Source of the DNA: Omphiscola glabra
Taxonomy: Eukaryota; Mollusca; Gastropoda; Lymnaeidae
Direction: 5' to 3'
DNA length: 64,000 nucleotides
Assembly (NCBI GenBank): GCA_964017045.1
Contig: OZ024794.1
Coordinates: 28,163,315-28,227,314 of the forward strand
Positions 1-64,000 of the stretch are shown piece after piece; within the stretch, counting starts at the first letter, position 1, and each line of letters opens with the position of its first letter. The notes beneath the pieces are model-generated. The model saw only the letters and a program-made list of their open reading frames with translations, had not been told where the DNA came from and searched no databases. Position numbers and translations under genes: made by a program.

Positions 1-990
1 TAGCTAAAGTCTGATTGACTGTATGTGGTGTGATCTACTGATGCTACTTTATTGTGTGCAACATAAAGCTTTTAAATTCTGTGTGGGTTTTTTTTTTAAT
101 GTTCTGATTCTGATATTCAAATCATCTTATAAAGTAAGCACTCAAAATAAAATTACTATACAGCTGTATTGTAAGAGTGTTGGACTGCAATAAAGCTTGA
201 GTAGATTAATAAGACGCAATTTGTGTAAATAAAACAATATACAGAGTAGTTTAAGCTTTAACAATGGTTAATTAAAGTATTCTATGCAACCATTATTAAA
301 GCTTAATCTATATTGTTTTATTTACACAAATTGTTTGTGTCTGATTAATATATGCTGTACCAGTACCATGGTATTGATAAGTTATTGATAATGCATCTTA
401 AAAAATGTAAAACACATTAGTTAAGTAAACTTTAAGCTCAAACTTGTTGAGCAACCTACTTCATATTCTTCCTTTAAAGTTTCTTACAAAGATGTATTTT
501 TATATCTCCAGTCCTGACATTCTTTGTATATCTATCTATCTCTTTGGTCATAATGTTGGTAGCACACATACATGCTCATCATCATTCTGTAGCTACAATT
601 GTAGATAAAAATGTTTGAATACTATATTTTTTTAACAAGTGTCATTTTTAGAATGTTGATAGATTTTTAAAATTAAATATGGACCGTCCAAGGGTTAAAC
701 CTTTCAGTTAAAAAGAGATAAATTGTGTGTTAATACAGGTGTTGGATGTGAAAAGCAGAATTAGTTGTTTTGTTAAAAAATGCATTTTTTAAAAAAGTGC
801 ATGAGCATTATGTAGCAGCCATAAAAAAGTAGCCACATTGCACAAAGAATTTGGTCATTTCCTCAGCCTAAATCATATGACCCACTATAATGAAAGAGAT
901 GAATGTTCTATTAAATAACAAGCCATAGATTAATAACTATTTTGTGGAGGAGCCTTCCTATTTCCAACTCGTATTTGTTGGATCCCTCAG
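1..990. other. Non-coding 5' flank or intron
   Basis: I see no supportable exon before the acceptor at 990. The stretch is AT-rich and contains the inverted repeat at 203-351. It is probably an intron, because the exon at 991 begins in the middle of a codon and so needs an upstream exon. Confidence 0.6.
203..351. repeat. Hairpin-forming inverted repeat (MITE-like)
   Basis: The left arm, about 204-260 (attaataagac, then tttgtgtaaataaaacaata, then ttaagctttaa), is the near reverse complement of the right arm, about 296-351. A short unpaired centre separates them. This looks like a small foldback/MITE copy; no clear target duplication was found. Confidence 0.7.
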
Positions 991-1206
991 CTAGAGTGGA
1001 GATATCACTGACTGGTCCTCCACCCATTTCAGCCTTGCTGGCTTCCCATGCCCGCCCCCGTCTCATGTCCCCACCATCTCCGGCTGGCTCGATATTTGAC
1101 CTGTCGGTGTCACCTCGGCTATCACTGCAGAACTCACAGAAAGCCAAAGGTCAAGAAATTCTCCACACCATGCGGCAGACCAAATGGGCAGTTGCAAGAG
1201 CTCAAG
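991..1206 (+). CDS. Internal exon of a Crypton-derived (KIAA1958/QRICH1-like) gene
   Basis: The acceptor is gatccctcag/CT and the donor is GCTCAAG/gtaagt. The exon is 216 nt, begins with two bases completing a codon (phase 1) and ends in phase 1. It encodes a Ser/Pro-rich linker (SPPSPAGSIFDLSVSPRLSL) and then KGQEILHTMRQTKWAVARAQ. The last segment is the first helix of the SAM-like, N-terminal core-binding part of Crypton-type tyrosine recombinase domains (typically KTKWAVxxFxxW). It joins in frame to the exon at 1549. The 5' exons are outside the window. Confidence 0.8.
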
Positions 1207-1548
1207 GTAAGTTTTATGTAGATTTCATTTCTACATGTACATTTAGATTTAGCAAGTTAAATGTAATAGAAATAAGGCAACCTCTTTCTGTGTTAACCAA
1301 AAATGGATAATTTATCATTTCAAAATAATAAACTATTGACAATATTTATTTTTACTAATTGCTTATTTGAGACAGCAGTCACTATTATCATCATTAGGTT
1401 TTTAAAAAAAAAAATAGAATATGTTACAACTGTTCCCTAATATTTAAGGAGATGAAAGAACTAAAAAAATCTTTTGCCCTGGTGTGAATAATTTTTCATG
1501 TCCAAAATTGTGTGACTTGCATTCTTTTTTTCCCCACTTTCCTATCAG
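1207..1548 (+). other. Intron of the Crypton-derived gene
   Basis: This GT-AG intron starts with gtaagt and ends with a pyrimidine-rich tract and ctatcag. It holds nothing else recognisable. Confidence 0.8.
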
Positions 1549-2345
1549 AATGGCTATCACTCCATGGGATGAATATCAACTTTGAGCAATTCACTGATGA
1601 ACAACTCGACCAGATGCTACTAGGATTCTATACCTCGGGACAGAAAAAAGATGGAGCACCATTCTCTGCAACAGCACTTTTGGCTTTTCGAACTGCCATC
1701 AGTCGTTACCTGAACAACAAGTGTGGCAGGCAGACAAGTATTGCCACGTCCCATAGCTTCAAGCAGTCCAATGCTCTTCTCTCTAGACTCATGGCCACCT
1801 GCATCAAAGTCAACAAAACCATATCTGTCCAAGACATCAAGCTAATGTACACAAGTGGGACACTCTCTTGTGCAAATCCTGAATCACTTCTTTATAAAGT
1901 CTGGTTTGAGCTGCAGATGCATTTCAGAAGCAAAGTTGACTGGAGTAAGGTCCTGGCAGAACATTTCTTCTTTTCACGAAACTCTGCCGGGAAAGTTTCT
2001 GTGACATGGAACACCTGCGGTTTAGGGAACTGTAATGAGGTGACAATTTTTGAGGCCACAGGGGGTCCATACTGCACAGTGGAGTCATTGCGGTTCTACA
2101 TGGAGCATCGTAATCGCGCAGTAAAAGTCCTACTGCAGGTGCCAGCAACAAAAGATTTGCTTGAAAAGGGGGTGTGGTACCTCCCCGAGGAGATAAGGGA
2201 ATACAGAGAGAAAAGTTTCATGAAAAAAATCTCTGCTCAGGCCAAGCTGGGTCAGACTTACACCAATGCATGTGTTCTCAACTCTTTTGAGGATTATTTT
2301 CAGGCTATGCTAACTTTAAATAATGAGACACTCTCCAAGGAGTAG
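1549..2345 (+). CDS. Terminal exon, DUF3504 / Crypton-derived recombinase-like domain
   Basis: The exon is read in frame from exon 991: AQ/EWLSLHGMNINFEQ, FTDEQLDQMLLGFYTSGQKK and FRTAISRYLNNK. These match the N-terminal core-binding domain of the Crypton-derived proteins KIAA1958, QRICH1, KCTD1 and ZMYM2-4. Downstream, CANPESLLYKVWFELQMHF and VWYLPEEIREYREKSFMKKI match the body of DUF3504. The usual active region after YTN(H) (HxLR and a nucleophilic Tyr) is missing: the protein runs YTNACVLNSFEDYF and stops at TAG 2343-2345. It is therefore probably a non-catalytic, co-opted DNA- or protein-binding domain. An AATAAA follows at about 2645. It could be one alternative 3' end of a larger locus, because its 5' partner enters with the same phase as the BEN exon at 7646. 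Confidence 0.85.
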
Positions 2346-5300
2346 GAAGCTGGTATCAAAACCAAACCATTATACGCAAATAAGACAGATTTAATAATTC
2401 AATAATAATGATAACGATTATATAAAAATTATATTAAACCGAGAACATAATTTCTTATAAAAATATAAAGAAACAAGCGAAATAGAGGTTCCTATTGGTT
2501 TTGTTAACAATTTTAACACAACCTAAATATGTTTATCTTCAATATACAAAGACATATTTTACTTTGGGATTTAATAGGATAGTCTAATTTCCTCCTATGG
2601 GTTTTGTTAGTGTAAATGATTATTTGTTGTTGCAATTTTACACAATAAATTAAATTAAATAACTTTTTTGCATTTATGAAGGAAAAAAATTCTAGAAATG
2701 CCTATAATTGTAAAAAATAATAATTCATAAACACTACAACAAGAGGGCGAGGTGGGGAGTGGGGCTTGGTGTCAGCTCTGAAAAAAAACTGGTGATTGAA
2801 ATTATTATTTTTATTGGGTAAGGTGTCATTTCCTAGAAACAGATGAACCTTTTCTTGATTCCGCTTAAAACACGTAATAAAATCTGAGAATTTTTCTTTG
2901 TGTAGCTTGAATTTTAAGTTGTATAATGATCATAGGTACTCCAGTACTTCCTTTGCAGGCATTATAGAAAACATCAACACACTGGGGGAGGGTTGGGTGC
3001 TCTGAGAACCAGTGGTGATTGAACTTTTAACTGATTAGGTTAGATTGGTAGGTAGACTTAATGGTTCAAAGATATTTGAACCAAAATTGGCAATAAGCTG
3101 TTATAAATATCTTTGAATCACAACAAGACACAATATTGTTACTGTTTTACCCCCCTTTAATCCACTTTTGCATGAACTTTGTCTGTCCTATCTTTTTTAT
3201 TTTCCATTTCAAACAACGTCCCCATATCATTCAAAGTTTCAATTTAATAAGCAACTTCATCTTGTCAAGCATTTTCATCCATCACGTTTTGACAGAGCCT
3301 TGATTTACTGATTCCAAAATTACAAAGTTAAAATATTTTGTATATTCTAATATTGAAGAACTAACAACTGTCATGGTCCAGTGTCTGTGTGACATTCATG
3401 CCATGATCTGCTTACTATTTCTACTCATACTATTCCTATTGGACTACTATTTCTCCAATGATTTTGACAAGTTGTGGCTCATAAAGAGACCATAGCAAAC
3501 ACCAGCAGCATAAAGCTTTAAACATACAAACATATTTTGACCTGGTTTGTGCCATATGCTCCTGTATTCATTCACAGGATCTGGCTAGAAATTAACAGCT
3601 CTAACTTTATTTATGCCTTATCTTGTTTTTGCTGAGTCATGATGAACTCTTGACTAAATGGGTCCTGATTACACAGAGTCCACTACTGTAAAATAAATGA
3701 AGTGTTTCTCATTTTAATGGAGGGCACCTGGTCAGTGGTCTTATATTCTTTACAAAATGTTGACCAGTTGACCTAAAATGTGTCATTCTGAAATTACATT
3801 TTGTATCAGTTTTTTTTGTTTCTTTAAATGAAAGAAGAAAAAAAATGGCAGAAGACTTTTGCATGTGTCTTTCATTACTGCAGCAATAAAATTGATGTAA
3901 AAATAAATGTGCATTTAATGAGTCTAAACTCATTAAAATGACATGTTAAGGAGTCAATGTTTGTTTCATTAGGGAAAGCAAAATGACTTGTTTTACGTAG
4001 TTTCATTATGTTCTTTCTGCTTATTGTTTACATTGTCCATGCAACTGATTACTCCCATTTTATAACATATTACAAACTGTTTTATTGAACTCAGCGAGTG
4101 ATTGTCTGCATAAAGCACTTGGAGCCTTTGTTTAACTCCCTTACTCACTGCACTAAGTGAGCTGTAACGTTTTATTATTTCAAATTTTGCCATATCAGCA
4201 ACAAAAAACTGTTCTGATAATGGAGGCACCCTAAATTTAATTTGGCATTGGGGAACGCCTCTTAATGCATATTAATTATGTATATATTTTAAATAAGACC
4301 AGTAATAAGAAGAAGTGTTGTGAACTTACATAATATGGCTCAAACTTTTTCATAGACACAATAACATCTACAGCACAGTGTGCTTCAACGAAGCATCATC
4401 GGACACCTTCTAGTTACAAGCAGAATTAAGCGAGGCAATGTTCTAGCACCTAGGTTTCTTGTGCAACTTTTGTCTCCTTATTTCTCATAAATGCCTTCAA
4501 ATTAAGGACTGAAGCAAAAGATTATCTATTGAATTCTTTCACCCACTTCTTTTGAAATCTTTCTCTCATTTTTTCTCATAAATGCCTTCAAAGACATCTA
4601 TTCAGAGGAATGTTGAAAACCTATGTTCTAACAACACATGCAATCAAAAAGCATGGCAAGAAATGTAACTTCTGGATTATAGAAATGAAGTATATTAGAA
4701 CATTTAGTAAAATTCAGTAAAACAAATTCAACATCTTTGGCTTTTCTGCTTATGCAGAAACCCCCTCGCCCCATTCCGAAACGGAAAAATTAATAAAGTT
4801 AAAATCCCAAGGAACTTGCATAAGATTCCACTGCACTACAATAAGAAACCAATTGGAGTGGTTTTCTTAATGGACTATTTTTTTTTAAAAATTGACTCAT
4901 TTCATTCCTATAGGATTCTTAATACGAGTTTTCATCCTCTACATATGGTAGTGTAAAGTAAATAGGCTTGTTTTTCAAATGAACACTGTACGAACATTAA
5001 TTTATTCTGCTGTCTGTGGATTAAGTTCAATGCCAAGTTTTAGTCCTGTCCCTCCTCCATCGTCAATGAAAAAATATTAATCCTTCTTGAGTCACATTCT
5101 TTTTCTATATCTATGTCAGTGACTCTCACATCTGCTTCTCGGCTTAAAGATTTGATCTACCTCATTTAACCACCACTGAGTTCATATATTCTTTTCAATG
5201 GTTCAATGCGTTGTGACCCATGGTTTGTATGATTTATTTTGTCTCCGTATGTGGGATAGAATTTTATCATTAATTTTATTTAGCACAATCTCGTAGCAAA

Positions 5301-6964
5301 AGTGAAATTGCTGAATTCACTGTGTCTTTACTGTGTAGTGAGTTAAAGTTTATTTTCCAATCTAATCACTAATAAAAGAAAATAAATACTTTTTTTAAAA
5401 TAAGTATGTACAGAGTCTTAGACTCATAGTCAGTCCATGAACCCATACATAGCCCCTAGCAAACCAAGTGCTTTTGCAACTTAAACAGCTCTCCTTGACC
5501 TATAAGAAAAAATACAAATCCTCTTGAATAAGGATTGATTAAATGAGATGTCATAGATGATGTGAAGGTCTTTAGAAAAATTTGTAGGCCAAAGAATATG
5601 AAACTTTTCTGGTGGTGAGGCTTCTGAGTTTTAGGTAAGCCCAAAAATCCTACTTAAGATTGAGTGGAAGTTATTTATTATTTTTTTTTTTAGAAATAGC
5701 AGAGTTTTACTTTTCATTCATTTTAAAATAAACTGATATTTATTCTTTTTTTTTAAATTAAATTTTTAAATGTATAAATGTTCCAAAAATAATTGATTGT
5801 AAATATTAGTCAATGTTTTTTTTTGTGTGTGTTTTTTTATACTTCGTTTTACCAGTCCTTTGAACAATTAATAATGAAAACATCAGATATTTTTGCTTTC
5901 CTAACTATAGTGTTATTTAGAAATGTTTATATATCATCATTAATAGATTTAGAACCTAGTCTACTAATTTCTTAATGGGATCTTCCATGCAATCCAGACA
6001 CTTGATTTCATGTTGTAGTTGAAATAAACATTTAGTACCACATTCCCGGTGTTTGTTCAAATCTTTTATTGTGCTAAATTCTTTGATTTTGATGTCCTAA
6101 TCTGTTATTCAATTTTCAAATGACACAATTAGATGTTTCTTACATTGTACATCCTGAAAAATCCTCCAAACAAGAACAAATTTAAACTCTTAGCACACGA
6201 AAAAAGATTGTGACTTGAAAATATTCCCACATTTATGATGATTCCAGAGCCAATTCTGTAAACTGTAGTCAAACTGGTTAGAACTACAGCTATTTTTTCA
6301 TAGATGGACAGGGTTTGTTTTTGTACCGGTATATTCCTGGCCAGCTTGGTTGCTGTCCTCTGATTTCTGACTTCAGCACGGGAGGTTTTTATCACCTCAG
6401 CAATAATAATAATTGGCACACTCTGTTTTATAGGATCAAAACTTATGATTTTATGACTTAAGATTTATATCCATAGCATAAAATCTCAATCCAAATCATT
6501 TTATTAGAATTTTTTATCCTTTAGTTAAACACTCTTTTTTTAATTCACTTTTATGATGATTCTTTCGTTTAGATAATGTCATTTTCCGCTTTTATTTTGT
6601 CTACTTAAGGAAATAAAGATGGCAGCTCTTGTTTTTGCCAAACTATTAAAAATGGGAAAAGGGATTTTACCATAGACACCCTCGCAGACACATGTACATG
6701 AACAAATTCATAATATAAAACATATTCAACTGAGGGTGTGGAGCTAAGAAATTTCGCTTAGGTGTTGGTATGATGTATGGAAAGGAATTTATGACATAGA
6801 AATTAGCCCAAAAAATGCCACAGCTGAAAAAATATTTAAAGGGATTCAAGCTAGGTTGTGAGAGAGGCCATAAGACAGTCACATCCAGTGTTTCCACAAA
6901 CTGAGAGTTATAATTTTGAATGGTTTGGCTTGTTGTGGACCTGAGAAGTATTGTTCAGAATTTA
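2346..6964 (+). other. 3' UTR and intergenic or intronic DNA
   Basis: This AT-rich stretch has only short ORFs without family similarity or splice-site support. It presumably holds the 3' UTR of the Crypton-derived transcript and then either intergenic DNA or intron of the BEN gene. Nothing further can be supported. Confidence 0.5.
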
Positions 6965-6966
6965 TA

Positions 6967-7497
6967 CAGTGGAACCCCGCTATAACGCGATGATCAGGGT
7001 CCATAAAATCGGATCGCGGGGTAGCGTTAATGCACGGTTTTACAATATTTAACTTTTTTCCGAGAACATATACATGTATAAATTTACAATGATCAAAAGT
7101 CGGCTTATCATCAGATGAATATTAACTGGAATGCATTAATTAAGATATATTCAAAATAATCGATGGCTAATATATTTATAGGTTATTACTGTGCATTAAA
7201 AACATTTACCAATTTTTATTTGTTTGAACAATAATACAGATTGACCGATAATACCAGACTATCACTATATCATGAAAAGTGTATCAACACCGTATGCTAC
7301 CGTGCCGTCGTGGCATGCAGTTCATCCATAATGGATGTAATTTCATTGAAAAATCGTACAGATTTAAAATATTCAATAATTTTGTAAAAATAATTTCCTC
7401 CATGTGAATGAATATACAAAATTTCGGGAGCCATGCTACGACCGCGTTATATCCGAATTTGCGTTATGGCGGGGCGCGTTATAGCGGGGTTCCACTG
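6967..7497. mobile_element. pogo/Tigger-type MITE with TA duplication
   Basis: The terminal inverted repeats are CAGTGGAACCCCGCTATAAC at the left and the matching GTTATAGCGGGGTTCCACTG at the right. TA dinucleotides flank both ends (6965-6966 and 7498-7499). The CAGTGGAACC start is typical of pogo/Tigger elements of the Tc1/mariner superfamily. At 531 bp with no transposase ORF it is a non-autonomous copy. Confidence 0.88.
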
Positions 7498-7645
7498 TAT
7501 TTACAGAAAACATCACAAAATCTCTACTGAAGACAACGTGTCTTTTGAAAAGCCTAAACAAAATACATTTCTTTTAATGAGCTATAAAGCGGTACAAAGG
7601 TTTACTGGAGTAAAATTTTTAAAAAGTTATTATGTCAATTCACAG

Positions 7646-7737
7646 ATGATGCCTCAGCAGGACCACCATCACGTATGCCCGAAGGTGTCAAACCATTGTG
7701 TGGTTACGTCCATCCTGATGATGCTAAAAAGTGGATG
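7646..7737 (+). CDS. Exon just upstream of the BEN domain
   Basis: The exon is 92 nt between attcacag and gtaagt. It enters in phase 1 and ends in phase 0, encoding (x)DASAGPPSRMPEGVKPLCGY then VHPDDAKKWM. The next exon starts in phase 0 with the BEN domain, so the join is in frame. The segment itself matches no family I know. The polypyrimidine tract before the acceptor is weak, so confidence is moderate. Confidence 0.65.
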
Positions 7738-8157
7738 GTAAGTCTTTAAGCAGACCTCGGTGACCCAGAGAAGGTGTTCCGTTTGGTCAAGAGCTCAGCT
7801 GGTGTAATCCGAATGGTAATATGTAAAAGGCAGCAAAGCCTGGGTTATGGACATCTGTGCACACTGATAGACTTAGTCAGACATTCTTAGGGCTAAACAG
7901 TTTCCATTCCAGGGGTGCTGAAATCCTATGCCGTCTTATGAGATAAACAAAGGGATAATATAGGAAAAGGGGGGAAGGGGGAATGGGTACACTAAATGAA
8001 TATAAAATGAAAGAATGGGCTAATTAAGGCACCAAACATAATGTAAAAATGTATCAGAAAATGTATAGCACTGGTAGTAGTAGCCAAATAAACAAAAAAT
8101 AAAAGCTTGGGTTTTGTGTTGGGTCATAAATGCTTTGTTTTTGTGCTAGCCTTAATT

Positions 8158-8676
8158 GCCCAGTGTTGGTGCTCAATCATAACTGCCCAGTGTTGGTGCT
8201 CCATCATAACTGCCCAGTGTTGGTGCTCCTTCATAACTGCTCAGTGTTGGTGCTCAATCATAACTGCTCAGTGTTGGTGCTCAATCATAACTGCTCAGTG
8301 TTGGTGCTCAATCATAACTGCTCAGTGTTGGTGCTCAATCTTAACTGCTCAGTGTTGGTGCTCAATCATAACTGCTCAGTGTTGGTGCTCAATCATAACT
8401 GCTCAGTGTTGGTGCTCAATCTTAACTGCCCAGTGTTGGTGCTCAATCATAACTGCCCAGTGTTGGTGCTCCATCATAACTGCCCAGTGTTGGTGCTCAA
8501 TCATAACTGCCCAGTGTTGGTGCTCAATCATAACTGCTCAGTGTTGGTGCTCAATCATAACTGCTCAGTGTTGGTGCTCAATCATAACTGCTCAGTGTTG
8601 GTGCTCAATCTTAACTGCCCAGTGTTGGTGCTCAATCATAACTGCCCAGTGTTGGTGCTCAATCATAACTGCTCAG
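8158..8676. repeat. 27-bp minisatellite, about 19 copies
   Basis: The unit is about tgcccagtgttggtgctcaa plus tcataac, 27 bp. Variants (cc/ct, caatcat/ccatcat/caatctt) are shared by neighbouring copies. Because 27 is a multiple of three, two frames stay open through the array; these are artefacts. It sits in the intron about 130 bp before the BEN exon. Confidence 0.93.
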
Positions 8677-8802
8677 CCACTGCAAAAACAAATTATGGTG
8701 AAGTAAATTTTTTCGATGAATTATTAATCAGAAATTATTACAACCCTTGCGTTGAGTTTGACATCCTAATTGTATTCTTCTTCTACAATGGCCATCTTCC
8801 AG

Positions 8803-9022
8803 ATGTTTGAGCTCCTGCCTGGATCTGGAGTGTTCATCCACCAAGAGAACTATAATGTTGTTTTGTCCAAGACCAGACAAGACCGGCCAGATGGTAAAGC
8901 CATGGCAAGATATCTTATGTCCTGTTTTTGGCGTCAGAGTGAGCTTGTAGGAGCCAGTATTGCAGAGCCGCCGAAGCCTCATCAAAAATCTCTCGATCGA
9001 GGCATCATCCATGCCATTCTTG
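8803..9022 (+). CDS. BEN domain exon (constant N-terminal part)
   Basis: The acceptor is catcttccag/ATG and the donor is CATTCTTG/gtaagt; the exon is 220 nt, entering in phase 0 and leaving in phase 1. The translation MFELLPGSGVFIHQENYNVV, then DGKAMARYLMSCFWRQSELV and KSLDRGIIHAIL, matches the BEN domain: the LxxGSGVxI start, the (x)ARxLxxxxFxxxxLxxAS helix, and the LDxxIxxAI helix. The domain is incomplete. BEN domains continue with a C-terminal helix of the type (C)xxxxxxxxxxIRxxIxxKI. Four downstream exons (12122, 13520, 14320, 15523) each provide such an ending from an acceptor of matching phase. BEN proteins bind DNA and often act in transcription and chromatin. Confidence 0.88.
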
Positions 9023-12000
9023 GTAAGTACATGTTTTTGGAACTCACTATGCGTCATTTTTTGAAAAAAATTCTGCGAATAAATTTTTGCTGCTCAAAAT
9101 ATTCACATTTAAACAGACTTGTGTTTTGTTATCAGAAGTCTCGCGAGGTAAACAAGCAACAATTCAAACTTGAAGTGAAATAATTACTAAGGACTGAACA
9201 AAGCAATAAAAAATCTGGGTAAATGCATTACCGGTTATGAGATTTAATGTAAAAAAAAATAAATAATACTTTATATAATTTCCAAAAAATATTTAAAATC
9301 TGTTAATCAATGTGTTATTTTATATATATGGATGACATTCCCATATAAATAAGTCCAGTATGTTGTGTGCTAAGTCACTTAAACGTGAAAATTAATTTAT
9401 TTTAAAAATTAAAACGCAATTTGTTCTGCAGCTAAATTTCCAGTACATTTTGTAATTTCAAATTACTTAACTGTAATGGAGATTTAAACCCTTGATTTTA
9501 TTGCCTCATTTAGTTGTTATTTAAAATAAATTTTGATTTTATTTCTCTGATTAAATACTGGCATTTTAAGTTCTCTCAGGTGTGTTTTCTCCTACTTGAA
9601 TGAAATTTGAGCTTTACCGTTCATTTATATAACTTAATGAATCTGGTGTCTTTTTATCTGTATATTTAAATAGCTAATACAGTGTTGTGCATATTTGCTT
9701 GTTTTACCAACGTGAAGGATGTTGGTTTTTTTTTCAGATTATAGGGTTATTATTGACATTTCAAATGCTTTATAGTGTGCAGCATTTTTTCTTTAATGAT
9801 ACAAAAGCTCTAAATTTTGTATGTTTCAAAACTATTTGAATGCTTAATTTTTTACAAAATGTTTAAACAAACTCATCATCAACTAAACATATGATACAAC
9901 TACAATGGTGATTTTGGTTAGCATTTTTCTTACGTTTCATTTTTCTTTAATGCATTTCAGTTAATTGTTTCCCCCCATTTATAGTAGCTTTGAATAATTT
10001 TACACATTCTGGAGACAGATTTTAAAGTATTGTTCAATGGATGTATTTCTTTAATAACATTTTAAATTGTTTTTCCAAGTGTGATAACTCCCAGTAATGC
10101 AGTATTTCCCAACTTTTTTTGCACCATGCCCCTCTTCACCTCCCCCACCAATTAAAAAGCTTCAATATCCTTCTCCACCCTTAGTGCTGCTGTCAGAGAT
10201 ATTGAATTTCCTTTTTAAATCCATTATAATAACTTCACTTTTGTTCGTGGCTGGCTGGTGGATTGGCAAAATCTTCAGCCAGCTAATTGACCCACTTCCC
10301 GTCCACCTACTGACCTGAAACTTGGCATATAGACTCATTGCAGATTAGAACACATTCTTTCAAATTTTCAGCCCCACTCCCCAAAAAATCAGTTTTTCCT
10401 GTTTTTTTTAAGGGGACTATGAAGGAAAATTCTCGATAACTGCGCTAAAAGTGCATTTGTGGTGTAATATTTTTGTTTGTTTTTCTGAAATAGTTGGTGA
10501 AATAAATGTGCGGTTGCAAGCCCGGGGGAGGGAGACTCATTGCAGATTAGAACACATTCTTTCAAATTTTCAGCCCCACTCCCCAAAAAATCAGTTTTTC
10601 CTGTTTTTCAATGGGACCATGAAGGAAAATTCCCTATAACTGCGCTAAAAGTGCATTTGTGGTGTAATATTTTTGTTTGTTTTTCTGAAATAGTTGGTGA
10701 AATAAATGTGCGCTTGCGAGCCCGGGGGGAAGGGGTGGGACTAATTGGAATTCTTACTAAGTGCGTTACTTGTATGCTTGTTTTGTCAAATTTTCAGCCC
10801 CATCCCCCATTACTTTGAATTACATTTTATTAAGGATTTATAAGAAAAACATTGTTTTTAGGGGTTGTTTCATTATAACTTGTTTAGGCCCAGAGATTCA
10901 ATGTTGTAGGTTAAAACCTGCAATTACTGAAATTAAATTTTAAAAGCACTTAGTCTAACAAAGCTCTCTCTTTTTAAAATGTGCATTTCCTATCTCCAGA
11001 CTTAATATTTGCCTCAATATTTTTTGGCCAGGTTTTCAAACCATTTGATTTTATTCTATTCATCAAAAATTATTTAGGAGATACCTCTGATATTACAAGT
11101 TAAAAATCAGCTAAGAGTAAGAGATAACCAAACCCATGATGAAAGTTGTGTTTTCAACTGCATTTCATTAACACTTTGGTTGTCTTATTTGTCAAGACAC
11201 CCGAGTGTGTATTTTAATAAGAAAATATAAATACTTACACTGGTGCACAAGACTTAGTTTTTTCACGCCTCTTCAATCAAATTAAACTATATGAACACTC
11301 TATGTCAAAAATATGTTTCAAATACTTGTTCTTAAATCCGCATTGCAGAAGCAGCAACCAAGTAATTTTTGGTTACGTAATTGTACACTCTGGATGAATG
11401 AATTTTTTGTCCAGAATAGTGGTTAATTAGGTTGTTTTTTTACAATAATTAACCACTTTTCTTGAAATACCACTTATGGGAACAAAATTTATCAAAACTG
11501 TGCTATCTAGTCACCAAAAATGACTTGGTTATCATTTTTTGCCTTTTTTTTTTATTTTTTTTTTTTTTTTAAAAATGTTTTTTACAATATATTTTTTTTA
11601 AAATGAAGGCAAAAATTTTATACAAATAATAAACACAAGGAATCACTAAGATTTTCTGATCTCTACTTTAAATGGTTGGACATTTCTGTTCTTCAAAAAT
11701 TTTCAAATAAGGAATTGAATTAGCTATCAACCGGTACCAGTTTGATGTCCAACAAATTGCTTTATAAACTTCTGGTCAAGAGTCAAAATCGTATACATTT
11801 CTCAGATTCTAAATTTTTTTTTTTTTCCCGAAAAATAGACAATGTGATGTTAATTGTTTGTAATTTTTGTGTGCATCACTAATGACAGCATCCAACTTGA
11901 GTTTTACATTTCAGAATTATATCCATGTCGTCCCAGGAATCATTTATTTTCAACTCTGCAGGCTTCATCTGATCTAAATAGTTAAAGTTGAAAGTAATGG

Positions 12001-12121
12001 AGAAAAAAAACACCAAAGCTTTTGTATCTATTATTTTTTGCTGTGCCATGTATTTTCTGGTGAAGAAATCTAAAGTCTACAGGTGCCACTATCAATGTGT
12101 TAATTGCATTGTTCCTTTCAG
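9023..12121 (+). other. Long intron of the BEN gene
   Basis: This GT-AG intron separates the common BEN exon from the first alternative ending. It holds a 202-bp tandem duplication at about 10331-10733. Several ag-preceded short frames were checked and none looks like a BEN ending. Confidence 0.7.
10331..10733. repeat. 202-bp direct tandem duplication
   Basis: Copy 1 begins agactcattgcagattagaa at 10331 and copy 2 begins with the same bases at 10533. Both run through tcagccccactccccaaaaa to agcccggggg. A diverged fragment (caaattttcagccccatccc) lies near 10787. Confidence 0.9.
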
Positions 12122-12255
12122 CCTTCTGCAACGAGCTTTCATCAGAGAGAGTAACAGTTTTGCGTCAGGCTATGTGGAAAAGGATCGGGAGTCTTTCTCA
12201 CTGCCAGAAAATTAAAGATTTACGGAAGATGTGGCGATCAGGATGCACGTTTTGA
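12122..12255 (+). CDS. BEN alternative terminal exon a
   Basis: The acceptor is cctttcag/CC. Joined to the phase-1 donor at 9022 it reads HAIL/AFCNELSSERVTVLRQAM, then WKRIGSLSHCQKIKDLRKMW, and stops at TGA 12253-12255. The pattern (x)FCxxxxxxxxxxLRQAxWKRI is the C-terminal helix of BEN. This is the closest of the four alternative endings; it has a short tail. A candidate AATAAA lies near 12590. Confidence 0.8.
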
Positions 12256-13519
12256 TAATGGTTTTCTTATGAAAGGCCAAGGATTTATTTGTGCAGGTTC
12301 ACATTTGATTAAAGTTCAACTTAGAGCTGTAATGAGATGTTATGAATCTGTTTGCAATGAAACTTAATTTTTTGTCCTTTATTAATTTTCAGATGATAAA
12401 AAAATGCAGAAAAATCTTGTAAAATGTGCACATGTTTTGTTCTCTTTCTGTTAATTGTTGTGTTTTTTTTTCAAGCAGGAAAAGCTATCATTTTAAACTT
12501 ATTTACAATACAAGAAATTTTTTCAATGAATATTTTTCTAATTTTCGGAAAATACATTGTGCTGTGAACAGTTATTCTAGTTTCAGGTCTAATAAAGAAA
12601 CTGTTTATTGTTTTTGTCTCTTTTTTGTTTTATTTTTGGTTAATGTCATGAAGTGTCAAAGTACTTTTAATACATTTTTTTCTGTACTCAAATGTTATAT
12701 AATTTAATTACTTTGTAAAATTTGAAAGTGTAGCTAGATTCTTTTTGTGCTGTTCAGATTTTTCACTTCAGGAATTTCAAATTTAAAATATTCAGCCAGT
12801 AATGTTTGAATACCAAAAAAAATTTTTTATGTGACATTAATTGTAGAACAGGTTAATGTCTTTTATGCAAGGATTTTCAAATTCTTCATAATGTTAATAC
12901 ATAAATATGTACTTGGATGAAGGTTGGGTTAGTGCTAATAGTAAACACCAAGGCAACTGCACTTGCACACATAAACTATGAAACTTAAATGTTGGGTCCT
13001 CCGTAGATGCTTTTTCATTGCAAAATTTCCAGCATACCTATATTATTGGAATATACCGTAACCTTTGACTTTCAGGATTCCTTTATTATTTGACTATAAT
13101 AATATATCAGATATGAAGCCATTTTGAGGGTGACAGGGAGTTGGTTACGTGTTGAAAATTGTTGGTGGGGGATGATCTGTTAATGTTGACAGTAGAGGGT
13201 GACCTTTTAATTGGGGACAGTTGAGAGTGACCTGTTAATGATGACAGAGGGGGGGGGGAATGTTGATGGTGACAGGGAAGAGTGACCTTTTAAATGATGA
13301 CAGTTGAGGGTGACCTTTTAATGATGACAGAGAGGTGACCTGTTTAGAGTGACAGAAGAGAGTGACCTGTTCATGGGGGGGGGCAGTTCAGGGTGACCTG
13401 TTAATGACGACAGAGCGGGGGTACCTGTTGACTGCAACAAGAGTGAGTTACTTGTTAATGGTGACTGTTAAGGGTTATTCGGTTGCTGACTAGCCCCATT
13501 CCCACTTTCCCATTCTCAG
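12256..13519 (+). other. 3' UTR of ending a, then a degenerate minisatellite
   Basis: From about 13130 to 13470 a diverged repeat of roughly 28 bp (gagggtgacctgttaatgat + gacag) recurs about ten times with G-rich runs. Otherwise there is no recognisable content. Confidence 0.6.
13130..13470. repeat. Degenerate minisatellite (GAGGGTGACCTGTTAATG-type)
   Basis: Irregular tandem copies of a gaGGGTGACCTGTTAATGatgaca-like unit, with insertions of G runs near 13250 and 13378. Confidence 0.8.
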
Positions 13520-13644
13520 GATGCTGTTGCAAGTGGAGCCCCAACACAAAGGCAGATATTCGTCAGGCCGTATGGAGCAAGATCACATTTGCCAGTACCT
13601 ATAGGAAACAGCAGATGATAATGAGAATGGGTGGCTTACTTTAG
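13520..13644 (+). CDS. BEN alternative terminal exon b
   Basis: The acceptor is cccattctcag/GA. Joined to the donor at 9022 it reads HAIL/GCCCKWSPNTKADIRQAV, then WSKITFASTYRKQQMIMRMG, GLL, stop (TAG 13642-13644). The core DIRQAVWSKI aligns with LRQAMWKRI of ending a and DIRRTIQQKI of ending d. It is a paralogous alternative ending with a very short tail. Confidence 0.8.
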
Positions 13645-14319
13645 CCTTGGCAGTTTTTAAAAGATGTCCTTAGGATCACTTGCTAGTGTCACTGTTGTCA
13701 AATTTTGGAAGTGCTATAAGTAACTTACTTTAGCATTAATACAATGATGTTGTTCAAACGTAAAGGAAATTCTCCATCACAATGAGTTAAAAATAACTTT
13801 GGACCTAAATTAATCAATTATTTCTTCAATTTTTTAAAATTGAAATTTATTTAATAGAGTTACAAAGCAATGAATCTGGAATGAAATGAAATATGTGTAT
13901 GATGTGTTCATCAATTTAAGGGATTACTGGATACTTGTTGTCTACTAAATTGTCTTGAAAAAAAATATTTGTAAAAATATCATATGCCTGTTTTGTTAAT
14001 ATATAGTATGTACTTTTTGGTGTATGTTCTTGTAGTTGTATTATATGAACAAATTCTTTTGTTTGCATTCCTGTTTTTTTTTTTTGGAAAAAAAAGAGAG
14101 CATAACATGTTTAAAATTTCGTATAATAAATGAGCAAAACTAATTTGTATTTGATGTTCGTTATTAAATAAACGACTGAGTTCAGATAGAAAAACATGTG
14201 TTTTCCTCTTAAATGAATAACAAGACGCAAATAGTGTTAAAAAGCCTGTGAGTTCTTTAAAAAAAAAAACAACAACATGCAAATGAGAAATTGAAAATTG
14301 TGTACCCGAATCATTTCAG

Positions 14320-14447
14320 GTTTCAGCTCTCTGGCAGGAAAAGTTCCTACATCTTTGATCCGCAGTACTATTGGTTGGAAAATATCAGCAGCTAATGGAA
14401 CGCATGCAAGGAGAGCACTTCTAAAAGGCCTAATCATTAGAAATTAG
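14320..14447 (+). CDS. BEN alternative terminal exon c
   Basis: The acceptor is aatcatttcag/GT. Joined to the donor at 9022 it reads HAIL/GFSSLAGKVPTSLIRSTI, then GWKISAANGTHARRALLKGL, IIRN, stop (TAG 14445-14447). The segment LIRSTIGWKI aligns with the BEN ending core of the other three exons. It is the most diverged of the four; frame, phase and alignment all agree. Confidence 0.72.
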
Positions 14448-15522
14448 ATGAAATAAATGCATTTTTAAGTTTCATCAATAAAGAATGTTGTATATTGCTG
14501 AAAACCTAATGAATCTCTTTCATGTTTTAAAGAGTCAATCTTCCATATCGGCATTGATAACATTTTTATAAAATTGTTTAATTTGTTTCAACAACACTTT
14601 ATTGTTTCAACAACACTTTATTAACTTTATAAGGGATCTAAACAGTACGGTATTAAAAATTTGTATCTAATTTTATGGTTTTTAATCTATTTTTTAATGT
14701 TAAATTTGATATTGTGTGTTACCATATGTAATAAAAATGGACAATGTTATTTTTAAATTATAAATAAGTAAGCCAGGGGGTTAAAAAATTCATGACCTAT
14801 TTATTGTTTGCGATGACTCATGTCCTTTTATTTCATTACTTTTTGGTTAGATAATAACAATGTAAAGTAATTTGCTTATATGTCTGATCAAAAAATGTGA
14901 GAATAACCTATCAGGTTTTCTACATTTTATATAATTTTATTGTCAACTAAATTGTGTATGTGGTTGGCTAACATGTATGTTGATTTAAATAATTCTCTTA
15001 GAACAGGAGATCTTCACTTGTGTTGTATGCCTGTATATACTATGTGTGATTTGAGAAAAGAAAACAGTACAATACTATTCGCTTTGTCCATTTTTATTTC
15101 ATGTTTCAGTTTATCTATTGTTGAATTTTATTTTGAAAATTGTTTTGTAAGAAATCTGTATCTACATTTTGTAAGTAAGCCTGTCATAGATGATGAGATT
15201 TAAATTAAATTAAATTATCTGTGTTGTTAGTCGATCTGGAAAATGTGTATGTTCTAAAAATTAGTCTTTTTTTTGTTTTAATTGTTCATGTGGTTTGCTA
15301 AGCTCTGTAAGAAAAAGGAAGGCACCTAATTTAAACCTATGCTGACTTTTGCTCATTCTAAATTTTGCTACTTTATTTTGCTTCCCCGCTGAATCAAACC
15401 ATTCATCAATCAACTAAATATCATAAAGAACATTATCTGCCATTCAGACTCCCTTCATCGCTTGACAAGCTGCTTGCTATCTCAAGTACTGAAGGTGGAC
15501 TCCTTTCTCTTTCTCCTTTCAG

Positions 15523-16340
15523 GATTCTGCCAGCACCATTCGCGGGAACTTGCCACTGACATTCGTAGGACCATCCAACAGAAGATAGGTTACGCCAAGT
15601 TTTACTTTGTGAAGAAAACCCAGGATCCAGATTCCCCTAAAACAACACCAGCATCCATTTCGGTGGAGGCTTCACCCCGAAGGATGTCTATGGAGATGGC
15701 CCGGCGTGGAGTTGGAGGTCTGCCATTAGATTTACCAATGAAAGCCCACACTGGAAGACGTGGCAGGAGATCCAGTGAAAGCCTTGCGAGAGGTTTGCCT
15801 CAAAGTGATGAGCTTCCAATGCGACTTGCTCAGAGAGGAACTCCTGATGTGACCAGTAGGAATTACAGTGAGATTACTGGGGACATTTCAAGCAGTGACA
15901 TGATCTCTGGTCGACTGCCAACTTCTACACCAGGAGATTTGATTTCAGATAGACTCCAAATTGACTTATCTGGCAGAATAACAGCTGGTGACCTGACACG
16001 GAGGATGTCTGTAGATATGTCTGGCAGACTTTCAAATGATTTCTCAGGGCGTGTACCAACAGATTTAACCAGCAGAATTTCAGCTGATGCTTCTAATCGT
16101 CTTCCAGATGACCTTTCAACAAGATCTGCCAGTAACCTTTCTACAAGGTCATCAGATGTCTCAGCTGTCAGAATGTCATCTGACATTTCTGTCAGAACAC
16201 CAATAAACCCTTTAGAAGCTATGTCTGTTAGAACATCTGAGACTAGTCTAAGTGACCTGGCCAACAGAATGGGGTCAATGCCAGCAGGAATGTCCAGAGG
16301 ATTTCTAGATATGTTAAATAATATTTATCCTAGTAACTAA
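15523..16340 (+). CDS. BEN alternative terminal exon d with long Ser/Arg/Asp repeat tail
   Basis: The acceptor is ttctcctttcag/GA. Joined to the donor at 9022 it reads HAIL/GFCQHHSRELATDIRRTI, then QQKIGYAKFYFVKK, completing the BEN domain. An approximately 235-residue tail follows, built on a degenerate unit of about 10-12 residues of the type DLSxRxxxDMSGRLSxD (for example RMSVDMSGRLSNDFSGRVPT, then ISADASNRLPDDLSTRS). The tail is probably disordered and rich in RxxS/SxR sites, which could be phosphorylated (inference). The stop is TAA 16338-16340. It is the longest of the four endings. Confidence 0.88.
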
Positions 16341-18108
16341 CTCAAACTGAAAAATTATGTTTCGGTACTTACAAAAATCAAATCAGTAAAAATAAAACAG
16401 ATAAGTTGAGCTGCTACACCCTTGTTGGATAATCTTGCTGCAAAAATAATAGAAATGTTAAGTTTTCCATTGTACACATTGAACTGGATTTCATACAAAC
16501 CACCATTAATTTGTAATGTTAAGTATCTGGTTATAATAACTTTTTTGAAATGGAGAAATGCTTAATACCAGTGATAAAGACAATATTTATTCTTTCCATT
16601 ATTTAAATGAATTATAAGTTTAAATAACCTACATTTCTTATTCCAGACATCCTAAGTTAGTAAAATCCAAAATGACTTTCTTCTGTGTATAAACCTGTAA
16701 TAATCCAATCAAGTAATGAAAGCAGACATAATAAAACACACTTAATTATACCTACAAAAAAATGTGAGATTGCTATAAATAAATAACTCATTGACCTGCT
16801 TTAACTTCAGTCACTGTCATTGATAAAAGTAAGCATTGCACAGTATATCTCTTATATACTATAACTATATATTAACGCTCTTTGATGTTCTCTTTTTATT
16901 TTCCTTGTCTGCTCTGTGTTGATTTCTTCAATCCGCTCTGTGATGATTCCTTCAAATCTGTGTTGTGTTGATTCCTACAATCCACATTGTGTTGAGACTA
17001 AATACACGGTAATAGTATAGGAAACCATTGTTGAGATTTTAATTTTTTTAATATTTTTTTTTGAGAATTAGGTGTCTGAATGTGTATAATGTATTTTTCG
17101 TCTGGCACCAATGTGAATCCAATTATATAGACATGTCTGCTTTAAATATTAGTATTAGGTTTTAAGACATGTAAACAAACAATTAAAACTCAAAATACCA
17201 AACAAGATATATAAGATTGTTAATTTGAACTCTAGTCATTGCCAATTTTAAAGTTACAATACTGTCTTCTAATACTTCTATTAGTTCTACCATTTAAGTG
17301 TAAACTGCTAAGTTAGAGGGTTTGCAACCTTTTTTCAGCTGAAGATGTGACTGCACTAAAATTATTAAAGGTTAGGCAAGACACCATTCAAGTTTAATAA
17401 AAAAAAATTAATCTGTTTCTGTGAGGGAATTGTTCTTATTTAAGTTATATTGATTAAAATGTATTTATTATATTATATTAGGTCCATCTAGTTTTTAGCG
17501 GAAATGCCCATAAGGGGCAAAAGTCCAAAGTATTGTGGCATAAATTAAATAAAAATAAATCTCCACTGAATATAAAATTTATTCCCCACCCTACCCAACC
17601 ACACCTTCTAATAAATCTATGCTTATCAATTAATTATAGTTATTACTAGCTGGGGCAAGGCATCCGCGTTGGGCATGTAAAAAAAAATATAGGAAGAGTG
17701 AAGAGGTGCATAAAATTCCAGCCTTGATTCAAGTTGATCCGGCACACGAAAGAAAACAATTATTACCCACCGTGCTGTGTCACGACCTACTAAATCTCAA
17801 AAGTAGTGGGTCGTGTACCCACTTGTGGTTGCTCTACTTAGCATTGTTGGATATATGGAGTGCAATCTGGAATCCCCCCCACCCCACCCCGGTATCACTA
17901 ATAGTAATAATACTATTATTAGTATTGTCCATTGCTAAATAAAGGATGAATTGTTTTGATAATTTAAAAGGCTTTAGTTTAGGGAGTTAAGCCGTAACAA
18001 CGATAAGGGGTTAAACTGTGTTACCTTTCTTGAATGGGGCGGACAACGTCTACACACTACACGGAATTATTATTTAATTTTATTAATGGATATTTGCTTG
18101 CACTTGAG

Positions 18109-18180
18109 CAGTGGCTCTCAACCTTCCTAAGGCCGCGACCCTTTCATACAGTTCCTCATGTTGTGGCGACCCCCAGCCAC
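18109..18180 (+). mobile_element. hAT-like element end
   Basis: The sequence cagtggctctcaaccttcct at about 18110 resembles the CAGTGGTTCTCAACCT terminus of hAT (Charlie-type) elements, followed by the usual gcgaccctt. I did not find the partner end, so this is a fragment at best. Confidence 0.45.
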
Positions 18181-18355
18181 ACAATAATTTTCTTTGCTAC
18201 TTTATAACTTATACTTATAACTGTAGAGCATACCGGTATGTGTTTTCAGGTGGTCTTGGGCGATCCCTGAGAAGGGAGGCGATTGGAATGTTTTATTTTA
18301 CGTACCGGTAGTCAATTTTCATTAGTAATACTAATACGGTACTAATAGTATTCCC

Positions 18356-18359
<4 letters not shown>

Positions 18360-18401
<42 letters not shown>
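18360..18401. repeat. (TA)n microsatellite
   Basis: About 20 uninterrupted TA units followed by a T run. Confidence 0.95.
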
Positions 18402-18407
<6 letters not shown>

Positions 18408-20737
18408 TTGGTTCTTTAAGTTTTAAGTGTTCTACTATTGACGAAAAGAAGGAATGAAATTGCTAAAAGTACCTTACCTGTACCTTGTTTATAAATTAAA
18501 TGTATTATATGACCCATGTACCGTACACATCAGTATATGTACCTGTAAAACTGTATAATGAACTCTAGCAGAATTTTGATATAAAGTTTTTATACTTCTA
18601 CTTCTATTAGTTTGGGCTCCTTAAAACTTGTTGTAATTATGACCCCCCCCCCCCCCCCCCCAAAAAAAAAACAACACCACACCTCGTCAATTACTTGAGA
18701 AAAGCAGCGGCTGAAAATTATTTAAATTTCATGTTGAACATAATTCCCGAAAGTGATTAGTTTTCATTTTCATTCTGCAAATATTATGTTTATGTTATCG
18801 GTACCGGGTTTTTAAAAAAAGCTTTGTAATTAAATATTTTGGTTATGTTGTTCATTCATACACATAATCGCTAAAAGTAAAAGTCATTGATAAAACTTTA
18901 ATCCTATTTTGATTGCTGACAAATTATTTATCCAAAGGATTAATGAGTACTGGTACCATAAAACAATCAAAAGTAATAAAATCACTAGATGACAATTAGA
19001 TGTGTCAATCTAGACCAAAAGTCATTTTTGAAATCTTAGTTGTTAATGATAACTCACATGCTAAATGATGGTTGGTATGGTCTTTTTTGGTTGGTCCTGT
19101 GTAGACCTTCTTATTTCTTAATCTTAACAAACATTTATTAAACGTCCCGTCCTCTTTAACCAGGTAAATAATTAAGACAATAGTAGACTGGTGCATGAAG
19201 ATGGTAAAGCAAAGTAATGTGAATTTTTTAAGAAGACAGTTTGCTGTTTAGTTCCCCAAATTTTATAAATTTAATTTTCTTACTCAACTCTTAGTCCTAT
19301 TTATCATTTGCTTGCAACTTGAACTTTTAACCTGATAATTAGCCATTATACCATAACCTTTTTAAAATGCTGCATCTCTATTCTTGATTCTAAAACATTT
19401 CCTGCACCCTCATTTCAGTGACAAAAACAAATGGTACAGGTAATGCAAATAAACCTTATTTTATAGGTTTTCCTGCAACTCCAAAACTGCCTAACGCACC
19501 CAAAGAGGTATAACCATTACTGGTTGAGAATTTCTGCATCATACTCTAAAAATAACAATGCCCATTGAACTCTTTTCGTGTTTTAAATAATTTAATATAC
19601 AACTTTTCATAACCCCATCTTATGTGGTTCTTTTACATTATATTAGTAATTAAAGTGTTCACTGCACTTACTACAGCTCATACTTATTAAAAAATAGTTT
19701 ACCAGTATCTTAATCTTGCTTGGATACGGGTATGTTGAATCTCCTGATACTGAAATCAGCCAAGTTCTTTCAATTCATTAAAAGAAATAGCTTGTCAAAT
19801 TACACATTATTTTCCATTATTGATCAAAAAAAAGGTAATGATGATTGAAGCATCTAAGTTAAGTATACTGTAGCCACTGTAGGTTGTTATTGGAGACTTT
19901 TTTTTTTTTTTTTTAAATTTTGAAATCATTGTTCAATGGTCTTTTATAAATCAGTATGTTTTTTAAAATAATATCTCGACTTAAAATACCATACCAATTT
20001 AAAAATGTTTTGTCATGATTCCAACAAATCTGCACTCTGAGAATGTTAAAAAAAGTTGTGTTCATCTGCTGAATGTTTTATGGGCTAAATCAGTTCAGAT
20101 TCCTAGGTATCTAAACCCAGTGAAAATTCAAAACAAGATGCATAGCTGACAATTTAAAAAATATGTGTTCTTTATTAAGTAAAGTAGACATGTAAAATAT
20201 ATTGTTCTTTATTTCCACTTCAGTGCACTCATGACAATGCCTTGCTCTGTGACTTCATATACTTTTTTATTTTCATCAGCGATTCTGTGGGTCCCTTAAA
20301 TTAATTGTATGGTTTAATCAACAATGAAATAATTGTGGATCATTGCTTTCTTCCACCAGTTAAGAAGATTTGTAAACAATTAAGACATAACTTTATGAAT
20401 AAAATGGAAAATTCACATTTTTTTCTTCACTAACTTTATTTGCATCAACAGTAGTAAAAACCAAACATTAAATAACTTCAATTATCTTGACATATTTGAT
20501 AAGAATTAGTTGATCATCCATGGGTGAATCAATACATTAAAAATGATAAAGGTTAAGAAGATGGACATTAAAACTAAAAATATTTGATGACGCTTAACAA
20601 CCTTAACTACCAAGTACTGTACTTATTGAGTAAGAATTTTGAAGAATCACCTTAAGGCTATCATGTCACAGGAATTCTTTCCAAAATGGAACATAAATTT
20701 TATAGTTCAGGAGGAACCAAGTTATATTTTTGTTTAA

Positions 20738-21232
20738 CTCATTCCCGACGGATGCGACTAAATGCGTCCTTTGGGGGTTCCGACGGATGCGTCCAAATGC
20801 GTCCCGGCGCATAGCGACACACCTCTCTCGTTTTTAGTTAAAAATAGCAATGAAATCTCGCATCCATCGAGACTTCCGGCGATGGCGTGATTCTGCGTGA
20901 TTTCAATTTAGAAACCGGATGTTTTTATCTTGTTTTACTTTTAAACTACGTGTGCTTTAGTACGACGCATCTATATCTTGCTTGTATTCGACCGAGGTGC
21001 CAAAAATCGATTTTTTTGGCCATTGTTCATTATTTTTTTGCCGCTAATGTTATATTTTTTTATTAAACCTTATTCATTCTTTGATGCATTCGTCCTTAAT
21101 TCATTAACATTTATTAATATTTAGCAGCTTAAAAAAGATTTTTAAAATGTAAATCAATTTCGAAACCGAGTTACTTCCCTTTTCGCAGGAAAATAAATTA
21201 AGTACGGAAGTTGCACTGACGGAGGGAATGAG
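20738..21232. mobile_element. piggyBac-type MITE, copy 1
   Basis: It is flanked by TTAA on both sides (20734-20737 and 21233-21236). The terminal repeats are CTCATTCCC... and ...GGGAATGAG. The interior is comparatively GC-rich (gacggatgcgactaaatgcg). No ORF. The TTAA duplication is the piggyBac hallmark. Confidence 0.88.
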
Positions 21233-22244
21233 TTAAAATGAAAAATGCTGTTTTCTGGATGATAAACATGTCAAACAAACTTTGCACAGCTTCCATAAAG
21301 TGTTTAAAGAAAGGCCTTAGCTCTACTCCTCATTAGAAAATTGTTCAATTAAAAGATTAAATGATGAAACAGAAAGAAAAAAAATCAGCTTATTTTTAAG
21401 ATCATGCTCATAGCACTGGTTGACAAAATTTTAAGTGTGTGTAAGGTGAAAAACATTTTTTTAAAATATACATAAACAGGTAAATAAATTTACTTTTTTG
21501 TTACATTTTACATATCATTGATCATAAACTACCTACTGTCACATGAAATGAGATAACATAACTACAGTACTAGTAGCTAAGATGGAATGGACAATAATCA
21601 AATTAAACATTTTTACATCATAAATGACAGTAGTAAGTGTACCTTTGTCAAAGACATTCATTTGATGGCTGCAATGTTAACAGATTATTGTAAAAAAATA
21701 TTTTAATTACATAAAATATTTCTGATTTTTTTCAATATTCAGATCAATTTTATTTTATGGAGAACTTCGCTTTCAGCACAACACAGGAATACTCCAAAAA
21801 TATACAAGACAAACCAACAGAATGTTTTCATTTTTGTTCAGTTTAAATAAAAATATCAGTAAATGAAGCTTTGAATGCCATTATAAAAAATCAGACTAAA
21901 TTCTAGGTACTAGTAATTCAGGGTCAGGGTTTAGTTGTCATTTCAGGGAGCCTTTGACAATTATCGGGTACACTTTCCTTGCGTTTTCTTTGTAATGTAT
22001 TTAATATATAATTCCTTTATTATTTATTTCAAAGAAGATATTTTGTATTGTTGGTAAAACAATATGTTTTACATGAGGGTGCAGAATAAAGAAAAGCTGG
22101 GAAACCCTGAAGAATGAAATGCTTTTTGGAAATTTACGACTTCATAATTCTGAACTTGTTAGCAAAGAAAACAAGTGATTAGAAAAAAGTGCCAATCATA
22201 CAAAAATAGTGATTAAACTTTAACAGATCTACTGTAATTTTTAA

Positions 22245-22710
22245 CTCATTCCCGACGGATGCGACTAAATGCGTCCTTTGGGGGTTCCGACGGATGCGTC
22301 CAAATGCGTCCCGGCGCATAGCGACACACCTCTCTCGTTTTTAGTTAAAAATAGCAATGAAATCTCGCATCCATCGAGACTTCCGGCGATGGCGTGATTT
22401 CAATTTTGTCTTGTTTCATTTTTAAACTACGTGTGCTTTAGTACGGCGCGTCTATATCTTGCATGTATTCGACCGAGGTGCCAAAAATCGATTTTTTGGC
22501 CATTGTTCATTATTTTTTCGCCGCTAATGTTATCTTTTTATTAAACCTTATTCATTCTTTGATGCATTCGTCCTTAATTCATTAACATTTATTAATATTT
22601 AGCAGCTTAAAAAATATTTTTAAAATGTAAATCACTTTCAAAACCGAGTTACTTCCCTTTTCTCAGGAAAATAAATTAAGTACGGAAGTAGCACTGACGG
22701 AGGGAATGAG
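22245..22710. mobile_element. piggyBac-type MITE, copy 2
   Basis: It is nearly identical in sequence and orientation to the copy at 20738-21232, with the same CTCATTCCC/GGGAATGAG ends and TTAA at 22241-22244 and 22711-22714. A small deletion accounts for its shorter length. Confidence 0.88.
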
Positions 22711-22714
22711 TTAA

Positions 22715-23640
22715 GCTACTAATATTCAGGATTATTGTACTGAAGACTGAATTCCTTTTTTAAAGATTTTTGAAAAGTAATATGCAAAGTTTCTCAATTT
22801 GTCTTTCCAAGCAATAAAAAGAAAACATTCCTAATTAAGTTTTAAATTGAAGTCGGCCATTATTCAAATGGGTGCATTGGGGAGAACATCTCAAACAATG
22901 TATACATATGCATAATAATGTCAGTAACATAATCCTAACACATTGCTGCCACAAATTGAAACAAAAAAAATCATATTTTAGTGGCAGCTTTCCTTCTCTA
23001 CAAACCAAATAAGAAGTTGCATAAAACATTTTTTTAAATCATTATTTTTATATAGTGAGCACCTGGTACAAAGATAATTATTATTAGTTGCATTTTAATA
23101 ATGTTTCTTTTTTAAATTCTAAAAAATTGGCTCATGTTTTGTTTATATTAGGCTTTTTAAATTCTACAAAATTGGTTCAGCTTTCGTGTACCTTTAGACT
23201 TTTTTAAATTCTGAAATAATACTTGAACAAATTTTAATTAATATTATAAAATAGCAAATAGTTTCACTGAAACTCAAGCCTCGCTAATTTATCAAAAGGT
23301 CAGTTACAGTCTATGCATGGATAGCCCTTCAATAAAAATACATATGTGTTATCAAGTGATCAAATTGACCTCCCCCCACTTTGAACAATAACTAATGAAA
23401 ATTGTATAATATTATATAATTATAAATTAAATGGTCCTAGTAACTTTAAAAAATAATAATCCGGTAGTTTAAGATGTATAAAATGACATCTTTAAAAGAA
23501 ATTTGAGGGTATTTTTTATTTTTTAAATCCAAAACTTGGGATTGGTCATGGAATCAAAGAATTGTTTAAAAATCCTGTTATTAAATAAAACTTAAAAATT
23601 TTAATTATGCTATGCATTAACTAAGTAAATATTTCACACA
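22715..23640 (-). other. Probable 3' UTR and downstream flank of the array gene
   Basis: No coding signal. On the - strand several AATAAA-like hexamers (tttatt on +) occur within 150 bp of the stop at 23641, for example near 23514. I cannot choose between them. Confidence 0.4.
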
Positions 23641-23978
23641 TTAAATATCATCTTCATCATCAGGATCAATTTCTATCAGTTCAAAATCATTAGCTTTCAT
23701 AAAAGGATAAGGAGTGACCTCAACTTTAATATCAGGAGGACTTTGTGGTGGTCCAGTTCCACCGCCAGCATCACCAGTCTTTATACCGCCATTGCCACTC
23801 AATTGTTGATCTGCATGAGCTTCTAGACCAGGTTGACCACCGCTTCCAAAAGCGCCATGAAACCCTGGTTGAGCTTGACTCATGTCACCTACTGAATGCT
23901 GTGTGTCTCGACTGTCATCTGATGCTAAATGTTGATAATCATATCCTTCCTCTCCTGGACCTTGAAGAAAGCTGTCTC
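23641..23978 (-). CDS. Constant terminal exon D of the mutually exclusive array gene
   Basis: The acceptor is tgtgtgtgtag/GAGACAGC; the exon enters in phase 1 and ends at the TAA 23641-23643. It encodes GDSFLQGPGEEGYDYQHLAS, then a Gly/Gln-rich stretch (QAQPGFHGAFGSGGQPGLEA), a DIKVEVTP segment and a very acidic end (FELIEIDPDDEDDI). I-K-V-E fits the SUMO-acceptor pattern (hydrophobic-K-x-E). The low-complexity and acidic composition suggests a disordered regulatory tail. It matches no family I recognise. It follows exon C in frame. Confidence 0.85.
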
Positions 23979-24117
23979 CTACACACACAAAAAAATGGTC
24001 AAATAAAACTCTTCATCAAAAATTTAAATAAATTTTTTTTAATTTACAAATTCACCTCTTACTACTTATTACAAAATGTAACTCTGCAAATATCAAAAAA
24101 ACTTTATTCAAAAATAC

Positions 24118-24273
24118 CTTCTGAGCCTGCTGAAGACATTCTTCTCTCCATGCCTGAATGACCTGACATTCCAGGATAGCCCCCTTGCTGATAAGGATAT
24201 CCCTGTCCTCCATGAAAAGATTGTCGTCCATACTGTTGACCTCTAGGCCCCTGGCCTGGTGACTTGAATTGAC
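24118..24273 (-). CDS. Constant exon C of the array gene
   Basis: The exon is 156 nt, phase 1 to phase 1, with acceptor ttattcacag/GTCAATTC and donor TCAGAAG/gtattt. It encodes QFKSPGQGPRGQQYGRQSFH, then GGQGYPYQQGGYPGMSGHSG and MERRMSSAGSEG: a Gly/Gln/Tyr-rich, prion-like low-complexity segment. It is entered by any array exon, all of which end in phase 1, and leaves in phase 1 into exon D. The donor gtattt is weaker than most here. Confidence 0.85.
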
Positions 24274-24448
24274 CTGTGAATAAAATATCACTCTTAAACT
24301 AGAGAAAAAAATAATATACAACTTAAAAAGTTGGATCCTAAAATTTTGACTTCTAATAAATGTAATATTTTCTTTCATTTAAGCAAAAATGATAATTACC
24401 TTTTCTTATTTTACTTGATTAAAAAAATTCTCAACTTATTTAAGAGAT

Positions 24449-24745
24449 ATGGGGCCGTCCATGAAGTATGTCACTATATTATTGGAAAATTATTGTACAC
24501 CCCCTCCCCCCCAGTAAAATTAACATTTTCAAACTAAAAAATTGTTAAAATTCCAAAAACGCACATCGAGATTAAACTATTAAATTTATAAAAGTGAATT
24601 CTGTCAGAATACATCCACCACAACAGAAAGTTAATAAGCACTGTCAAAGTCAGGTTTTATATGTGATTAAAAAAAATGTGTGACCTCACATATCTTTTAA
24701 CCCCCCCCCCCCCTTTCCACCCAGGGCATGACATACTTTATGTTG
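24449..24745. repeat. Inverted-repeat MITE remnant
   Basis: The left end ggggccgtccatgaagtatg(tcac) and the right end gggcatgacatactttatg are imperfect reverse complements, with C-rich tracts inside both (24490 and 24700). This resembles GGGCCGTCCAT-type MITEs. It is partly decayed and lies in the intron between the last array exon and exon C. Confidence 0.55.
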
Positions 24746-25841
24746 AAATAAAGTAATAGACATTTCTAGGACTTTTTAACATCAGCTCTATAAAATAGGG
24801 TCACATTTTATTAACAATCTTGCCACATTACTTTTCCCACAAATTTTTTTTTTTTTTTTTAAATTCAGTCATTTTGTCTTTTAACAGAAATTTCATAATT
24901 ATGTAATTATTGTAAATTTAACAATGTATTTCTTATATTTATATTAAAAATAAATCTTATTGAACCTAGTGCGGCATCTTCCACCAGAGAGGTAAAGAAA
25001 TATTTTGTGGATGACATTTATTGCACACAACACAATGTTTTTTCCTTCTCAAACATTGTAATTTTCTCCCGAAAGTAAGATGTTTACACTTGTAGATTAA
25101 TGTACAATGTAGTAGTTTTTTTTTTTACTATTAATACAAGACCATATTTTCATTGAGTCAATACATTTATTTATATAGCTTGAAAATTATGTTTAAGATT
25201 TAATGAATGATATTAAAATTTATCATATCAAAATGCAAAAACAATGTATCTAACGGTACATCAAAATATCTTGATCATTTTTAAAGGAAATATAAAATTG
25301 TCCAATAGTTTCCAAAATAGGAAAAAAATGTAGAAACCTTTCCCTTCAAATTCATACATAAAAGTTAAATGTATTTGTGTATTTTTCATTTTCAACATTA
25401 TTTTTTTAAAAAGTAAAATCAACTTTTTCCCCCCATATAAAGGGAGATTGCCCAAGAGGTCATTAGTGACCATCCAATTGTTTAATCCATTTCATTTGAC
25501 GCACTTTCATTATGGCATCCCTGACAAAGAATTGCAGCTCAATACAATTTCTTACATTTTGAAAAACTGCTCTCAGTGCAATGATTTTTAAGTTCAGGCA
25601 CAGACGGCAGAAAGTTATAATTATGCAAAAACGATAAATGTCATAAAACCTTATATTATTACCAGTTTCTACATTTCTATCTTAGCAATGTTCTTCCCTT
25701 CAGGGAAGCAGACAAGTATAAAGAAAGAAGAACTAAATGATGTATGCTGTGGACAGAAAATTATGTTACGAGACGATTCAAAGTTAGCAAAAATTTCATA
25801 TAATTGCACAAATCTTATAATTAAGTAGCCACCACACTTAC

Positions 25842-25953
25842 TTTTTTTTTTACCCTTCTTTCGCTGAGCAGCTATTCTTGCCAGTGTATTAGCATAGAAA
25901 ACCATTTGAGCTCGAATCACATCACATTCCAAAACTGGAATTCTTCTGAACAA
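25842..25953 (-). CDS. Array exon V62 (last)
   Basis: 112 nt. Starts LFRRIPVLECDVIRAQMVFY and ends in a Lys run (RKKGKKK). The donor AAA/gtaagt follows a ten-A run. Candidate selector at 26029-26042 (aagcccctttgtt). Confidence 0.85.
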
Positions 25954-26106
25954 CTGTTTAGTTTGTTTTTTTTTTAATAAAAAACTGTGCATTTTATGTT
26001 GCATCAAAGAAAAGCAACTTATATTATAAGCCCCTTTGTTAAAGTGGTATCAACAACAACCACATTTCTTGTGCTTATATTGATGAGGGAAATAGATAAA
26101 CTTTAC

Positions 26107-26218
26107 CTGCCAGTCTGGCATTAGTTCTCATCCAAGACACTCTTCTAGAAGAGCGAGCTCTGAAAATCTCTGCTACATGGTCAGAATCATACCGAAGGAT
26201 AGGTATGTGCAAAAACAA
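26107..26218 (-). CDS. Array exon V61
   Basis: 112 nt. LFLHIPILRYDSDHVAEIFR then ARSSRRVSWMRTNARLA. His replaces the usual Arg at position 4. Donor gtaaag. Candidate selector at 26272-26285 (atgcccttctttag). Close relative of V58. Confidence 0.87.
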
Positions 26219-26521
26219 CTGTCAAAAACAGCTAAAGATAGTCAAGTAATTCAATAAAATATAACTTTTAGATGCCCTTCTTTAGTACTGAGGTTTTTAA
26301 GTAGCAGTCTTTTAAGAGCAAATCTTTCTATATTTAATGGTCATAATAAACTGCCATAAATTATGACAGTGCACGACAAGTTTCCTTTCCATTTTCATGT
26401 GCTCAATGCAACAGAAACGCAGACTACACTTAATGCACCAAATGGAGGATTTTATTCAACAAAAAAAAAACAACTAAATAAACAGCTAGCCACTTTCTCA
26501 TGAGACATCAAGTAAACCTAC

Positions 26522-26627
26522 CTCTATGAAGACGATTTTTATATGACCTTCTTTCCTTTGCACGCTGCCACATTAGCAAAATAGTTTTCTCTTTTGCAAA
26601 TATCAGCAATGGAAGGCGAAAGAACAA
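26522..26627 (-). CDS. Array exon V60
   Basis: 106 nt. LFFRLPLLIFAKEKTILLMW then QRAKERRSYKNRLHR. Donor gtaggt. Candidate selector at 26698-26708 (ataaagagcca). Confidence 0.87.
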
Positions 26628-26794
26628 CTGTTTGCAAAGATGTTTGTTTTCAGTGTTATTCACCTCATATATAGGTGTTACAGAACATTTGTTTAAATAA
26701 AGAGCCAAATTTCCACTTCAGAATTTGGTGACAATTTCCTCTTATTCTTGGGGAAGAAATGTAACTTAATTGATATTTTAATCTGCTTTCATAC

Positions 26795-26906
26795 CTGTTA
26801 TCCTAAGATGTTCTCGCATTCTGTATCTCCAATTTTTTGACCTTATACTCATGATCAATGAAGTGCGCTCTATGTTAAATTTCAGTACTGGAATTCTTGT
26901 GACAAG
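26795..26906 (-). CDS. Array exon V59
   Basis: 112 nt. LVTRIPVLKFNIERTSLIMS then IRSKNWRYRMREHLRIT. Donor gtatga. Candidate selector at 26997-27014 (agagcccaggtgaaatg), which carries parts of both docking halves. Confidence 0.87.
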
Positions 26907-27148
26907 CTTTTTTATTAAAAAAAAAATTTAGGTGGTTCACTTTTAATGACCCAATTTAGGATATAGTCTATGCAACTAATAGAAACTTACATTTTTAGAG
27001 CCCAGGTGAAATGCATTAGGACTAAGACATGTTTTCCTTCTATTTAATGCCTACATTACTTTTGACGAATGATCCTAAAGGTACTAGAAATGTAAGAAAT
27101 CACACATTTCCATTTTAAAAATTAACTGAAAATGATAGCTCCTACTAC

Positions 27149-27260
27149 CTCTTAATCGAGTGTTTGTTCTCATCCGTGAAATTCTTCTAGCAGATCGAGC
27201 TCGAAAAATCTCTGCCACGCCATTTGAGTTGAATCGCAGAATAGGCAATCGTATAAACAA
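27149..27260 (-). CDS. Array exon V58
   Basis: 112 nt. LFIRLPILRFNSNGVAEIFR then ARSARRISRMRTNTRLR. Donor gtagta. Candidate selector at 27314-27332 (gaaaggtgctgcagtgaac), one of the longest matches to the GGTGCTGTGGTGAAC half. Confidence 0.88.
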
Positions 27261-27313
27261 CTAGTAGGCAAATTCAATTCATTATATTTAAATATATAAT
27301 TATCTAGCTTGTG

Positions 27314-27332
27314 AAAGGTGCTGCAGTGAACC
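27314..27332 (-). promoter_or_regulatory. Selector candidate for V58 (GGTGCTG class)
   Basis: The + strand aaggtgctgcagtgaacc matches ttggtgctgtggtgaaac with few changes over 18 positions. Confidence 0.72.
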
Positions 27333-27540
27333 AGAAAAGTAAAGCATCTTAGTAGAAACAGACCACTTTTTGAAGAAACAGAACAATAAAATATAATTAT
27401 CTTTCTGAAAAACTTTAAGTGAATGCTTGAAATTATTTTTAACCTATTTAAGTGTAAACCACACAATTGAAATAAAGAGTTTATTGCACTTTGAGTGAAG
27501 AGAAATGAGCTGAGTCAAGTAAGTTGTATGAAGAATTCTT

Positions 27541-27674
27541 GAGCCACAGGTAGAATGAACAATAGATTACAGCCATTAAAGCTTTTGTCACTGATTATAA
27601 GTACAGAGAGCCACAGGTAGAATGAACAATAGATTACAGCCATTAAAGCTTTTGTCACTGATTATAAGTACAGA
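27541..27674. repeat. 67-bp perfect tandem duplication
   Basis: Two adjacent copies begin gagccacaggtagaatgaac, at 27541 and 27608, in the V57-V58 intron. Their identity indicates a recent event. Confidence 0.95.
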
Positions 27675-27895
27675 GTCTTTCAAAAAGTATTTGGCCAAGT
27701 GATGACCAGGGAAAACTATTTTTTATATACTTTACCTAAGTCCTGTTTGATATATTTTAAGATAAAAAAAGGGGGGGGGGGGTGTTGTGGAGATGGTTTG
27801 CATACATTGTTGCACATAGAATCTTAATGGTATAGCTTATTAACCTTATAAATTTCAAATATTTTCAGTCACTAGTGCAACAAACACCTACCTAC

Positions 27896-28001
27896 CTTTC
27901 ATTTTTAGACGATTTTTATACCTTCTCTCATTTGCCCTCTGACTCATAACCAACTCAGTTCGCACCTTATCATATCGCAATAAGGGAAGATGCGAATATA
28001 A
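27896..28001 (-). CDS. Array exon V57
   Basis: 106 nt. LYSHLPLLRYDKVRTELVMS then QRANERRYKNRLKMK. His at position 4. Donor gtaggt (a second gtaggt follows 4 nt later; phase favours the first). Candidate selector at 28047-28061 (gagagcccttttgtt). Confidence 0.87.
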
Positions 28002-28548
28002 CTGTTCACAAAAATAAAGACTAATAAAGTTTAAATGAAAAAACTCGAGAGCCCTTTTGTTCTCTTATGGCCATTTTTTCTTATTTAAGTTGGACACAAA
28101 TGTCTACAACGAGTAATCACAATATTTAGCCATCCAATGTAAATAGCTTGTGGCTCTTATTTATATATATTTTATAAAAATAATTAAGTCTTGCTGTATT
28201 TATTTCATTTTACTGAATTCAACAATAAAACGTTAATTGGCAGTTACTAATATTGTATAAAATTCTTATATAGTGCAGAACTTTCATTTATAGAAGTTGG
28301 ATGAGACTAAATGGACAGGCCTTTCAAATTTAGGGCGAAAGTAAGGTGAACAGTAAAATGACAGTTGCCATAAGACAAAGGCTTCAGTTTATATACTTAG
28401 AGTAAATTTTTTAAACCAAAGAGACATTATCTTGAGTCACCACTGTACTTAAAAGAGAAAGATCATGTTTTCATAGAATTACTGCCTTTTTTTAACAAAG
28501 CTTTCATAGTGACAACTGTAAAATACTCTAGATGTTACATATCCTCAC

Positions 28549-28654
28549 CTTGAAAACGAAGACGTGCTTTATATCTTCTCTCCTTTGCTCTGTGACTCAT
28601 AATAATGGAAGCACGCTTCATATCATATCTCAATAGGGGGATGTGATAAATCAA
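28549..28654 (-). CDS. Array exon V56
   Basis: 106 nt. LIYHIPLLRYDMKRASIIMS then HRAKERRYKARLRFQ. Donor gtgagg. Candidate selector at 28700-28717 (tagagcccttctgattca). Confidence 0.88.
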
Positions 28655-28780
28655 CTGTATTGATAAACTCATACTTAAACTCATGCTGCATATCTAAACT
28701 AGAGCCCTTCTGATTCATTTTATATAAATTAAATGTTTTAATGCTTAGTTCTCTTGTCTAAAGCCAATTAATTTGCTTAC

Positions 28781-28886
28781 CTTTCTTCTTTACACCTTCC
28801 CAATACCGTCTTCCTTTAGCCCTCTTAATCATTAATGTAGAAGCCAACTCCATGTTATAACGCAGCAGTGGAAGGCGTGAAATCAA
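28781..28886 (-). CDS. Array exon V55
   Basis: 106 nt. LISRLPLLRYNMELASTLMI then KRAKGRRYWEGVKKK. Donor gtaagc. Candidate selector at 28940-28953 (caaagagcccttta). Confidence 0.88.
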
Positions 28887-29469
28887 CTACAATTTGTATT
28901 TTAACTGTATTTTTTATGCCATCTTTGATAAAATTATTCAAAGAGCCCTTTACAAATTTTCAGGATAAAACAAATCAAAACCAACAATAGGAAATGACAG
29001 TTTATAAGAGAGCAAGCAAAAACTAAGATATAACATAGCCCCCCCCCCCCCCCCCCAATATTTCAAAAGCTTAAAAAAAATTCTTGAAAATTACAGAGAG
29101 ATGGAGACCTTGACAATTACGGGAGGATGTAGACAATTCTGAACAAAATATTAAACTTAAACATAGTTTAAAAATTATACCATCCAAATAATGAAGCTTT
29201 CTATTCAAGTGTAAGTCATTTCGTACTGAAGATGATCACATGATCCAAAACAAATTAAATGGAATAAAAGAATGTTATTATGACAAATGTATTGGCCAAA
29301 AGACACATGAGATTAAAATCCTTGCATATGTCATAAGTTAACCAAAATATTTTTAAGGACACACCCAGAAAGCAAGAAAACTTGTATGACTAGATCAGAA
29401 CTCATCAGTTTTACTCATTCACAAATTAAACAAAATTTCTTTAACTTTAATAAGATTTTTAAGGCTCAC

Positions 29470-29575
29470 CTTTAGTCCGATAAGATTTTGTATTTTTCCT
29501 GTCCTGAGCATTTTTCACTAAATAGTAGCTTGCAATATCAACATTATACTTCAAGATGGGCACTCTAGAAAACAA
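29470..29575 (-). CDS. Array exon V54
   Basis: 106 nt. LFSRVPILKYNVDIASYYLV then KNAQDRKNTKSYRTK. Donor gtgagc. Candidate selector at 29847-29860 (ggctgtggtgaaca). Confidence 0.88.
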
Positions 29576-30147
29576 CTGCTCATCACAGTAGGAGGAACGT
29601 GATGTATATGATATTTAATATCATATGGACAATGAAGAGTATACAAGTTTCGCAAATTACACCCCCCAAAAAAAAAAAGAAAAAAAAATGGAACAAGCCA
29701 ACTGAATCTTTTACTTTAAAAAATGTAAATTATTCAGATGCCTGTACTATTCTATTGTTAGCCTTTTTGCAATAGAACAATACCAAATAATTATTAGGGG
29801 TGAGCAGTTTTTGTTACTTGTCCATTGGGAGTATCTCTTATTGTGTGGCTGTGGTGAACAATGAGTGTATTTTTAAGGATCTTCAACTAAAAAACAAGCC
29901 TTGAAAGTTTTGAAATACATTGTTATATCCTGAAAATACCACTATTTCAAATTTTAATTTTACCCCAATTAGTGTACACATCTCACTATTTGACTTAAAA
30001 CAAGAAAAGATGAATAATCAAGAAAATTATAGAAATAATTTTTCAACTGACTTACCTGTAAACTTAGAACATCACAGAGTGAACTCCTTAATAATAAATG
30101 CACCTCTAAAATAACTTAGAAGCAACCCAAAATGTACATATACAAAC

Positions 30148-30253
30148 CTGTGCATAAGCTCCACTTCTTATTTTTTCTGTCCATTGCATTTTTTGCTAAA
30201 CACACCACAACTCTTTTAAGCCCGAGAGCCAGAATTGGAATTCGGAAGATCAA
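30148..30253 (-). CDS. Array exon V53
   Basis: 106 nt. LIFRIPILALGLKRVVVCLA then KNAMDRKNKKWSLCT. Donor gtttgt, non-consensus at +3. Candidate selector at 30310-30323 (aacgtggtgaaaca). Confidence 0.8.
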
Positions 30254-30421
30254 CTACAGAATATTGATTATGCATTATGTGGGGTTAAATGGGAGTAATT
30301 ATCTGCACAAACGTGGTGAAACAATATATATTAATCAGTTCTCTTTTTCAACTACTCCCATTCAAAATCATGGCCCTTGAGATCTTTTTCAAGATATTTA
30401 ACGACTGAAGCGTGGACTCAC

Positions 30422-30539
30422 CTTGCTTGTTGCGTAGTGTGCGTGTCGTATTATTGTATTTCCTGTCATGAGAGTTCTTTGCTAAGCTGTTCTCAAGATG
30501 ACGTAGACGATACTTTAAAATTGGTATTCTTCTTATTAT
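30422..30539 (-). CDS. Array exon V52
   Basis: 118 nt. IIRRIPILKYRLRHLENSLA then KNSHDRKYNNTTRTLRNKQ. Donor gtgagt. No clear selector seen upstream. Confidence 0.85.
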
Positions 30540-30867
30540 CTGTTTATTTTTTGTTACACAACCATGAAAGTTAAATTTAATAATGACCCATCCATTTCAT
30601 TCACAAAAGATGAAATTAAAGATGTCTATGGTGAAACAAGTTTATGAACTTTTAACCCATTGTAAGTTAAATGAAATGACTACAAAATTATTCTGAAATA
30701 TGTGAGCCACATGTGGAAGGCCAAATACTCATCCCTTATTTTTCCATTCAAGAATTTTTTTAACAACATGAAAACAAACATTTAATGAATAATAAAAGTG
30801 AGTGCATATGATGGGAACAAGTTCCATCTAGACATGACTCTTAAAGTTAAAATAATATTTTACAAAC

Positions 30868-30979
30868 CTTGCAAACGTAACATCCGCTTAATATGTGCTT
30901 TACGGTCCTTGGCATTCTTGGCTAAATATTCACATAAAACTAACTGATTGTATCTCAACACTGGCAGCCTTGTAATCAT
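30868..30979 (-). CDS. Array exon V51
   Basis: 112 nt. MITRLPVLRYNQLVLCEYLA then KNAKDRKAHIKRMLRLQ. Donor gtttgt. Only a weak selector candidate at 31049-31065 (ggttgccgggtgaaacc). Confidence 0.8.
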
Positions 30980-31178
30980 CTGATAAATTGAGGGGAAATA
31001 ACCGAATGGACATACTTTTTATAAAATTTATAAAAACATCAAGTTAAAGGTTGCCGGGTGAAACCTGCCAATTTTTAAGAGTTATTTCAGAACAAAGTTA
31101 TATATTGAATGAAAGTAGCCAAACACCATAAGCAAGTCATGGAGATAAATATACATGAAAGAGTTAGGTGTAACCTAC

Positions 31179-31293
31179 CTTGGTTGCGTTGCCCTTTTTT
31201 TCTACGAATTAAATAGGACCTGTCATGCACCGTTTTATTTAAATAAAAATCTGTTCTCTTATCAAATCTCAATAGAGGTAGACGGAAGTAAAG
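31179..31293 (-). CDS. Array exon V50
   Basis: 115 nt. LYFRLPLLRFDKRTDFYLNK then TVHDRSYLIRRKKGQRNQ. Donor gtaggt. No clear selector seen. Confidence 0.85.
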
Positions 31294-31407
31294 CTGTGAA
31301 GATTGTGCGCTTATGTTAATCAGTATTCTTTGATAGATGAAAATGGCAACAGTGGCGAAACAAACAAAATTCCTGCTCGAGAACTTTGCATTGTAAGGTC
31401 ACAGTAT

Positions 31408-31689
31408 GACCTTTGAAGAAATGTTTCAAATTTTCAGACCAGATAGTTAAAGATTATTAAGAATTCAAAAATGCCTCAAATAATATGGAAGAAATATTAA
31501 TTTAGAGATGACAATATTTTTATCAAATGTCTCTGTAACAATGACCTTTGAATGAATGTTTCAAATTTTTCAGACTAGTCAGATAGTTAAAGATTATTAA
31601 GAATTCAAAAATGCCACAAAGAATATGGAAGAAATATTAAGTTAGAGATAAGAATATTTTTATTAAATGCCTCTGTAACCATCTCTGAC
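31408..31689. repeat. 143-bp tandem duplication next to V49
   Basis: Two copies begin tgacctttgaa, at 31408 and 31551, and share taaagattattaagaattca. A third partial copy (ctgaccttt) coincides with the donor side of V49, so the duplicated unit seems to have reached the exon edge. Confidence 0.85.
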
Positions 31690-31792
31690 CTTTAAGTCTT
31701 CGATTGTAGTTATTCCTCCAAGTGGCTCGAGCCAAAAAAATTTCACTGAAGTATGTGTAATCATACCTCAAAATTGGTATCCGCCGAAAAAG
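31690..31792 (-). CDS. Array exon V49
   Basis: 103 nt. LFRRIPILRYDYTYFSEIFL then ARATWRNNYNRRLK. Donor gtcaga, unusual at +3. Candidate selector at 31887-31908 (taaagaagccttttggattt). Confidence 0.8.
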
Positions 31793-32025
31793 CTGATGAA
31801 GCAAAGTATTAGATAAAACAAATATAATTTATCATACCACGATGTCCTCAGAGCAAAACTTTTTCCAACTTCAGTTTAGAATTGCAATAAAGAAGCCTTT
31901 TGGATTTTACAATGCTGAGATTTTGTAGGTTGATTGTGTGATTTTAACTGTAACTTTTTACAATTTAACCTATTTATTTAAAACCACTGACGGCGCACTT
32001 TTAAAAAAGAAATGAATAACCATAC

Positions 32026-32137
32026 CTTTACTTCCCATCTTCTTTCGGTGGCGATAATGAATTTCAGCAGAGCGTGCTCTAAAAATAAGGCAGACCCTTT
32101 TCCCATCATGACATAGCAATGGTAGGCGAGAAAACAG
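32026..32137 (-). CDS. Array exon V48
   Basis: 112 nt. LFSRLPLLCHDGKRVCLIFR then ARSAEIHYRHRKKMGSK. Donor gtatgg; an earlier gtaaag would give the wrong phase. Candidate selector at 32237-32250 (ataaagagcccata). Confidence 0.85.
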
Positions 32138-32352
32138 CTGTTAATTACACAATATTTTTCAAATACAGATTCCTTGGTTTTTACCCCACTTTTATATGCA
32201 TTATAAACCAAGAATTTAAAAAATCAACTGAAACAGAATAAAGAGCCCATAAAACTTAATTGGACAAGACTTGGAGAAAAAATAAAACCAGAAATGAGCC
32301 AAACTATAAAAAAGTATAATACATCTGAATTTTCCACTCTATAAGCACTTAC

Positions 32353-32455
32353 CTTGCCTTTTCTTGGCTTCATATCTACGAGAAGTAGTATTGTAAGATA
32401 ACAGATGGGAGACTCGAGGCAAATTATACCTGAATAGGGGCATCCTTTTTAAAAG
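32353..32455 (-). CDS. Array exon V47
   Basis: 103 nt. LLKRMPLFRYNLPRVSHLLS then YNTTSRRYEAKKRQ. Donor gtaagt. Partial selector candidate near 32510 (ttagtgctggttgg). Confidence 0.87.
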
Positions 32456-32624
32456 CTAGAGATGAAGTATACCATCAAATTAGAACCAAAATTAAAATAA
32501 CATTTGAGATTAGTGCTGGTTGGAAACAAAATTTTGACCAAGTAACAAAGTAAGAGGTACTCTAGAAGCTACAAAGTTGGGTCTTGTGTTGAAACAATTT
32601 AAGTAGCGGTACTGATGAACTTAC

Positions 32625-32733
32625 CTCGTCTCAATGACCTCTTGGCTTCATAGCGAATCTCAGCACATCGGTTGCTGAAAGTAAGCTTCAAGCGAGCCAA
32701 GTTTTTACCCAGTATAGGAATGCAGGACAAAAG
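32625..32733 (-). CDS. Array exon V46
   Basis: 109 nt. LLSCIPILGKNLARLKLTFS then NRCAEIRYEAKRSLRR. Cys at position 4. Donor gtaagt. Candidate selector at 32813-32827 (attgctgtggggatg). Confidence 0.87.
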
Positions 32734-32956
32734 CTGTATGTAGTGCATGAAGACATTTGTAAATATCTATCAATAGTGTGTTTTGAAAAGCTTTAGTTTC
32801 AGAATAGGATAATTGCTGTGGGGATGACTGGAAGCTAATCATCTACATCAAATAAAATTATCTAGGAAACAAAGGCTGCCTCTACAAGAAGAAAAAACCA
32901 CGTTCCTGAATTCGACCTGAAGTAACATTAAATTTTTTTTTTTAAAAAGGGGTTAC

Positions 32957-33065
32957 CTTTCATTCTGGCTTTTCTGCTTTTATACCGGATGTCTGCAGTT
33001 CTTAAAGCAAAAGTAGACTCAAGTCTCAACATGTCTCGACATAAGATAGGACAACGTGAAACCAA
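32957..33065 (-). CDS. Array exon V45
   Basis: 109 nt. LVSRCPILCRDMLRLESTFA then LRTADIRYKSRKARMK. Donor gtaacc. No clear selector; the region upstream was enlarged by the foldback insertion at 33827-34268. Confidence 0.85.
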
Positions 33066-33826
33066 CTGTACAAATGTGATTTAAAAATCCCATGTGTCTT
33101 AAGGTGTATTTTAAATAGCATCATTGTGCAATAGAAACTAAAAAATTCTGATCATAATATCAAAATAAAATTCCCTAATTTTTTCTCTTTCCTGGGTGAA
33201 GTAGCACGTGTGCATTATAATTTTAAATATTCTTTGATTCAAAATATGAACATTAAAGCAATGTTCATTAAAAATGTGTGATTTCAAAAATCTCAACTTC
33301 ATTAAAATTCTTGTAAGCATTTTAGAAAGTTTTTTACCTGATGACAGGTTTTAACAATTGGGAAAAGAATATTTAAGTAGCAAAATAATACGCTGACATA
33401 TAAGTAGACCCCAAAATTTTTTTGGTGCTCTTGGTGATATTTAAAAACAAGCTTATCTTGAACTCCAGGTTCCTTGTAATTTTTTTTTAAAATGTCTGTG
33501 TGCAAATGCTATCTTGTGAAATGCTAGTAAAAAACAAGTAATTCTTGTTAGATTTTAATGATTTTTACATATTATTACCGGAACAACATTGACACTTTGT
33601 CTTCTGTTTTATTATCATGTGCCCATGAGAACAGCGTACACATTGAGGGATCATGTGTTAAGCTATGACCAAGATAATCTTGTTCCTTAACATATTTTGA
33701 AACAAAGGAATTTCATTACAACAGACAGGATATTTTTTGAGAATAGAGAACAAGATATGTTTTTTTTATTGATGCATGTGCTCATTCAATAAAGGCATGG
33801 TAAGGCACCTGTCCACATTTTTATAA

Positions 33827-34268
33827 GGCTGCACCTATAGGTACACGGGTACCAGAATTGAGAGTTTGGGATGAAAAAACGATTTAAAATATTATTGTTG
33901 GGTTTGTAAGACCAAATGAGGTATCAAATGAAAGATAATTGAATCTACTATACGTTTGTAAACTTAATTCTTCATTTTAACTAAAATAAACTACTACAAA
34001 TGACATCCGAATAGCCTTAGTCAAAATGGACCCGGACACGCAGCGCCGCCATTCGCACCCGGGTACCATTAAGCTCAATGCTATTCGGATGTCATTTGTG
34101 GTAGTTTATTTGAGTAAAACTGAAGAATTAACATTTCAAAGGTATAGTACATTCAATTATCTTTCATTTGATACCTCATTTGGTCTTACAAACCCAACAA
34201 TAATATTTTATATCATTTTTTAATCCCAACCTCTCAATTCTGGTACCCGTTTACCTATAGCCACTTCG
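33827..34268. mobile_element. Foldback element with 9-bp target duplication, copy 1
   Basis: It is a near-perfect palindrome: arms of about 190 bp around a loop near 34020-34080. The left arm includes gaggtatcaaatgaaagata and the right arm its complement. It is flanked by TTTTTATAA on both sides (33818-33826, 34269-34277). The 9-bp duplication points to a Mutator-like mechanism (inference). It sits between array exons V45 and V44. Confidence 0.88.
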
Positions 34269-34291
34269 TTTTTATAACAAGACAAACCTAC

Positions 34292-34424
34292 CAGGTCTGG
34301 GGTACTTAGCTGAAAGACCAAGCTTGCGGGCCTGCCTATCCTGATACCTGAACTCTGCAGCTCTAGCACAAAAATAAGATTCCAACTGAGGGAGAACCTT
34401 AATCAATGGAATTCGATTTATAAG
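34292..34424 (-). CDS. Array exon V44
   Basis: 133 nt, among the longest. LINRIPLIKVLPQLESYFCA then RAAEFRYQDRQARKLGLSAK and YPRP. Donor gtaggt, only 15 nt from the foldback target duplication. Candidate selector at 34479-34497 (ataaagagccaccttcttt). Confidence 0.86.
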
Positions 34425-35009
34425 CTGTTGAGAAAGCATTATGCTGATATTATTAGCTCTTTTAACATGGCATCAAAGATAAAGAGCCACCTTCTTTAGA
34501 TTTTATGAAGAAACTTTTTTATGAAAAATGAAGTTGTCAACTTTAAACCATTTGTAACAGCGCTTTCTAATACATGCATGGAGAAGAACTGAAACAAGAG
34601 CAAAAGTATTCTCGAACACTTGATACAAAAAACAGCTTAGTGAACTTAGTTGCCAATAGAAACAATGTCCCTTTGTATTAAACCATGAACAGAGTAATAA
34701 GCCATTGTCTAAATGGGGTGACAAGATCACACAAAATACTCAAATTTGTAATGAATTATCTCATTTCCTGTAACATGGATTTGCTTGAGTAATGACAAGT
34801 CGAAACCTAAAAAGCTATACCACTATCCCAATTATTTATTTAATTTTGATATTGTGTAAATAAGAAAAAATGCAAACTGTCAATTCAAAGCTACAGAATT
34901 TGTAGGCAGTACTTAAAAAGGATAAATAGCACATTGAAAAAAAGTATTTTAATAAATAATTTGTTCAAATGATTTAGATATTAATTAGGCTAAAGTAATA
35001 TAATGTCAC

Positions 35010-35115
35010 CTTTAATTCTACTTCGCAAGTCAAACAAACGCTTATGAGTTCGGGCCACAAAAATATTGCCTACTCTCCCCAAATCATATTCAAGTAGAGG
35101 AAGCCGCTGTACCAA
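35010..35115 (-). CDS. Array exon V43
   Basis: 106 nt. LVQRLPLLEYDLGRVGNIFV then ARTHKRLFDLRSRIK. Donor gtgaca. Candidate selector at 35195-35209 (atgctgtgttgaaac). Confidence 0.86.
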
Positions 35116-35332
35116 CTGCAGAGTAAAGATTGTACACTCAAATACAAGCTTAAACTAAAAAGTTTAAAATTTTACAAAAGAAATTAGAAACAAAATGCTG
35201 TGTTGAAACAAGCTTTCATTGCCAATATATTATAAGGAATGGCCAAAAGGATAAAAGACGCAAGATCTGACTGCCAAAATCTCTTTCACCAACTAAGGAA
35301 ACAGCAATATGCTGTAGTATTCTTAAACTAAC

Positions 35333-35456
35333 CTTTTTGGATCTCATTGTACAATGATCTGCGCTTTTGTGTGGATCGCCGGACTTTAACTGTTTGCATA
35401 AACAGCAATTCCAGACGCCGTTTATTGTAAGAAAGTAGGGGCAAGTGAAGCAAAAG
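35333..35456 (-). CDS. Array exon V42
   Basis: 124 nt. LLLHLPLLSYNKRRLELLFM then QTVKVRRSTQKRRSLYNEIQ, K. Donor gttagt. Candidate selector at 35528-35542 (atgctgtggtaaata). Sister of V41 (shared RRLELLFMQTV). Confidence 0.86.
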
Positions 35457-35596
35457 CTAAGAAAAATTTTGTAAAAGAATTGTTTTTCATATTTTAATGA
35501 ACGTAAATGTTTCTATAGGTGTTCTTTAATGCTGTGGTAAATAGAGCAAATAAAGATGCCCAATACAATTCAATGAGCTCTTCTTAATGGACTAAC

Positions 35597-35696
35597 CTTT
35601 TCTTTTGTGGAATGCTCTTCGAACTCGCACTGTTTGCATAAAAAGCAATTCCAAGCGGCGTAAACTAAAGCGTAGAAGAGGAAGTCGAGACACAAG
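35597..35696 (-). CDS. Array exon V41
   Basis: 100 nt. LVSRLPLLRFSLRRLELLFM then QTVRVRRAFHKRK. Donor gttagt, shared with V42. Candidate selector at 35760-35776 (attgctgtggtgaaata), a 13-base match. Confidence 0.88.
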
Positions 35697-35759
35697 CTGT
35701 CAGACAAATAATTAAAACAAAATACAAAGACCTCCAGAAAAGAAAACCATAGCTCCCAA

Positions 35760-35776
35760 ATTGCTGTGGTGAAATA
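35760..35776 (-). promoter_or_regulatory. Selector candidate for V41 (CTGTGGTGAAA class)
   Basis: The + strand attgctgtggtgaaata shares TGCTGTGGTGAAA with the complement of the docking site. It lies 63 nt upstream of the V41 acceptor. Confidence 0.75.
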
Positions 35777-35841
35777 TTCCTAATCCAGGACAAAATTTAA
35801 GAACGGTGAAATGGGAATTCATTACAAATTCCTAAACTTAC

Positions 35842-35959
35842 CTGGAATAAATTCATCTCGTCTCTTTCTTTCTCTGTACCTTTTGACTTTAACACGCTCC
35901 AGAAATATATTGCCTAATCGTGACATGCTATATGCTAACAGTGGAAGACGTTTAATCAA
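35842..35959 (-). CDS. Array exon V40
   Basis: 118 nt. LIKRLPLLAYSMSRLGNIFL then ERVKVKRYRERKRRDEFIP. Donor gtaagt. Candidate selector at 36008-36020 (caggtggtgaaag). Confidence 0.88.
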
Positions 35960-36105
35960 CTGCAAACGCAAAAAAGTAAATAGATATCCCAACAGTCAGT
36001 AAATTTTCAGGTGGTGAAAGAAAAGCCGGAAACAAGATTTATTATTAATAAATAGAGATAAAAACGAAGAAGGTCTGTAAAATAAAAATTGGCAAAGCAA
36101 CCAAC

Positions 36106-36205
36106 CTTTAAAGCCCCTTCTTCTAAGATTCTGTGAGCCACGAATGTTAAGCAGCCTAGCTGTTCTGTCATACTGATGGCGAAGAATTGGCATTCTAGAC
36201 AATAA
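36106..36205 (-). CDS. Array exon V39
   Basis: 100 nt. LLSRMPILRHQYDRTARLLN then IRGSQNLRRRGFK. Donor gttggt is weak. Only 50 nt separate its acceptor from the V38 donor, and no selector fits there. Confidence 0.8.
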
Positions 36206-36255
36206 CTGTCAATGGGGGAGGGAGATTCTGAATTAATTACGTTGAAGAAACTTAC

Positions 36256-36352
36256 CCTGTTTTCTTGCCCAGTTTCTTTTTGAGCTGGTGTCACAGAAGT
36301 GATATATTGTCCGTTTGTTATCAAGTATTAATATCGGCATGCGGTGAAACAA
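36256..36352 (-). CDS. Array exon V38
   Basis: 97 nt. LFHRMPILILDNKRTIYHFC then DTSSKRNWARKQ. Donor gtaagt. Candidate selector at 36407-36426 (gcccttctgtggtgaaaa), a fusion of both docking complements. Confidence 0.88.
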
Positions 36353-36406
36353 CTGTTGATTTGCAAAGTGACTTATAATATTAAAATATCAGTTGCTAAA
36401 AATTAA

Positions 36407-36426
36407 TGCCCTTCTGTGGTGAAAAT
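36407..36426 (-). promoter_or_regulatory. Selector candidate for V38 (both classes joined)
   Basis: The + strand gcccttctgtggtgaaaa joins a piece of the GAGCCCTT class directly to the CTGTGGTGAAA class, as if the middle of the docking complement had been skipped. Confidence 0.75.
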
Positions 36427-36579
36427 TTAAAATTTCAAATGACCTGAGCATTATGACGAAATTAGAGCCAAGAGGAAACTGCAAACAAAAATTATCTTCT
36501 TCAGATTGAGAACATCACATCTAATTTGAACTTTTCATCTATCATTCCAAACAGACAAGTTTACCAAAGTTAAAATTAC

Positions 36580-36679
36580 CATGTTTTTTATTTCTCCAAC
36601 GTCTCTTAATTGTCGTCTGATTGAAGATTATGCTTACATGATCCAAGTCAAAATGAAGAAGAGGTAAACGATAACAGAG
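36580..36679 (-). CDS. Array exon V37
   Basis: 100 nt. LCYRLPLLHFDLDHVSIIFN then QTTIKRRWRNKKH. Donor gtaatt. Candidate selector at 36726-36741 (aacctgctgtggtgaa). Confidence 0.87.
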
Positions 36680-36742
36680 CTGAGGACCAAAAGACTGAAT
36701 TTCTGCAAACAATTGTGTTTTCAAAACCTGCTGTGGTGAATC

Positions 36743-37700
36743 CTATTATCCCAGAAGTGATATGACAAAATGAACTATGGGGCTACTTTAATAGAGGCAC
36801 CAATATTTTTTTAAACTAATTAAAATCTATTTCACATCTGATTAGTGTGAAATTGTTACAAAAACACTATAAGACTAAGTCTAGCAACACATATGAATGA
36901 GAAGTTAATATATTTTAAAAACAAAATCGAAAACTTATAACTGAATGTACTGAATCTTATTTGAGTAGTATCAGTAACACCAAAAGTAAAACCTTTCAAC
37001 ACAAGTTATAATCATATAAAAGCTTTACATACAATTTATAAATCAACCGAGTTTTCTGAGGGTTTTCTTGAAACAAAAGACCATATAAAAAGTTTTGTTA
37101 TTAATATCCTCAATTTTTAAATATTAAAGAAAAATATATAGTTATCGGTCAGTTCAACATTTTTGTAAGCACAACAACTTTCTTCATAAATTTGAAAGGA
37201 TTGAATTTTTTATTTTACAAAAAAAATAGGTTGAAATGTTAATTGGACTCTACCATCACCCTTATGAGCCTGACAGCTTGAAAAGCTAGGCATACATTTC
37301 TTTAACTTCAGAGATCCACTGTTGAATGCGATTACCCAAAATACATATACACACACAAATAGACCACATGAAGTTAGTAAATCATGGATAAAAATAATAT
37401 CTCTGCAATGTTAAGTGATGTTTTTTTTTTAAATACTCCAGAATGCAGACAGCCAGAACGACAGGGTTTAGTTTATTTTAAGCTGTCATTTACATTGTCA
37501 TTTAATCAAATTAGTAAAGGGAATATTTATTACAAAGTCCTTTGCAATAAAAAAGGTATATGCAACTGCAACAGAAGATGAGCAGTCCATTCTTTTTCTT
37601 TTAATTTCTAAAAGACATATGTTATTATAAGATGCTGCTTGAAGCATAATCGATGCAATACTCTCGAATACTTTAAAACTTAAAAAACACAAGAACTTAC
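36743..37700 (-). other. Long intron between V36 and V37
   Basis: About 1 kb without an array exon. I checked for RxP cores and basic halves followed by a donor and found none. Confidence 0.6.
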
Positions 37701-37803
37701 ATTTCATTTTAAGTTGATACCACCTTCTTTTTTTTGCCGTATCAACCAAATAAGAAATACATTTTTTAGGACTGGTCCACAAAATGGGCATACGAAACAA
37801 GAG
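37701..37803 (-). CDS. Array exon V36
   Basis: 103 nt. LLFRMPILWTSPKKCISYLV then DTAKKRRWYQLKMK. Donor gtaagt. Candidate selector at 37858-37871 (tactgtggtgatga). Confidence 0.88.
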
Positions 37804-37927
37804 CTGAGAAAGGAGAAGCAAGTGTAGACTAGCATTCAAACATAAGGAAATGATAAGGTACTGTGGTGATGAATATTGAGCTTCCTCTCAATGGAATTTT
37901 GATCTCCTACATTTGTTACATACTTAC

Positions 37928-38060
37928 TATTTTCTGTGAAATAGCCCTTTCGAATCTTGTAATTTCTTTGATACCATTTATGTTTTTTAATATAGTCAGC
38001 AAAGTAACATCCCATCTTATAGCAATGACGAGTAGCTTTTACATGCATCAAACGCTGCAA
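37928..38060 (-). CDS. Array exon V35
   Basis: 133 nt and divergent: LQRLMHVKATRHCYKMGCYF then ADYIKKHKWYQRNYKIRKGY and FTEN. The RxP core is replaced by RLMH. Still open and 3n+1, with a gtaagt donor, so probably functional. Candidate selector at 38129-38146 (catttggtgctgcatgg). Confidence 0.8.
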
Positions 38061-38615
38061 CTGTAACATGATTTACTTGAATATCATTGGAAAGTGACAA
38101 AAACACTGAATTTATACATAAGAACCTGTGCATTTGGTGCTGCATGGAACAACAAAATTAACTTTTCCAACTTTGCAACCACAATAGGCCACAATTCAAT
38201 TCCATTATATTTTAAGAGATTAGCAGCAGAGGATAACATCAAGGGTTCTTTAGAAATGCAATCTAATGTGTTAAATTTTTTTAAAAGAAATGTGTTCTTG
38301 TAACATAAAGAAAATACTGGCTGAGAGTAAGAGGAGCAATACAGTTTAACCTTCTGTAAAACCTTGCATTGTTGTAACGCTTTTTTAATGTTGAAACACG
38401 TCCTTAGCACGCAGTAAATGAAATATTTGGGCATGAATTAACAGCCACATAATTCTCTTTAATTTTGTAGTTTAATTGATCACAGCATATAACTGTCCAA
38501 AATCAGTACTATTATTATAGATTTGATGGGAGTTAATATATCGGTGGACACGTTAAACATAGTACACAGAAAATTTTAGTTGTGTATGTTTTCTTTTACA
38601 AAATTTAAAACCTAC

Positions 38616-38712
38616 CTTTGTGCCTTTTCCTTAAACGATCAAGAGTGACATATAGAAAACTTCCTTTGACCCTTTCCTTGTCATGATAAAGTATTGGTAG
38701 TCTAGACTCAAG
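38616..38712 (-). CDS. Array exon V34
   Basis: 97 nt. LESRLPILYHDKERVKGSFL then YVTLDRLRKRHK. Donor gtaggt. Candidate selector at 38764-38784 (taagagagccttgtgatttt). Confidence 0.87.
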
Positions 38713-38784
38713 CTATGATTAAATAATGATTTCATATTTTACAAGATCTGCGCAACATTAAAGCTAAGAGAGCCTTGTGATTTT

Positions 38785-40000
38785 GCCATGTTAAGAATAT
38801 ACTGGCTAAAATATGGTGAATAAATCTGAACGCTAGATTCTGAGCCAGCCTAATAAAAAGTTAATAGCTGATAAATAAAAAGAAAATGAGGATGTGAGAG
38901 ATTATCTCATCCACAAATTGATTTAAACAAGCGCCTTTTTTTTAATGCAAATGTTGAAATCTAATTTTTAAATCATTGAAACGATGACAAATACATTGAA
39001 TAAAACTCAAAATTAGAGATGCATCTAATTTGGCAGTAATTAACAAGGGTTGCATTAAGATAAAAACTTGAAATAATCTTCACTGGTCTCAAAAAAATTG
39101 CACAAACACAAAAATGTTGGGTTGGGGTGGGAGGCGCGACAACCACAAAATCGATGGTCACAAGTTGGAGAACAAAACTGGAGAAAAGTATATCAGACTC
39201 AAACCACAGATATCGGTAAGATAAGCAATACCTCAAATCTAAGAAGCCATCACATGGGGGCTATTTTTGAATTCATACATTTAAAGCCACCATTCTTTAT
39301 AACAGCAGGAATTAACCCACCAAAAAATGGTGGCCGCAAAGCACAAACTTCCCATCTACTAAAGTTACATTACAAAATATGCATTCAATAAAATATTCAT
39401 TCAAGTAATGCATGCAGACTCACACTTTTTGCCTGCCCTTGAGCTTTATTAATTTTCTTTTGTCCCACCCTTTTTTTTTTACCTTTCAATGTACTTTGCT
39501 AAATAAGAGTAATAAGATTTATAACATTATATTATATAAATTGATACTATTTCCGTAGAGCCAAACAAAATATTACACACCATATGCACTCGGTGTATTG
39601 TTAAGAACCCATTTAATGCAGTTATGGGGAATTTTATTTTTCGAAACTTTACAGCCATACTCACACATACTTACTTAGATAATTATTATTTGTGATTGAT
39701 AAGTAATTTTTTAAATACATATATTTAGGCATAAGTAATAAGTTTTGCAAAACTTTGATAGTTTGAATTCTACTAAGACAAAGCAATGGACACAACTTCA
39801 GCTTTCTGGGAAAAGAAATTATGGCTCAAATGTTTTAAAAAGAGACAAACAAATAAAAACTGTAATAAAGTGTTTTTTTAAAATGCTACTGACAATGGCA
39901 TTATTGTAAAATTACAACTATTAAGTGAAATGTTACCCACTGACCATATATTTTTTAAAAGAAAGATTTGCAATTTTAATTTATTTCATTATTATCTTGC
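38785..40000 (-). other. 1.2-kb array interval without exon
   Basis: No array exon and no other gene could be supported here. It is the largest empty interval inside the array apart from those around the foldback and V9. Confidence 0.6.
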
Positions 40001-40127
40001 CTGGTAAATACTTCTGTGCAGACTTCATTCTAAGGTTCCTCATACCAATCTTGGTATGTGTAGTCTTCAAAAAATACTGATCCGCCATTACTGGATTGAG
40101 TCGAAGAATTGGCAGACGCAAAAAGAG
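40001..40127 (-). CDS. Array exon V33 (GC donor)
   Basis: 127 nt. LFLRLPILRLNPVMADQYFL then KTTHTKIGMRNLRMKSAQKY, LP. The donor is CAG/gcaaga, a GC donor that keeps the array phase. Candidate selector at 40191-40208 (acaaagcccttttgattc), a 13-base core. Recent duplicate of V32. Confidence 0.84.
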
Positions 40128-40248
40128 CTATTGAAATTATTGAAACATATAGGAGAGTTTTTATAAAAGACAAAAGACAAAAGCAACACTACAAAGCCCT
40201 TTTGATTCACCCTAACAAAGTTTCCTGGAAAGTTTATCCTGTCTTTAC

Positions 40249-40378
40249 CATTATCAATAGACCCGTAAGCAGCCTTCAAGCGAAGGTTCCTCATGCCCCT
40301 TTTTGTTCGTGTTGTCTTTAGAAAATACTGATGACTCAATATTGGATTACGTCTCAGAATCGGTAGTCTTTTATATAG
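40249..40378 (-). CDS. Array exon V32
   Basis: 130 nt. LYKRLPILRRNPILSHQYFL then KTTRTKRGMRNLRLKAAYGS, IDN. Donor gtaaag. Candidate selector at 40432-40451 (taaaggcccttttgttttt). Confidence 0.87.
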
Positions 40379-40524
40379 CTATATTTAAAGTAAATGAGAA
40401 AATACAAAATAAATAAATAGGAGTTTGTGACTTAAAGGCCCTTTTGTTTTTAATGCCAAAATATCATAAGATTCATTCAGTCAACACAAGAAAATCTCCT
40501 CGCAACAATGGAATAAAAACTTGC

Positions 40525-40657
40525 CTTTCCCCTCTTTAACAGTGTGTTTTGCTTTCCAACGAGACATTCGCATGGCTATCCTAGTTCGAGCATTTTCCAA
40601 AAAGTAAAGGGTAGAAGCATCTGGTCTCAGTAGCAGAACTGGTAGTCTCATAAAAAG
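40525..40657 (-). CDS. Array exon V31 (GC donor)
   Basis: 133 nt. LFMRLPVLLLRPDASTLYFL then ENARTRIAMRMSRWKAKHTV, KEGK. Donor AAG/gcaagt, the second GC donor in the array. Candidate selector at 40708-40728 (atcagcccttttgatttca), a 14-base match and the best of the GAGCCC class. Confidence 0.84.
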
Positions 40658-40707
40658 CTATTTGAAAAGGTTTTAGTTACAGATATATTTTGATCAGAAA
40701 TTGCTCT

Positions 40708-40728
40708 TATCAGCCCTTTTGATTTCAG
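40708..40728 (-). promoter_or_regulatory. Selector candidate for V31 (GAGCCC class)
   Basis: The + strand has agcccttttgattt, 14 consecutive bases complementary to the docking site. It lies about 50 nt upstream of the V31 acceptor. Confidence 0.75.
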
Positions 40729-40854
40729 AATACATGTCCAGAGAAATGTAAATGGCCAAGTGATTCTTAGGTTTTAAAAACTGCTGAGAATCTTTCAGTG
40801 TTTTCAAAAAGTACTTGAAAATTTAGAAAGAAAAGAAAACGAAAGGCCACTTAC

Positions 40855-40960
40855 ATTTCATTCTGAAAGTTGTTTGTGAACGTCGAGACATAGTGCTGGT
40901 GTACAAGTACAAAGAAGCTCTCTCCGTTTCCTTGTTTAAATCTGGCATTCTGCGGAGAAG
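40855..40960 (-). CDS. Array exon V30
   Basis: 106 nt. LLRRMPDLNKETERASLYLY then TSTMSRRSQTTFRMK. Donor gtaagt. No clear selector seen. Confidence 0.86.
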
Positions 40961-41046
40961 CTATAGGAAGGACAACGATCAGCTATGCTTTTTGAAACCT
41001 ATGGACAATGTAATCAGAAGAAAACGCAAGTAAAGGAATAACTTAC

Positions 41047-41158
41047 TCTTAGCCCTGGCATAGAAAGTAGTTACTCTGCGGCGGGTCATAGCACTTTGAT
41101 ACAAGTACTTAGCTGGTTTCTCAAGATCCCATTGTAGAATAGGCATGCGTTGAATCAA
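41047..41158 (-). CDS. Array exon V29
   Basis: 112 nt. LIQRMPILQWDLEKPAKYLY then QSAMTRRRVTTFYARAK. Donor gtaagt. Candidate selector at 41203-41225 (aggagagcccatcagatttt). Confidence 0.88.
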
Positions 41159-41318
41159 CTGATAACATCAACAATGTACATACATGTTATTTGAAATAAG
41201 CTAAAGGAGAGCCCATCAGATTTTGTAGAATTTCTTTTTGTCAAAGCTTGAGACTTGAAAAAGCCAAGATAGCGATAAAATTAACAAGCAAATTTAAGTC
41301 CTGAACAAGAAAACTTAC

Positions 41319-41430
41319 TGCTAACTTTCTGACGATGCTTGTAAACACTTCTTCTTGTGACAGCAGTCTTGTACAAATATGCAGCCACTTGTGACTCAAC
41401 CTTTGCCAGCATTGGCATTCGAATTAACAG
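41319..41430 (-). CDS. Array exon V28
   Basis: 112 nt. LLIRMPMLAKVESQVAAYLY then KTAVTRRSVYKHRQKVS. Donor gtaagt. Candidate selector at 41509-41526 (ttgcccttttgatttgca), a 13-base match. Confidence 0.88.
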
Positions 41431-41613
41431 CTGTTTTGTAATAAAAGTAGAATGACCACCAATAAGGAGGTGTAAGCAGCTACCTTCTAGGCCTAACTTT
41501 TTTGTGTTTTGCCCTTTTGATTTGCATGAAATGGGAAACTCATTAAATGCAATGTTGCTCTTTGCACAGCTCAATATTTGTTTTTAAGAAATGGTGAAAT
41601 ACCTCAGACTTAC

Positions 41614-41725
41614 TAACAAGTTTCAGGCGGTGAGTTTGTGAAGTTTTTCGAGTCATGTAGCTTCTATACAAATATTCCGTTGTCCTTGTTATATCTTTCT
41701 TCATAAATGGCATATGGCAAAGCAA
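41614..41725 (-). CDS. Array exon V27
   Basis: 112 nt. LLCHMPFMKKDITRTTEYLY then RSYMTRKTSQTHRLKLV, S. His at position 4. Donor gtaagt. Candidate selector at 41784-41796 (aaagagcccttaa). Confidence 0.88.
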
Positions 41726-41827
41726 CTGTGTATCATACAAGAAACAGTAAGTGCAAACTTCAAACATCTTAATCGGAAAAGCAAAAAGAGCCCTTAAAGA
41801 AATGAAACAGGAAAGCTCAAGACTTAC

Positions 41828-41957
41828 GTAAATTCACTTTCTGATTGCCAATGCACAACCGTTGTTTACGCTTCTTCATTCGTTCCATTGCACTTTGGTA
41901 AAAATAATGAGAGAAAAAATTCTTTTTTTGGTGAAGCAACGGCATGCGTAGTAAAAG
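41828..41957 (-). CDS. Array exon V26
   Basis: 130 nt. LLLRMPLLHQKKNFFSHYFY then QSAMERMKKRKQRLCIGNQK, VNL. Donor gtaagt. Candidate selector at 42012-42028 (tttaaagagccaccagt). Confidence 0.88.
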
Positions 41958-42564
41958 CTGGAATAAAGTGAATGTACAAGAACTTTGAATAGAACTTAAT
42001 AATTGTGAAATCTTTAAAGAGCCACCAGTTGATTAATTTCTCACCTCAAGGAAATATGTTTGATGAAGTTTTTTTTTTTTGGAAGGTCAGACTACTTTAC
42101 TCATCACAGTTTAAAGCAGCAAGAAACAAATGCAAGACATGGATCCTTTTTGAAGAGATAACAGTAAATCAACACTACATAGATCCTTTAAGAAGAGATT
42201 ACAGATAAATCAAGACTAACAGTCACTGAATTCAGCACACATTAATAGCCACATTTTTAAAAACCCATTTTATCCAAAGACATTATACAATTCTAATGGT
42301 ATCAGATTTCATAGATACATTACAATTTATATGTATAACATCAAAAATCTAAGTGCCAAATGCACACAGAAAAAAATCCCGTTTCAAAACTGTTAAGATT
42401 GCAATTTAGTTTTCAATATCAAAGGTAATAAAAGGATATCTACTCTTTAATATCTAAACACATGCGTCCCCAAATAATGTTGATGAAAAAGAGGAAGATT
42501 TGTTTATCCTTTATTGCAATCTTAAAGTAGTAGTCAATCACAAGTCAGTCATAAAATGGCTTAC

Positions 42565-42676
42565 ACTTTTGTTTATCACGGGACAATCGGGTGGTCCTGC
42601 GAGACATGCTGCTAAGATACATGTAGTTTGTTGTTCTCAAAGTGTCCAAAGTCAGAATTGGCATTCTAAGAAAAAG
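42565..42676 (-). CDS. Array exon V25
   Basis: 112 nt. LFLRMPILTLDTLRTTNYMY then LSSMSRRTTRLSRDKQK. Donor gtaagc. No clear selector. Confidence 0.86.
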
Positions 42677-42940
42677 CTGAAGCAATACGAGAGATCTGAT
42701 TTGTTTTTAAATGTAAGTATTAACACTCAGGAAACATGGATAGCATTAGCAAAGCCGCTTATTTTTGTGCTGGGTTTATCAATTTTCCATTTATTTTTTG
42801 GGAAAATATTTTCCATAACAACTTATAATTTTGCTGAAATTTCCCATTTAACTTGAAAAGACAAAGAAAAAACAACTGTGAGCTTGGAACAAATACATGA
42901 AAAGCTGATCAAAAACTTTTTAAAGCAATAAGGACTCACT

Positions 42941-43042
42941 TTCCTTAATCCTCATTCTTTGTCTACGGCTTTGACAGTTCATGTAGAAATATTCAGTAGA
43001 ACGGATAAGTTGTGAACCAAGTAGAGGCATTCGTCTCAATAA
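42941..43042 (-). pseudogene. Array exon V24, one-base deletion
   Basis: 102 nt, the only otherwise well-preserved copy that is not 3n+1. It reads LLRRMPLLGSQLIRSTEYFY then MNCQSRRQ, and then shifts to a TGA. Relative to its neighbours one base is missing near 42960 (attctttgtctac on +). Splice sites (gtgagt donor) and a selector-like site at 43124-43135 (gatgctgtggtc) are kept. The loss may be recent or may be a sequencing error. Confidence 0.8.
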
Positions 43043-43282
43043 CTTTAAGATTTTAATAACAAAAAAAGCAAATTGGCTTTGAGCAGGATTAAAATATACT
43101 TATAAAGTATGACCTTAAAATTTGATGCTGTGGTCATCAAGATTTCTATTAGAAGTGATAAAATATTAATGGGAAAGGGTTATCAAGGATTTAAAAGATG
43201 CACCCTTCAAATCTCAAAAACTTTCAAGAAAATTAATGAACTCTCACTGCTGCACAATTAGAGCTAAGCATTTCAAACTTAC

Positions 43283-43388
43283 TTCTTAATCTGAATATAC
43301 GCATTGACCTCCTGGATTTACTATTGACATAGAGTAAATGGGCTGCAGTAAGAGGATCCCACTTTAATATTGGTATGCGATGAAGAAG
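43283..43388 (-). CDS. Array exon V23
   Basis: 106 nt. LLHRIPILKWDPLTAAHLLY then VNSKSRRSMRIFRLR. Donor gtaagt. No clear selector. Confidence 0.87.
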
Positions 43389-43699
43389 CTGAGAAATGTC
43401 AGGAAAGTTTTACATAGTTAGATTGGTATAAAGCTTTCACCTTTTCAAATTATGCCAGCTTGGTGCAATGAGAAATCAAAGTTCAAATTCTTGTCCAATT
43501 GAGTATAAAATGTCATGCACTGTAATTACTACCAATTCACTAAATTTGAAGACATAATTTACTTTTGCAAATTTAAGAACAACAGGCAAATATTAATGAA
43601 AGCATAAAACTCTTAAATGCTGGGAAAATACAAAGCTAATGGAACCTTATTTTATTGTCCGTGAATATTGAGGCTTGAGAAACTGATTTCATAACTTAC

Positions 43700-43814
43700 T
43701 CTTCTGAGCTCTAAGACGATGAGCCCTCATGTTGACTCTTGAGCGACAAATATGTAAGAAGTGTCCCACTACTCTTTCAAGGTTGCTACTTAAGTAAGGC
43801 ATTCTAAAGCACAG
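43700..43814 (-). CDS. Array exon V22
   Basis: 115 nt. LCFRMPYLSSNLERVVGHFL then HICRSRVNMRAHRLRAQK. Donor gtaagt. Candidate selector at 43861-43878 (ttaaagagaccttctggg). Confidence 0.87.
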
Positions 43815-44261
43815 CTAGGAACAACAAACAAAACAGTTAAACTTCAGCATTTTAGGGGTTTTAAAGAGACCTTCTGGGCGCATGTGGTTTTCAAGGTTAG
43901 ATTTTCAGTGAAATATTAAATGTCAGAAAGGAATAGAAATCAACTTTGCTCAATGGAAGACTTAATGCAAACAAGTCATTAAAAAATGTTTAAAACTGTA
44001 AATTGCTATGTCGTCCACAAATTAACTGTGCAAACAGCTTGTTATATGACGGAACAATAAGAGTTACAACACAATAATCTGGAGTGAGAGAGAAATGTTT
44101 TCAGAAGAGTTTCAGAAAATGGTTTTAGCTATTTCAAGAATTGATATGACTGAAAAGAAAGATGAAGGAAGAAGTAGCAATTAATTATATTTGCCTCACA
44201 GCAGAGCTTGAACAAAAAAAAATGAACCTTTGCTTAGCTAAAACCTAATTTACCAACTTAC

Positions 44262-44367
44262 TTTTATTACGCCAGTACCTCATAGAGTTTTTAGACATAC
44301 ATCTTGCATAAAACAAATATTTTGATCGGTCCTCAGCTCTTTTTAAGATGGGTAGACGACTGAAAAA
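44262..44367 (-). CDS. Array exon V21
   Basis: 106 nt. FFSRLPILKRAEDRSKYLFY then ARCMSKNSMRYWRNK. Donor gtaagt. Candidate selector at 44434-44447 (agggctgtggtaaa). Confidence 0.87.
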
Positions 44368-44741
44368 CTGTCAACATTTTTAAGACAAACTTTTTTGGTC
44401 AACAAATTATTTTGATAGTTCTTTATGTATATAAGGGCTGTGGTAAATATGGGACAATTTTATAACCCTCAGTTGTTTTTGAGCACCATGAGGACCGATA
44501 AATTATATCCAATTTAACTTATTCCTAAAATTGTTTATTATTTAGGTGATGAATATGATAAATCAAAGAGATTTACTCAAATTTTGTCACAGAATAACAG
44601 GCGCAAATAATCTCACAACAAAGCAAATGGTGTAATTGAACTGAGACAGAAAATTTTGAAGAAACAAAAACCATGATAAAATTAGGCAATAATTTTTCTC
44701 TACTGCTGTTCTTATTTACAATCAGAGAATTCATTACTCAC

Positions 44742-44850
44742 TGCGCCTCTGGTTCATTCTCATCATGCCAATCCTAGACATGTTGTTATGACAAAATTTT
44801 TTTGTCACGCGGATTTTATCCCAGCGTAGCATTGGCATCCGCTGAAACAG
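44742..44850 (-). CDS. Array exon V20
   Basis: 109 nt. LFQRMPMLRWDKIRVTKKFC then HNNMSRIGMMRMNQRR. Donor gtgagt. Candidate selector pieces at 44878 (aagagccagtga) and 44901-44910 (caggtgaaac). Confidence 0.87.
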
Positions 44851-45257
44851 CTGATTTGAATATATAACTATAACAGCAAGAGCCAGTGAATTTTTCAAAG
44901 CAGGTGAAACAAAAATATATCTATCTGACTGATTAGACCATCTTGAAGAAGATATTTAATTACCACACTAGAAACAATAACAAATAAGACTAAAAGGAAA
45001 GAAACAACAGAACACCAATGGAAAAATCTCCCTAAATGAACTTAACCAAACATTTGTTAACAGTCCTCAAAAAGAACAGTTGTGATATTCCATACAGCTC
45101 CTCAACATGAGCATTCACTTCAACAACTTCTAAAATAATAAAAGTAGAAAAGCTTTGTCCGAAAGAAATTGAGAATGTGGACGTTCACAATCAATCTTTC
45201 TTGTTAAAATTTTTGTAAAAAATACCAGCTCAACACTGATGAAGATACACCACCTAC

Positions 45258-45369
45258 CACCAGTCTTTCTTTTAGCCCTCCAATAGACTATTCTAGATTT
45301 GGAGTTAGCATAAAGAACTTCAGCAGCCCTTTCCATGTGATGTGATATAACAGGAATTCGGCGGACCAG
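45258..45369 (-). CDS. Array exon V19
   Basis: 112 nt. LVRRIPVISHHMERAAEVLY then ANSKSRIVYWRAKRKTG. Of three nested GT sites, the gtaggt donor at the right phase was chosen. No clear selector. Confidence 0.83.
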
Positions 45370-45584
45370 CTGTAAGAGACCAAATTCAGATTCAACCTTT
45401 AAAATTCCCTTTAACAAACAAAAAAAAATTCCTGATAGCCTGACAAAAAAAAAAAAAAAAGCAACATGGTTCCATTCTGATCGTAATCCACACAATAGAA
45501 AGATCAAACTTATGAGGTCATAAGAAATGAATCAACAAGAGTTTTTAAAAAAACAGATTTATCTCTGGTAAAAGATAAACTTAC

Positions 45585-45696
45585 TTTTTTTAAAATAAAT
45601 TCTCTTGTTGTAATGGATTCTAGCATAGCCATTAATGTATAAGTATTCAGAAGCACGCTCTGGCTCAACTTGTACAATTGGTATTCTTCTCCACAA
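45585..45696 (-). CDS. Array exon V18
   Basis: 112 nt. LWRRIPIVQVEPERASEYLY then INGYARIHYNKRIYFKK. Donor gtaagt. Candidate selector at 45793-45806 (tgtgctgtgatgac). Confidence 0.87.
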
Positions 45697-45910
45697 CTGA
45701 ATTACATTTGATATTTTAAAAAAATGTCAACATGCAGATCCTTCAACTAAAATTAGGAACTACTGTAATCCACAGCCCTACTTTTTATCTGTATGTGCTG
45801 TGATGACCTATTCAAACCAACAATGGAAAGTAGCAGACCACTTTTAAAACCATCCTTAGTGGAACAATGTTACATTTAAAATATCTATGGCATAAAGCAT
45901 CGCAACTTAC

Positions 45911-46016
45911 TTTGGATTTTCTTGTTACGCATAAACAACTTGTTCCTACAATTTGTATATGTAACACTCTCAGTCCTTTTTTTATCCACAAGTAAAACTG
46001 GCAGTCGATAAAATAA
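45911..46016 (-). CDS. Array exon V17
   Basis: 106 nt. LFYRLPVLLVDKKRTESVTY then TNCRNKLFMRNKKIQ. Donor gtaagt. Partial selector candidate at 46074-46086 (actttggtgcagg). Confidence 0.87.
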
Positions 46017-46184
46017 CTACCATGCAAAAATGAGACAAAAAATAGATTCAATTTCCATTAAAGCTAGAGGAGTGACTTTGGTGCAGGAGTGCTTTAAATT
46101 AAGATTGGATCATAGTGGGATTAAAACGGACTTACTGGATTTAGTATTCCCAAATATTTATCTTCTAATTTTATTTTAACTCAC

Positions 46185-46305
46185 TTTTTAACTGCACTGC
46201 CATTGTCCTAGATCTTCGCATGTGTAACTTTATCCTAGAGTTATGATAGAAAATATCCGTAGCCCTGACCATGTCATATGCCAAATAGGGCATCCTCAAG
46301 ATTAG
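46185..46305 (-). CDS. Array exon V16
   Basis: 121 nt. LILRMPYLAYDMVRATDIFY then HNSRIKLHMRRSRTMAVQLK. Donor gtgagt. Candidate selector at 46436-46453 (attggtgcgatgtgaaa). Confidence 0.87.
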
Positions 46306-46560
46306 CTAAGATCCAGCAGGTTACCACAGTGGAAAAAAATGCAATACAAGGTATTAACTACATCCTTACTGAAGAAAATGACTACCACCTAAGAATAAAA
46401 CTTTTTAATTGAAAAAGATGAAAAGCCTCATATACATTGGTGCGATGTGAAATTATACAGAAGTCGTTTCAAGTCCATTAAGAATTTCTTGAATATTACT
46501 AAAAGAATTGAGTTTGTGTTGAAACAAAAACTTTCATAAATCAGATACAAGTGAACTTAC

Positions 46561-46675
46561 TTGTAACATTAGTCGATCGTCCTTTCCTCATGTAAATTTT
46601 CTGATAACAATTTTTATAGAAGTGTTCTCTTGTATATGCAGCTTTGAATTTCAGAATAGGTATTCGGGAAAATAA
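46561..46675 (-). CDS. Array exon V15
   Basis: 115 nt. LFSRIPILKFKAAYTREHFY then KNCYQKIYMRKGRSTNVT. Donor gtaagt. Candidate selector at 46734-46744 (aaaagagccca). Confidence 0.88.
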
Positions 46676-46846
46676 CTGGTAGAAATTAAACCTTTTTAAC
46701 TAGTAATAGTTACAAATATTTTGTGCTAATTGAAAAAGAGCCCAAATAAAGTTGGAAAGGGGGGTGCATATTAGACATTCACTTTAGGAAAGTGAAATTA
46801 AAATACTAAAAGTTTCCTATTTGGAGTCAGATAAGCAAACACTTAC

Positions 46847-46964
46847 CTTCATTTACAGCTTTCTTCCTTGCTATTCTTCTACGTAATTTTTGATAGCTAT
46901 TGGTATAAAAATACTCCTCAATATGTCCGGCATGAAGCTTCAACAAAGGCATGCGCAGGAACAA
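46847..46964 (-). CDS. Array exon V14
   Basis: 118 nt. LFLRMPLLKLHAGHIEEYFY then TNSYQKLRRRIARKKAVNE. Donor gtaagt. Candidate selector at 47020-47039 (gaagagcaccattttgattc). Confidence 0.88.
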
Positions 46965-47088
46965 CTGATTTATACAAAAACCAGGATATTACTAAATAAG
47001 ATTTTGAACCAATTTTGTTGAAGAGCACCATTTTGATTCTAGACTTTACAAGAAACCCATGAGAAAAAATCATTTTATGAAATCTTAC

Positions 47089-47206
47089 CTGACTGTGGAG
47101 ATTTTATTTTCTTATTCCGTTTATAATTCTTTTGATAAGCAGTCATGTAAAGTGCTTGCTCGGCACGCTGCATATTACTTTTTAAAAAAGGAAGTCGCAT
47201 TAACAT
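47089..47206 (-). CDS. Array exon V13
   Basis: 118 nt. MLMRLPFLKSNMQRAEQALY then MTAYQKNYKRNKKIKSPQS. Donor gtaaga. Candidate selector at 47270-47280 (taaagagcatt). Confidence 0.87.
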
Positions 47207-47521
47207 CTAGGACAAAAAAGTGGAACCACTGATGGTATTTTAAAAAAATGTTTGTCAATTATTAGGATTTAAAGAGCATTAATGATTTTTAACTCGAATT
47301 ACACCAAGTTTACCTTTTGTTTTATTAAACTTTACACCAACTTCAGGAGGGAAAAATCATAACCACGAATTATGTGAACAAAGATACTTCACTTTCCAAA
47401 TCGTTAATTGTGTAAAATAAAACAGGCAAAGCAGTCTCAGCACTTCATAATTAGCTCACATGCAATATTAATCTTCTTTAAAAAAAATTATGGGTTTCTT
47501 TTTTGCACAGAAATACTATAC

Positions 47522-47627
47522 CATGATATCTTATCCTAGCACGAGACAATCTCTTCATAATGTTCATGTAGACTATCTCCTTGCAGCGACTTGATTGAAG
47601 ACGTAGAACAGGCAGACGTCTAAATAA
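47522..47627 (-). CDS. Array exon V12
   Basis: 106 nt. LFRRLPVLRLQSSRCKEIVY then MNIMKRLSRARIRYH. Donor gtatag. Candidate selector pieces at 47674-47680 (aaagagc) and 47696-47715 (ctcttttgttttgatgtttg). Sister of V11. Confidence 0.85.
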
Positions 47628-47800
47628 CTACAAAAAGTGTTTCACAATATTTTATGTGATATACTAGTGAAATAAAGAGCAACGGAACAGTATCCTCTTT
47701 TGTTTTGATGTTTGGATTTATGAAAGCTACAATGTGCTATTCAATAGAACAAATAGATTCTAATGAGTGGAAACAAAGATAAGGGAGAAGAATACTGTAC

Positions 47801-47900
47801 CATACTGTCTAGCTCGAGACACCCTCATCATACCATTCTTGTAGACTACCTCACTGCAACGTACTGCCTCAAAACGAAGCACAGGCAGTCGTAGAAATAA
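47801..47900 (-). CDS. Array exon V11
   Basis: 100 nt. LFLRLPVLRFEAVRCSEVVY then KNGMMRVSRARQY. Donor gtacag. Weak selector candidate at 47955-47972 (acttttgatttgatgtgc). Confidence 0.85.
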
Positions 47901-48080
47901 CTATAAAAGCACATAACAAATTATGTAATGTCTGTATTAGGATAACTGATTTCCACTTTTGATTTGATGTGCTTAAAATAACTTACTGGATTTTCTAAAT
48001 CTCAGTGCATTTTGAAAATATCGGCACACAGTTAATTCAGAATTACTAAATTGATTTTCACATACTTAGCTGATGTTTAC

Positions 48081-48180
48081 TTTGATCTCGTTTCCTATAC
48101 ATCCTTCGCATACTATTTATATAGAACATTTCCACCACTTTGTCAAATCTTGCCACAAGAACTGGCATTCGTTGAAAAAG
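48081..48180 (-). CDS. Array exon V10
   Basis: 100 nt. LFQRMPVLVARFDKVVEMFY then INSMRRMYRKRDQ. Donor gtaaac. Candidate selector at 48217-48230 (tagagcccttctga). Confidence 0.87.
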
Positions 48181-48443
48181 CTGAGAGATGAACAAAAGAT
48201 AAACTTTAACATAAATTAGAGCCCTTCTGACTTGTAGTTAACACCAATATTCTATTTTAAAAAGAAGATTCAGTTTAAAAACCAAGTTAGGCTATTTGGA
48301 ATCCGTTTATTAACTATAACAAACAATAAATGATCTCTAAATAGTGAAAGCAAGAAACAAAAACCAACAGGTTCTAGAAAGGAAAAGAACACTTTTGTTC
48401 TGAAAATGACTTCAAAAGAGAAAGAAAAACTAGGCCAACTCAC

Positions 48444-48527
48444 CCTTTTGATGTCTGATTTTGCAAATGAATTGCATTCATAAAAATCCTGGTCACAGGA
48501 GGAAAATGTACTTCAAAAGGGTTGATG
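48444..48527 (-). pseudogene. Array exon V9, degenerate
   Basis: Only the C-terminal half is recognisable (VHFPPVTRIFMNAIHLQNQT before a gtgagt donor). The LFxRxP half is lost, the acceptor is poor and the phase is wrong. A selector-like site persists at 48591-48600 (aactgtggtg). Confidence 0.65.
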
Positions 48528-48600
48528 CTTTTAATTTCTACTACACCATATGTAATGCTATAAAACTTACAAACTGATAGAACTGTGGTGTTCATTCAAA

Positions 48601-49760
48601 TTATTATTAATATCGAAGCAACACAATTTTTTTAAAATAAACTGTTCAAGTTAAATGTCATGGTTTTTCATGCCATATTTTTCAGGTAATACAATTTGAA
48701 GTGCAAAAATGACTCCTGGTGACAATAGAAAAACAGAAAATGAGTCATGGTCTGGCATCTTTTATTTTCTTTCTGAGTTGGAAACAAAGTTTTTTTCCAA
48801 TCAATGTAAGTGTTAGGAACTGTAATAACATCAAACTAAGATTTGAAGTATGAGTTCTATTTTAGCTCCCTCTAAATTTTTCTGAAACTATTTCTTCATT
48901 CAAAATTCCAATTAAAGAATTACAATAACAGTTCTTAAACCGCAGTTTCAATTAAATTCCAATTGAAGAATTATATTAACAATTCTTAACGAGTGTGGTT
49001 TCTGCTATTTTCAGGGCCCACTTATTATTACTAGCTCTTAATTCAAATTACTGGTGATATATAAACTGAAAGTTCAGGGATCATTCTTTAAACCCAAAGG
49101 TCAGAAAAGGAAATAAATTGTGAGATATATAAGCAACATTAATAATCTGATAGTTTTTTAGGGTACCATTTTACTACAAAAAACAACAATAAAATTTCAC
49201 AAAATGAACAGTTAGCATTGCACCTTACAACTTAGAGGATGCCATTGAATTTCAAACCAAGAAAGCCTTATGAATTCTGTACACTAATTGTACCTTAGGC
49301 AGCTTTCTTTAAAATAAAGCAAATGCTCTATCCAAAATGTATTATGTCATTGGATGTCAATAAATTCTATCTACTACCTAATAATTCTTACTTAAAACCA
49401 GTAACAACTTAAGAGCGTAATGACAAGCTGAAATGAGGAGTTTGAAGGCTACTTGAATTCTTGTCACATACACACATCTCACAATCAAATCGAAATATCT
49501 GAAATGCTGTATCCAACTGCCAAATACGGATTGCAGTAGTGACTTTACCAGAGATATATAGCTAATTTTTGTTGGTTTTATAGTTGTGCATATGTAGGGT
49601 ACAAAGATTATCTCAACTGAAGTTTAAGCTTTTTTTTATAGATAAGGTAATAGATGCTTATAGATGATACAATACGCCAGTTGATTTCTGTAGCTCATCA
49701 TGTAGGTAGACTCTAAGAGGACGCTGAGCTTTTTAAGAAAACTTGGATATGAATACTTAC
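48601..49760 (-). other. 1.1-kb array interval without exon
   Basis: No array exon or other feature could be supported. It includes a short direct repeat of aattccaattaaagaatta type near 48905-48975. Confidence 0.6.
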
Positions 49761-49872
49761 CCCTAATGTGAGCTCTCAAACGCCTTTTTTGCATTTTCCG
49801 AGTGGCGTTAATATAGAAAGTCTCCAAAGCCCTTTTTGGATGGTATGTGAGGGTAGGCATACGAAGAAATAG
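49761..49872 (-). CDS. Array exon V8
   Basis: 112 nt. LFLRMPTLTYHPKRALETFY then INATRKMQKRRLRAHIR, G. Donor gtaagt. Candidate selector at 50074-50086 (aactgtggtgaaa). Confidence 0.88.
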
Positions 49873-50126
49873 CTGGTGTGTTGAGAGTAATTTTGTATGA
49901 AAGGACAATAGCGTAAAATCTTTTTTTATATGTCAAAACAAAGTCTCTGTCACCAGAAAATTGGTCATAGATGCCTTTGGCACAAACGGTAGTTTAAAAA
50001 AAATTGCAATCCCTTCCATCGCACACATATACAAGGAATAAATTAGATTTTTAACTTTTCTCCGATAATCTAAAACTGTGGTGAAAGTACCCAGCAGATA
50101 GTTTTCACAGGGGAAGGAACACTCAC

Positions 50127-50244
50127 CTTTGCTTATTATCCCCCCTTTTCTACGCCATCTTCTGGAGTTTCGACTAGCATTCTCGTAGAAAATGTTCTCC
50201 ACAGTAATACAATTCATCCGCAACAGAGGCATACGCCAAAACAG
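50127..50244 (-). CDS. Array exon V7
   Basis: 118 nt. LFWRMPLLRMNCITVENIFY then ENASRNSRRWRRKGGIISK. Donor gtgagt. No clear selector. Confidence 0.87.
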
Positions 50245-50380
50245 CTGATGCATTTGATAGAAAAACACTTTTCTTACTACTACTTCGCATAGAGCAATGC
50301 TGATTGAGATATTGTATGTGATCCATTACAAATTAATAAATAATGCCATCATTGGGGGGCCATGAAAAGCATATACTTAC

Positions 50381-50492
50381 AAATAATTAAAGACTTTTTC
50401 CTCATCCTCTGCACTTGCTTCATGGTATTAATATACATGACAGCCTGAGTGCGTCCAACATTATAGCGCAAAAGGGGAATTCTTGAAAACAG
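50381..50492 (-). CDS. Array exon V6
   Basis: 112 nt. LFSRIPLLRYNVGRTQAVMY then INTMKQVQRMRKKSLII. Donor gtaagt. Candidate selector at 50599-50616 (cagtgctgtggggatga). Confidence 0.88.
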
Positions 50493-50669
50493 CTAAGACA
50501 GAAACAGTGGAGAACAAGAATTTTTGTTGCACCAGGCTATACCTGCGCTACTTTTCCATCTGCAACCATGAAATAAGTGTCTTCAAGTATCTAAGTATCA
50601 GTGCTGTGGGGATGATATTGATACCACAGGAAAATTCTTTTAGAATAATCTGTATAATTTGAAACTCAC

Positions 50670-50781
50670 TGTAATCCTTAAATCTACATCTCCTCAATGA
50701 CATCTTCTTCATACTGTTTGCATAGAAAATAGCTTCAACACGAAGAGGTTCATGAGCCAGCAGCGGCAGCCTCAGAAACAA
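50670..50781 (-). CDS. Array exon V5
   Basis: 112 nt. LFLRLPLLAHEPLRVEAIFY then ANSMKKMSLRRCRFKDY. Donor gtgagt. Candidate selector at 50908-50918 (gagcccttttc). Confidence 0.88.
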
Positions 50782-50955
50782 CTGAATTATAGAGGCACAA
50801 GAAACAAAATAGGCAAATCGGAATCGAAGAAATTACAACAAATGTAACTGCATGAAGTTAATTTATTTTTCACTACAAGATAAAACTGTGCAATGAAACA
50901 TGAAAATGAGCCCTTTTCTCTTTGGTAACAGGCTGGGGATAAGATATTCACTTAC

Positions 50956-51064
50956 TTCTATATCTGCATCTTCTTAAAGAAATTTTTGCCATGCAGTTTT
51001 TGTAGACATACTTTTCCAAAGAACTTGAACTCTGACACCCAAGCAAAGGCATGCGATGTAAAAG
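50956..51064 (-). CDS. Array exon V4
   Basis: 109 nt. LLHRMPLLGCQSSSSLEKYV then YKNCMAKISLRRCRYR. Donor gtaagt. Only a weak selector candidate near 51113 (ttaaagaacatattttgtg). Confidence 0.87.
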
Positions 51065-51190
51065 CTGCCACAAACAGAAATTGTACAATTTTTGCTATGA
51101 ATTTTTGTAATTTAAAGAACATATTTTGTGCCTCATTTTAGTACAGTACTTCCCTTGGACAGAAACTATTTTGGCATAAAGACTACTTAC

Positions 51191-51296
51191 TTTTATCTCT
51201 GCACCTTCTGTAAGATAACTTAGCTTGTGAGTTTTTTGAAAAATATAATCGCGTACGTTGATAGTCCAACTGCATAATTGGCATCCTCAATAGAAT
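51191..51296 (-). CDS. Array exon V3 (first intact)
   Basis: 106 nt. ILLRMPIMQLDYQRTRLYFS then KNSQAKLSYRRCRDK. Donor gtaagt. Candidate selector at 51346-51360 (aagagcccttctgt). Confidence 0.87.
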
Positions 51297-51807
51297 CTGG
51301 CATGAGATCATGCAAACTATTTAAAGAAAAAAATATCATTATGTAAAAGAGCCCTTCTGTGCAAGAACAATAAACTGCTGCAAATTCCATAACTGTTTTT
51401 GTTTTTACAATTTTCAAGACAGGAACCAATACACCACACACCTTGCATGAAATCCAAATAAAAGAACTTAACTGGTACACAAAAATTAACCAGTTGGGAA
51501 AATCACGGTAAGTAAACTTGAATTTTCTTCATGCGAGACATATTATAGAAATAGTTACATTCGCACGTTTTAAAAAATTTCATTACTATGTAAAACCGTT
51601 ATTTATTTTAAAAATCCAAAGACTTTTTTGGTACGCAAATTTATATTTTAAAAAACACAACAAAAACAGAAAAGTAACTAAAATTTATACACAGCCCAAT
51701 AATAGAGATTTAGAGACCTTTTTTGGCAGGAGGGGCAACCTTAATCCTAAAGGTCAAGTCAAGGTTTCGCAAAACGTAAATGACTTTATGAAGAAAAAAA
51801 AACTTAC

Positions 51808-51922
51808 TTTTTCTTCCTGTGCTGGTCTTGCACCTGTAGGCCATCTTTGCTTTCGCGTTACAATACAGGTTTTCAGATTGTCGCATTGTACTCCCGCGAA
51901 GCAACGGTATTCGTCAAACTAG
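51808..51922 (-). pseudogene. Array exon V2 with in-frame stop
   Basis: 115 nt (3n+1) with good acceptor (aaatcag) and donor (gtaagt), but the third codon is TGA: LV-stop-RIPLLRGSTMRQSENLYC then NAKAKMAYRCKTSTGRK. Everything after the stop fits the family, so this is either one recent nonsense change or a retained exon that would terminate the protein early. Confidence 0.8.
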
Positions 51923-51992
51923 CTGATTTACCAGGTGATCTCAAGTGAGAAATGAAGGATCGGGCACCTGTTACTCCTTAAAATAAACTTAC

Positions 51993-52049
51993 CTTTTGAT
52001 GCCTATATCATGCCCTCCTTCAACAATTTTTAAAGCAATACTTATTCCT
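51993..52049 (-). pseudogene. Array exon V1, degenerate remnant
   Basis: A gtaagt donor is preceded by a recognisable but stop-containing C-terminal half (KYCFKNC-stop-RRA). The RxP half has gone. It is the array member nearest to the docking candidate. Confidence 0.6.
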
Positions 52050-52475
52050 CTGACAAACAGGTTATCTTTTTAGAACACTAATGACAGAATCCTCAAAAAA
52101 AAAAAAAAACTAATACAAGCCTCGATTCAAAAAAGAAAAAAGATATAAACAACTGATTTGTTTTTGAAACGTTTGAAATGAAAGCCTCAACTTAAGCAGA
52201 ATTTATATGAAGAAACTTCTAAAACCAGGACAACTTCAATAAAAGAATAAAAAAAGAGACCTTCAGAAGAACCAAGTTAAAGCTAGCTTTAAGTCCTAAC
52301 AAAAGACCTAACTTATCAAAGACCTCAAGGTGCTCAGAAATGTATTTGGACTGATGTAAGGGATTACAACCAAAAGGAACTAGAGGTTTTAATTGGTTTC
52401 CGAAAGTTTAAAAGTTCCAAATGTTTCAAATTATGAATTACAAATTTTGTTTCCACTATCAAGTTTGAACTTTTT
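52050..52475 (-). other. Intron between exon B and the array, part 1
   Basis: AT-rich intron sequence between the V1 remnant and the docking candidate. No coding signal. Confidence 0.6.
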
Positions 52476-52515
52476 GTTTCACCACAGCACCAAAATCAAA
52501 AGGGCTCTTTATCCT
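52476..52515 (-). promoter_or_regulatory. Candidate docking site for array exon choice
   Basis: On the - strand RNA this reads ggataaagagcccttttgat followed by tttggtgctgtggtgaaac. Its first half (AAAGAGCCCUUUUGAUUU) and second half (GGUGCUGUGGUGAAAC) are each complementary to the - strand RNA of short sites lying upstream of most array exons. Examples are 40708-40728, 41509-41526, 40191-40208 and 28047-28061 for the first half, and 35760-35776, 36726-36741, 29847-29860 and 27314-27332 for the second. It occurs once, after constant exon B and before all variants, which is where the Dscam exon 6 docking site lies. The functional role is inference. Confidence 0.8.
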
Positions 52516-53417
52516 AATTATAGATGCTCTTGTTTCATTAAATGCACGGTTATCTAAAAATTTATTAAATATTACACTAATTGTTTTAAATTTTTAATTG
52601 ACACAAATGCAAGCTTTTAAAAAAATTTCCTTAACATTCTTTTTTTTTATTTTTTAAAAACTTGCATAAAAATTGTTTATTTTAAAAATAGTTTTAAAAT
52701 TGTTCATACTTTTATTTTGTTGGTTTGAAATTGTAGCAACATGATGCAAGGCTATAAATAGATTTTGTTCATTTTCAGTTCCATTTTTAAGTACAGAGAT
52801 TTTAGACAAATTAATTGAAAATGTGAGCACTTGCATCAAAGTTGTTGACATAGGCCATAAAATAGCTAGGAAAAAACAAACAAGGGCTCATCAAGAAAAT
52901 ATATAAAATAAAAACAAATTTCTATATTAATCATATTATTAATATTGTAATGCGTTTTAAATCTTCCATACCATGAAATAGAAATGTGTCCTTGATTAAA
53001 TGTTTGAAAAATTAAAGGAATTTTAAGATTACCCAAAAAAAAAAATTCTTCTCAATGAACCCCCTACTCTTCTAAAAGTATGAAAATATAGAATGATCTA
53101 ATTTACAACTAAAAACTAATTAGAGTAATTGATGATTCCATTATAGCCTCGTCTCTTGGTTATTATCAAATGCAATTAACAGGTGTTTTTAATGAAATTA
53201 TTGGGATAAATAATGTCAGTCAACTTCTTTTATAACAGTTTCAAGAGCCCCCCTCCTTTTACTTGGACTTGGCCCATATAAATAATATAGTGCAGTTTCA
53301 TCATAGTTATAGGTTTAATGTCAAATTTGTCAGTTTAAATACAAATAAGTATAAAGACAAGGCATAAAGTTGGAATAATCATTTATGCTAAACAAAATAT
53401 ATTATTCATAACTTGTT

Positions 53418-54153
53418 TTAACCCATTCAACCCTGAAACTGTCAAATTTGTCAAGGAGAGACCGACAGGTGATGCAAGGATAAATCTGAATTTTAATAAG
53501 GCTGCACCTATTGGTACACAGGTACCAGAATTGAGATGTTGGGATTAAAAAACTATTTAAAATATTTTTGTTGGGTTTGTAAGACCAAATGAGGTATCAA
53601 ATGAAAGATAATTGAATGTACTATACGTTTGTAAACTTAATTTTTCATTTTAACTAAAATAAACTACTACAAATGACATCCGAATAGCAAAATGTACACG
53701 GACACAAAGCGCCCCCCTTCGGACCCGGGACACATTAAACTCAATGCTATTCGGATGTCATTTGTGGTAGTTTATTTTAGTTAAAATGAAGAATTAAGAT
53801 TTCAAACTTATAGTACATTCAATTATCTTTCATTTGATACCTCATTTGGTCTTACAAACCCAACAATAATATTTTAAATCGTTTTTTAATCCCAACCTCT
53901 CAATTCTGGTAGCCTTGTACCAAAAGCCACTTCGTTTTAATAATGGCGTAACATTCTTCTGGTAATGTATTCAGATTGACAACCAAGAATTTTCATGACA
54001 GAAGCATTGGAAAATAATTTAATTAATGAACTAAAAGTAAATGTAATTCGCTGCATCACTTTGTACCAAAATAAATATATTTTTAAGAAAGAATTAACAA
54101 TTTGACTGAAAATTCAGGGTAAAATTTCTGAGCAGGCAGGGTTGAATGCTTAA
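53418..54153. mobile_element. TTAA-flanked MITE interrupted by foldback copy 2
   Basis: The outer ends are TTAACCCATTCAACCCTG (53418) and CAGGGTTGAATGCTTAA (ending 54153), an inverted pair of about 13 bp with TTAA at each side, as in piggyBac-type elements. The foldback at 53500-53934 lies inside it and so inserted later. Confidence 0.8.
53500..53934. mobile_element. Foldback element with 9-bp target duplication, copy 2
   Basis: It has the same palindrome as 33827-34268. It is flanked by TTTTAATAA at 53491-53499 and 53935-53943. Confidence 0.88.
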
Positions 54154-55082
54154 ATTGGCACAAGGCATCTTAATTCAATTTAGTACATTTCTTTATATAA
54201 TATCTTTTAAAGAATACCTTTTGAAATCTCCATGCGTGAAAAAAGAGCATCTATAGGTCTTAAAAAGTATAAATAAATATTTTTAAAACAAACCACATTT
54301 CCATAGAGACTAATTCTAGCTTCGAAAAGGATGAACATTAATCATTAACACAAATATGCAATAGAAAAAATTGCAGCTGATATTAAAACCATATAAAGTT
54401 CTCATGTATGGTTGTTGCATTCAATAGCTATAAAGTTTCGTTTAGAAATGTGGTGTGTTTGTATTCAACTATTTTATTAGAAGATATAGATTTTACCAAA
54501 GCCATGTCAAAATATAGCTTAAATGTGTAAGTTGTGAGTCACTTTCACTATTGGTGAAAAAAATATTTGCTAATAATAATAAAATTCATTTTAATTTATG
54601 TTCATGTAAAAAAAAATAAGTTTTACGTGACATAAAGTGAAAACAAATATTTTATTTTTTAAGTGTTGATGCAAAAAAAAAAAAAGGTGAACATGTTAAC
54701 TTCTTACAAATAGTTAATACAATATTTGACATGGTTTTGGTGAAATACTAGATCACAAATTACCTGTAAGCTTGCATTAAAACGTGCCTTTCATTAATAC
54801 ACATGAGTATTTAGATGTGAAAATATTAGAAAAAAAATTAAAATATAAAAGTGTACTGTCATATTGCTTTATCCATGGCATTTAGTGCAATATATTAATT
54901 TAAAAAAGAGTGGAATACTCTTTCAACATCTATATCTTTCTTCTGTAATCACAGCAGGATTTTATTTTATCATGACTTACGCATTTCTTTTTCATGACTT
55001 ATGCATTTCTTGTAATAGTAACAACTTTAATGCAAGTTACAGATATTTCATGAGATATTGATCAATTCTATTTAACACCTAC
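54154..55082 (-). other. Intron between exon B and the array, part 2
   Basis: AT-rich, with no supportable feature apart from the repeats listed separately. Confidence 0.6.
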
Positions 55083-55163
55083 CTCAGCCAGAGCCTTGTC
55101 AAAAAGTTCTTTATCACGCTTACCCGTAAAAGGGTACATTGCATGAGCTTCACGCATATTCCT
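55083..55163 (-). CDS. Constant exon B of the array gene
   Basis: The exon is 81 nt, phase 0 to phase 0, with acceptor tttttttccccag/AGG and donor GCTGAG/gtaggt. It encodes RNMREAHAMYPFTGKRDKEL then FDKALAE. It leaves in phase 0, exactly the phase at which every array exon starts, so a spliced product reads for example FDKALAE/LFLRMPLL. The amphipathic ending probably forms one helix with the LFxRxP segment (inference). Confidence 0.87.
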
Positions 55164-56620
55164 CTGGGGAAAAAAAAAAGGTTAAAGCTAATTTTTTTTT
55201 TGCTATAAAAACGTGCTGTTGATTTCATTAGAACATATATAAAAGTCAAACATTACTTGAAAAGGATTATCCTGAGCATTCATTTTGACATAATCTATTT
55301 GCATGTGATTTCAACGTATTTATTCATATACCTTCATACCATAGTTAGCTTTTCCCATATAGTAAAACATGCTCTTTACTTTCTAGAGATTAAAGGTTTC
55401 TTAAAGATTACATCAATACATAAACCAGTTAATTCATCACATGTCAATCTAGTGAGGCCAATTAATCAGTAATAGGCATATTAAAATATGAAGAGGAAGG
55501 GCCATTTGTAAAGTCGAATGCAAAAAAGTCAACTTTACTAACCCCGTCCCCACTAGAGTTATTACTGTTTGCAATTACTATGTGGCGCTCTGTGATTTAC
55601 ATGTGTTATATCTATTTTTACCCAACCCTTTATTTTATTCATTTATTCACTATTTCGAAAGGTACTTATTAGAATTTAAAACAAGGAGCCTGGTGAAAAC
55701 CTAAATTTTAAAGTCATCAGAAAACAAAAAGTTTAGAAGCACTGGCGTAGTGAGTAGCCTAACAAAATATACATAGTGTGGGCTAAATATTGCTGTAATA
55801 CCTCTACTACGTAGTACCATCTGAGTATATCTAGCTAGTTCATTTGTGAAAATACATGGCCACACAATGTATGAAGATAATTCCTACAAAAAATTGCATG
55901 ATATTTTTACAGCATTGGAAATATAAATATGCTATTTTTGGACTTTCAGGATGAATATTGTAGAGTAGAATTTTAAACACCCCCCCCCCCAATGCGTAAG
56001 CAAAGTCTAAAATAATCAACCCCCCACCACTGTGTAGTTACTAAATGGATTGACAAGAATTTACTAAAATTGTCACATGAGCAACTACGTTAATTATTAT
56101 ATTACTGTAGCCGTGCCTAGCAAGTTCATTAGAAAAAAAAGCAACAATATGACAACCACCACAATCATTACAAAAGTGTGGCTGTGTTAATTTTACACAC
56201 TTAAAAATTTAGACCCCCTCCCACCCACACACAATACCACTCGATTCCCCTCTCAGAGAAACCAATATAAAATTATAGATGGTCCCCAAACAATCATATT
56301 TCTCCATCTATTCACTGCTAGACGTAGAATGCAAATGCAAGATTAAAACTAACATCTCAAAATGTACTTTTCATTATTTTTTTTAATATGGGAAAAATCT
56401 ACCGGTAAGGTATTTATTTATATATCTTCAACTCGGTCTATCTAAATTGGTCAGGTCTTGCAGACAATCGTAAAAGAAATCTCAAAATCGTACATTATAG
56501 GCCTATTTACCAATCAGTGCAAGCCTAATTTTAAGGGAACTTTTTAATTAAAACAATTACCATTATTGATGACAGTTATTGTATGCTAGTTGCATAAAGA
56601 TATTTTCTTTTTAAACTTAC
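55164..56620 (-). other. Intron between constant exons A and B
   Basis: A 1.46-kb GT-AG intron. It holds C-rich tracts (55979-55990, 56215-56235) but no exon-like segment. Confidence 0.7.
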
Positions 56621-56694
56621 CAAGAATGTTAAATGCTGATCAGTTCCTTTTCTATAATACATTTCTAGTTCCTCTTGTTGTGCACGGGTTAAAC
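56621..56694 (-). CDS. Constant exon A of the array gene
   Basis: The exon is 74 nt with acceptor gtcttcttcag/GT and donor TTCTTG/gtaagt, phase 1 to phase 0. It encodes (G)LTRAQQEELEMYYRKGTDQ then HLTFL. Together with exon B it gives about 51 helical, charged residues that precede the variable exon; I do not recognise the family. Exons further upstream are needed for a start codon and are not visible in the window. Confidence 0.85.
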
Positions 56695-58456
56695 CTGAAG
56701 AAGACAATATTTTAAGTAACATGATGTCTTAAAATACTACTTCAAAACATAATCTGCACACTATTTTGTTCAAGAATTAGATCACTTTTTCAAAAAGCTC
56801 ATGTCAAATTTTCAACCTCCTTTTTGGTAAATTATTAAAACTTATGTCTAATTAAAATGTTCATTCCAATATTGCCATACAAGCACATCACATATTGCCA
56901 GGCTTATTTTTGTTTATAATTTTTGCAATAGAATAAGACAGTAAAAATCAGAATTAAAAATGAAGGGCATTATGTTCTTTCAGATGTTTTTTTTTTTTTT
57001 TTTTTTTTTTTGCAATTTGTTGATGATGCCTTGCCAGTTAATCTTTGAGGCCAACAAACTTGTCTTGAGAAAATCCGTAATTAAATGATCAAATTATTCC
57101 CTGAATTATGGGTCAGAGAAGTTTTTTTAGGCCTCAAATTTTGACAATAAGCTTAGGATATATTATTTGTAAAAGCTGTTAAAATGAATTGTCTAAGAAC
57201 CGCAGACTATTCCAAGAGAGGGTGAAGTTTAGGAACTCATAATCCATGAGCTACATTCTTCTTTGCATGAATTTCTACAAGTAAACTTACAAATCAAACG
57301 CATGAAAGGAATGTTTGAAATTTGTTATTGCCCAACTATAATATTTAGAATGACTGGTTTAGCTTTGTGTTCAAACAAGTACTGAGATAGATATAACTTA
57401 GAAGGAAATACTAAAATTTAGCATCATCACATTTACATCCATTAAATAAAATATATACCATAAAAAATCTCAGCATTAAAGCATATTTTTCTTTGGGTGT
57501 GTGTGCAAAACATTGCTCAAGTATTTGGAAACCTTGCTTCCTCCCATATAGATTTCCTTTATATTTATGTGGTACATCATATATATATTTTAGCATTCAT
57601 GTCATTGCATAAAAAATGCATACAATTTAATTAACAACCAACCTAAAATACAAAATAAAAACCATTAGTCAATTCAAAATTTCTTTCACTTTTATTTGTT
57701 TCTTTTCAAATATATTTTCATGACACAAAAATTATCAAAACATTTAGCTACAAAAAGCATATATACCTTGTTTTAGAATGAAGTTATGATTAATAACTAA
57801 ATGAAGAGCTGATTTTCAAAATGCTGTATATCCATTTTGGGGGTTTTGAGATTATTCAACTTTTTACAAAAAATTAATAAAGCATTTAGAGGATTAAATC
57901 ATTTTTAGACACGAATAAAATAGGAATATAATGTGTTTAGTATATAGAATTAACCATGTCCTAAACGAACCTGGTTTGCTCTACAAAATGGTTAGGTTTT
58001 TTCATTTTTTTAAAAATGGTGGATACCGTGTTTTGAAAATAAGCTCTTCAAATGTACTTGTATTTTGTACATTTGGAAATGCACATTGATTATTCATGAA
58101 TGACATGGACACAGCCTCTATAAAAATAAAAAAACTTTTTTTAAAGGACCTAGTAACTGTAAAGAGTAAGATGGGGGGGGGGGGGGGGGGATCATTTGAA
58201 GAATAATTAGCTTCTTATTATTTGTACATTTTTACTGACTCCTGTACATTGTCCAATTTTTTTGTTCAATGTAAGCCCCATTCACACCATCTGACCACTT
58301 AATTATTACAGAACAAAGTAAGTTTCAAACACCACAAGTTTTATTAATTATTACTACATTTTGAAATACATGATCAAGAAGAAAAAAAATCTAAATATGT
58401 GAATTCTGTACCAATCTGATAAACCATAATAACATTCATAATTATTAAAGTCAATC
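56695..58456 (-). other. Upstream intron
   Basis: AT-rich with a 27-T run at about 56985. No coding signal was found. Confidence 0.6.
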
Positions 58457-59700
58457 TTAACTCTTTCTCTCCGGATCAAAGCTCCCATCATTGATTTTAA
58501 TTAAGGTTTTCTGACGGATCGAAAATGGGATCATTGATGCATAAAAACATGTTTGAATCGGTTCTTTTCTATAGGTTTTTAATTACTTTTAATCAAATCT
58601 AGAATGATTTCCCTTTGATAAACATCCTGAGTTTCTTTCATTCAACAAGTTTTTTTTACAGAGAACAAAGTGTTTTTAAAGCAGATGTTTTTATTAACTA
58701 TTTAATTTTTTTTTACAAACATGAAATCTTGACCTGAGGTTAATAGTATTACTCAGATGACGATTCAGACAGTGATTTTATGATTTCAATAGCAGAGGCT
58801 GATTCTGATAAAACGTATAACTATAATCCTAGTAGTAGTATTAGTGTAGTATTAGTGAAGAAATAAAGAAATTGATAATTCATCAGCTGATGAACAACCA
58901 GCCCCCCCACCCAGCTGAAGTGCCTTGTAGAAGAGCTAATAGTATTAATAGTAATAATAGTAATAATTTAGATTCTAATTGGAAAGCTGCTGATTTTAGC
59001 ACTAAAACTGAGTGCAATTTCAAATCTTTACTTTTGAAAAATGTAGGTCTGGGGCCTGTATTGTGACTAGTAAGTCAAATGACCTGGACTTTTTTTTTTT
59101 TTACTTTGCTAGACACATATTATTTACAAGCTTGTACTCACAATAAATGAGTATGCTTCCTACAGAATTAAAATCAAAACTCCAACATGCAAGAGATCTA
59201 TTTTTAGAAACTTGAAACATGTCAACAATTATGAGACCTACACATTTCTAGCAGTAACAACAATGATGGGGATGAACTCTCGTCCATTTGTTCGTGACTT
59301 TTGGTCAATGGCATACACCCTGGTATGTCACAATGTTTCAGAGAGAACAATTCTCTACATGCTAGAAGTAATGTGTAAAATATAGCATTTTATAAGCTGA
59401 CAAAAATAACCCTCAGAAATTCAAACTACAACTTACAGACAGATAAACAGAATATGATGCAACCATTATTCCAAAGGGGGAAAAATTTGGAAGTTCAAGG
59501 TCCTGGACATCCCACTGCCATTGAGAGACTTAACTGAGCAAAACATGTGTCTATTAGTTCAAAAAAGTACAGTGTGCAAACACTGTAGGACAGTACCGGT
59601 ATACGTTTGTGCAGCATGTGATTCAAATCCGCACATCCAACTGGATTATTTTCAGGCTTACCATAGCTAAACCCATGTGAAAAGATCTGTCAAATTTATG
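58457..59700 (+). pseudogene. Decayed piggyBac-like transposase element
   Basis: The 5' end TTAACTCTTTCTCTCCGG at 58457 resembles the TTAACTCATTCCC ends of the two MITEs at 20.7 and 22.2 kb. Downstream, fragments of a piggyBac transposase are readable: an acidic N-terminus (SDDDSDSDFMISIAEADSDK, about 58756), ETYTFLAVTTMMGMNSRPFV then RDFWSMAYTL (about 59236), and the C-terminal Cys-rich segment CKHCRTVPVYVCAACDSNPH (about 59577). The region expected to hold the catalytic Asp triad is deleted, and there are stops and frame changes. It is not functional. Confidence 0.8.
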
Positions 59701-59702
59701 TT

Positions 59703-60870
59703 AAACTAGCGGATATACCCGGCAAATTTGCCGGGATAGCATTCAGAACAAAGGAACTACAACAGTCTACAGCCTTATAATTATTCCGATCCTGGTGGGC
59801 TCCCAATCCCGTCGGTATCCCACTCCCGTTAGTATATCGCTTCCAGGTGGGCTTCTGATCCCTCTGGATCCCAATTCTGGTATCTCAATACCAGTGGGAT
59901 AACGATAGCTGTAGGATCATGATACCGGTGGGGTACCGGTCTAAGCCTATTGATATTTAGATATAGCTTATATTAGGAAATATTAAATGGGGCCCCCGGC
60001 TCCAGAGGGGGGGGGGGGGGCTAGAGAAATGGATATTATAAGGTTAGTACCCTTCGGCATTTGAATATGGATAATAAAGGGCATGTGTACTAAATTTGGT
60101 CAAGATCCATCTACTCACGTAGGAGCATTTGTTGTTAATTTTATTTATAAAGCTCATAAAGGAAAAAACTACATTTTGTGCCCCCGGCCCCAAAAGGAAT
60201 GTCATAAAAAGTTCATAACCCCTTAAGAGTTGCTTCTGGATAATAATGGATATATGTGCCAAATTTGGTCAAGATCCATCCATCCATGTAGGAGTATTAA
60301 GCCTATTGACCTTTAGAACTGTCTGGAACATTATAGATTAAAAGTATTCCTCGAAATGTGTAAAAAGGTCTTTTTGAAGTAATTATTCTTTAAATACGAA
60401 AAATTATACAACTTAATGCATTTTTATAACTATAGTACATTAACGTTAAAAGAAGGCCCCGGGGGCCCATTCCATATTTGTACTGAATTAGTTTTGCCTA
60501 AGATGGGGCCCTATAAAAATCATTCAGGTAAGTTATGAAGTTTAAGTTTGTCCCATTAAAATCTATTGAATAATGCCATAGATATAGCATTTTTAAATTC
60601 ATCGAACTTTCCGGAAAATTCTAGATTGGATATTATTTATTAGTTTTAAAACGATATTTTAGTACGCAATGTGAAGTGTATGGCTACCACTCTAGGCCTA
60701 TATCCATCAATTCACATAGCACCTATAGTGTTGTCTAAGATGAGCTCCTTCTGGATAATGATGGATATATGTGCCAAGGTTGGTCAAGATCCATCAATCC
60801 GTGTAAAAGCCTTTGTGGTACAAACAGACAAACAAACATACAAATTTTCACATTTATATATATATATATA
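59703..60870 (+). repeat. Unclassified interspersed repeat ending in (TA)n
   Basis: It starts aactagcggatatacccggc(aaatttgccggg). It contains three copies of a ttggtcaagatccatc phrase (about 60098, 60266 and 60778) and ends with acaaacagac-like units and a (TA)n tract at about 60850. This fits a non-autonomous retroelement or similar; the class cannot be decided by eye. Confidence 0.55.
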
Positions 60871-63149
60871 TGATTTTCCATTTACCATAATAAATGTTAA
60901 TACATACAAGGATACAGTGCAAATATTTTCTGATAGCAACAGATTGTTTCCAGTGGAAATAGTTTTTTTCAAACATTTTTTGTGTGGCTGTGACAATGGA
61001 AAATGTGCTCTGGTGTTTCATTTCTTTTCTTTAATGCAATCTTTATTATTTGTGATGCACATATGGATATAGCTCAGAAAATAACATTTTTGTTACTCTT
61101 TGGATTAAAAATATTCTTTATGTGCTTGGTATGACTGTGAACATTTGGTGAGTTTTTTTATTTAAAATTTTTATCTTCCTTGAAGCATAATCACATGTAT
61201 ATATTAAAATTTAAACCTAAGTCTGTATTGTCTGTAATGAGCGTGCATAACATTTTCAGATGAAAAACAAAAAAGTGATGGTTTAGAGATAACATAGTAG
61301 TGCGTAACAAATATGCAAAATATATAATTCTGCCCAAACGTGGAAATTAATTCAGGAGAGAAGGAGGGTAAGTTTTCCTTCAAGAAATAATTTAAAATTT
61401 ACACCTCATGGGAAGTCTCAGGGATGTTTAATTTTGATAGTACAGTGAAATAACAACTAGATATATCAGAACACATTTGGTAGCATTTGGCAGAAAGCCC
61501 ACCCATCCAAACTACGCATTTCATCAAAACCTGCCACAGTTAGCCAGTTCTTCATAGAAGTTATGTATGAAAAATATACAGGCTAAGAACCAAAATAAAT
61601 TAACATATAAAGAAACATTAAATATACAAAAAAAATTTTTTTTATATCTAAGCCAGTGGATATTAAAAGAGTTAGAAAAGGAGTCTATTAAAATAGGAAA
61701 TTAATTGAAAAATGTGTTTAGATATTGCACTTGATTGTTACTTCTTCATTGCTCAAATATTTGTAATGCTGTGGATATGCTTGGTTTTGCTAGGTTTGGT
61801 TAATTTAATTTACCAAGGTATTTGTAACTTAGGTCTCTTAAGACAACATGTTCAGAAATATTGTTTGCTTCTTTTGAGTTAAAGTTGAACAAAAATACTA
61901 AAAACAACTTGCCCTGTGACGATATTTTGTTTTGCAGTAAAAGCTCTTGGGTCCAAGTTCTTAATGACTTAAACTCAATATTACTTTAAAGCTTTGGTAA
62001 ATTTTCTTGGCACTAACTGCGTCAGCATGGATTTATCATAAAAGATTATCCTAAAATCAGTCAAGACAGTATTTTAAAATAGACTGAAAATAATTGCACA
62101 TATCGAGCAGCACTTCTAGTTAAGGCAGGTTTGGATAGAGGAACAATTTGCGCTTCAGCTGTGTCAATTTTGATAACAGAATATACAACATATTTCGCTT
62201 TGAAGGTGAACAGTTTTCTTTAACAAATATTTATTGTCAAACAACTTTTAAAACTGACTCCACATCCTTGAAAAGTGTGGCCTTTTAATTTATTTAGAGA
62301 AGAACTTATGACAATTTTTACTACTTTAGCAATAGAAGTTGGCTATTTATGACACAAATATTAAAACATTCTGTAAACAGTTTCTGAATTATTATTTAAC
62401 TTATTAAAATGACAAAATAAAACCAAAAATCAGACATACCATGAGCTCTTAGTAATTAATCACATGAAAATGATGTTTATTTGCAAATAATCTTACATGA
62501 AAACAAAGAAAATCAAGTTCAATAACACCTTTTATATCACATTGTTTGAGAACCACCGATTGAAAATAAAATGTATTTTCAATGAAATCACTAATTTAAG
62601 CTACTAAAATACATATACTTATGACATCATAGTGCAAAAATAAAATGGGGAGCATCATTTTTTTTAATACATCTCAATCAATACATATAATTCACTAGTT
62701 ATGAGAGATGTCTAATGTTGAGTTCAATAGCTCACAAAATAAAATTCTTGAACACGGTGTGAAATCAGATTATTAAAATGTGCATTTGACACATAATATT
62801 TTCTTATTGTATTATAGAAATTGTCTCAATTTAAATATGGTGTAATTAATAGGAGAGTGATAGATGAGAGAGGGCACTACATTGGAATTCTTTTAGAGTG
62901 TGTTACTTGAATGGATAACTTGCCAAGTAATATTAGTAGATCAGAAGTTAACTCATTGCAGCCGCTATAGTTTGGTGGACTATAACTAGTCTTAATATTA
63001 AGACATCAATGTTATAAAATCTAATTATTTATAATAATTTAATTACTAAAATATTTCTAAAGGTTGAAGTCTAAAATAACAGGACCTTTTCCTAACAATT
63101 TAGAGAATATAGCTTTCAAAGAAAGCAAATGGCAATGTCTCAGTATGAT
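60871..63149. other. Intergenic or intronic DNA
   Basis: No supportable gene. A solitary TTAACTCATTGCAGCCGC motif at 62948 looks like one end of a TTAA element; its partner was not found. Confidence 0.55.
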
Positions 63150-63385
63150 TTAACTTTTGTTACATTTTGATGCTAATTTTATGAAACCATTGACTGTGGT
63201 TCTGGGAACACGTCTCTGTAGCAACCCAGTAAAATACTTAGCGGCAGCAGTAGCCCCATGGATGGCCGCATAATTTCCTATTTGCAACTTCTCCTCGTAG
63301 CTGTAAGTCTCATTCGTTCCACTATATCTTTTCCTCACTTGACCAAATTGATTTTGAAACTCAGCACAATCCAAAGTTAAGGCAA
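63150..63385 (-). CDS. psq-like HTH terminal exon P1
   Basis: The acceptor is ttccttctttcag/TT (phase 1) and the exon ends at TAA 63150-63152. Its second half, YEEKLQIGNYAAIHGATAAA then KYFTGLLQRRVPRTTVNGFI, has the helix-turn-helix pattern IGxYAxxxGxxAAxxxF, then (R)xPxxTVxxF, found in psq/CENP-B-like DNA-binding domains of invertebrate proteins. The end is KLASKCNKS-stop. A phase-1 GT (T/gtaaca) near the end could let it continue to exon A, but that donor is poor, so I read it as a terminal exon. Confidence 0.75.
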
Positions 63386-63590
63386 CTGAAAGAAGGAAAA
63401 TGTTCTTTTTCAGTTTGTTTCTGGACGCCCTAGTTAATAATGACTCTTTATACATTAAGTGTGGAAGAATACACAGCATATAATAGGAACATTAAATTCC
63501 GGTATCCATCGAGTTACAAGTCTGATTTCGTGAAGTCCCAAGAATTGCGATGATAATATTTAAAAAGGAAAACATTTTCAGAGGAACACT

Positions 63591-63865
63591 TCATTGATAC
63601 TCCATGGAGGTCTGTCTCTTTTTAAAAAAAGTCACAAAATTTTTTATTGATTCTCTTGGAATGCGCTTTTGATAAATTTCTGAAAAATGCCTAGCGGCAG
63701 CAGTGGAACCATAAATAATGGCGTAATTGCCCATCTCTTCTCTCTGTTCCTTTGTGTATGTGTGATTAGCAAGAGCAGAGCGTCTTCTTTTATAGTATGA
63801 ACCATAATGGGTTTTATGCTGCCCATGCAAAAGGCCAGCTAAAGTTGGCTTCCTAAAACAGGCAG
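63591..63865 (-). CDS. psq-like HTH terminal exon P2
   Basis: The acceptor is ctgtattttcag/CT (phase 1) and the stop is TGA 63591-63593. YTKEQREEMGNYAIIYGSTA then AARHFSEIYQKRIPRESIKN aligns along its whole HTH with P1. The 40 residues before it differ apart from a basic patch (YYKRRRS here, VRKRY in P1). P1 and P2 have the same phase and the same domain ending, so they look like alternative 3' ends of one transcript unit whose 5' exons lie beyond 64 kb. Confidence 0.78.
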
Positions 63866-64000
63866 CTGAAAATACAGTTAGAAAAAAAACTTGTCATTTG
63901 GACAAGGCTTTTAAAAATGGTAAGTGCAGGAAATTTCTCATGGAAAAACCTGCTAACCATTGATTTTTTTTTTTTAAATTAATAACTTAGATGAATGAAG

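What the first reader, a model, noticed from the sequence alone, without database searches (positions are those of the whole stretch)
25842..52049. About 62-copy tandem exon cluster, likely spliced one at a time, in an unknown gene
The - strand carries 62 homologous mini-exons of about 100-130 nt (58 open), each with its own acceptor and donor, between two small constant exons and two constant 3' exons. Dscam exon clusters are the known comparison for such numbers, but the peptide here is not an immunoglobulin domain. Each copy encodes a short segment starting LFxRxP(L/I)L with a basic second half, so choice among 58 would swap one surface of an otherwise constant protein. The family is not one I can name, and the arrangement seems undescribed.
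Basis: partly seen in the sequence, partly recalled or inferred. Interest (0 to 1): 0.97.

Follow-up and report, generated by a model that had tools for sequence, protein, structure and literature searches.

The report
Snail gene with 58 swappable exons
A snail gene carries 58 interchangeable copies of one short exon, and a single stretch of the gene is complementary to sequences in front of most of them, so each message likely takes up exactly one copy and the gene would make 58 versions of a protein predicted to bind DNA.

Summary
On the - strand, 58 open homologous exons lie between constant exons A-B and C-D; one more copy is broken. All start at an in-phase AG; the best donor is phase 1 in 56 of 58, so one copy keeps the reading frame and two never do. 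The genome is close to Lymnaea stagnalis. Orthologues in six snail genera join one copy between B and C; four species have database clusters of 27-49 member proteins. New: one element in the B-V1 intron (52462-52515) is the reverse complement of short sequences that recur 40-100 nt upstream of most variants; it ranks first of 35,984 windows in 134 kb. This is the docking-site/selector layout of Dscam1 exon 6, in an unrelated gene. The N-terminus is shared with paralogues that end in alternative zinc-finger exons, like insect lola, and every variant is strongly basic and modelled as a helix. Best reading: a Dscam-like splicing switch that likely selects one of 58 DNA-recognition helices. RNA pairing and DNA binding are untested, 13 introns lack a clear selector, and no RNA from this species was seen. 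Ten literature searches showed no description of the gene.

The parts
56621..56694 (-). Constant exon A (starts phase 2, ends phase 0): LTRAQQEELEMYYRKGTDQHLTFL
   Evidence: AG/GT borders; same peptide in Lymnaea stagnalis P0016
55083..55163 (-). Constant exon B (phase 0-0): RNMREAHAMYPFTGKRDKELFDKALAE
   Evidence: B or a diverged form of it in 14 of 147 proteins scanned
52462..52515 (-). Predicted docking element in the B-V1 intron
   Evidence: Its reverse complement shares 8-mers (3 or more G/C) with 37 of 58 V-upstream introns; 13,088 control windows mean 3.66, maximum 24; first of 35,984 windows in 134 kb, array left out
51808..51922 (-). Broken V copy at the 5' end of the array (in-frame TGA at codon 3, donor GTAAGT)
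   Evidence: sequence
25842..51296 (-). Array of 58 open variable exons V (phase 0 to phase 1)
   Evidence: 51191-51296, 50956-51064, 50670-50781, 50381-50492, 50127-50244, 49761-49872, 48066-48180, 47801-47900, 47522-47627, 47089-47206, 46847-46964, 46561-46675, 46185-46305, 45911-46016, 45585-45696, 45258-45369, 44742-44850, 44262-44367, 43700-43814, 43283-43388, 42940-43042, 42565-42676, 41828-41957, 41614-41725, 41319-41430, 41047-41158, 40855-40960, 40525-40657, 40249-40378, 40001-40127, 38616-38712, 37701-37803, 36580-36679, 36256-36352, 36106-36205, 35842-35959, 35597-35696, 35333-35456, 35010-35115, 34292-34424, 32957-33065, 32625-32733, 32353-32455, 32026-32137, 31690-31792, 31179-31293, 30868-30979, 30422-30539, 30148-30253, 29470-29575, 28781-28886, 28549-28654, 27896-28001, 27149-27260, 26795-26906, 26522-26627, 26107-26218, 25842-25953
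51346..51356 (-). Example predicted selector (AAGGGCTCTTT) upstream of V51296
   Evidence: best site for every intron
35762..35774 (-). Example predicted selector of the second class (TTTCACCACAGCA) upstream of V35696
24118..24273 (-). Constant exon C (starts phase 1 after V): QFKSPGQGPRGQQYGRQ...
   Evidence: 52 of 52 residues as in Lymnaea stagnalis
23641..23978 (-). Constant last exon D with stop codon: GDSFLQGPGEEGYDYQ...DDEDDI
63591..63865 (-). Predicted alternative terminal exon, HTH-like by eye, own stop, same acceptor phase as exon A
   Evidence: no Pfam match; no isoform carrying it among the 120 rows listed of 280 hits
63150..63385 (-). Second predicted alternative terminal exon of the same kind, own stop, same acceptor phase
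   Evidence: 40% identical to the first over 57 aa; no Pfam match

Best explanation
This is likely a mutually exclusive exon cluster: 58 tandem homologous exons lie between constant exons B and C, and one element in the B-V1 intron, complementary to sequences upstream of most of them, is predicted to pair with one at a time so that each mRNA would carry exactly one variant, swapping the basic helix of a protein module that is predicted to bind DNA. Shown here: the array, its acceptors and donor phases, the frame logic, the antisense match of one intronic element to the V-upstream introns at a preferred distance, dN below dS in the closest copies, and single-V proteins in related snails. Inferred: that dock and selectors pair in the pre-mRNA and enforce the choice; that out-of-frame products are discarded; that the A+B+V module, which takes the place of zinc-finger modules in this gene family, contacts DNA with the variable helix, so that the variant chosen sets the target sequence.
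For: 58/58 acceptors in phase 0, 56/58 best donors in phase 1. With those borders one V keeps the frame to the normal stop in 58/58, none gives a frameshift, two V 0/1,653, three V 0/2,000 sampled, four V 11/2,000. Of 14 proteins with exon B, 10 continue into one V; 13 proteins join one V to C. Of 15 foreign V, Lymnaea's equals V51296 (35/35) and 12 more have a best window copy at 41-89% identity; the window copies are 30% identical to each other at the median. Dock: all 13 8-mers (3 or more G/C) that recur in 6 or more introns lie in its reverse complement, 14 of 17 at 5 or more, 16 of 36 at 4 or more; 37/58 introns match it, its sense strand 5/58, 13,088 control windows mean 3.66, maximum 24; best site ends 40-100 nt before the acceptor in 49/58, 16.5 expected; median duplex energy -28.9 against a background of -16.7. 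Five closest copy pairs: dN 0.20-0.33, dS 0.72-2.48. V net charge +4 to +10, mean +7. Two C2H2 exons lie after the same constant donor in a fitting phase; paralogues end in C2H2 and other zinc-finger modules.
Against: No RNA data from this species. Thirteen of 58 introns have no selector by the 7-mer rule; selectors fall in two classes for the two halves of the dock (23 and 27 introns, only 5 both), so two could pair at once. With 30 shuffles per intron only 32 of 58 reach z below -2. Without the G/C filter the 8-mer count is far less telling: 49/58 for the dock, 26/58 for its sense strand, control windows up to 45. The recurring 8-mers overlap and make up two motifs, not 13 independent ones. 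Conservation of the dock in other species could not be tested. One gene model (Bulinus P0002) joins two V tails in series; two proteins skip V and lose the frame (P0012, P0023), two end without V (P0013, P0014). A+B+V has no convincing Pfam or PDB relative and no fold match, so DNA binding rests on position, charge and family context.
Confidence: 0.8

Rival explanations
1. The cluster is spliced one at a time, but without docking/selector pairing: frame loss and mRNA decay remove wrong products, and the upstream motifs are protein-binding sites or leftovers of exon duplication.
For: Wrong numbers of V lose the frame; 13 introns lack a clear selector; duplicated introns share sequence anyway.
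Against: Shared ancestry alone does not explain that the widely shared 8-mers are antisense to one element in the upstream intron, with 5/58 sense against 37/58 antisense matches.
Confidence: 0.12
2. The swapped segment is a protein- or RNA-contact surface (or only a nuclear-localisation tail), not a DNA-recognition helix.
For: No DNA-binding family is recognised by sequence or fold; a basic helix could also bind RNA or act in nuclear import.
Against: It takes the position held by zinc-finger modules in the family; 58 different versions, with dN below dS in the closest pairs, are more than a localisation tail needs.
Confidence: 0.3
3. A tandem array of decaying duplicated exons, mostly unused; only a few V are functional.
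For: One broken copy (51922); some weak donors (for example 47900, 47627).
Against: A stop-masked scan found only one copy with a stop beside 58 open ones; dN below dS in the closest pairs; matches of single V in other snails and protein clusters of 33-49 members in three species.
Confidence: 0.04

Closest known systems
Dscam1 exon 6 cluster of insects
   Same: Tandem homologous exons chosen one at a time; docking site in the intron after the upstream constant exon; selectors upstream of each variant (passages of PMC8042237, PMC6071210, PMC11802352)
   Different: Dscam1 is an Ig-superfamily receptor with 48 exon-6 variants in Drosophila; here 58 variants, no Ig match, a mollusc, and a putative DNA-binding protein
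lola and mod(mdg4) of Drosophila
   Same: One constant N-terminal part joined to many alternative C-terminal DNA-binding exons (lola: at least 20 isoforms, passages of PMC5127561; mod(mdg4) recalled)
   Different: No BTB match here; one of the alternatives is itself an internal 58-way cluster rather than a single terminal exon
Other docking/selector genes: 14-3-3 zeta, Mhc, MRP1 and srp
   Same: RNA pairing that selects among duplicated exons (PMC6071210 passages)
   Different: Docking sites of 14-3-3 zeta, Mhc and MRP1 lie downstream of the cluster, and srp is explained by two sets of complementary sequences (same passages)

Membership tests
Docking/selector mutually exclusive exon cluster (Dscam1 exon 6 type) | Tandem homologous exons between constant exons, each with its own splice sites | tested here: met
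   58 of 58 have acceptor and a phase-1 donor
Docking/selector mutually exclusive exon cluster (Dscam1 exon 6 type) | Exactly one variant per mRNA | tested here: inconclusive
   Frame logic asks for it and 10 of 14 proteins with exon B show it; no RNA from this species; P0002 is a counter-example model
Docking/selector mutually exclusive exon cluster (Dscam1 exon 6 type) | Single docking site in the intron after the upstream constant exon | tested here: met
   52462-52515, first of 35,984 windows; by sequence complementarity only
Docking/selector mutually exclusive exon cluster (Dscam1 exon 6 type) | Complementary selector upstream of every variant | tested here: inconclusive
   45 of 58 by 7-mers to either half, 37 of 58 by 8-mers; 13 not recognised
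Docking/selector mutually exclusive exon cluster (Dscam1 exon 6 type) | Docking site conserved between species; pairing required for choice | not testable with these tools
   No DNA of related snails and no bench data at hand
Dscam gene family | Ig and fibronectin III domains | tested here: not met
   No such family among Pfam hits up to E 10 for window exons A-D, P0011, P0001, P0014, P0015 or 22 A+B+V members
lola/mod(mdg4)-type BTB factors | Constant N-terminus joined to alternative DNA-binding ends | tested here: inconclusive
   Paralogues show it (for example P0034 and P0043 of one Babylonia gene); for this gene the four alternative ends are predicted and none was found as an isoform in the rows listed
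lola/mod(mdg4)-type BTB factors | N-terminal BTB domain | tested here: not met
   No BTB match up to E 10 in P0011, P0014, P0015, which hold the N-terminus
Homeodomain / known HTH families | Recognisable sequence profile and fold | tested here: inconclusive
   No homeodomain among Pfam hits of 22 members; models show 4-5 helices, no PDB match

The most novel reading that the evidence does not exclude
A transcription-factor counterpart of Dscam: one snail gene carries at least 58 alternative DNA-recognition helices (plus four other DNA-binding ends), and a one-dock, many-selectors RNA switch picks one per transcript, giving cells a large combinatorial code of regulators from a single locus. The switch arose independently of insect Dscam.
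Probability: 0.45. Interest if true: 0.97.

Novelty: new variant of a known kind. Interest (0 to 1): 0.9.

Why it matters
The 48 variants of Drosophila Dscam1 exon 6 (PMC11802352 passages) are the best-known extreme; this cluster has 58, in another phylum and another protein class. If the pairing is real, docking/selector control has evolved at least twice in the same layout, which bears on the proposal that partial duplication of a stem-loop generates it (PMC6071210 passages). If the swapped helix sets DNA specificity, one gene could encode dozens of regulators. Lymnaea, Aplysia and Biomphalaria are laboratory animals (recalled), so this can be tested at once.
Full report
OBSERVATION. A profile grown from motif hits found 54 copies at E<0.01, all on the - strand. 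Three weaker copies (41725, 41430, 31293) share the exact borders. A border-pattern scan of both strands added one, 34424 (3.6 bits by profile), which matches the V of the related protein P0011 at 24/36. That makes 58 open copies. With stops masked, one broken copy appeared (51922, in-frame TGA). All 58 start directly after AG. With approximate donor weights of my own, GT and GC allowed, the best donor is in phase 1 in 56 of 58; in 47900 and 41725 it is second best. Exon ends were then set at the phase-1 donor, so lengths (97-133 nt) are 3n+1 by that choice. Two donors are GC. Introns between copies are 50-1,580 nt, median 215.

FRAME LOGIC. Exon B ends in phase 0, C begins in phase 1. With the borders above, one V leads to the normal stop in 58 of 58 cases. 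No V gives a frameshift; two V in array order fail in 1,653 of 1,653 pairs; three V fail in 2,000 of 2,000 samples; four V pass in 11 of 2,000. Frame 0 is open in 58 of 58 copies, the other two sense frames in 6 and 1. PMC6071210 (passages) notes that frame alone cannot police clusters of more than three exons because lengths can add up to a multiple of three; here stops in the other frames nearly close that gap.

RELATIVES. The spliced peptide found homologues in heterobranch gastropods (15 proteins at E<=1); a longer, chimeric query found full-length orthologues: Lymnaea stagnalis P0016, Physella P0018 (49 members in its 90% cluster), Biomphalaria P0020 (43), Aplysia P0021 (33), Bradybaena P0017 (27) and P0019 (9) (120 of 247 hits listed). 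I saw one representative per cluster, so the counts suggest, but do not show, one V per isoform. Of 147 proteins returned in three searches, 14 contain exon B or a diverged form: 10 continue into one V, 2 run into C out of frame (P0012, and P0023, named isoform X43), 2 end without V (P0013, P0014). Thirteen proteins join one V to C; P0006 and P0008 begin at C and P0010 could not be classed. P0022 (545 aa) comes from a 2,047-base contig, too short for an unspliced gene of this size, so it is most simply a spliced transcript with one V. Bulinus P0002 joins two V tails and is the one counter-example. Of 15 foreign V compared with the 58, Lymnaea's is identical to V51296 (35/35), Biomphalaria's P0020 matches V49872 (33/37), and 11 others have a best copy at 41-76%; P0009 is nearly tied between V26218 and V27260, and P0004 and P0026 (12/35, 12/36) have no clear partner. 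The window copies are 30% identical to each other at the median. In the five closest pairs dN is 0.20-0.33 and dS 0.72-2.48: old copies, held by selection.

WHOLE GENE. The window is G000:C1:28163315-28227314 of a 744.8-Mb assembly. Seventy kilobases upstream were read. Constant exon 1 lies at 69416-70196 in continued window coordinates (97.7% identical to L. stagnalis over 261 aa), exon 2 at 69034-69183. A scan of the stretch between exon 2 and exon A for open frames that begin in the acceptor phase of A, the only phase scanned, showed four convincing ones with their own stops: two C2H2 exons (start 65006 and 64537; zf-C2H2 above the curated cut-off) and two HTH-like exons (63865 and 63385) without family match. 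They are predicted alternative ends. A head-to-head paralogue starts at 108691 and is followed by an array of C2H2 exons at 125.7-133.3 kb. In other gastropods paralogues with the same N-terminus end mostly in C2H2 fingers and in some rows in PF04500 or PF02892 (FLYWCH and BED zinc fingers; names recalled), with isoform numbers up to X36. So A-B-V-C-D appears to take the place of a DNA-binding end.

DOCK AND SELECTORS. A count of 8-mers in the V-upstream introns gave, beside T-rich words, GGCTCTTT, AAGGGCTC, TTTCACCA and TTCACCAC. These are in the reverse complement of one element in the B-V1 intron. Sliding 45-base windows over both flanking introns (250 and 102 windows), the one at 52517 had a median duplex energy of -28.9 with the 57 V-V introns (last 700 nt); background median -16.7, sd 3.0; the next best was -25.6, a G run in the last intron. 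With 8-mers of at least 3 G/C, 37 of 58 introns (last 400 nt) match the reverse complement of 52462-52515, 5 of 58 its sense strand; 13,088 control windows have mean 3.66, maximum 24; with 10-mers 22 of 58, controls mean 0.47, maximum 6. Without the G/C filter the contrast is small: 49 of 58, sense 26, control windows up to 45. Over 35,984 windows in 134 kb, both strands, the array left out, the dock ranks first. All 13 filtered 8-mers found in six or more introns lie in its reverse complement, 14 of 17 in five or more, 16 of 36 in four or more; they overlap and form two motifs. Shared ancestry of the introns would not predict the antisense match. The best site ends 40-100 nt before the acceptor in 49 of 58 introns; 16.5 expected. 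Against it: per-intron energy z is below -2 in only 32 of 58, 13 introns have no 7-mer site, and sites divide into two classes (23 for one half of the dock, 27 for the other, 5 both), so two introns could pair at once.

PROTEIN. Every V is basic (net +4 to +10, mean +7), A and B are near neutral. AlphaFold models of P0016 and P0001 make A+B+V a helical module whose last, long helix is V (pLDDT about 90 in V; most of the rest disordered). No convincing Pfam, PDB-sequence or PDB-fold relative was found. DNA binding is therefore inferred from position, charge and family.

KNOWN SYSTEMS. In Dscam1 exon 6 the docking site lies in the intron between constant exon 5 and exon 6.1 and the 48 selectors lie upstream of each variant (PMC8042237 passages; PMC11802352 passages). 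In 14-3-3 zeta, Mhc and MRP1 docking sites lie downstream (PMC6071210 passages). lola has at least 20 isoforms with one N-terminus and different zinc-finger ends (PMC5127561 passages). The present gene combines both plans without being a member of either family. Ten literature searches showed no paper on this gene in the rows listed; several held more papers than were listed, and the library holds open-licence papers only.

VERDICT. Real, held by selection, very likely spliced one at a time (about 0.95), docking/selector control likely (about 0.85), swapped DNA recognition plausible (about 0.65).

Noticed in passing
L008:4705-5487 and L010 (about 1724-9345); continued window coordinates 108691-109473 and 125710-133331: Head-to-head paralogue on the + strand with the same N-terminal domain and a tandem array of C2H2 exons.
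   Followed up: partly
L004, about 240-1020 (continued coordinates about 64.2-65.0 kb): Two C2H2 exons just beyond the window end, predicted alternative last exons of the gene.
   Followed up: partly
window 40525-40657 and 40001-40127: Two V exons of one neighbourhood use GC instead of GT donors with otherwise strong consensus.
   Followed up: no
window 27541-27675 and 31406-31679: Tandem duplications (67 bases, 100%; 140 bases, 89%) between V exons: the array still changes.
   Followed up: no
window 8153-8676: 27-base minisatellite, 19.4 copies, open in two + frames.
   Followed up: no
window 1488-2342, + strand: 285-residue ORF with a weak QRICH1-domain match (E 0.024, below cut-off).
   Followed up: no
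window 15393-16337, + strand: 315-residue open frame with repeated RRMSxDMSxR-like units, no Pfam match.
   Followed up: no
P0012 and P0023 (related snails): Isoforms that skip all V and read C out of frame; could be a regulated off-state or noise.
   Followed up: no
P0026 (462 aa, unnamed source): A more distant A-B-V relative, diverged in A and B, that may come from outside the heterobranch snails, so the module may be older.
   Followed up: no
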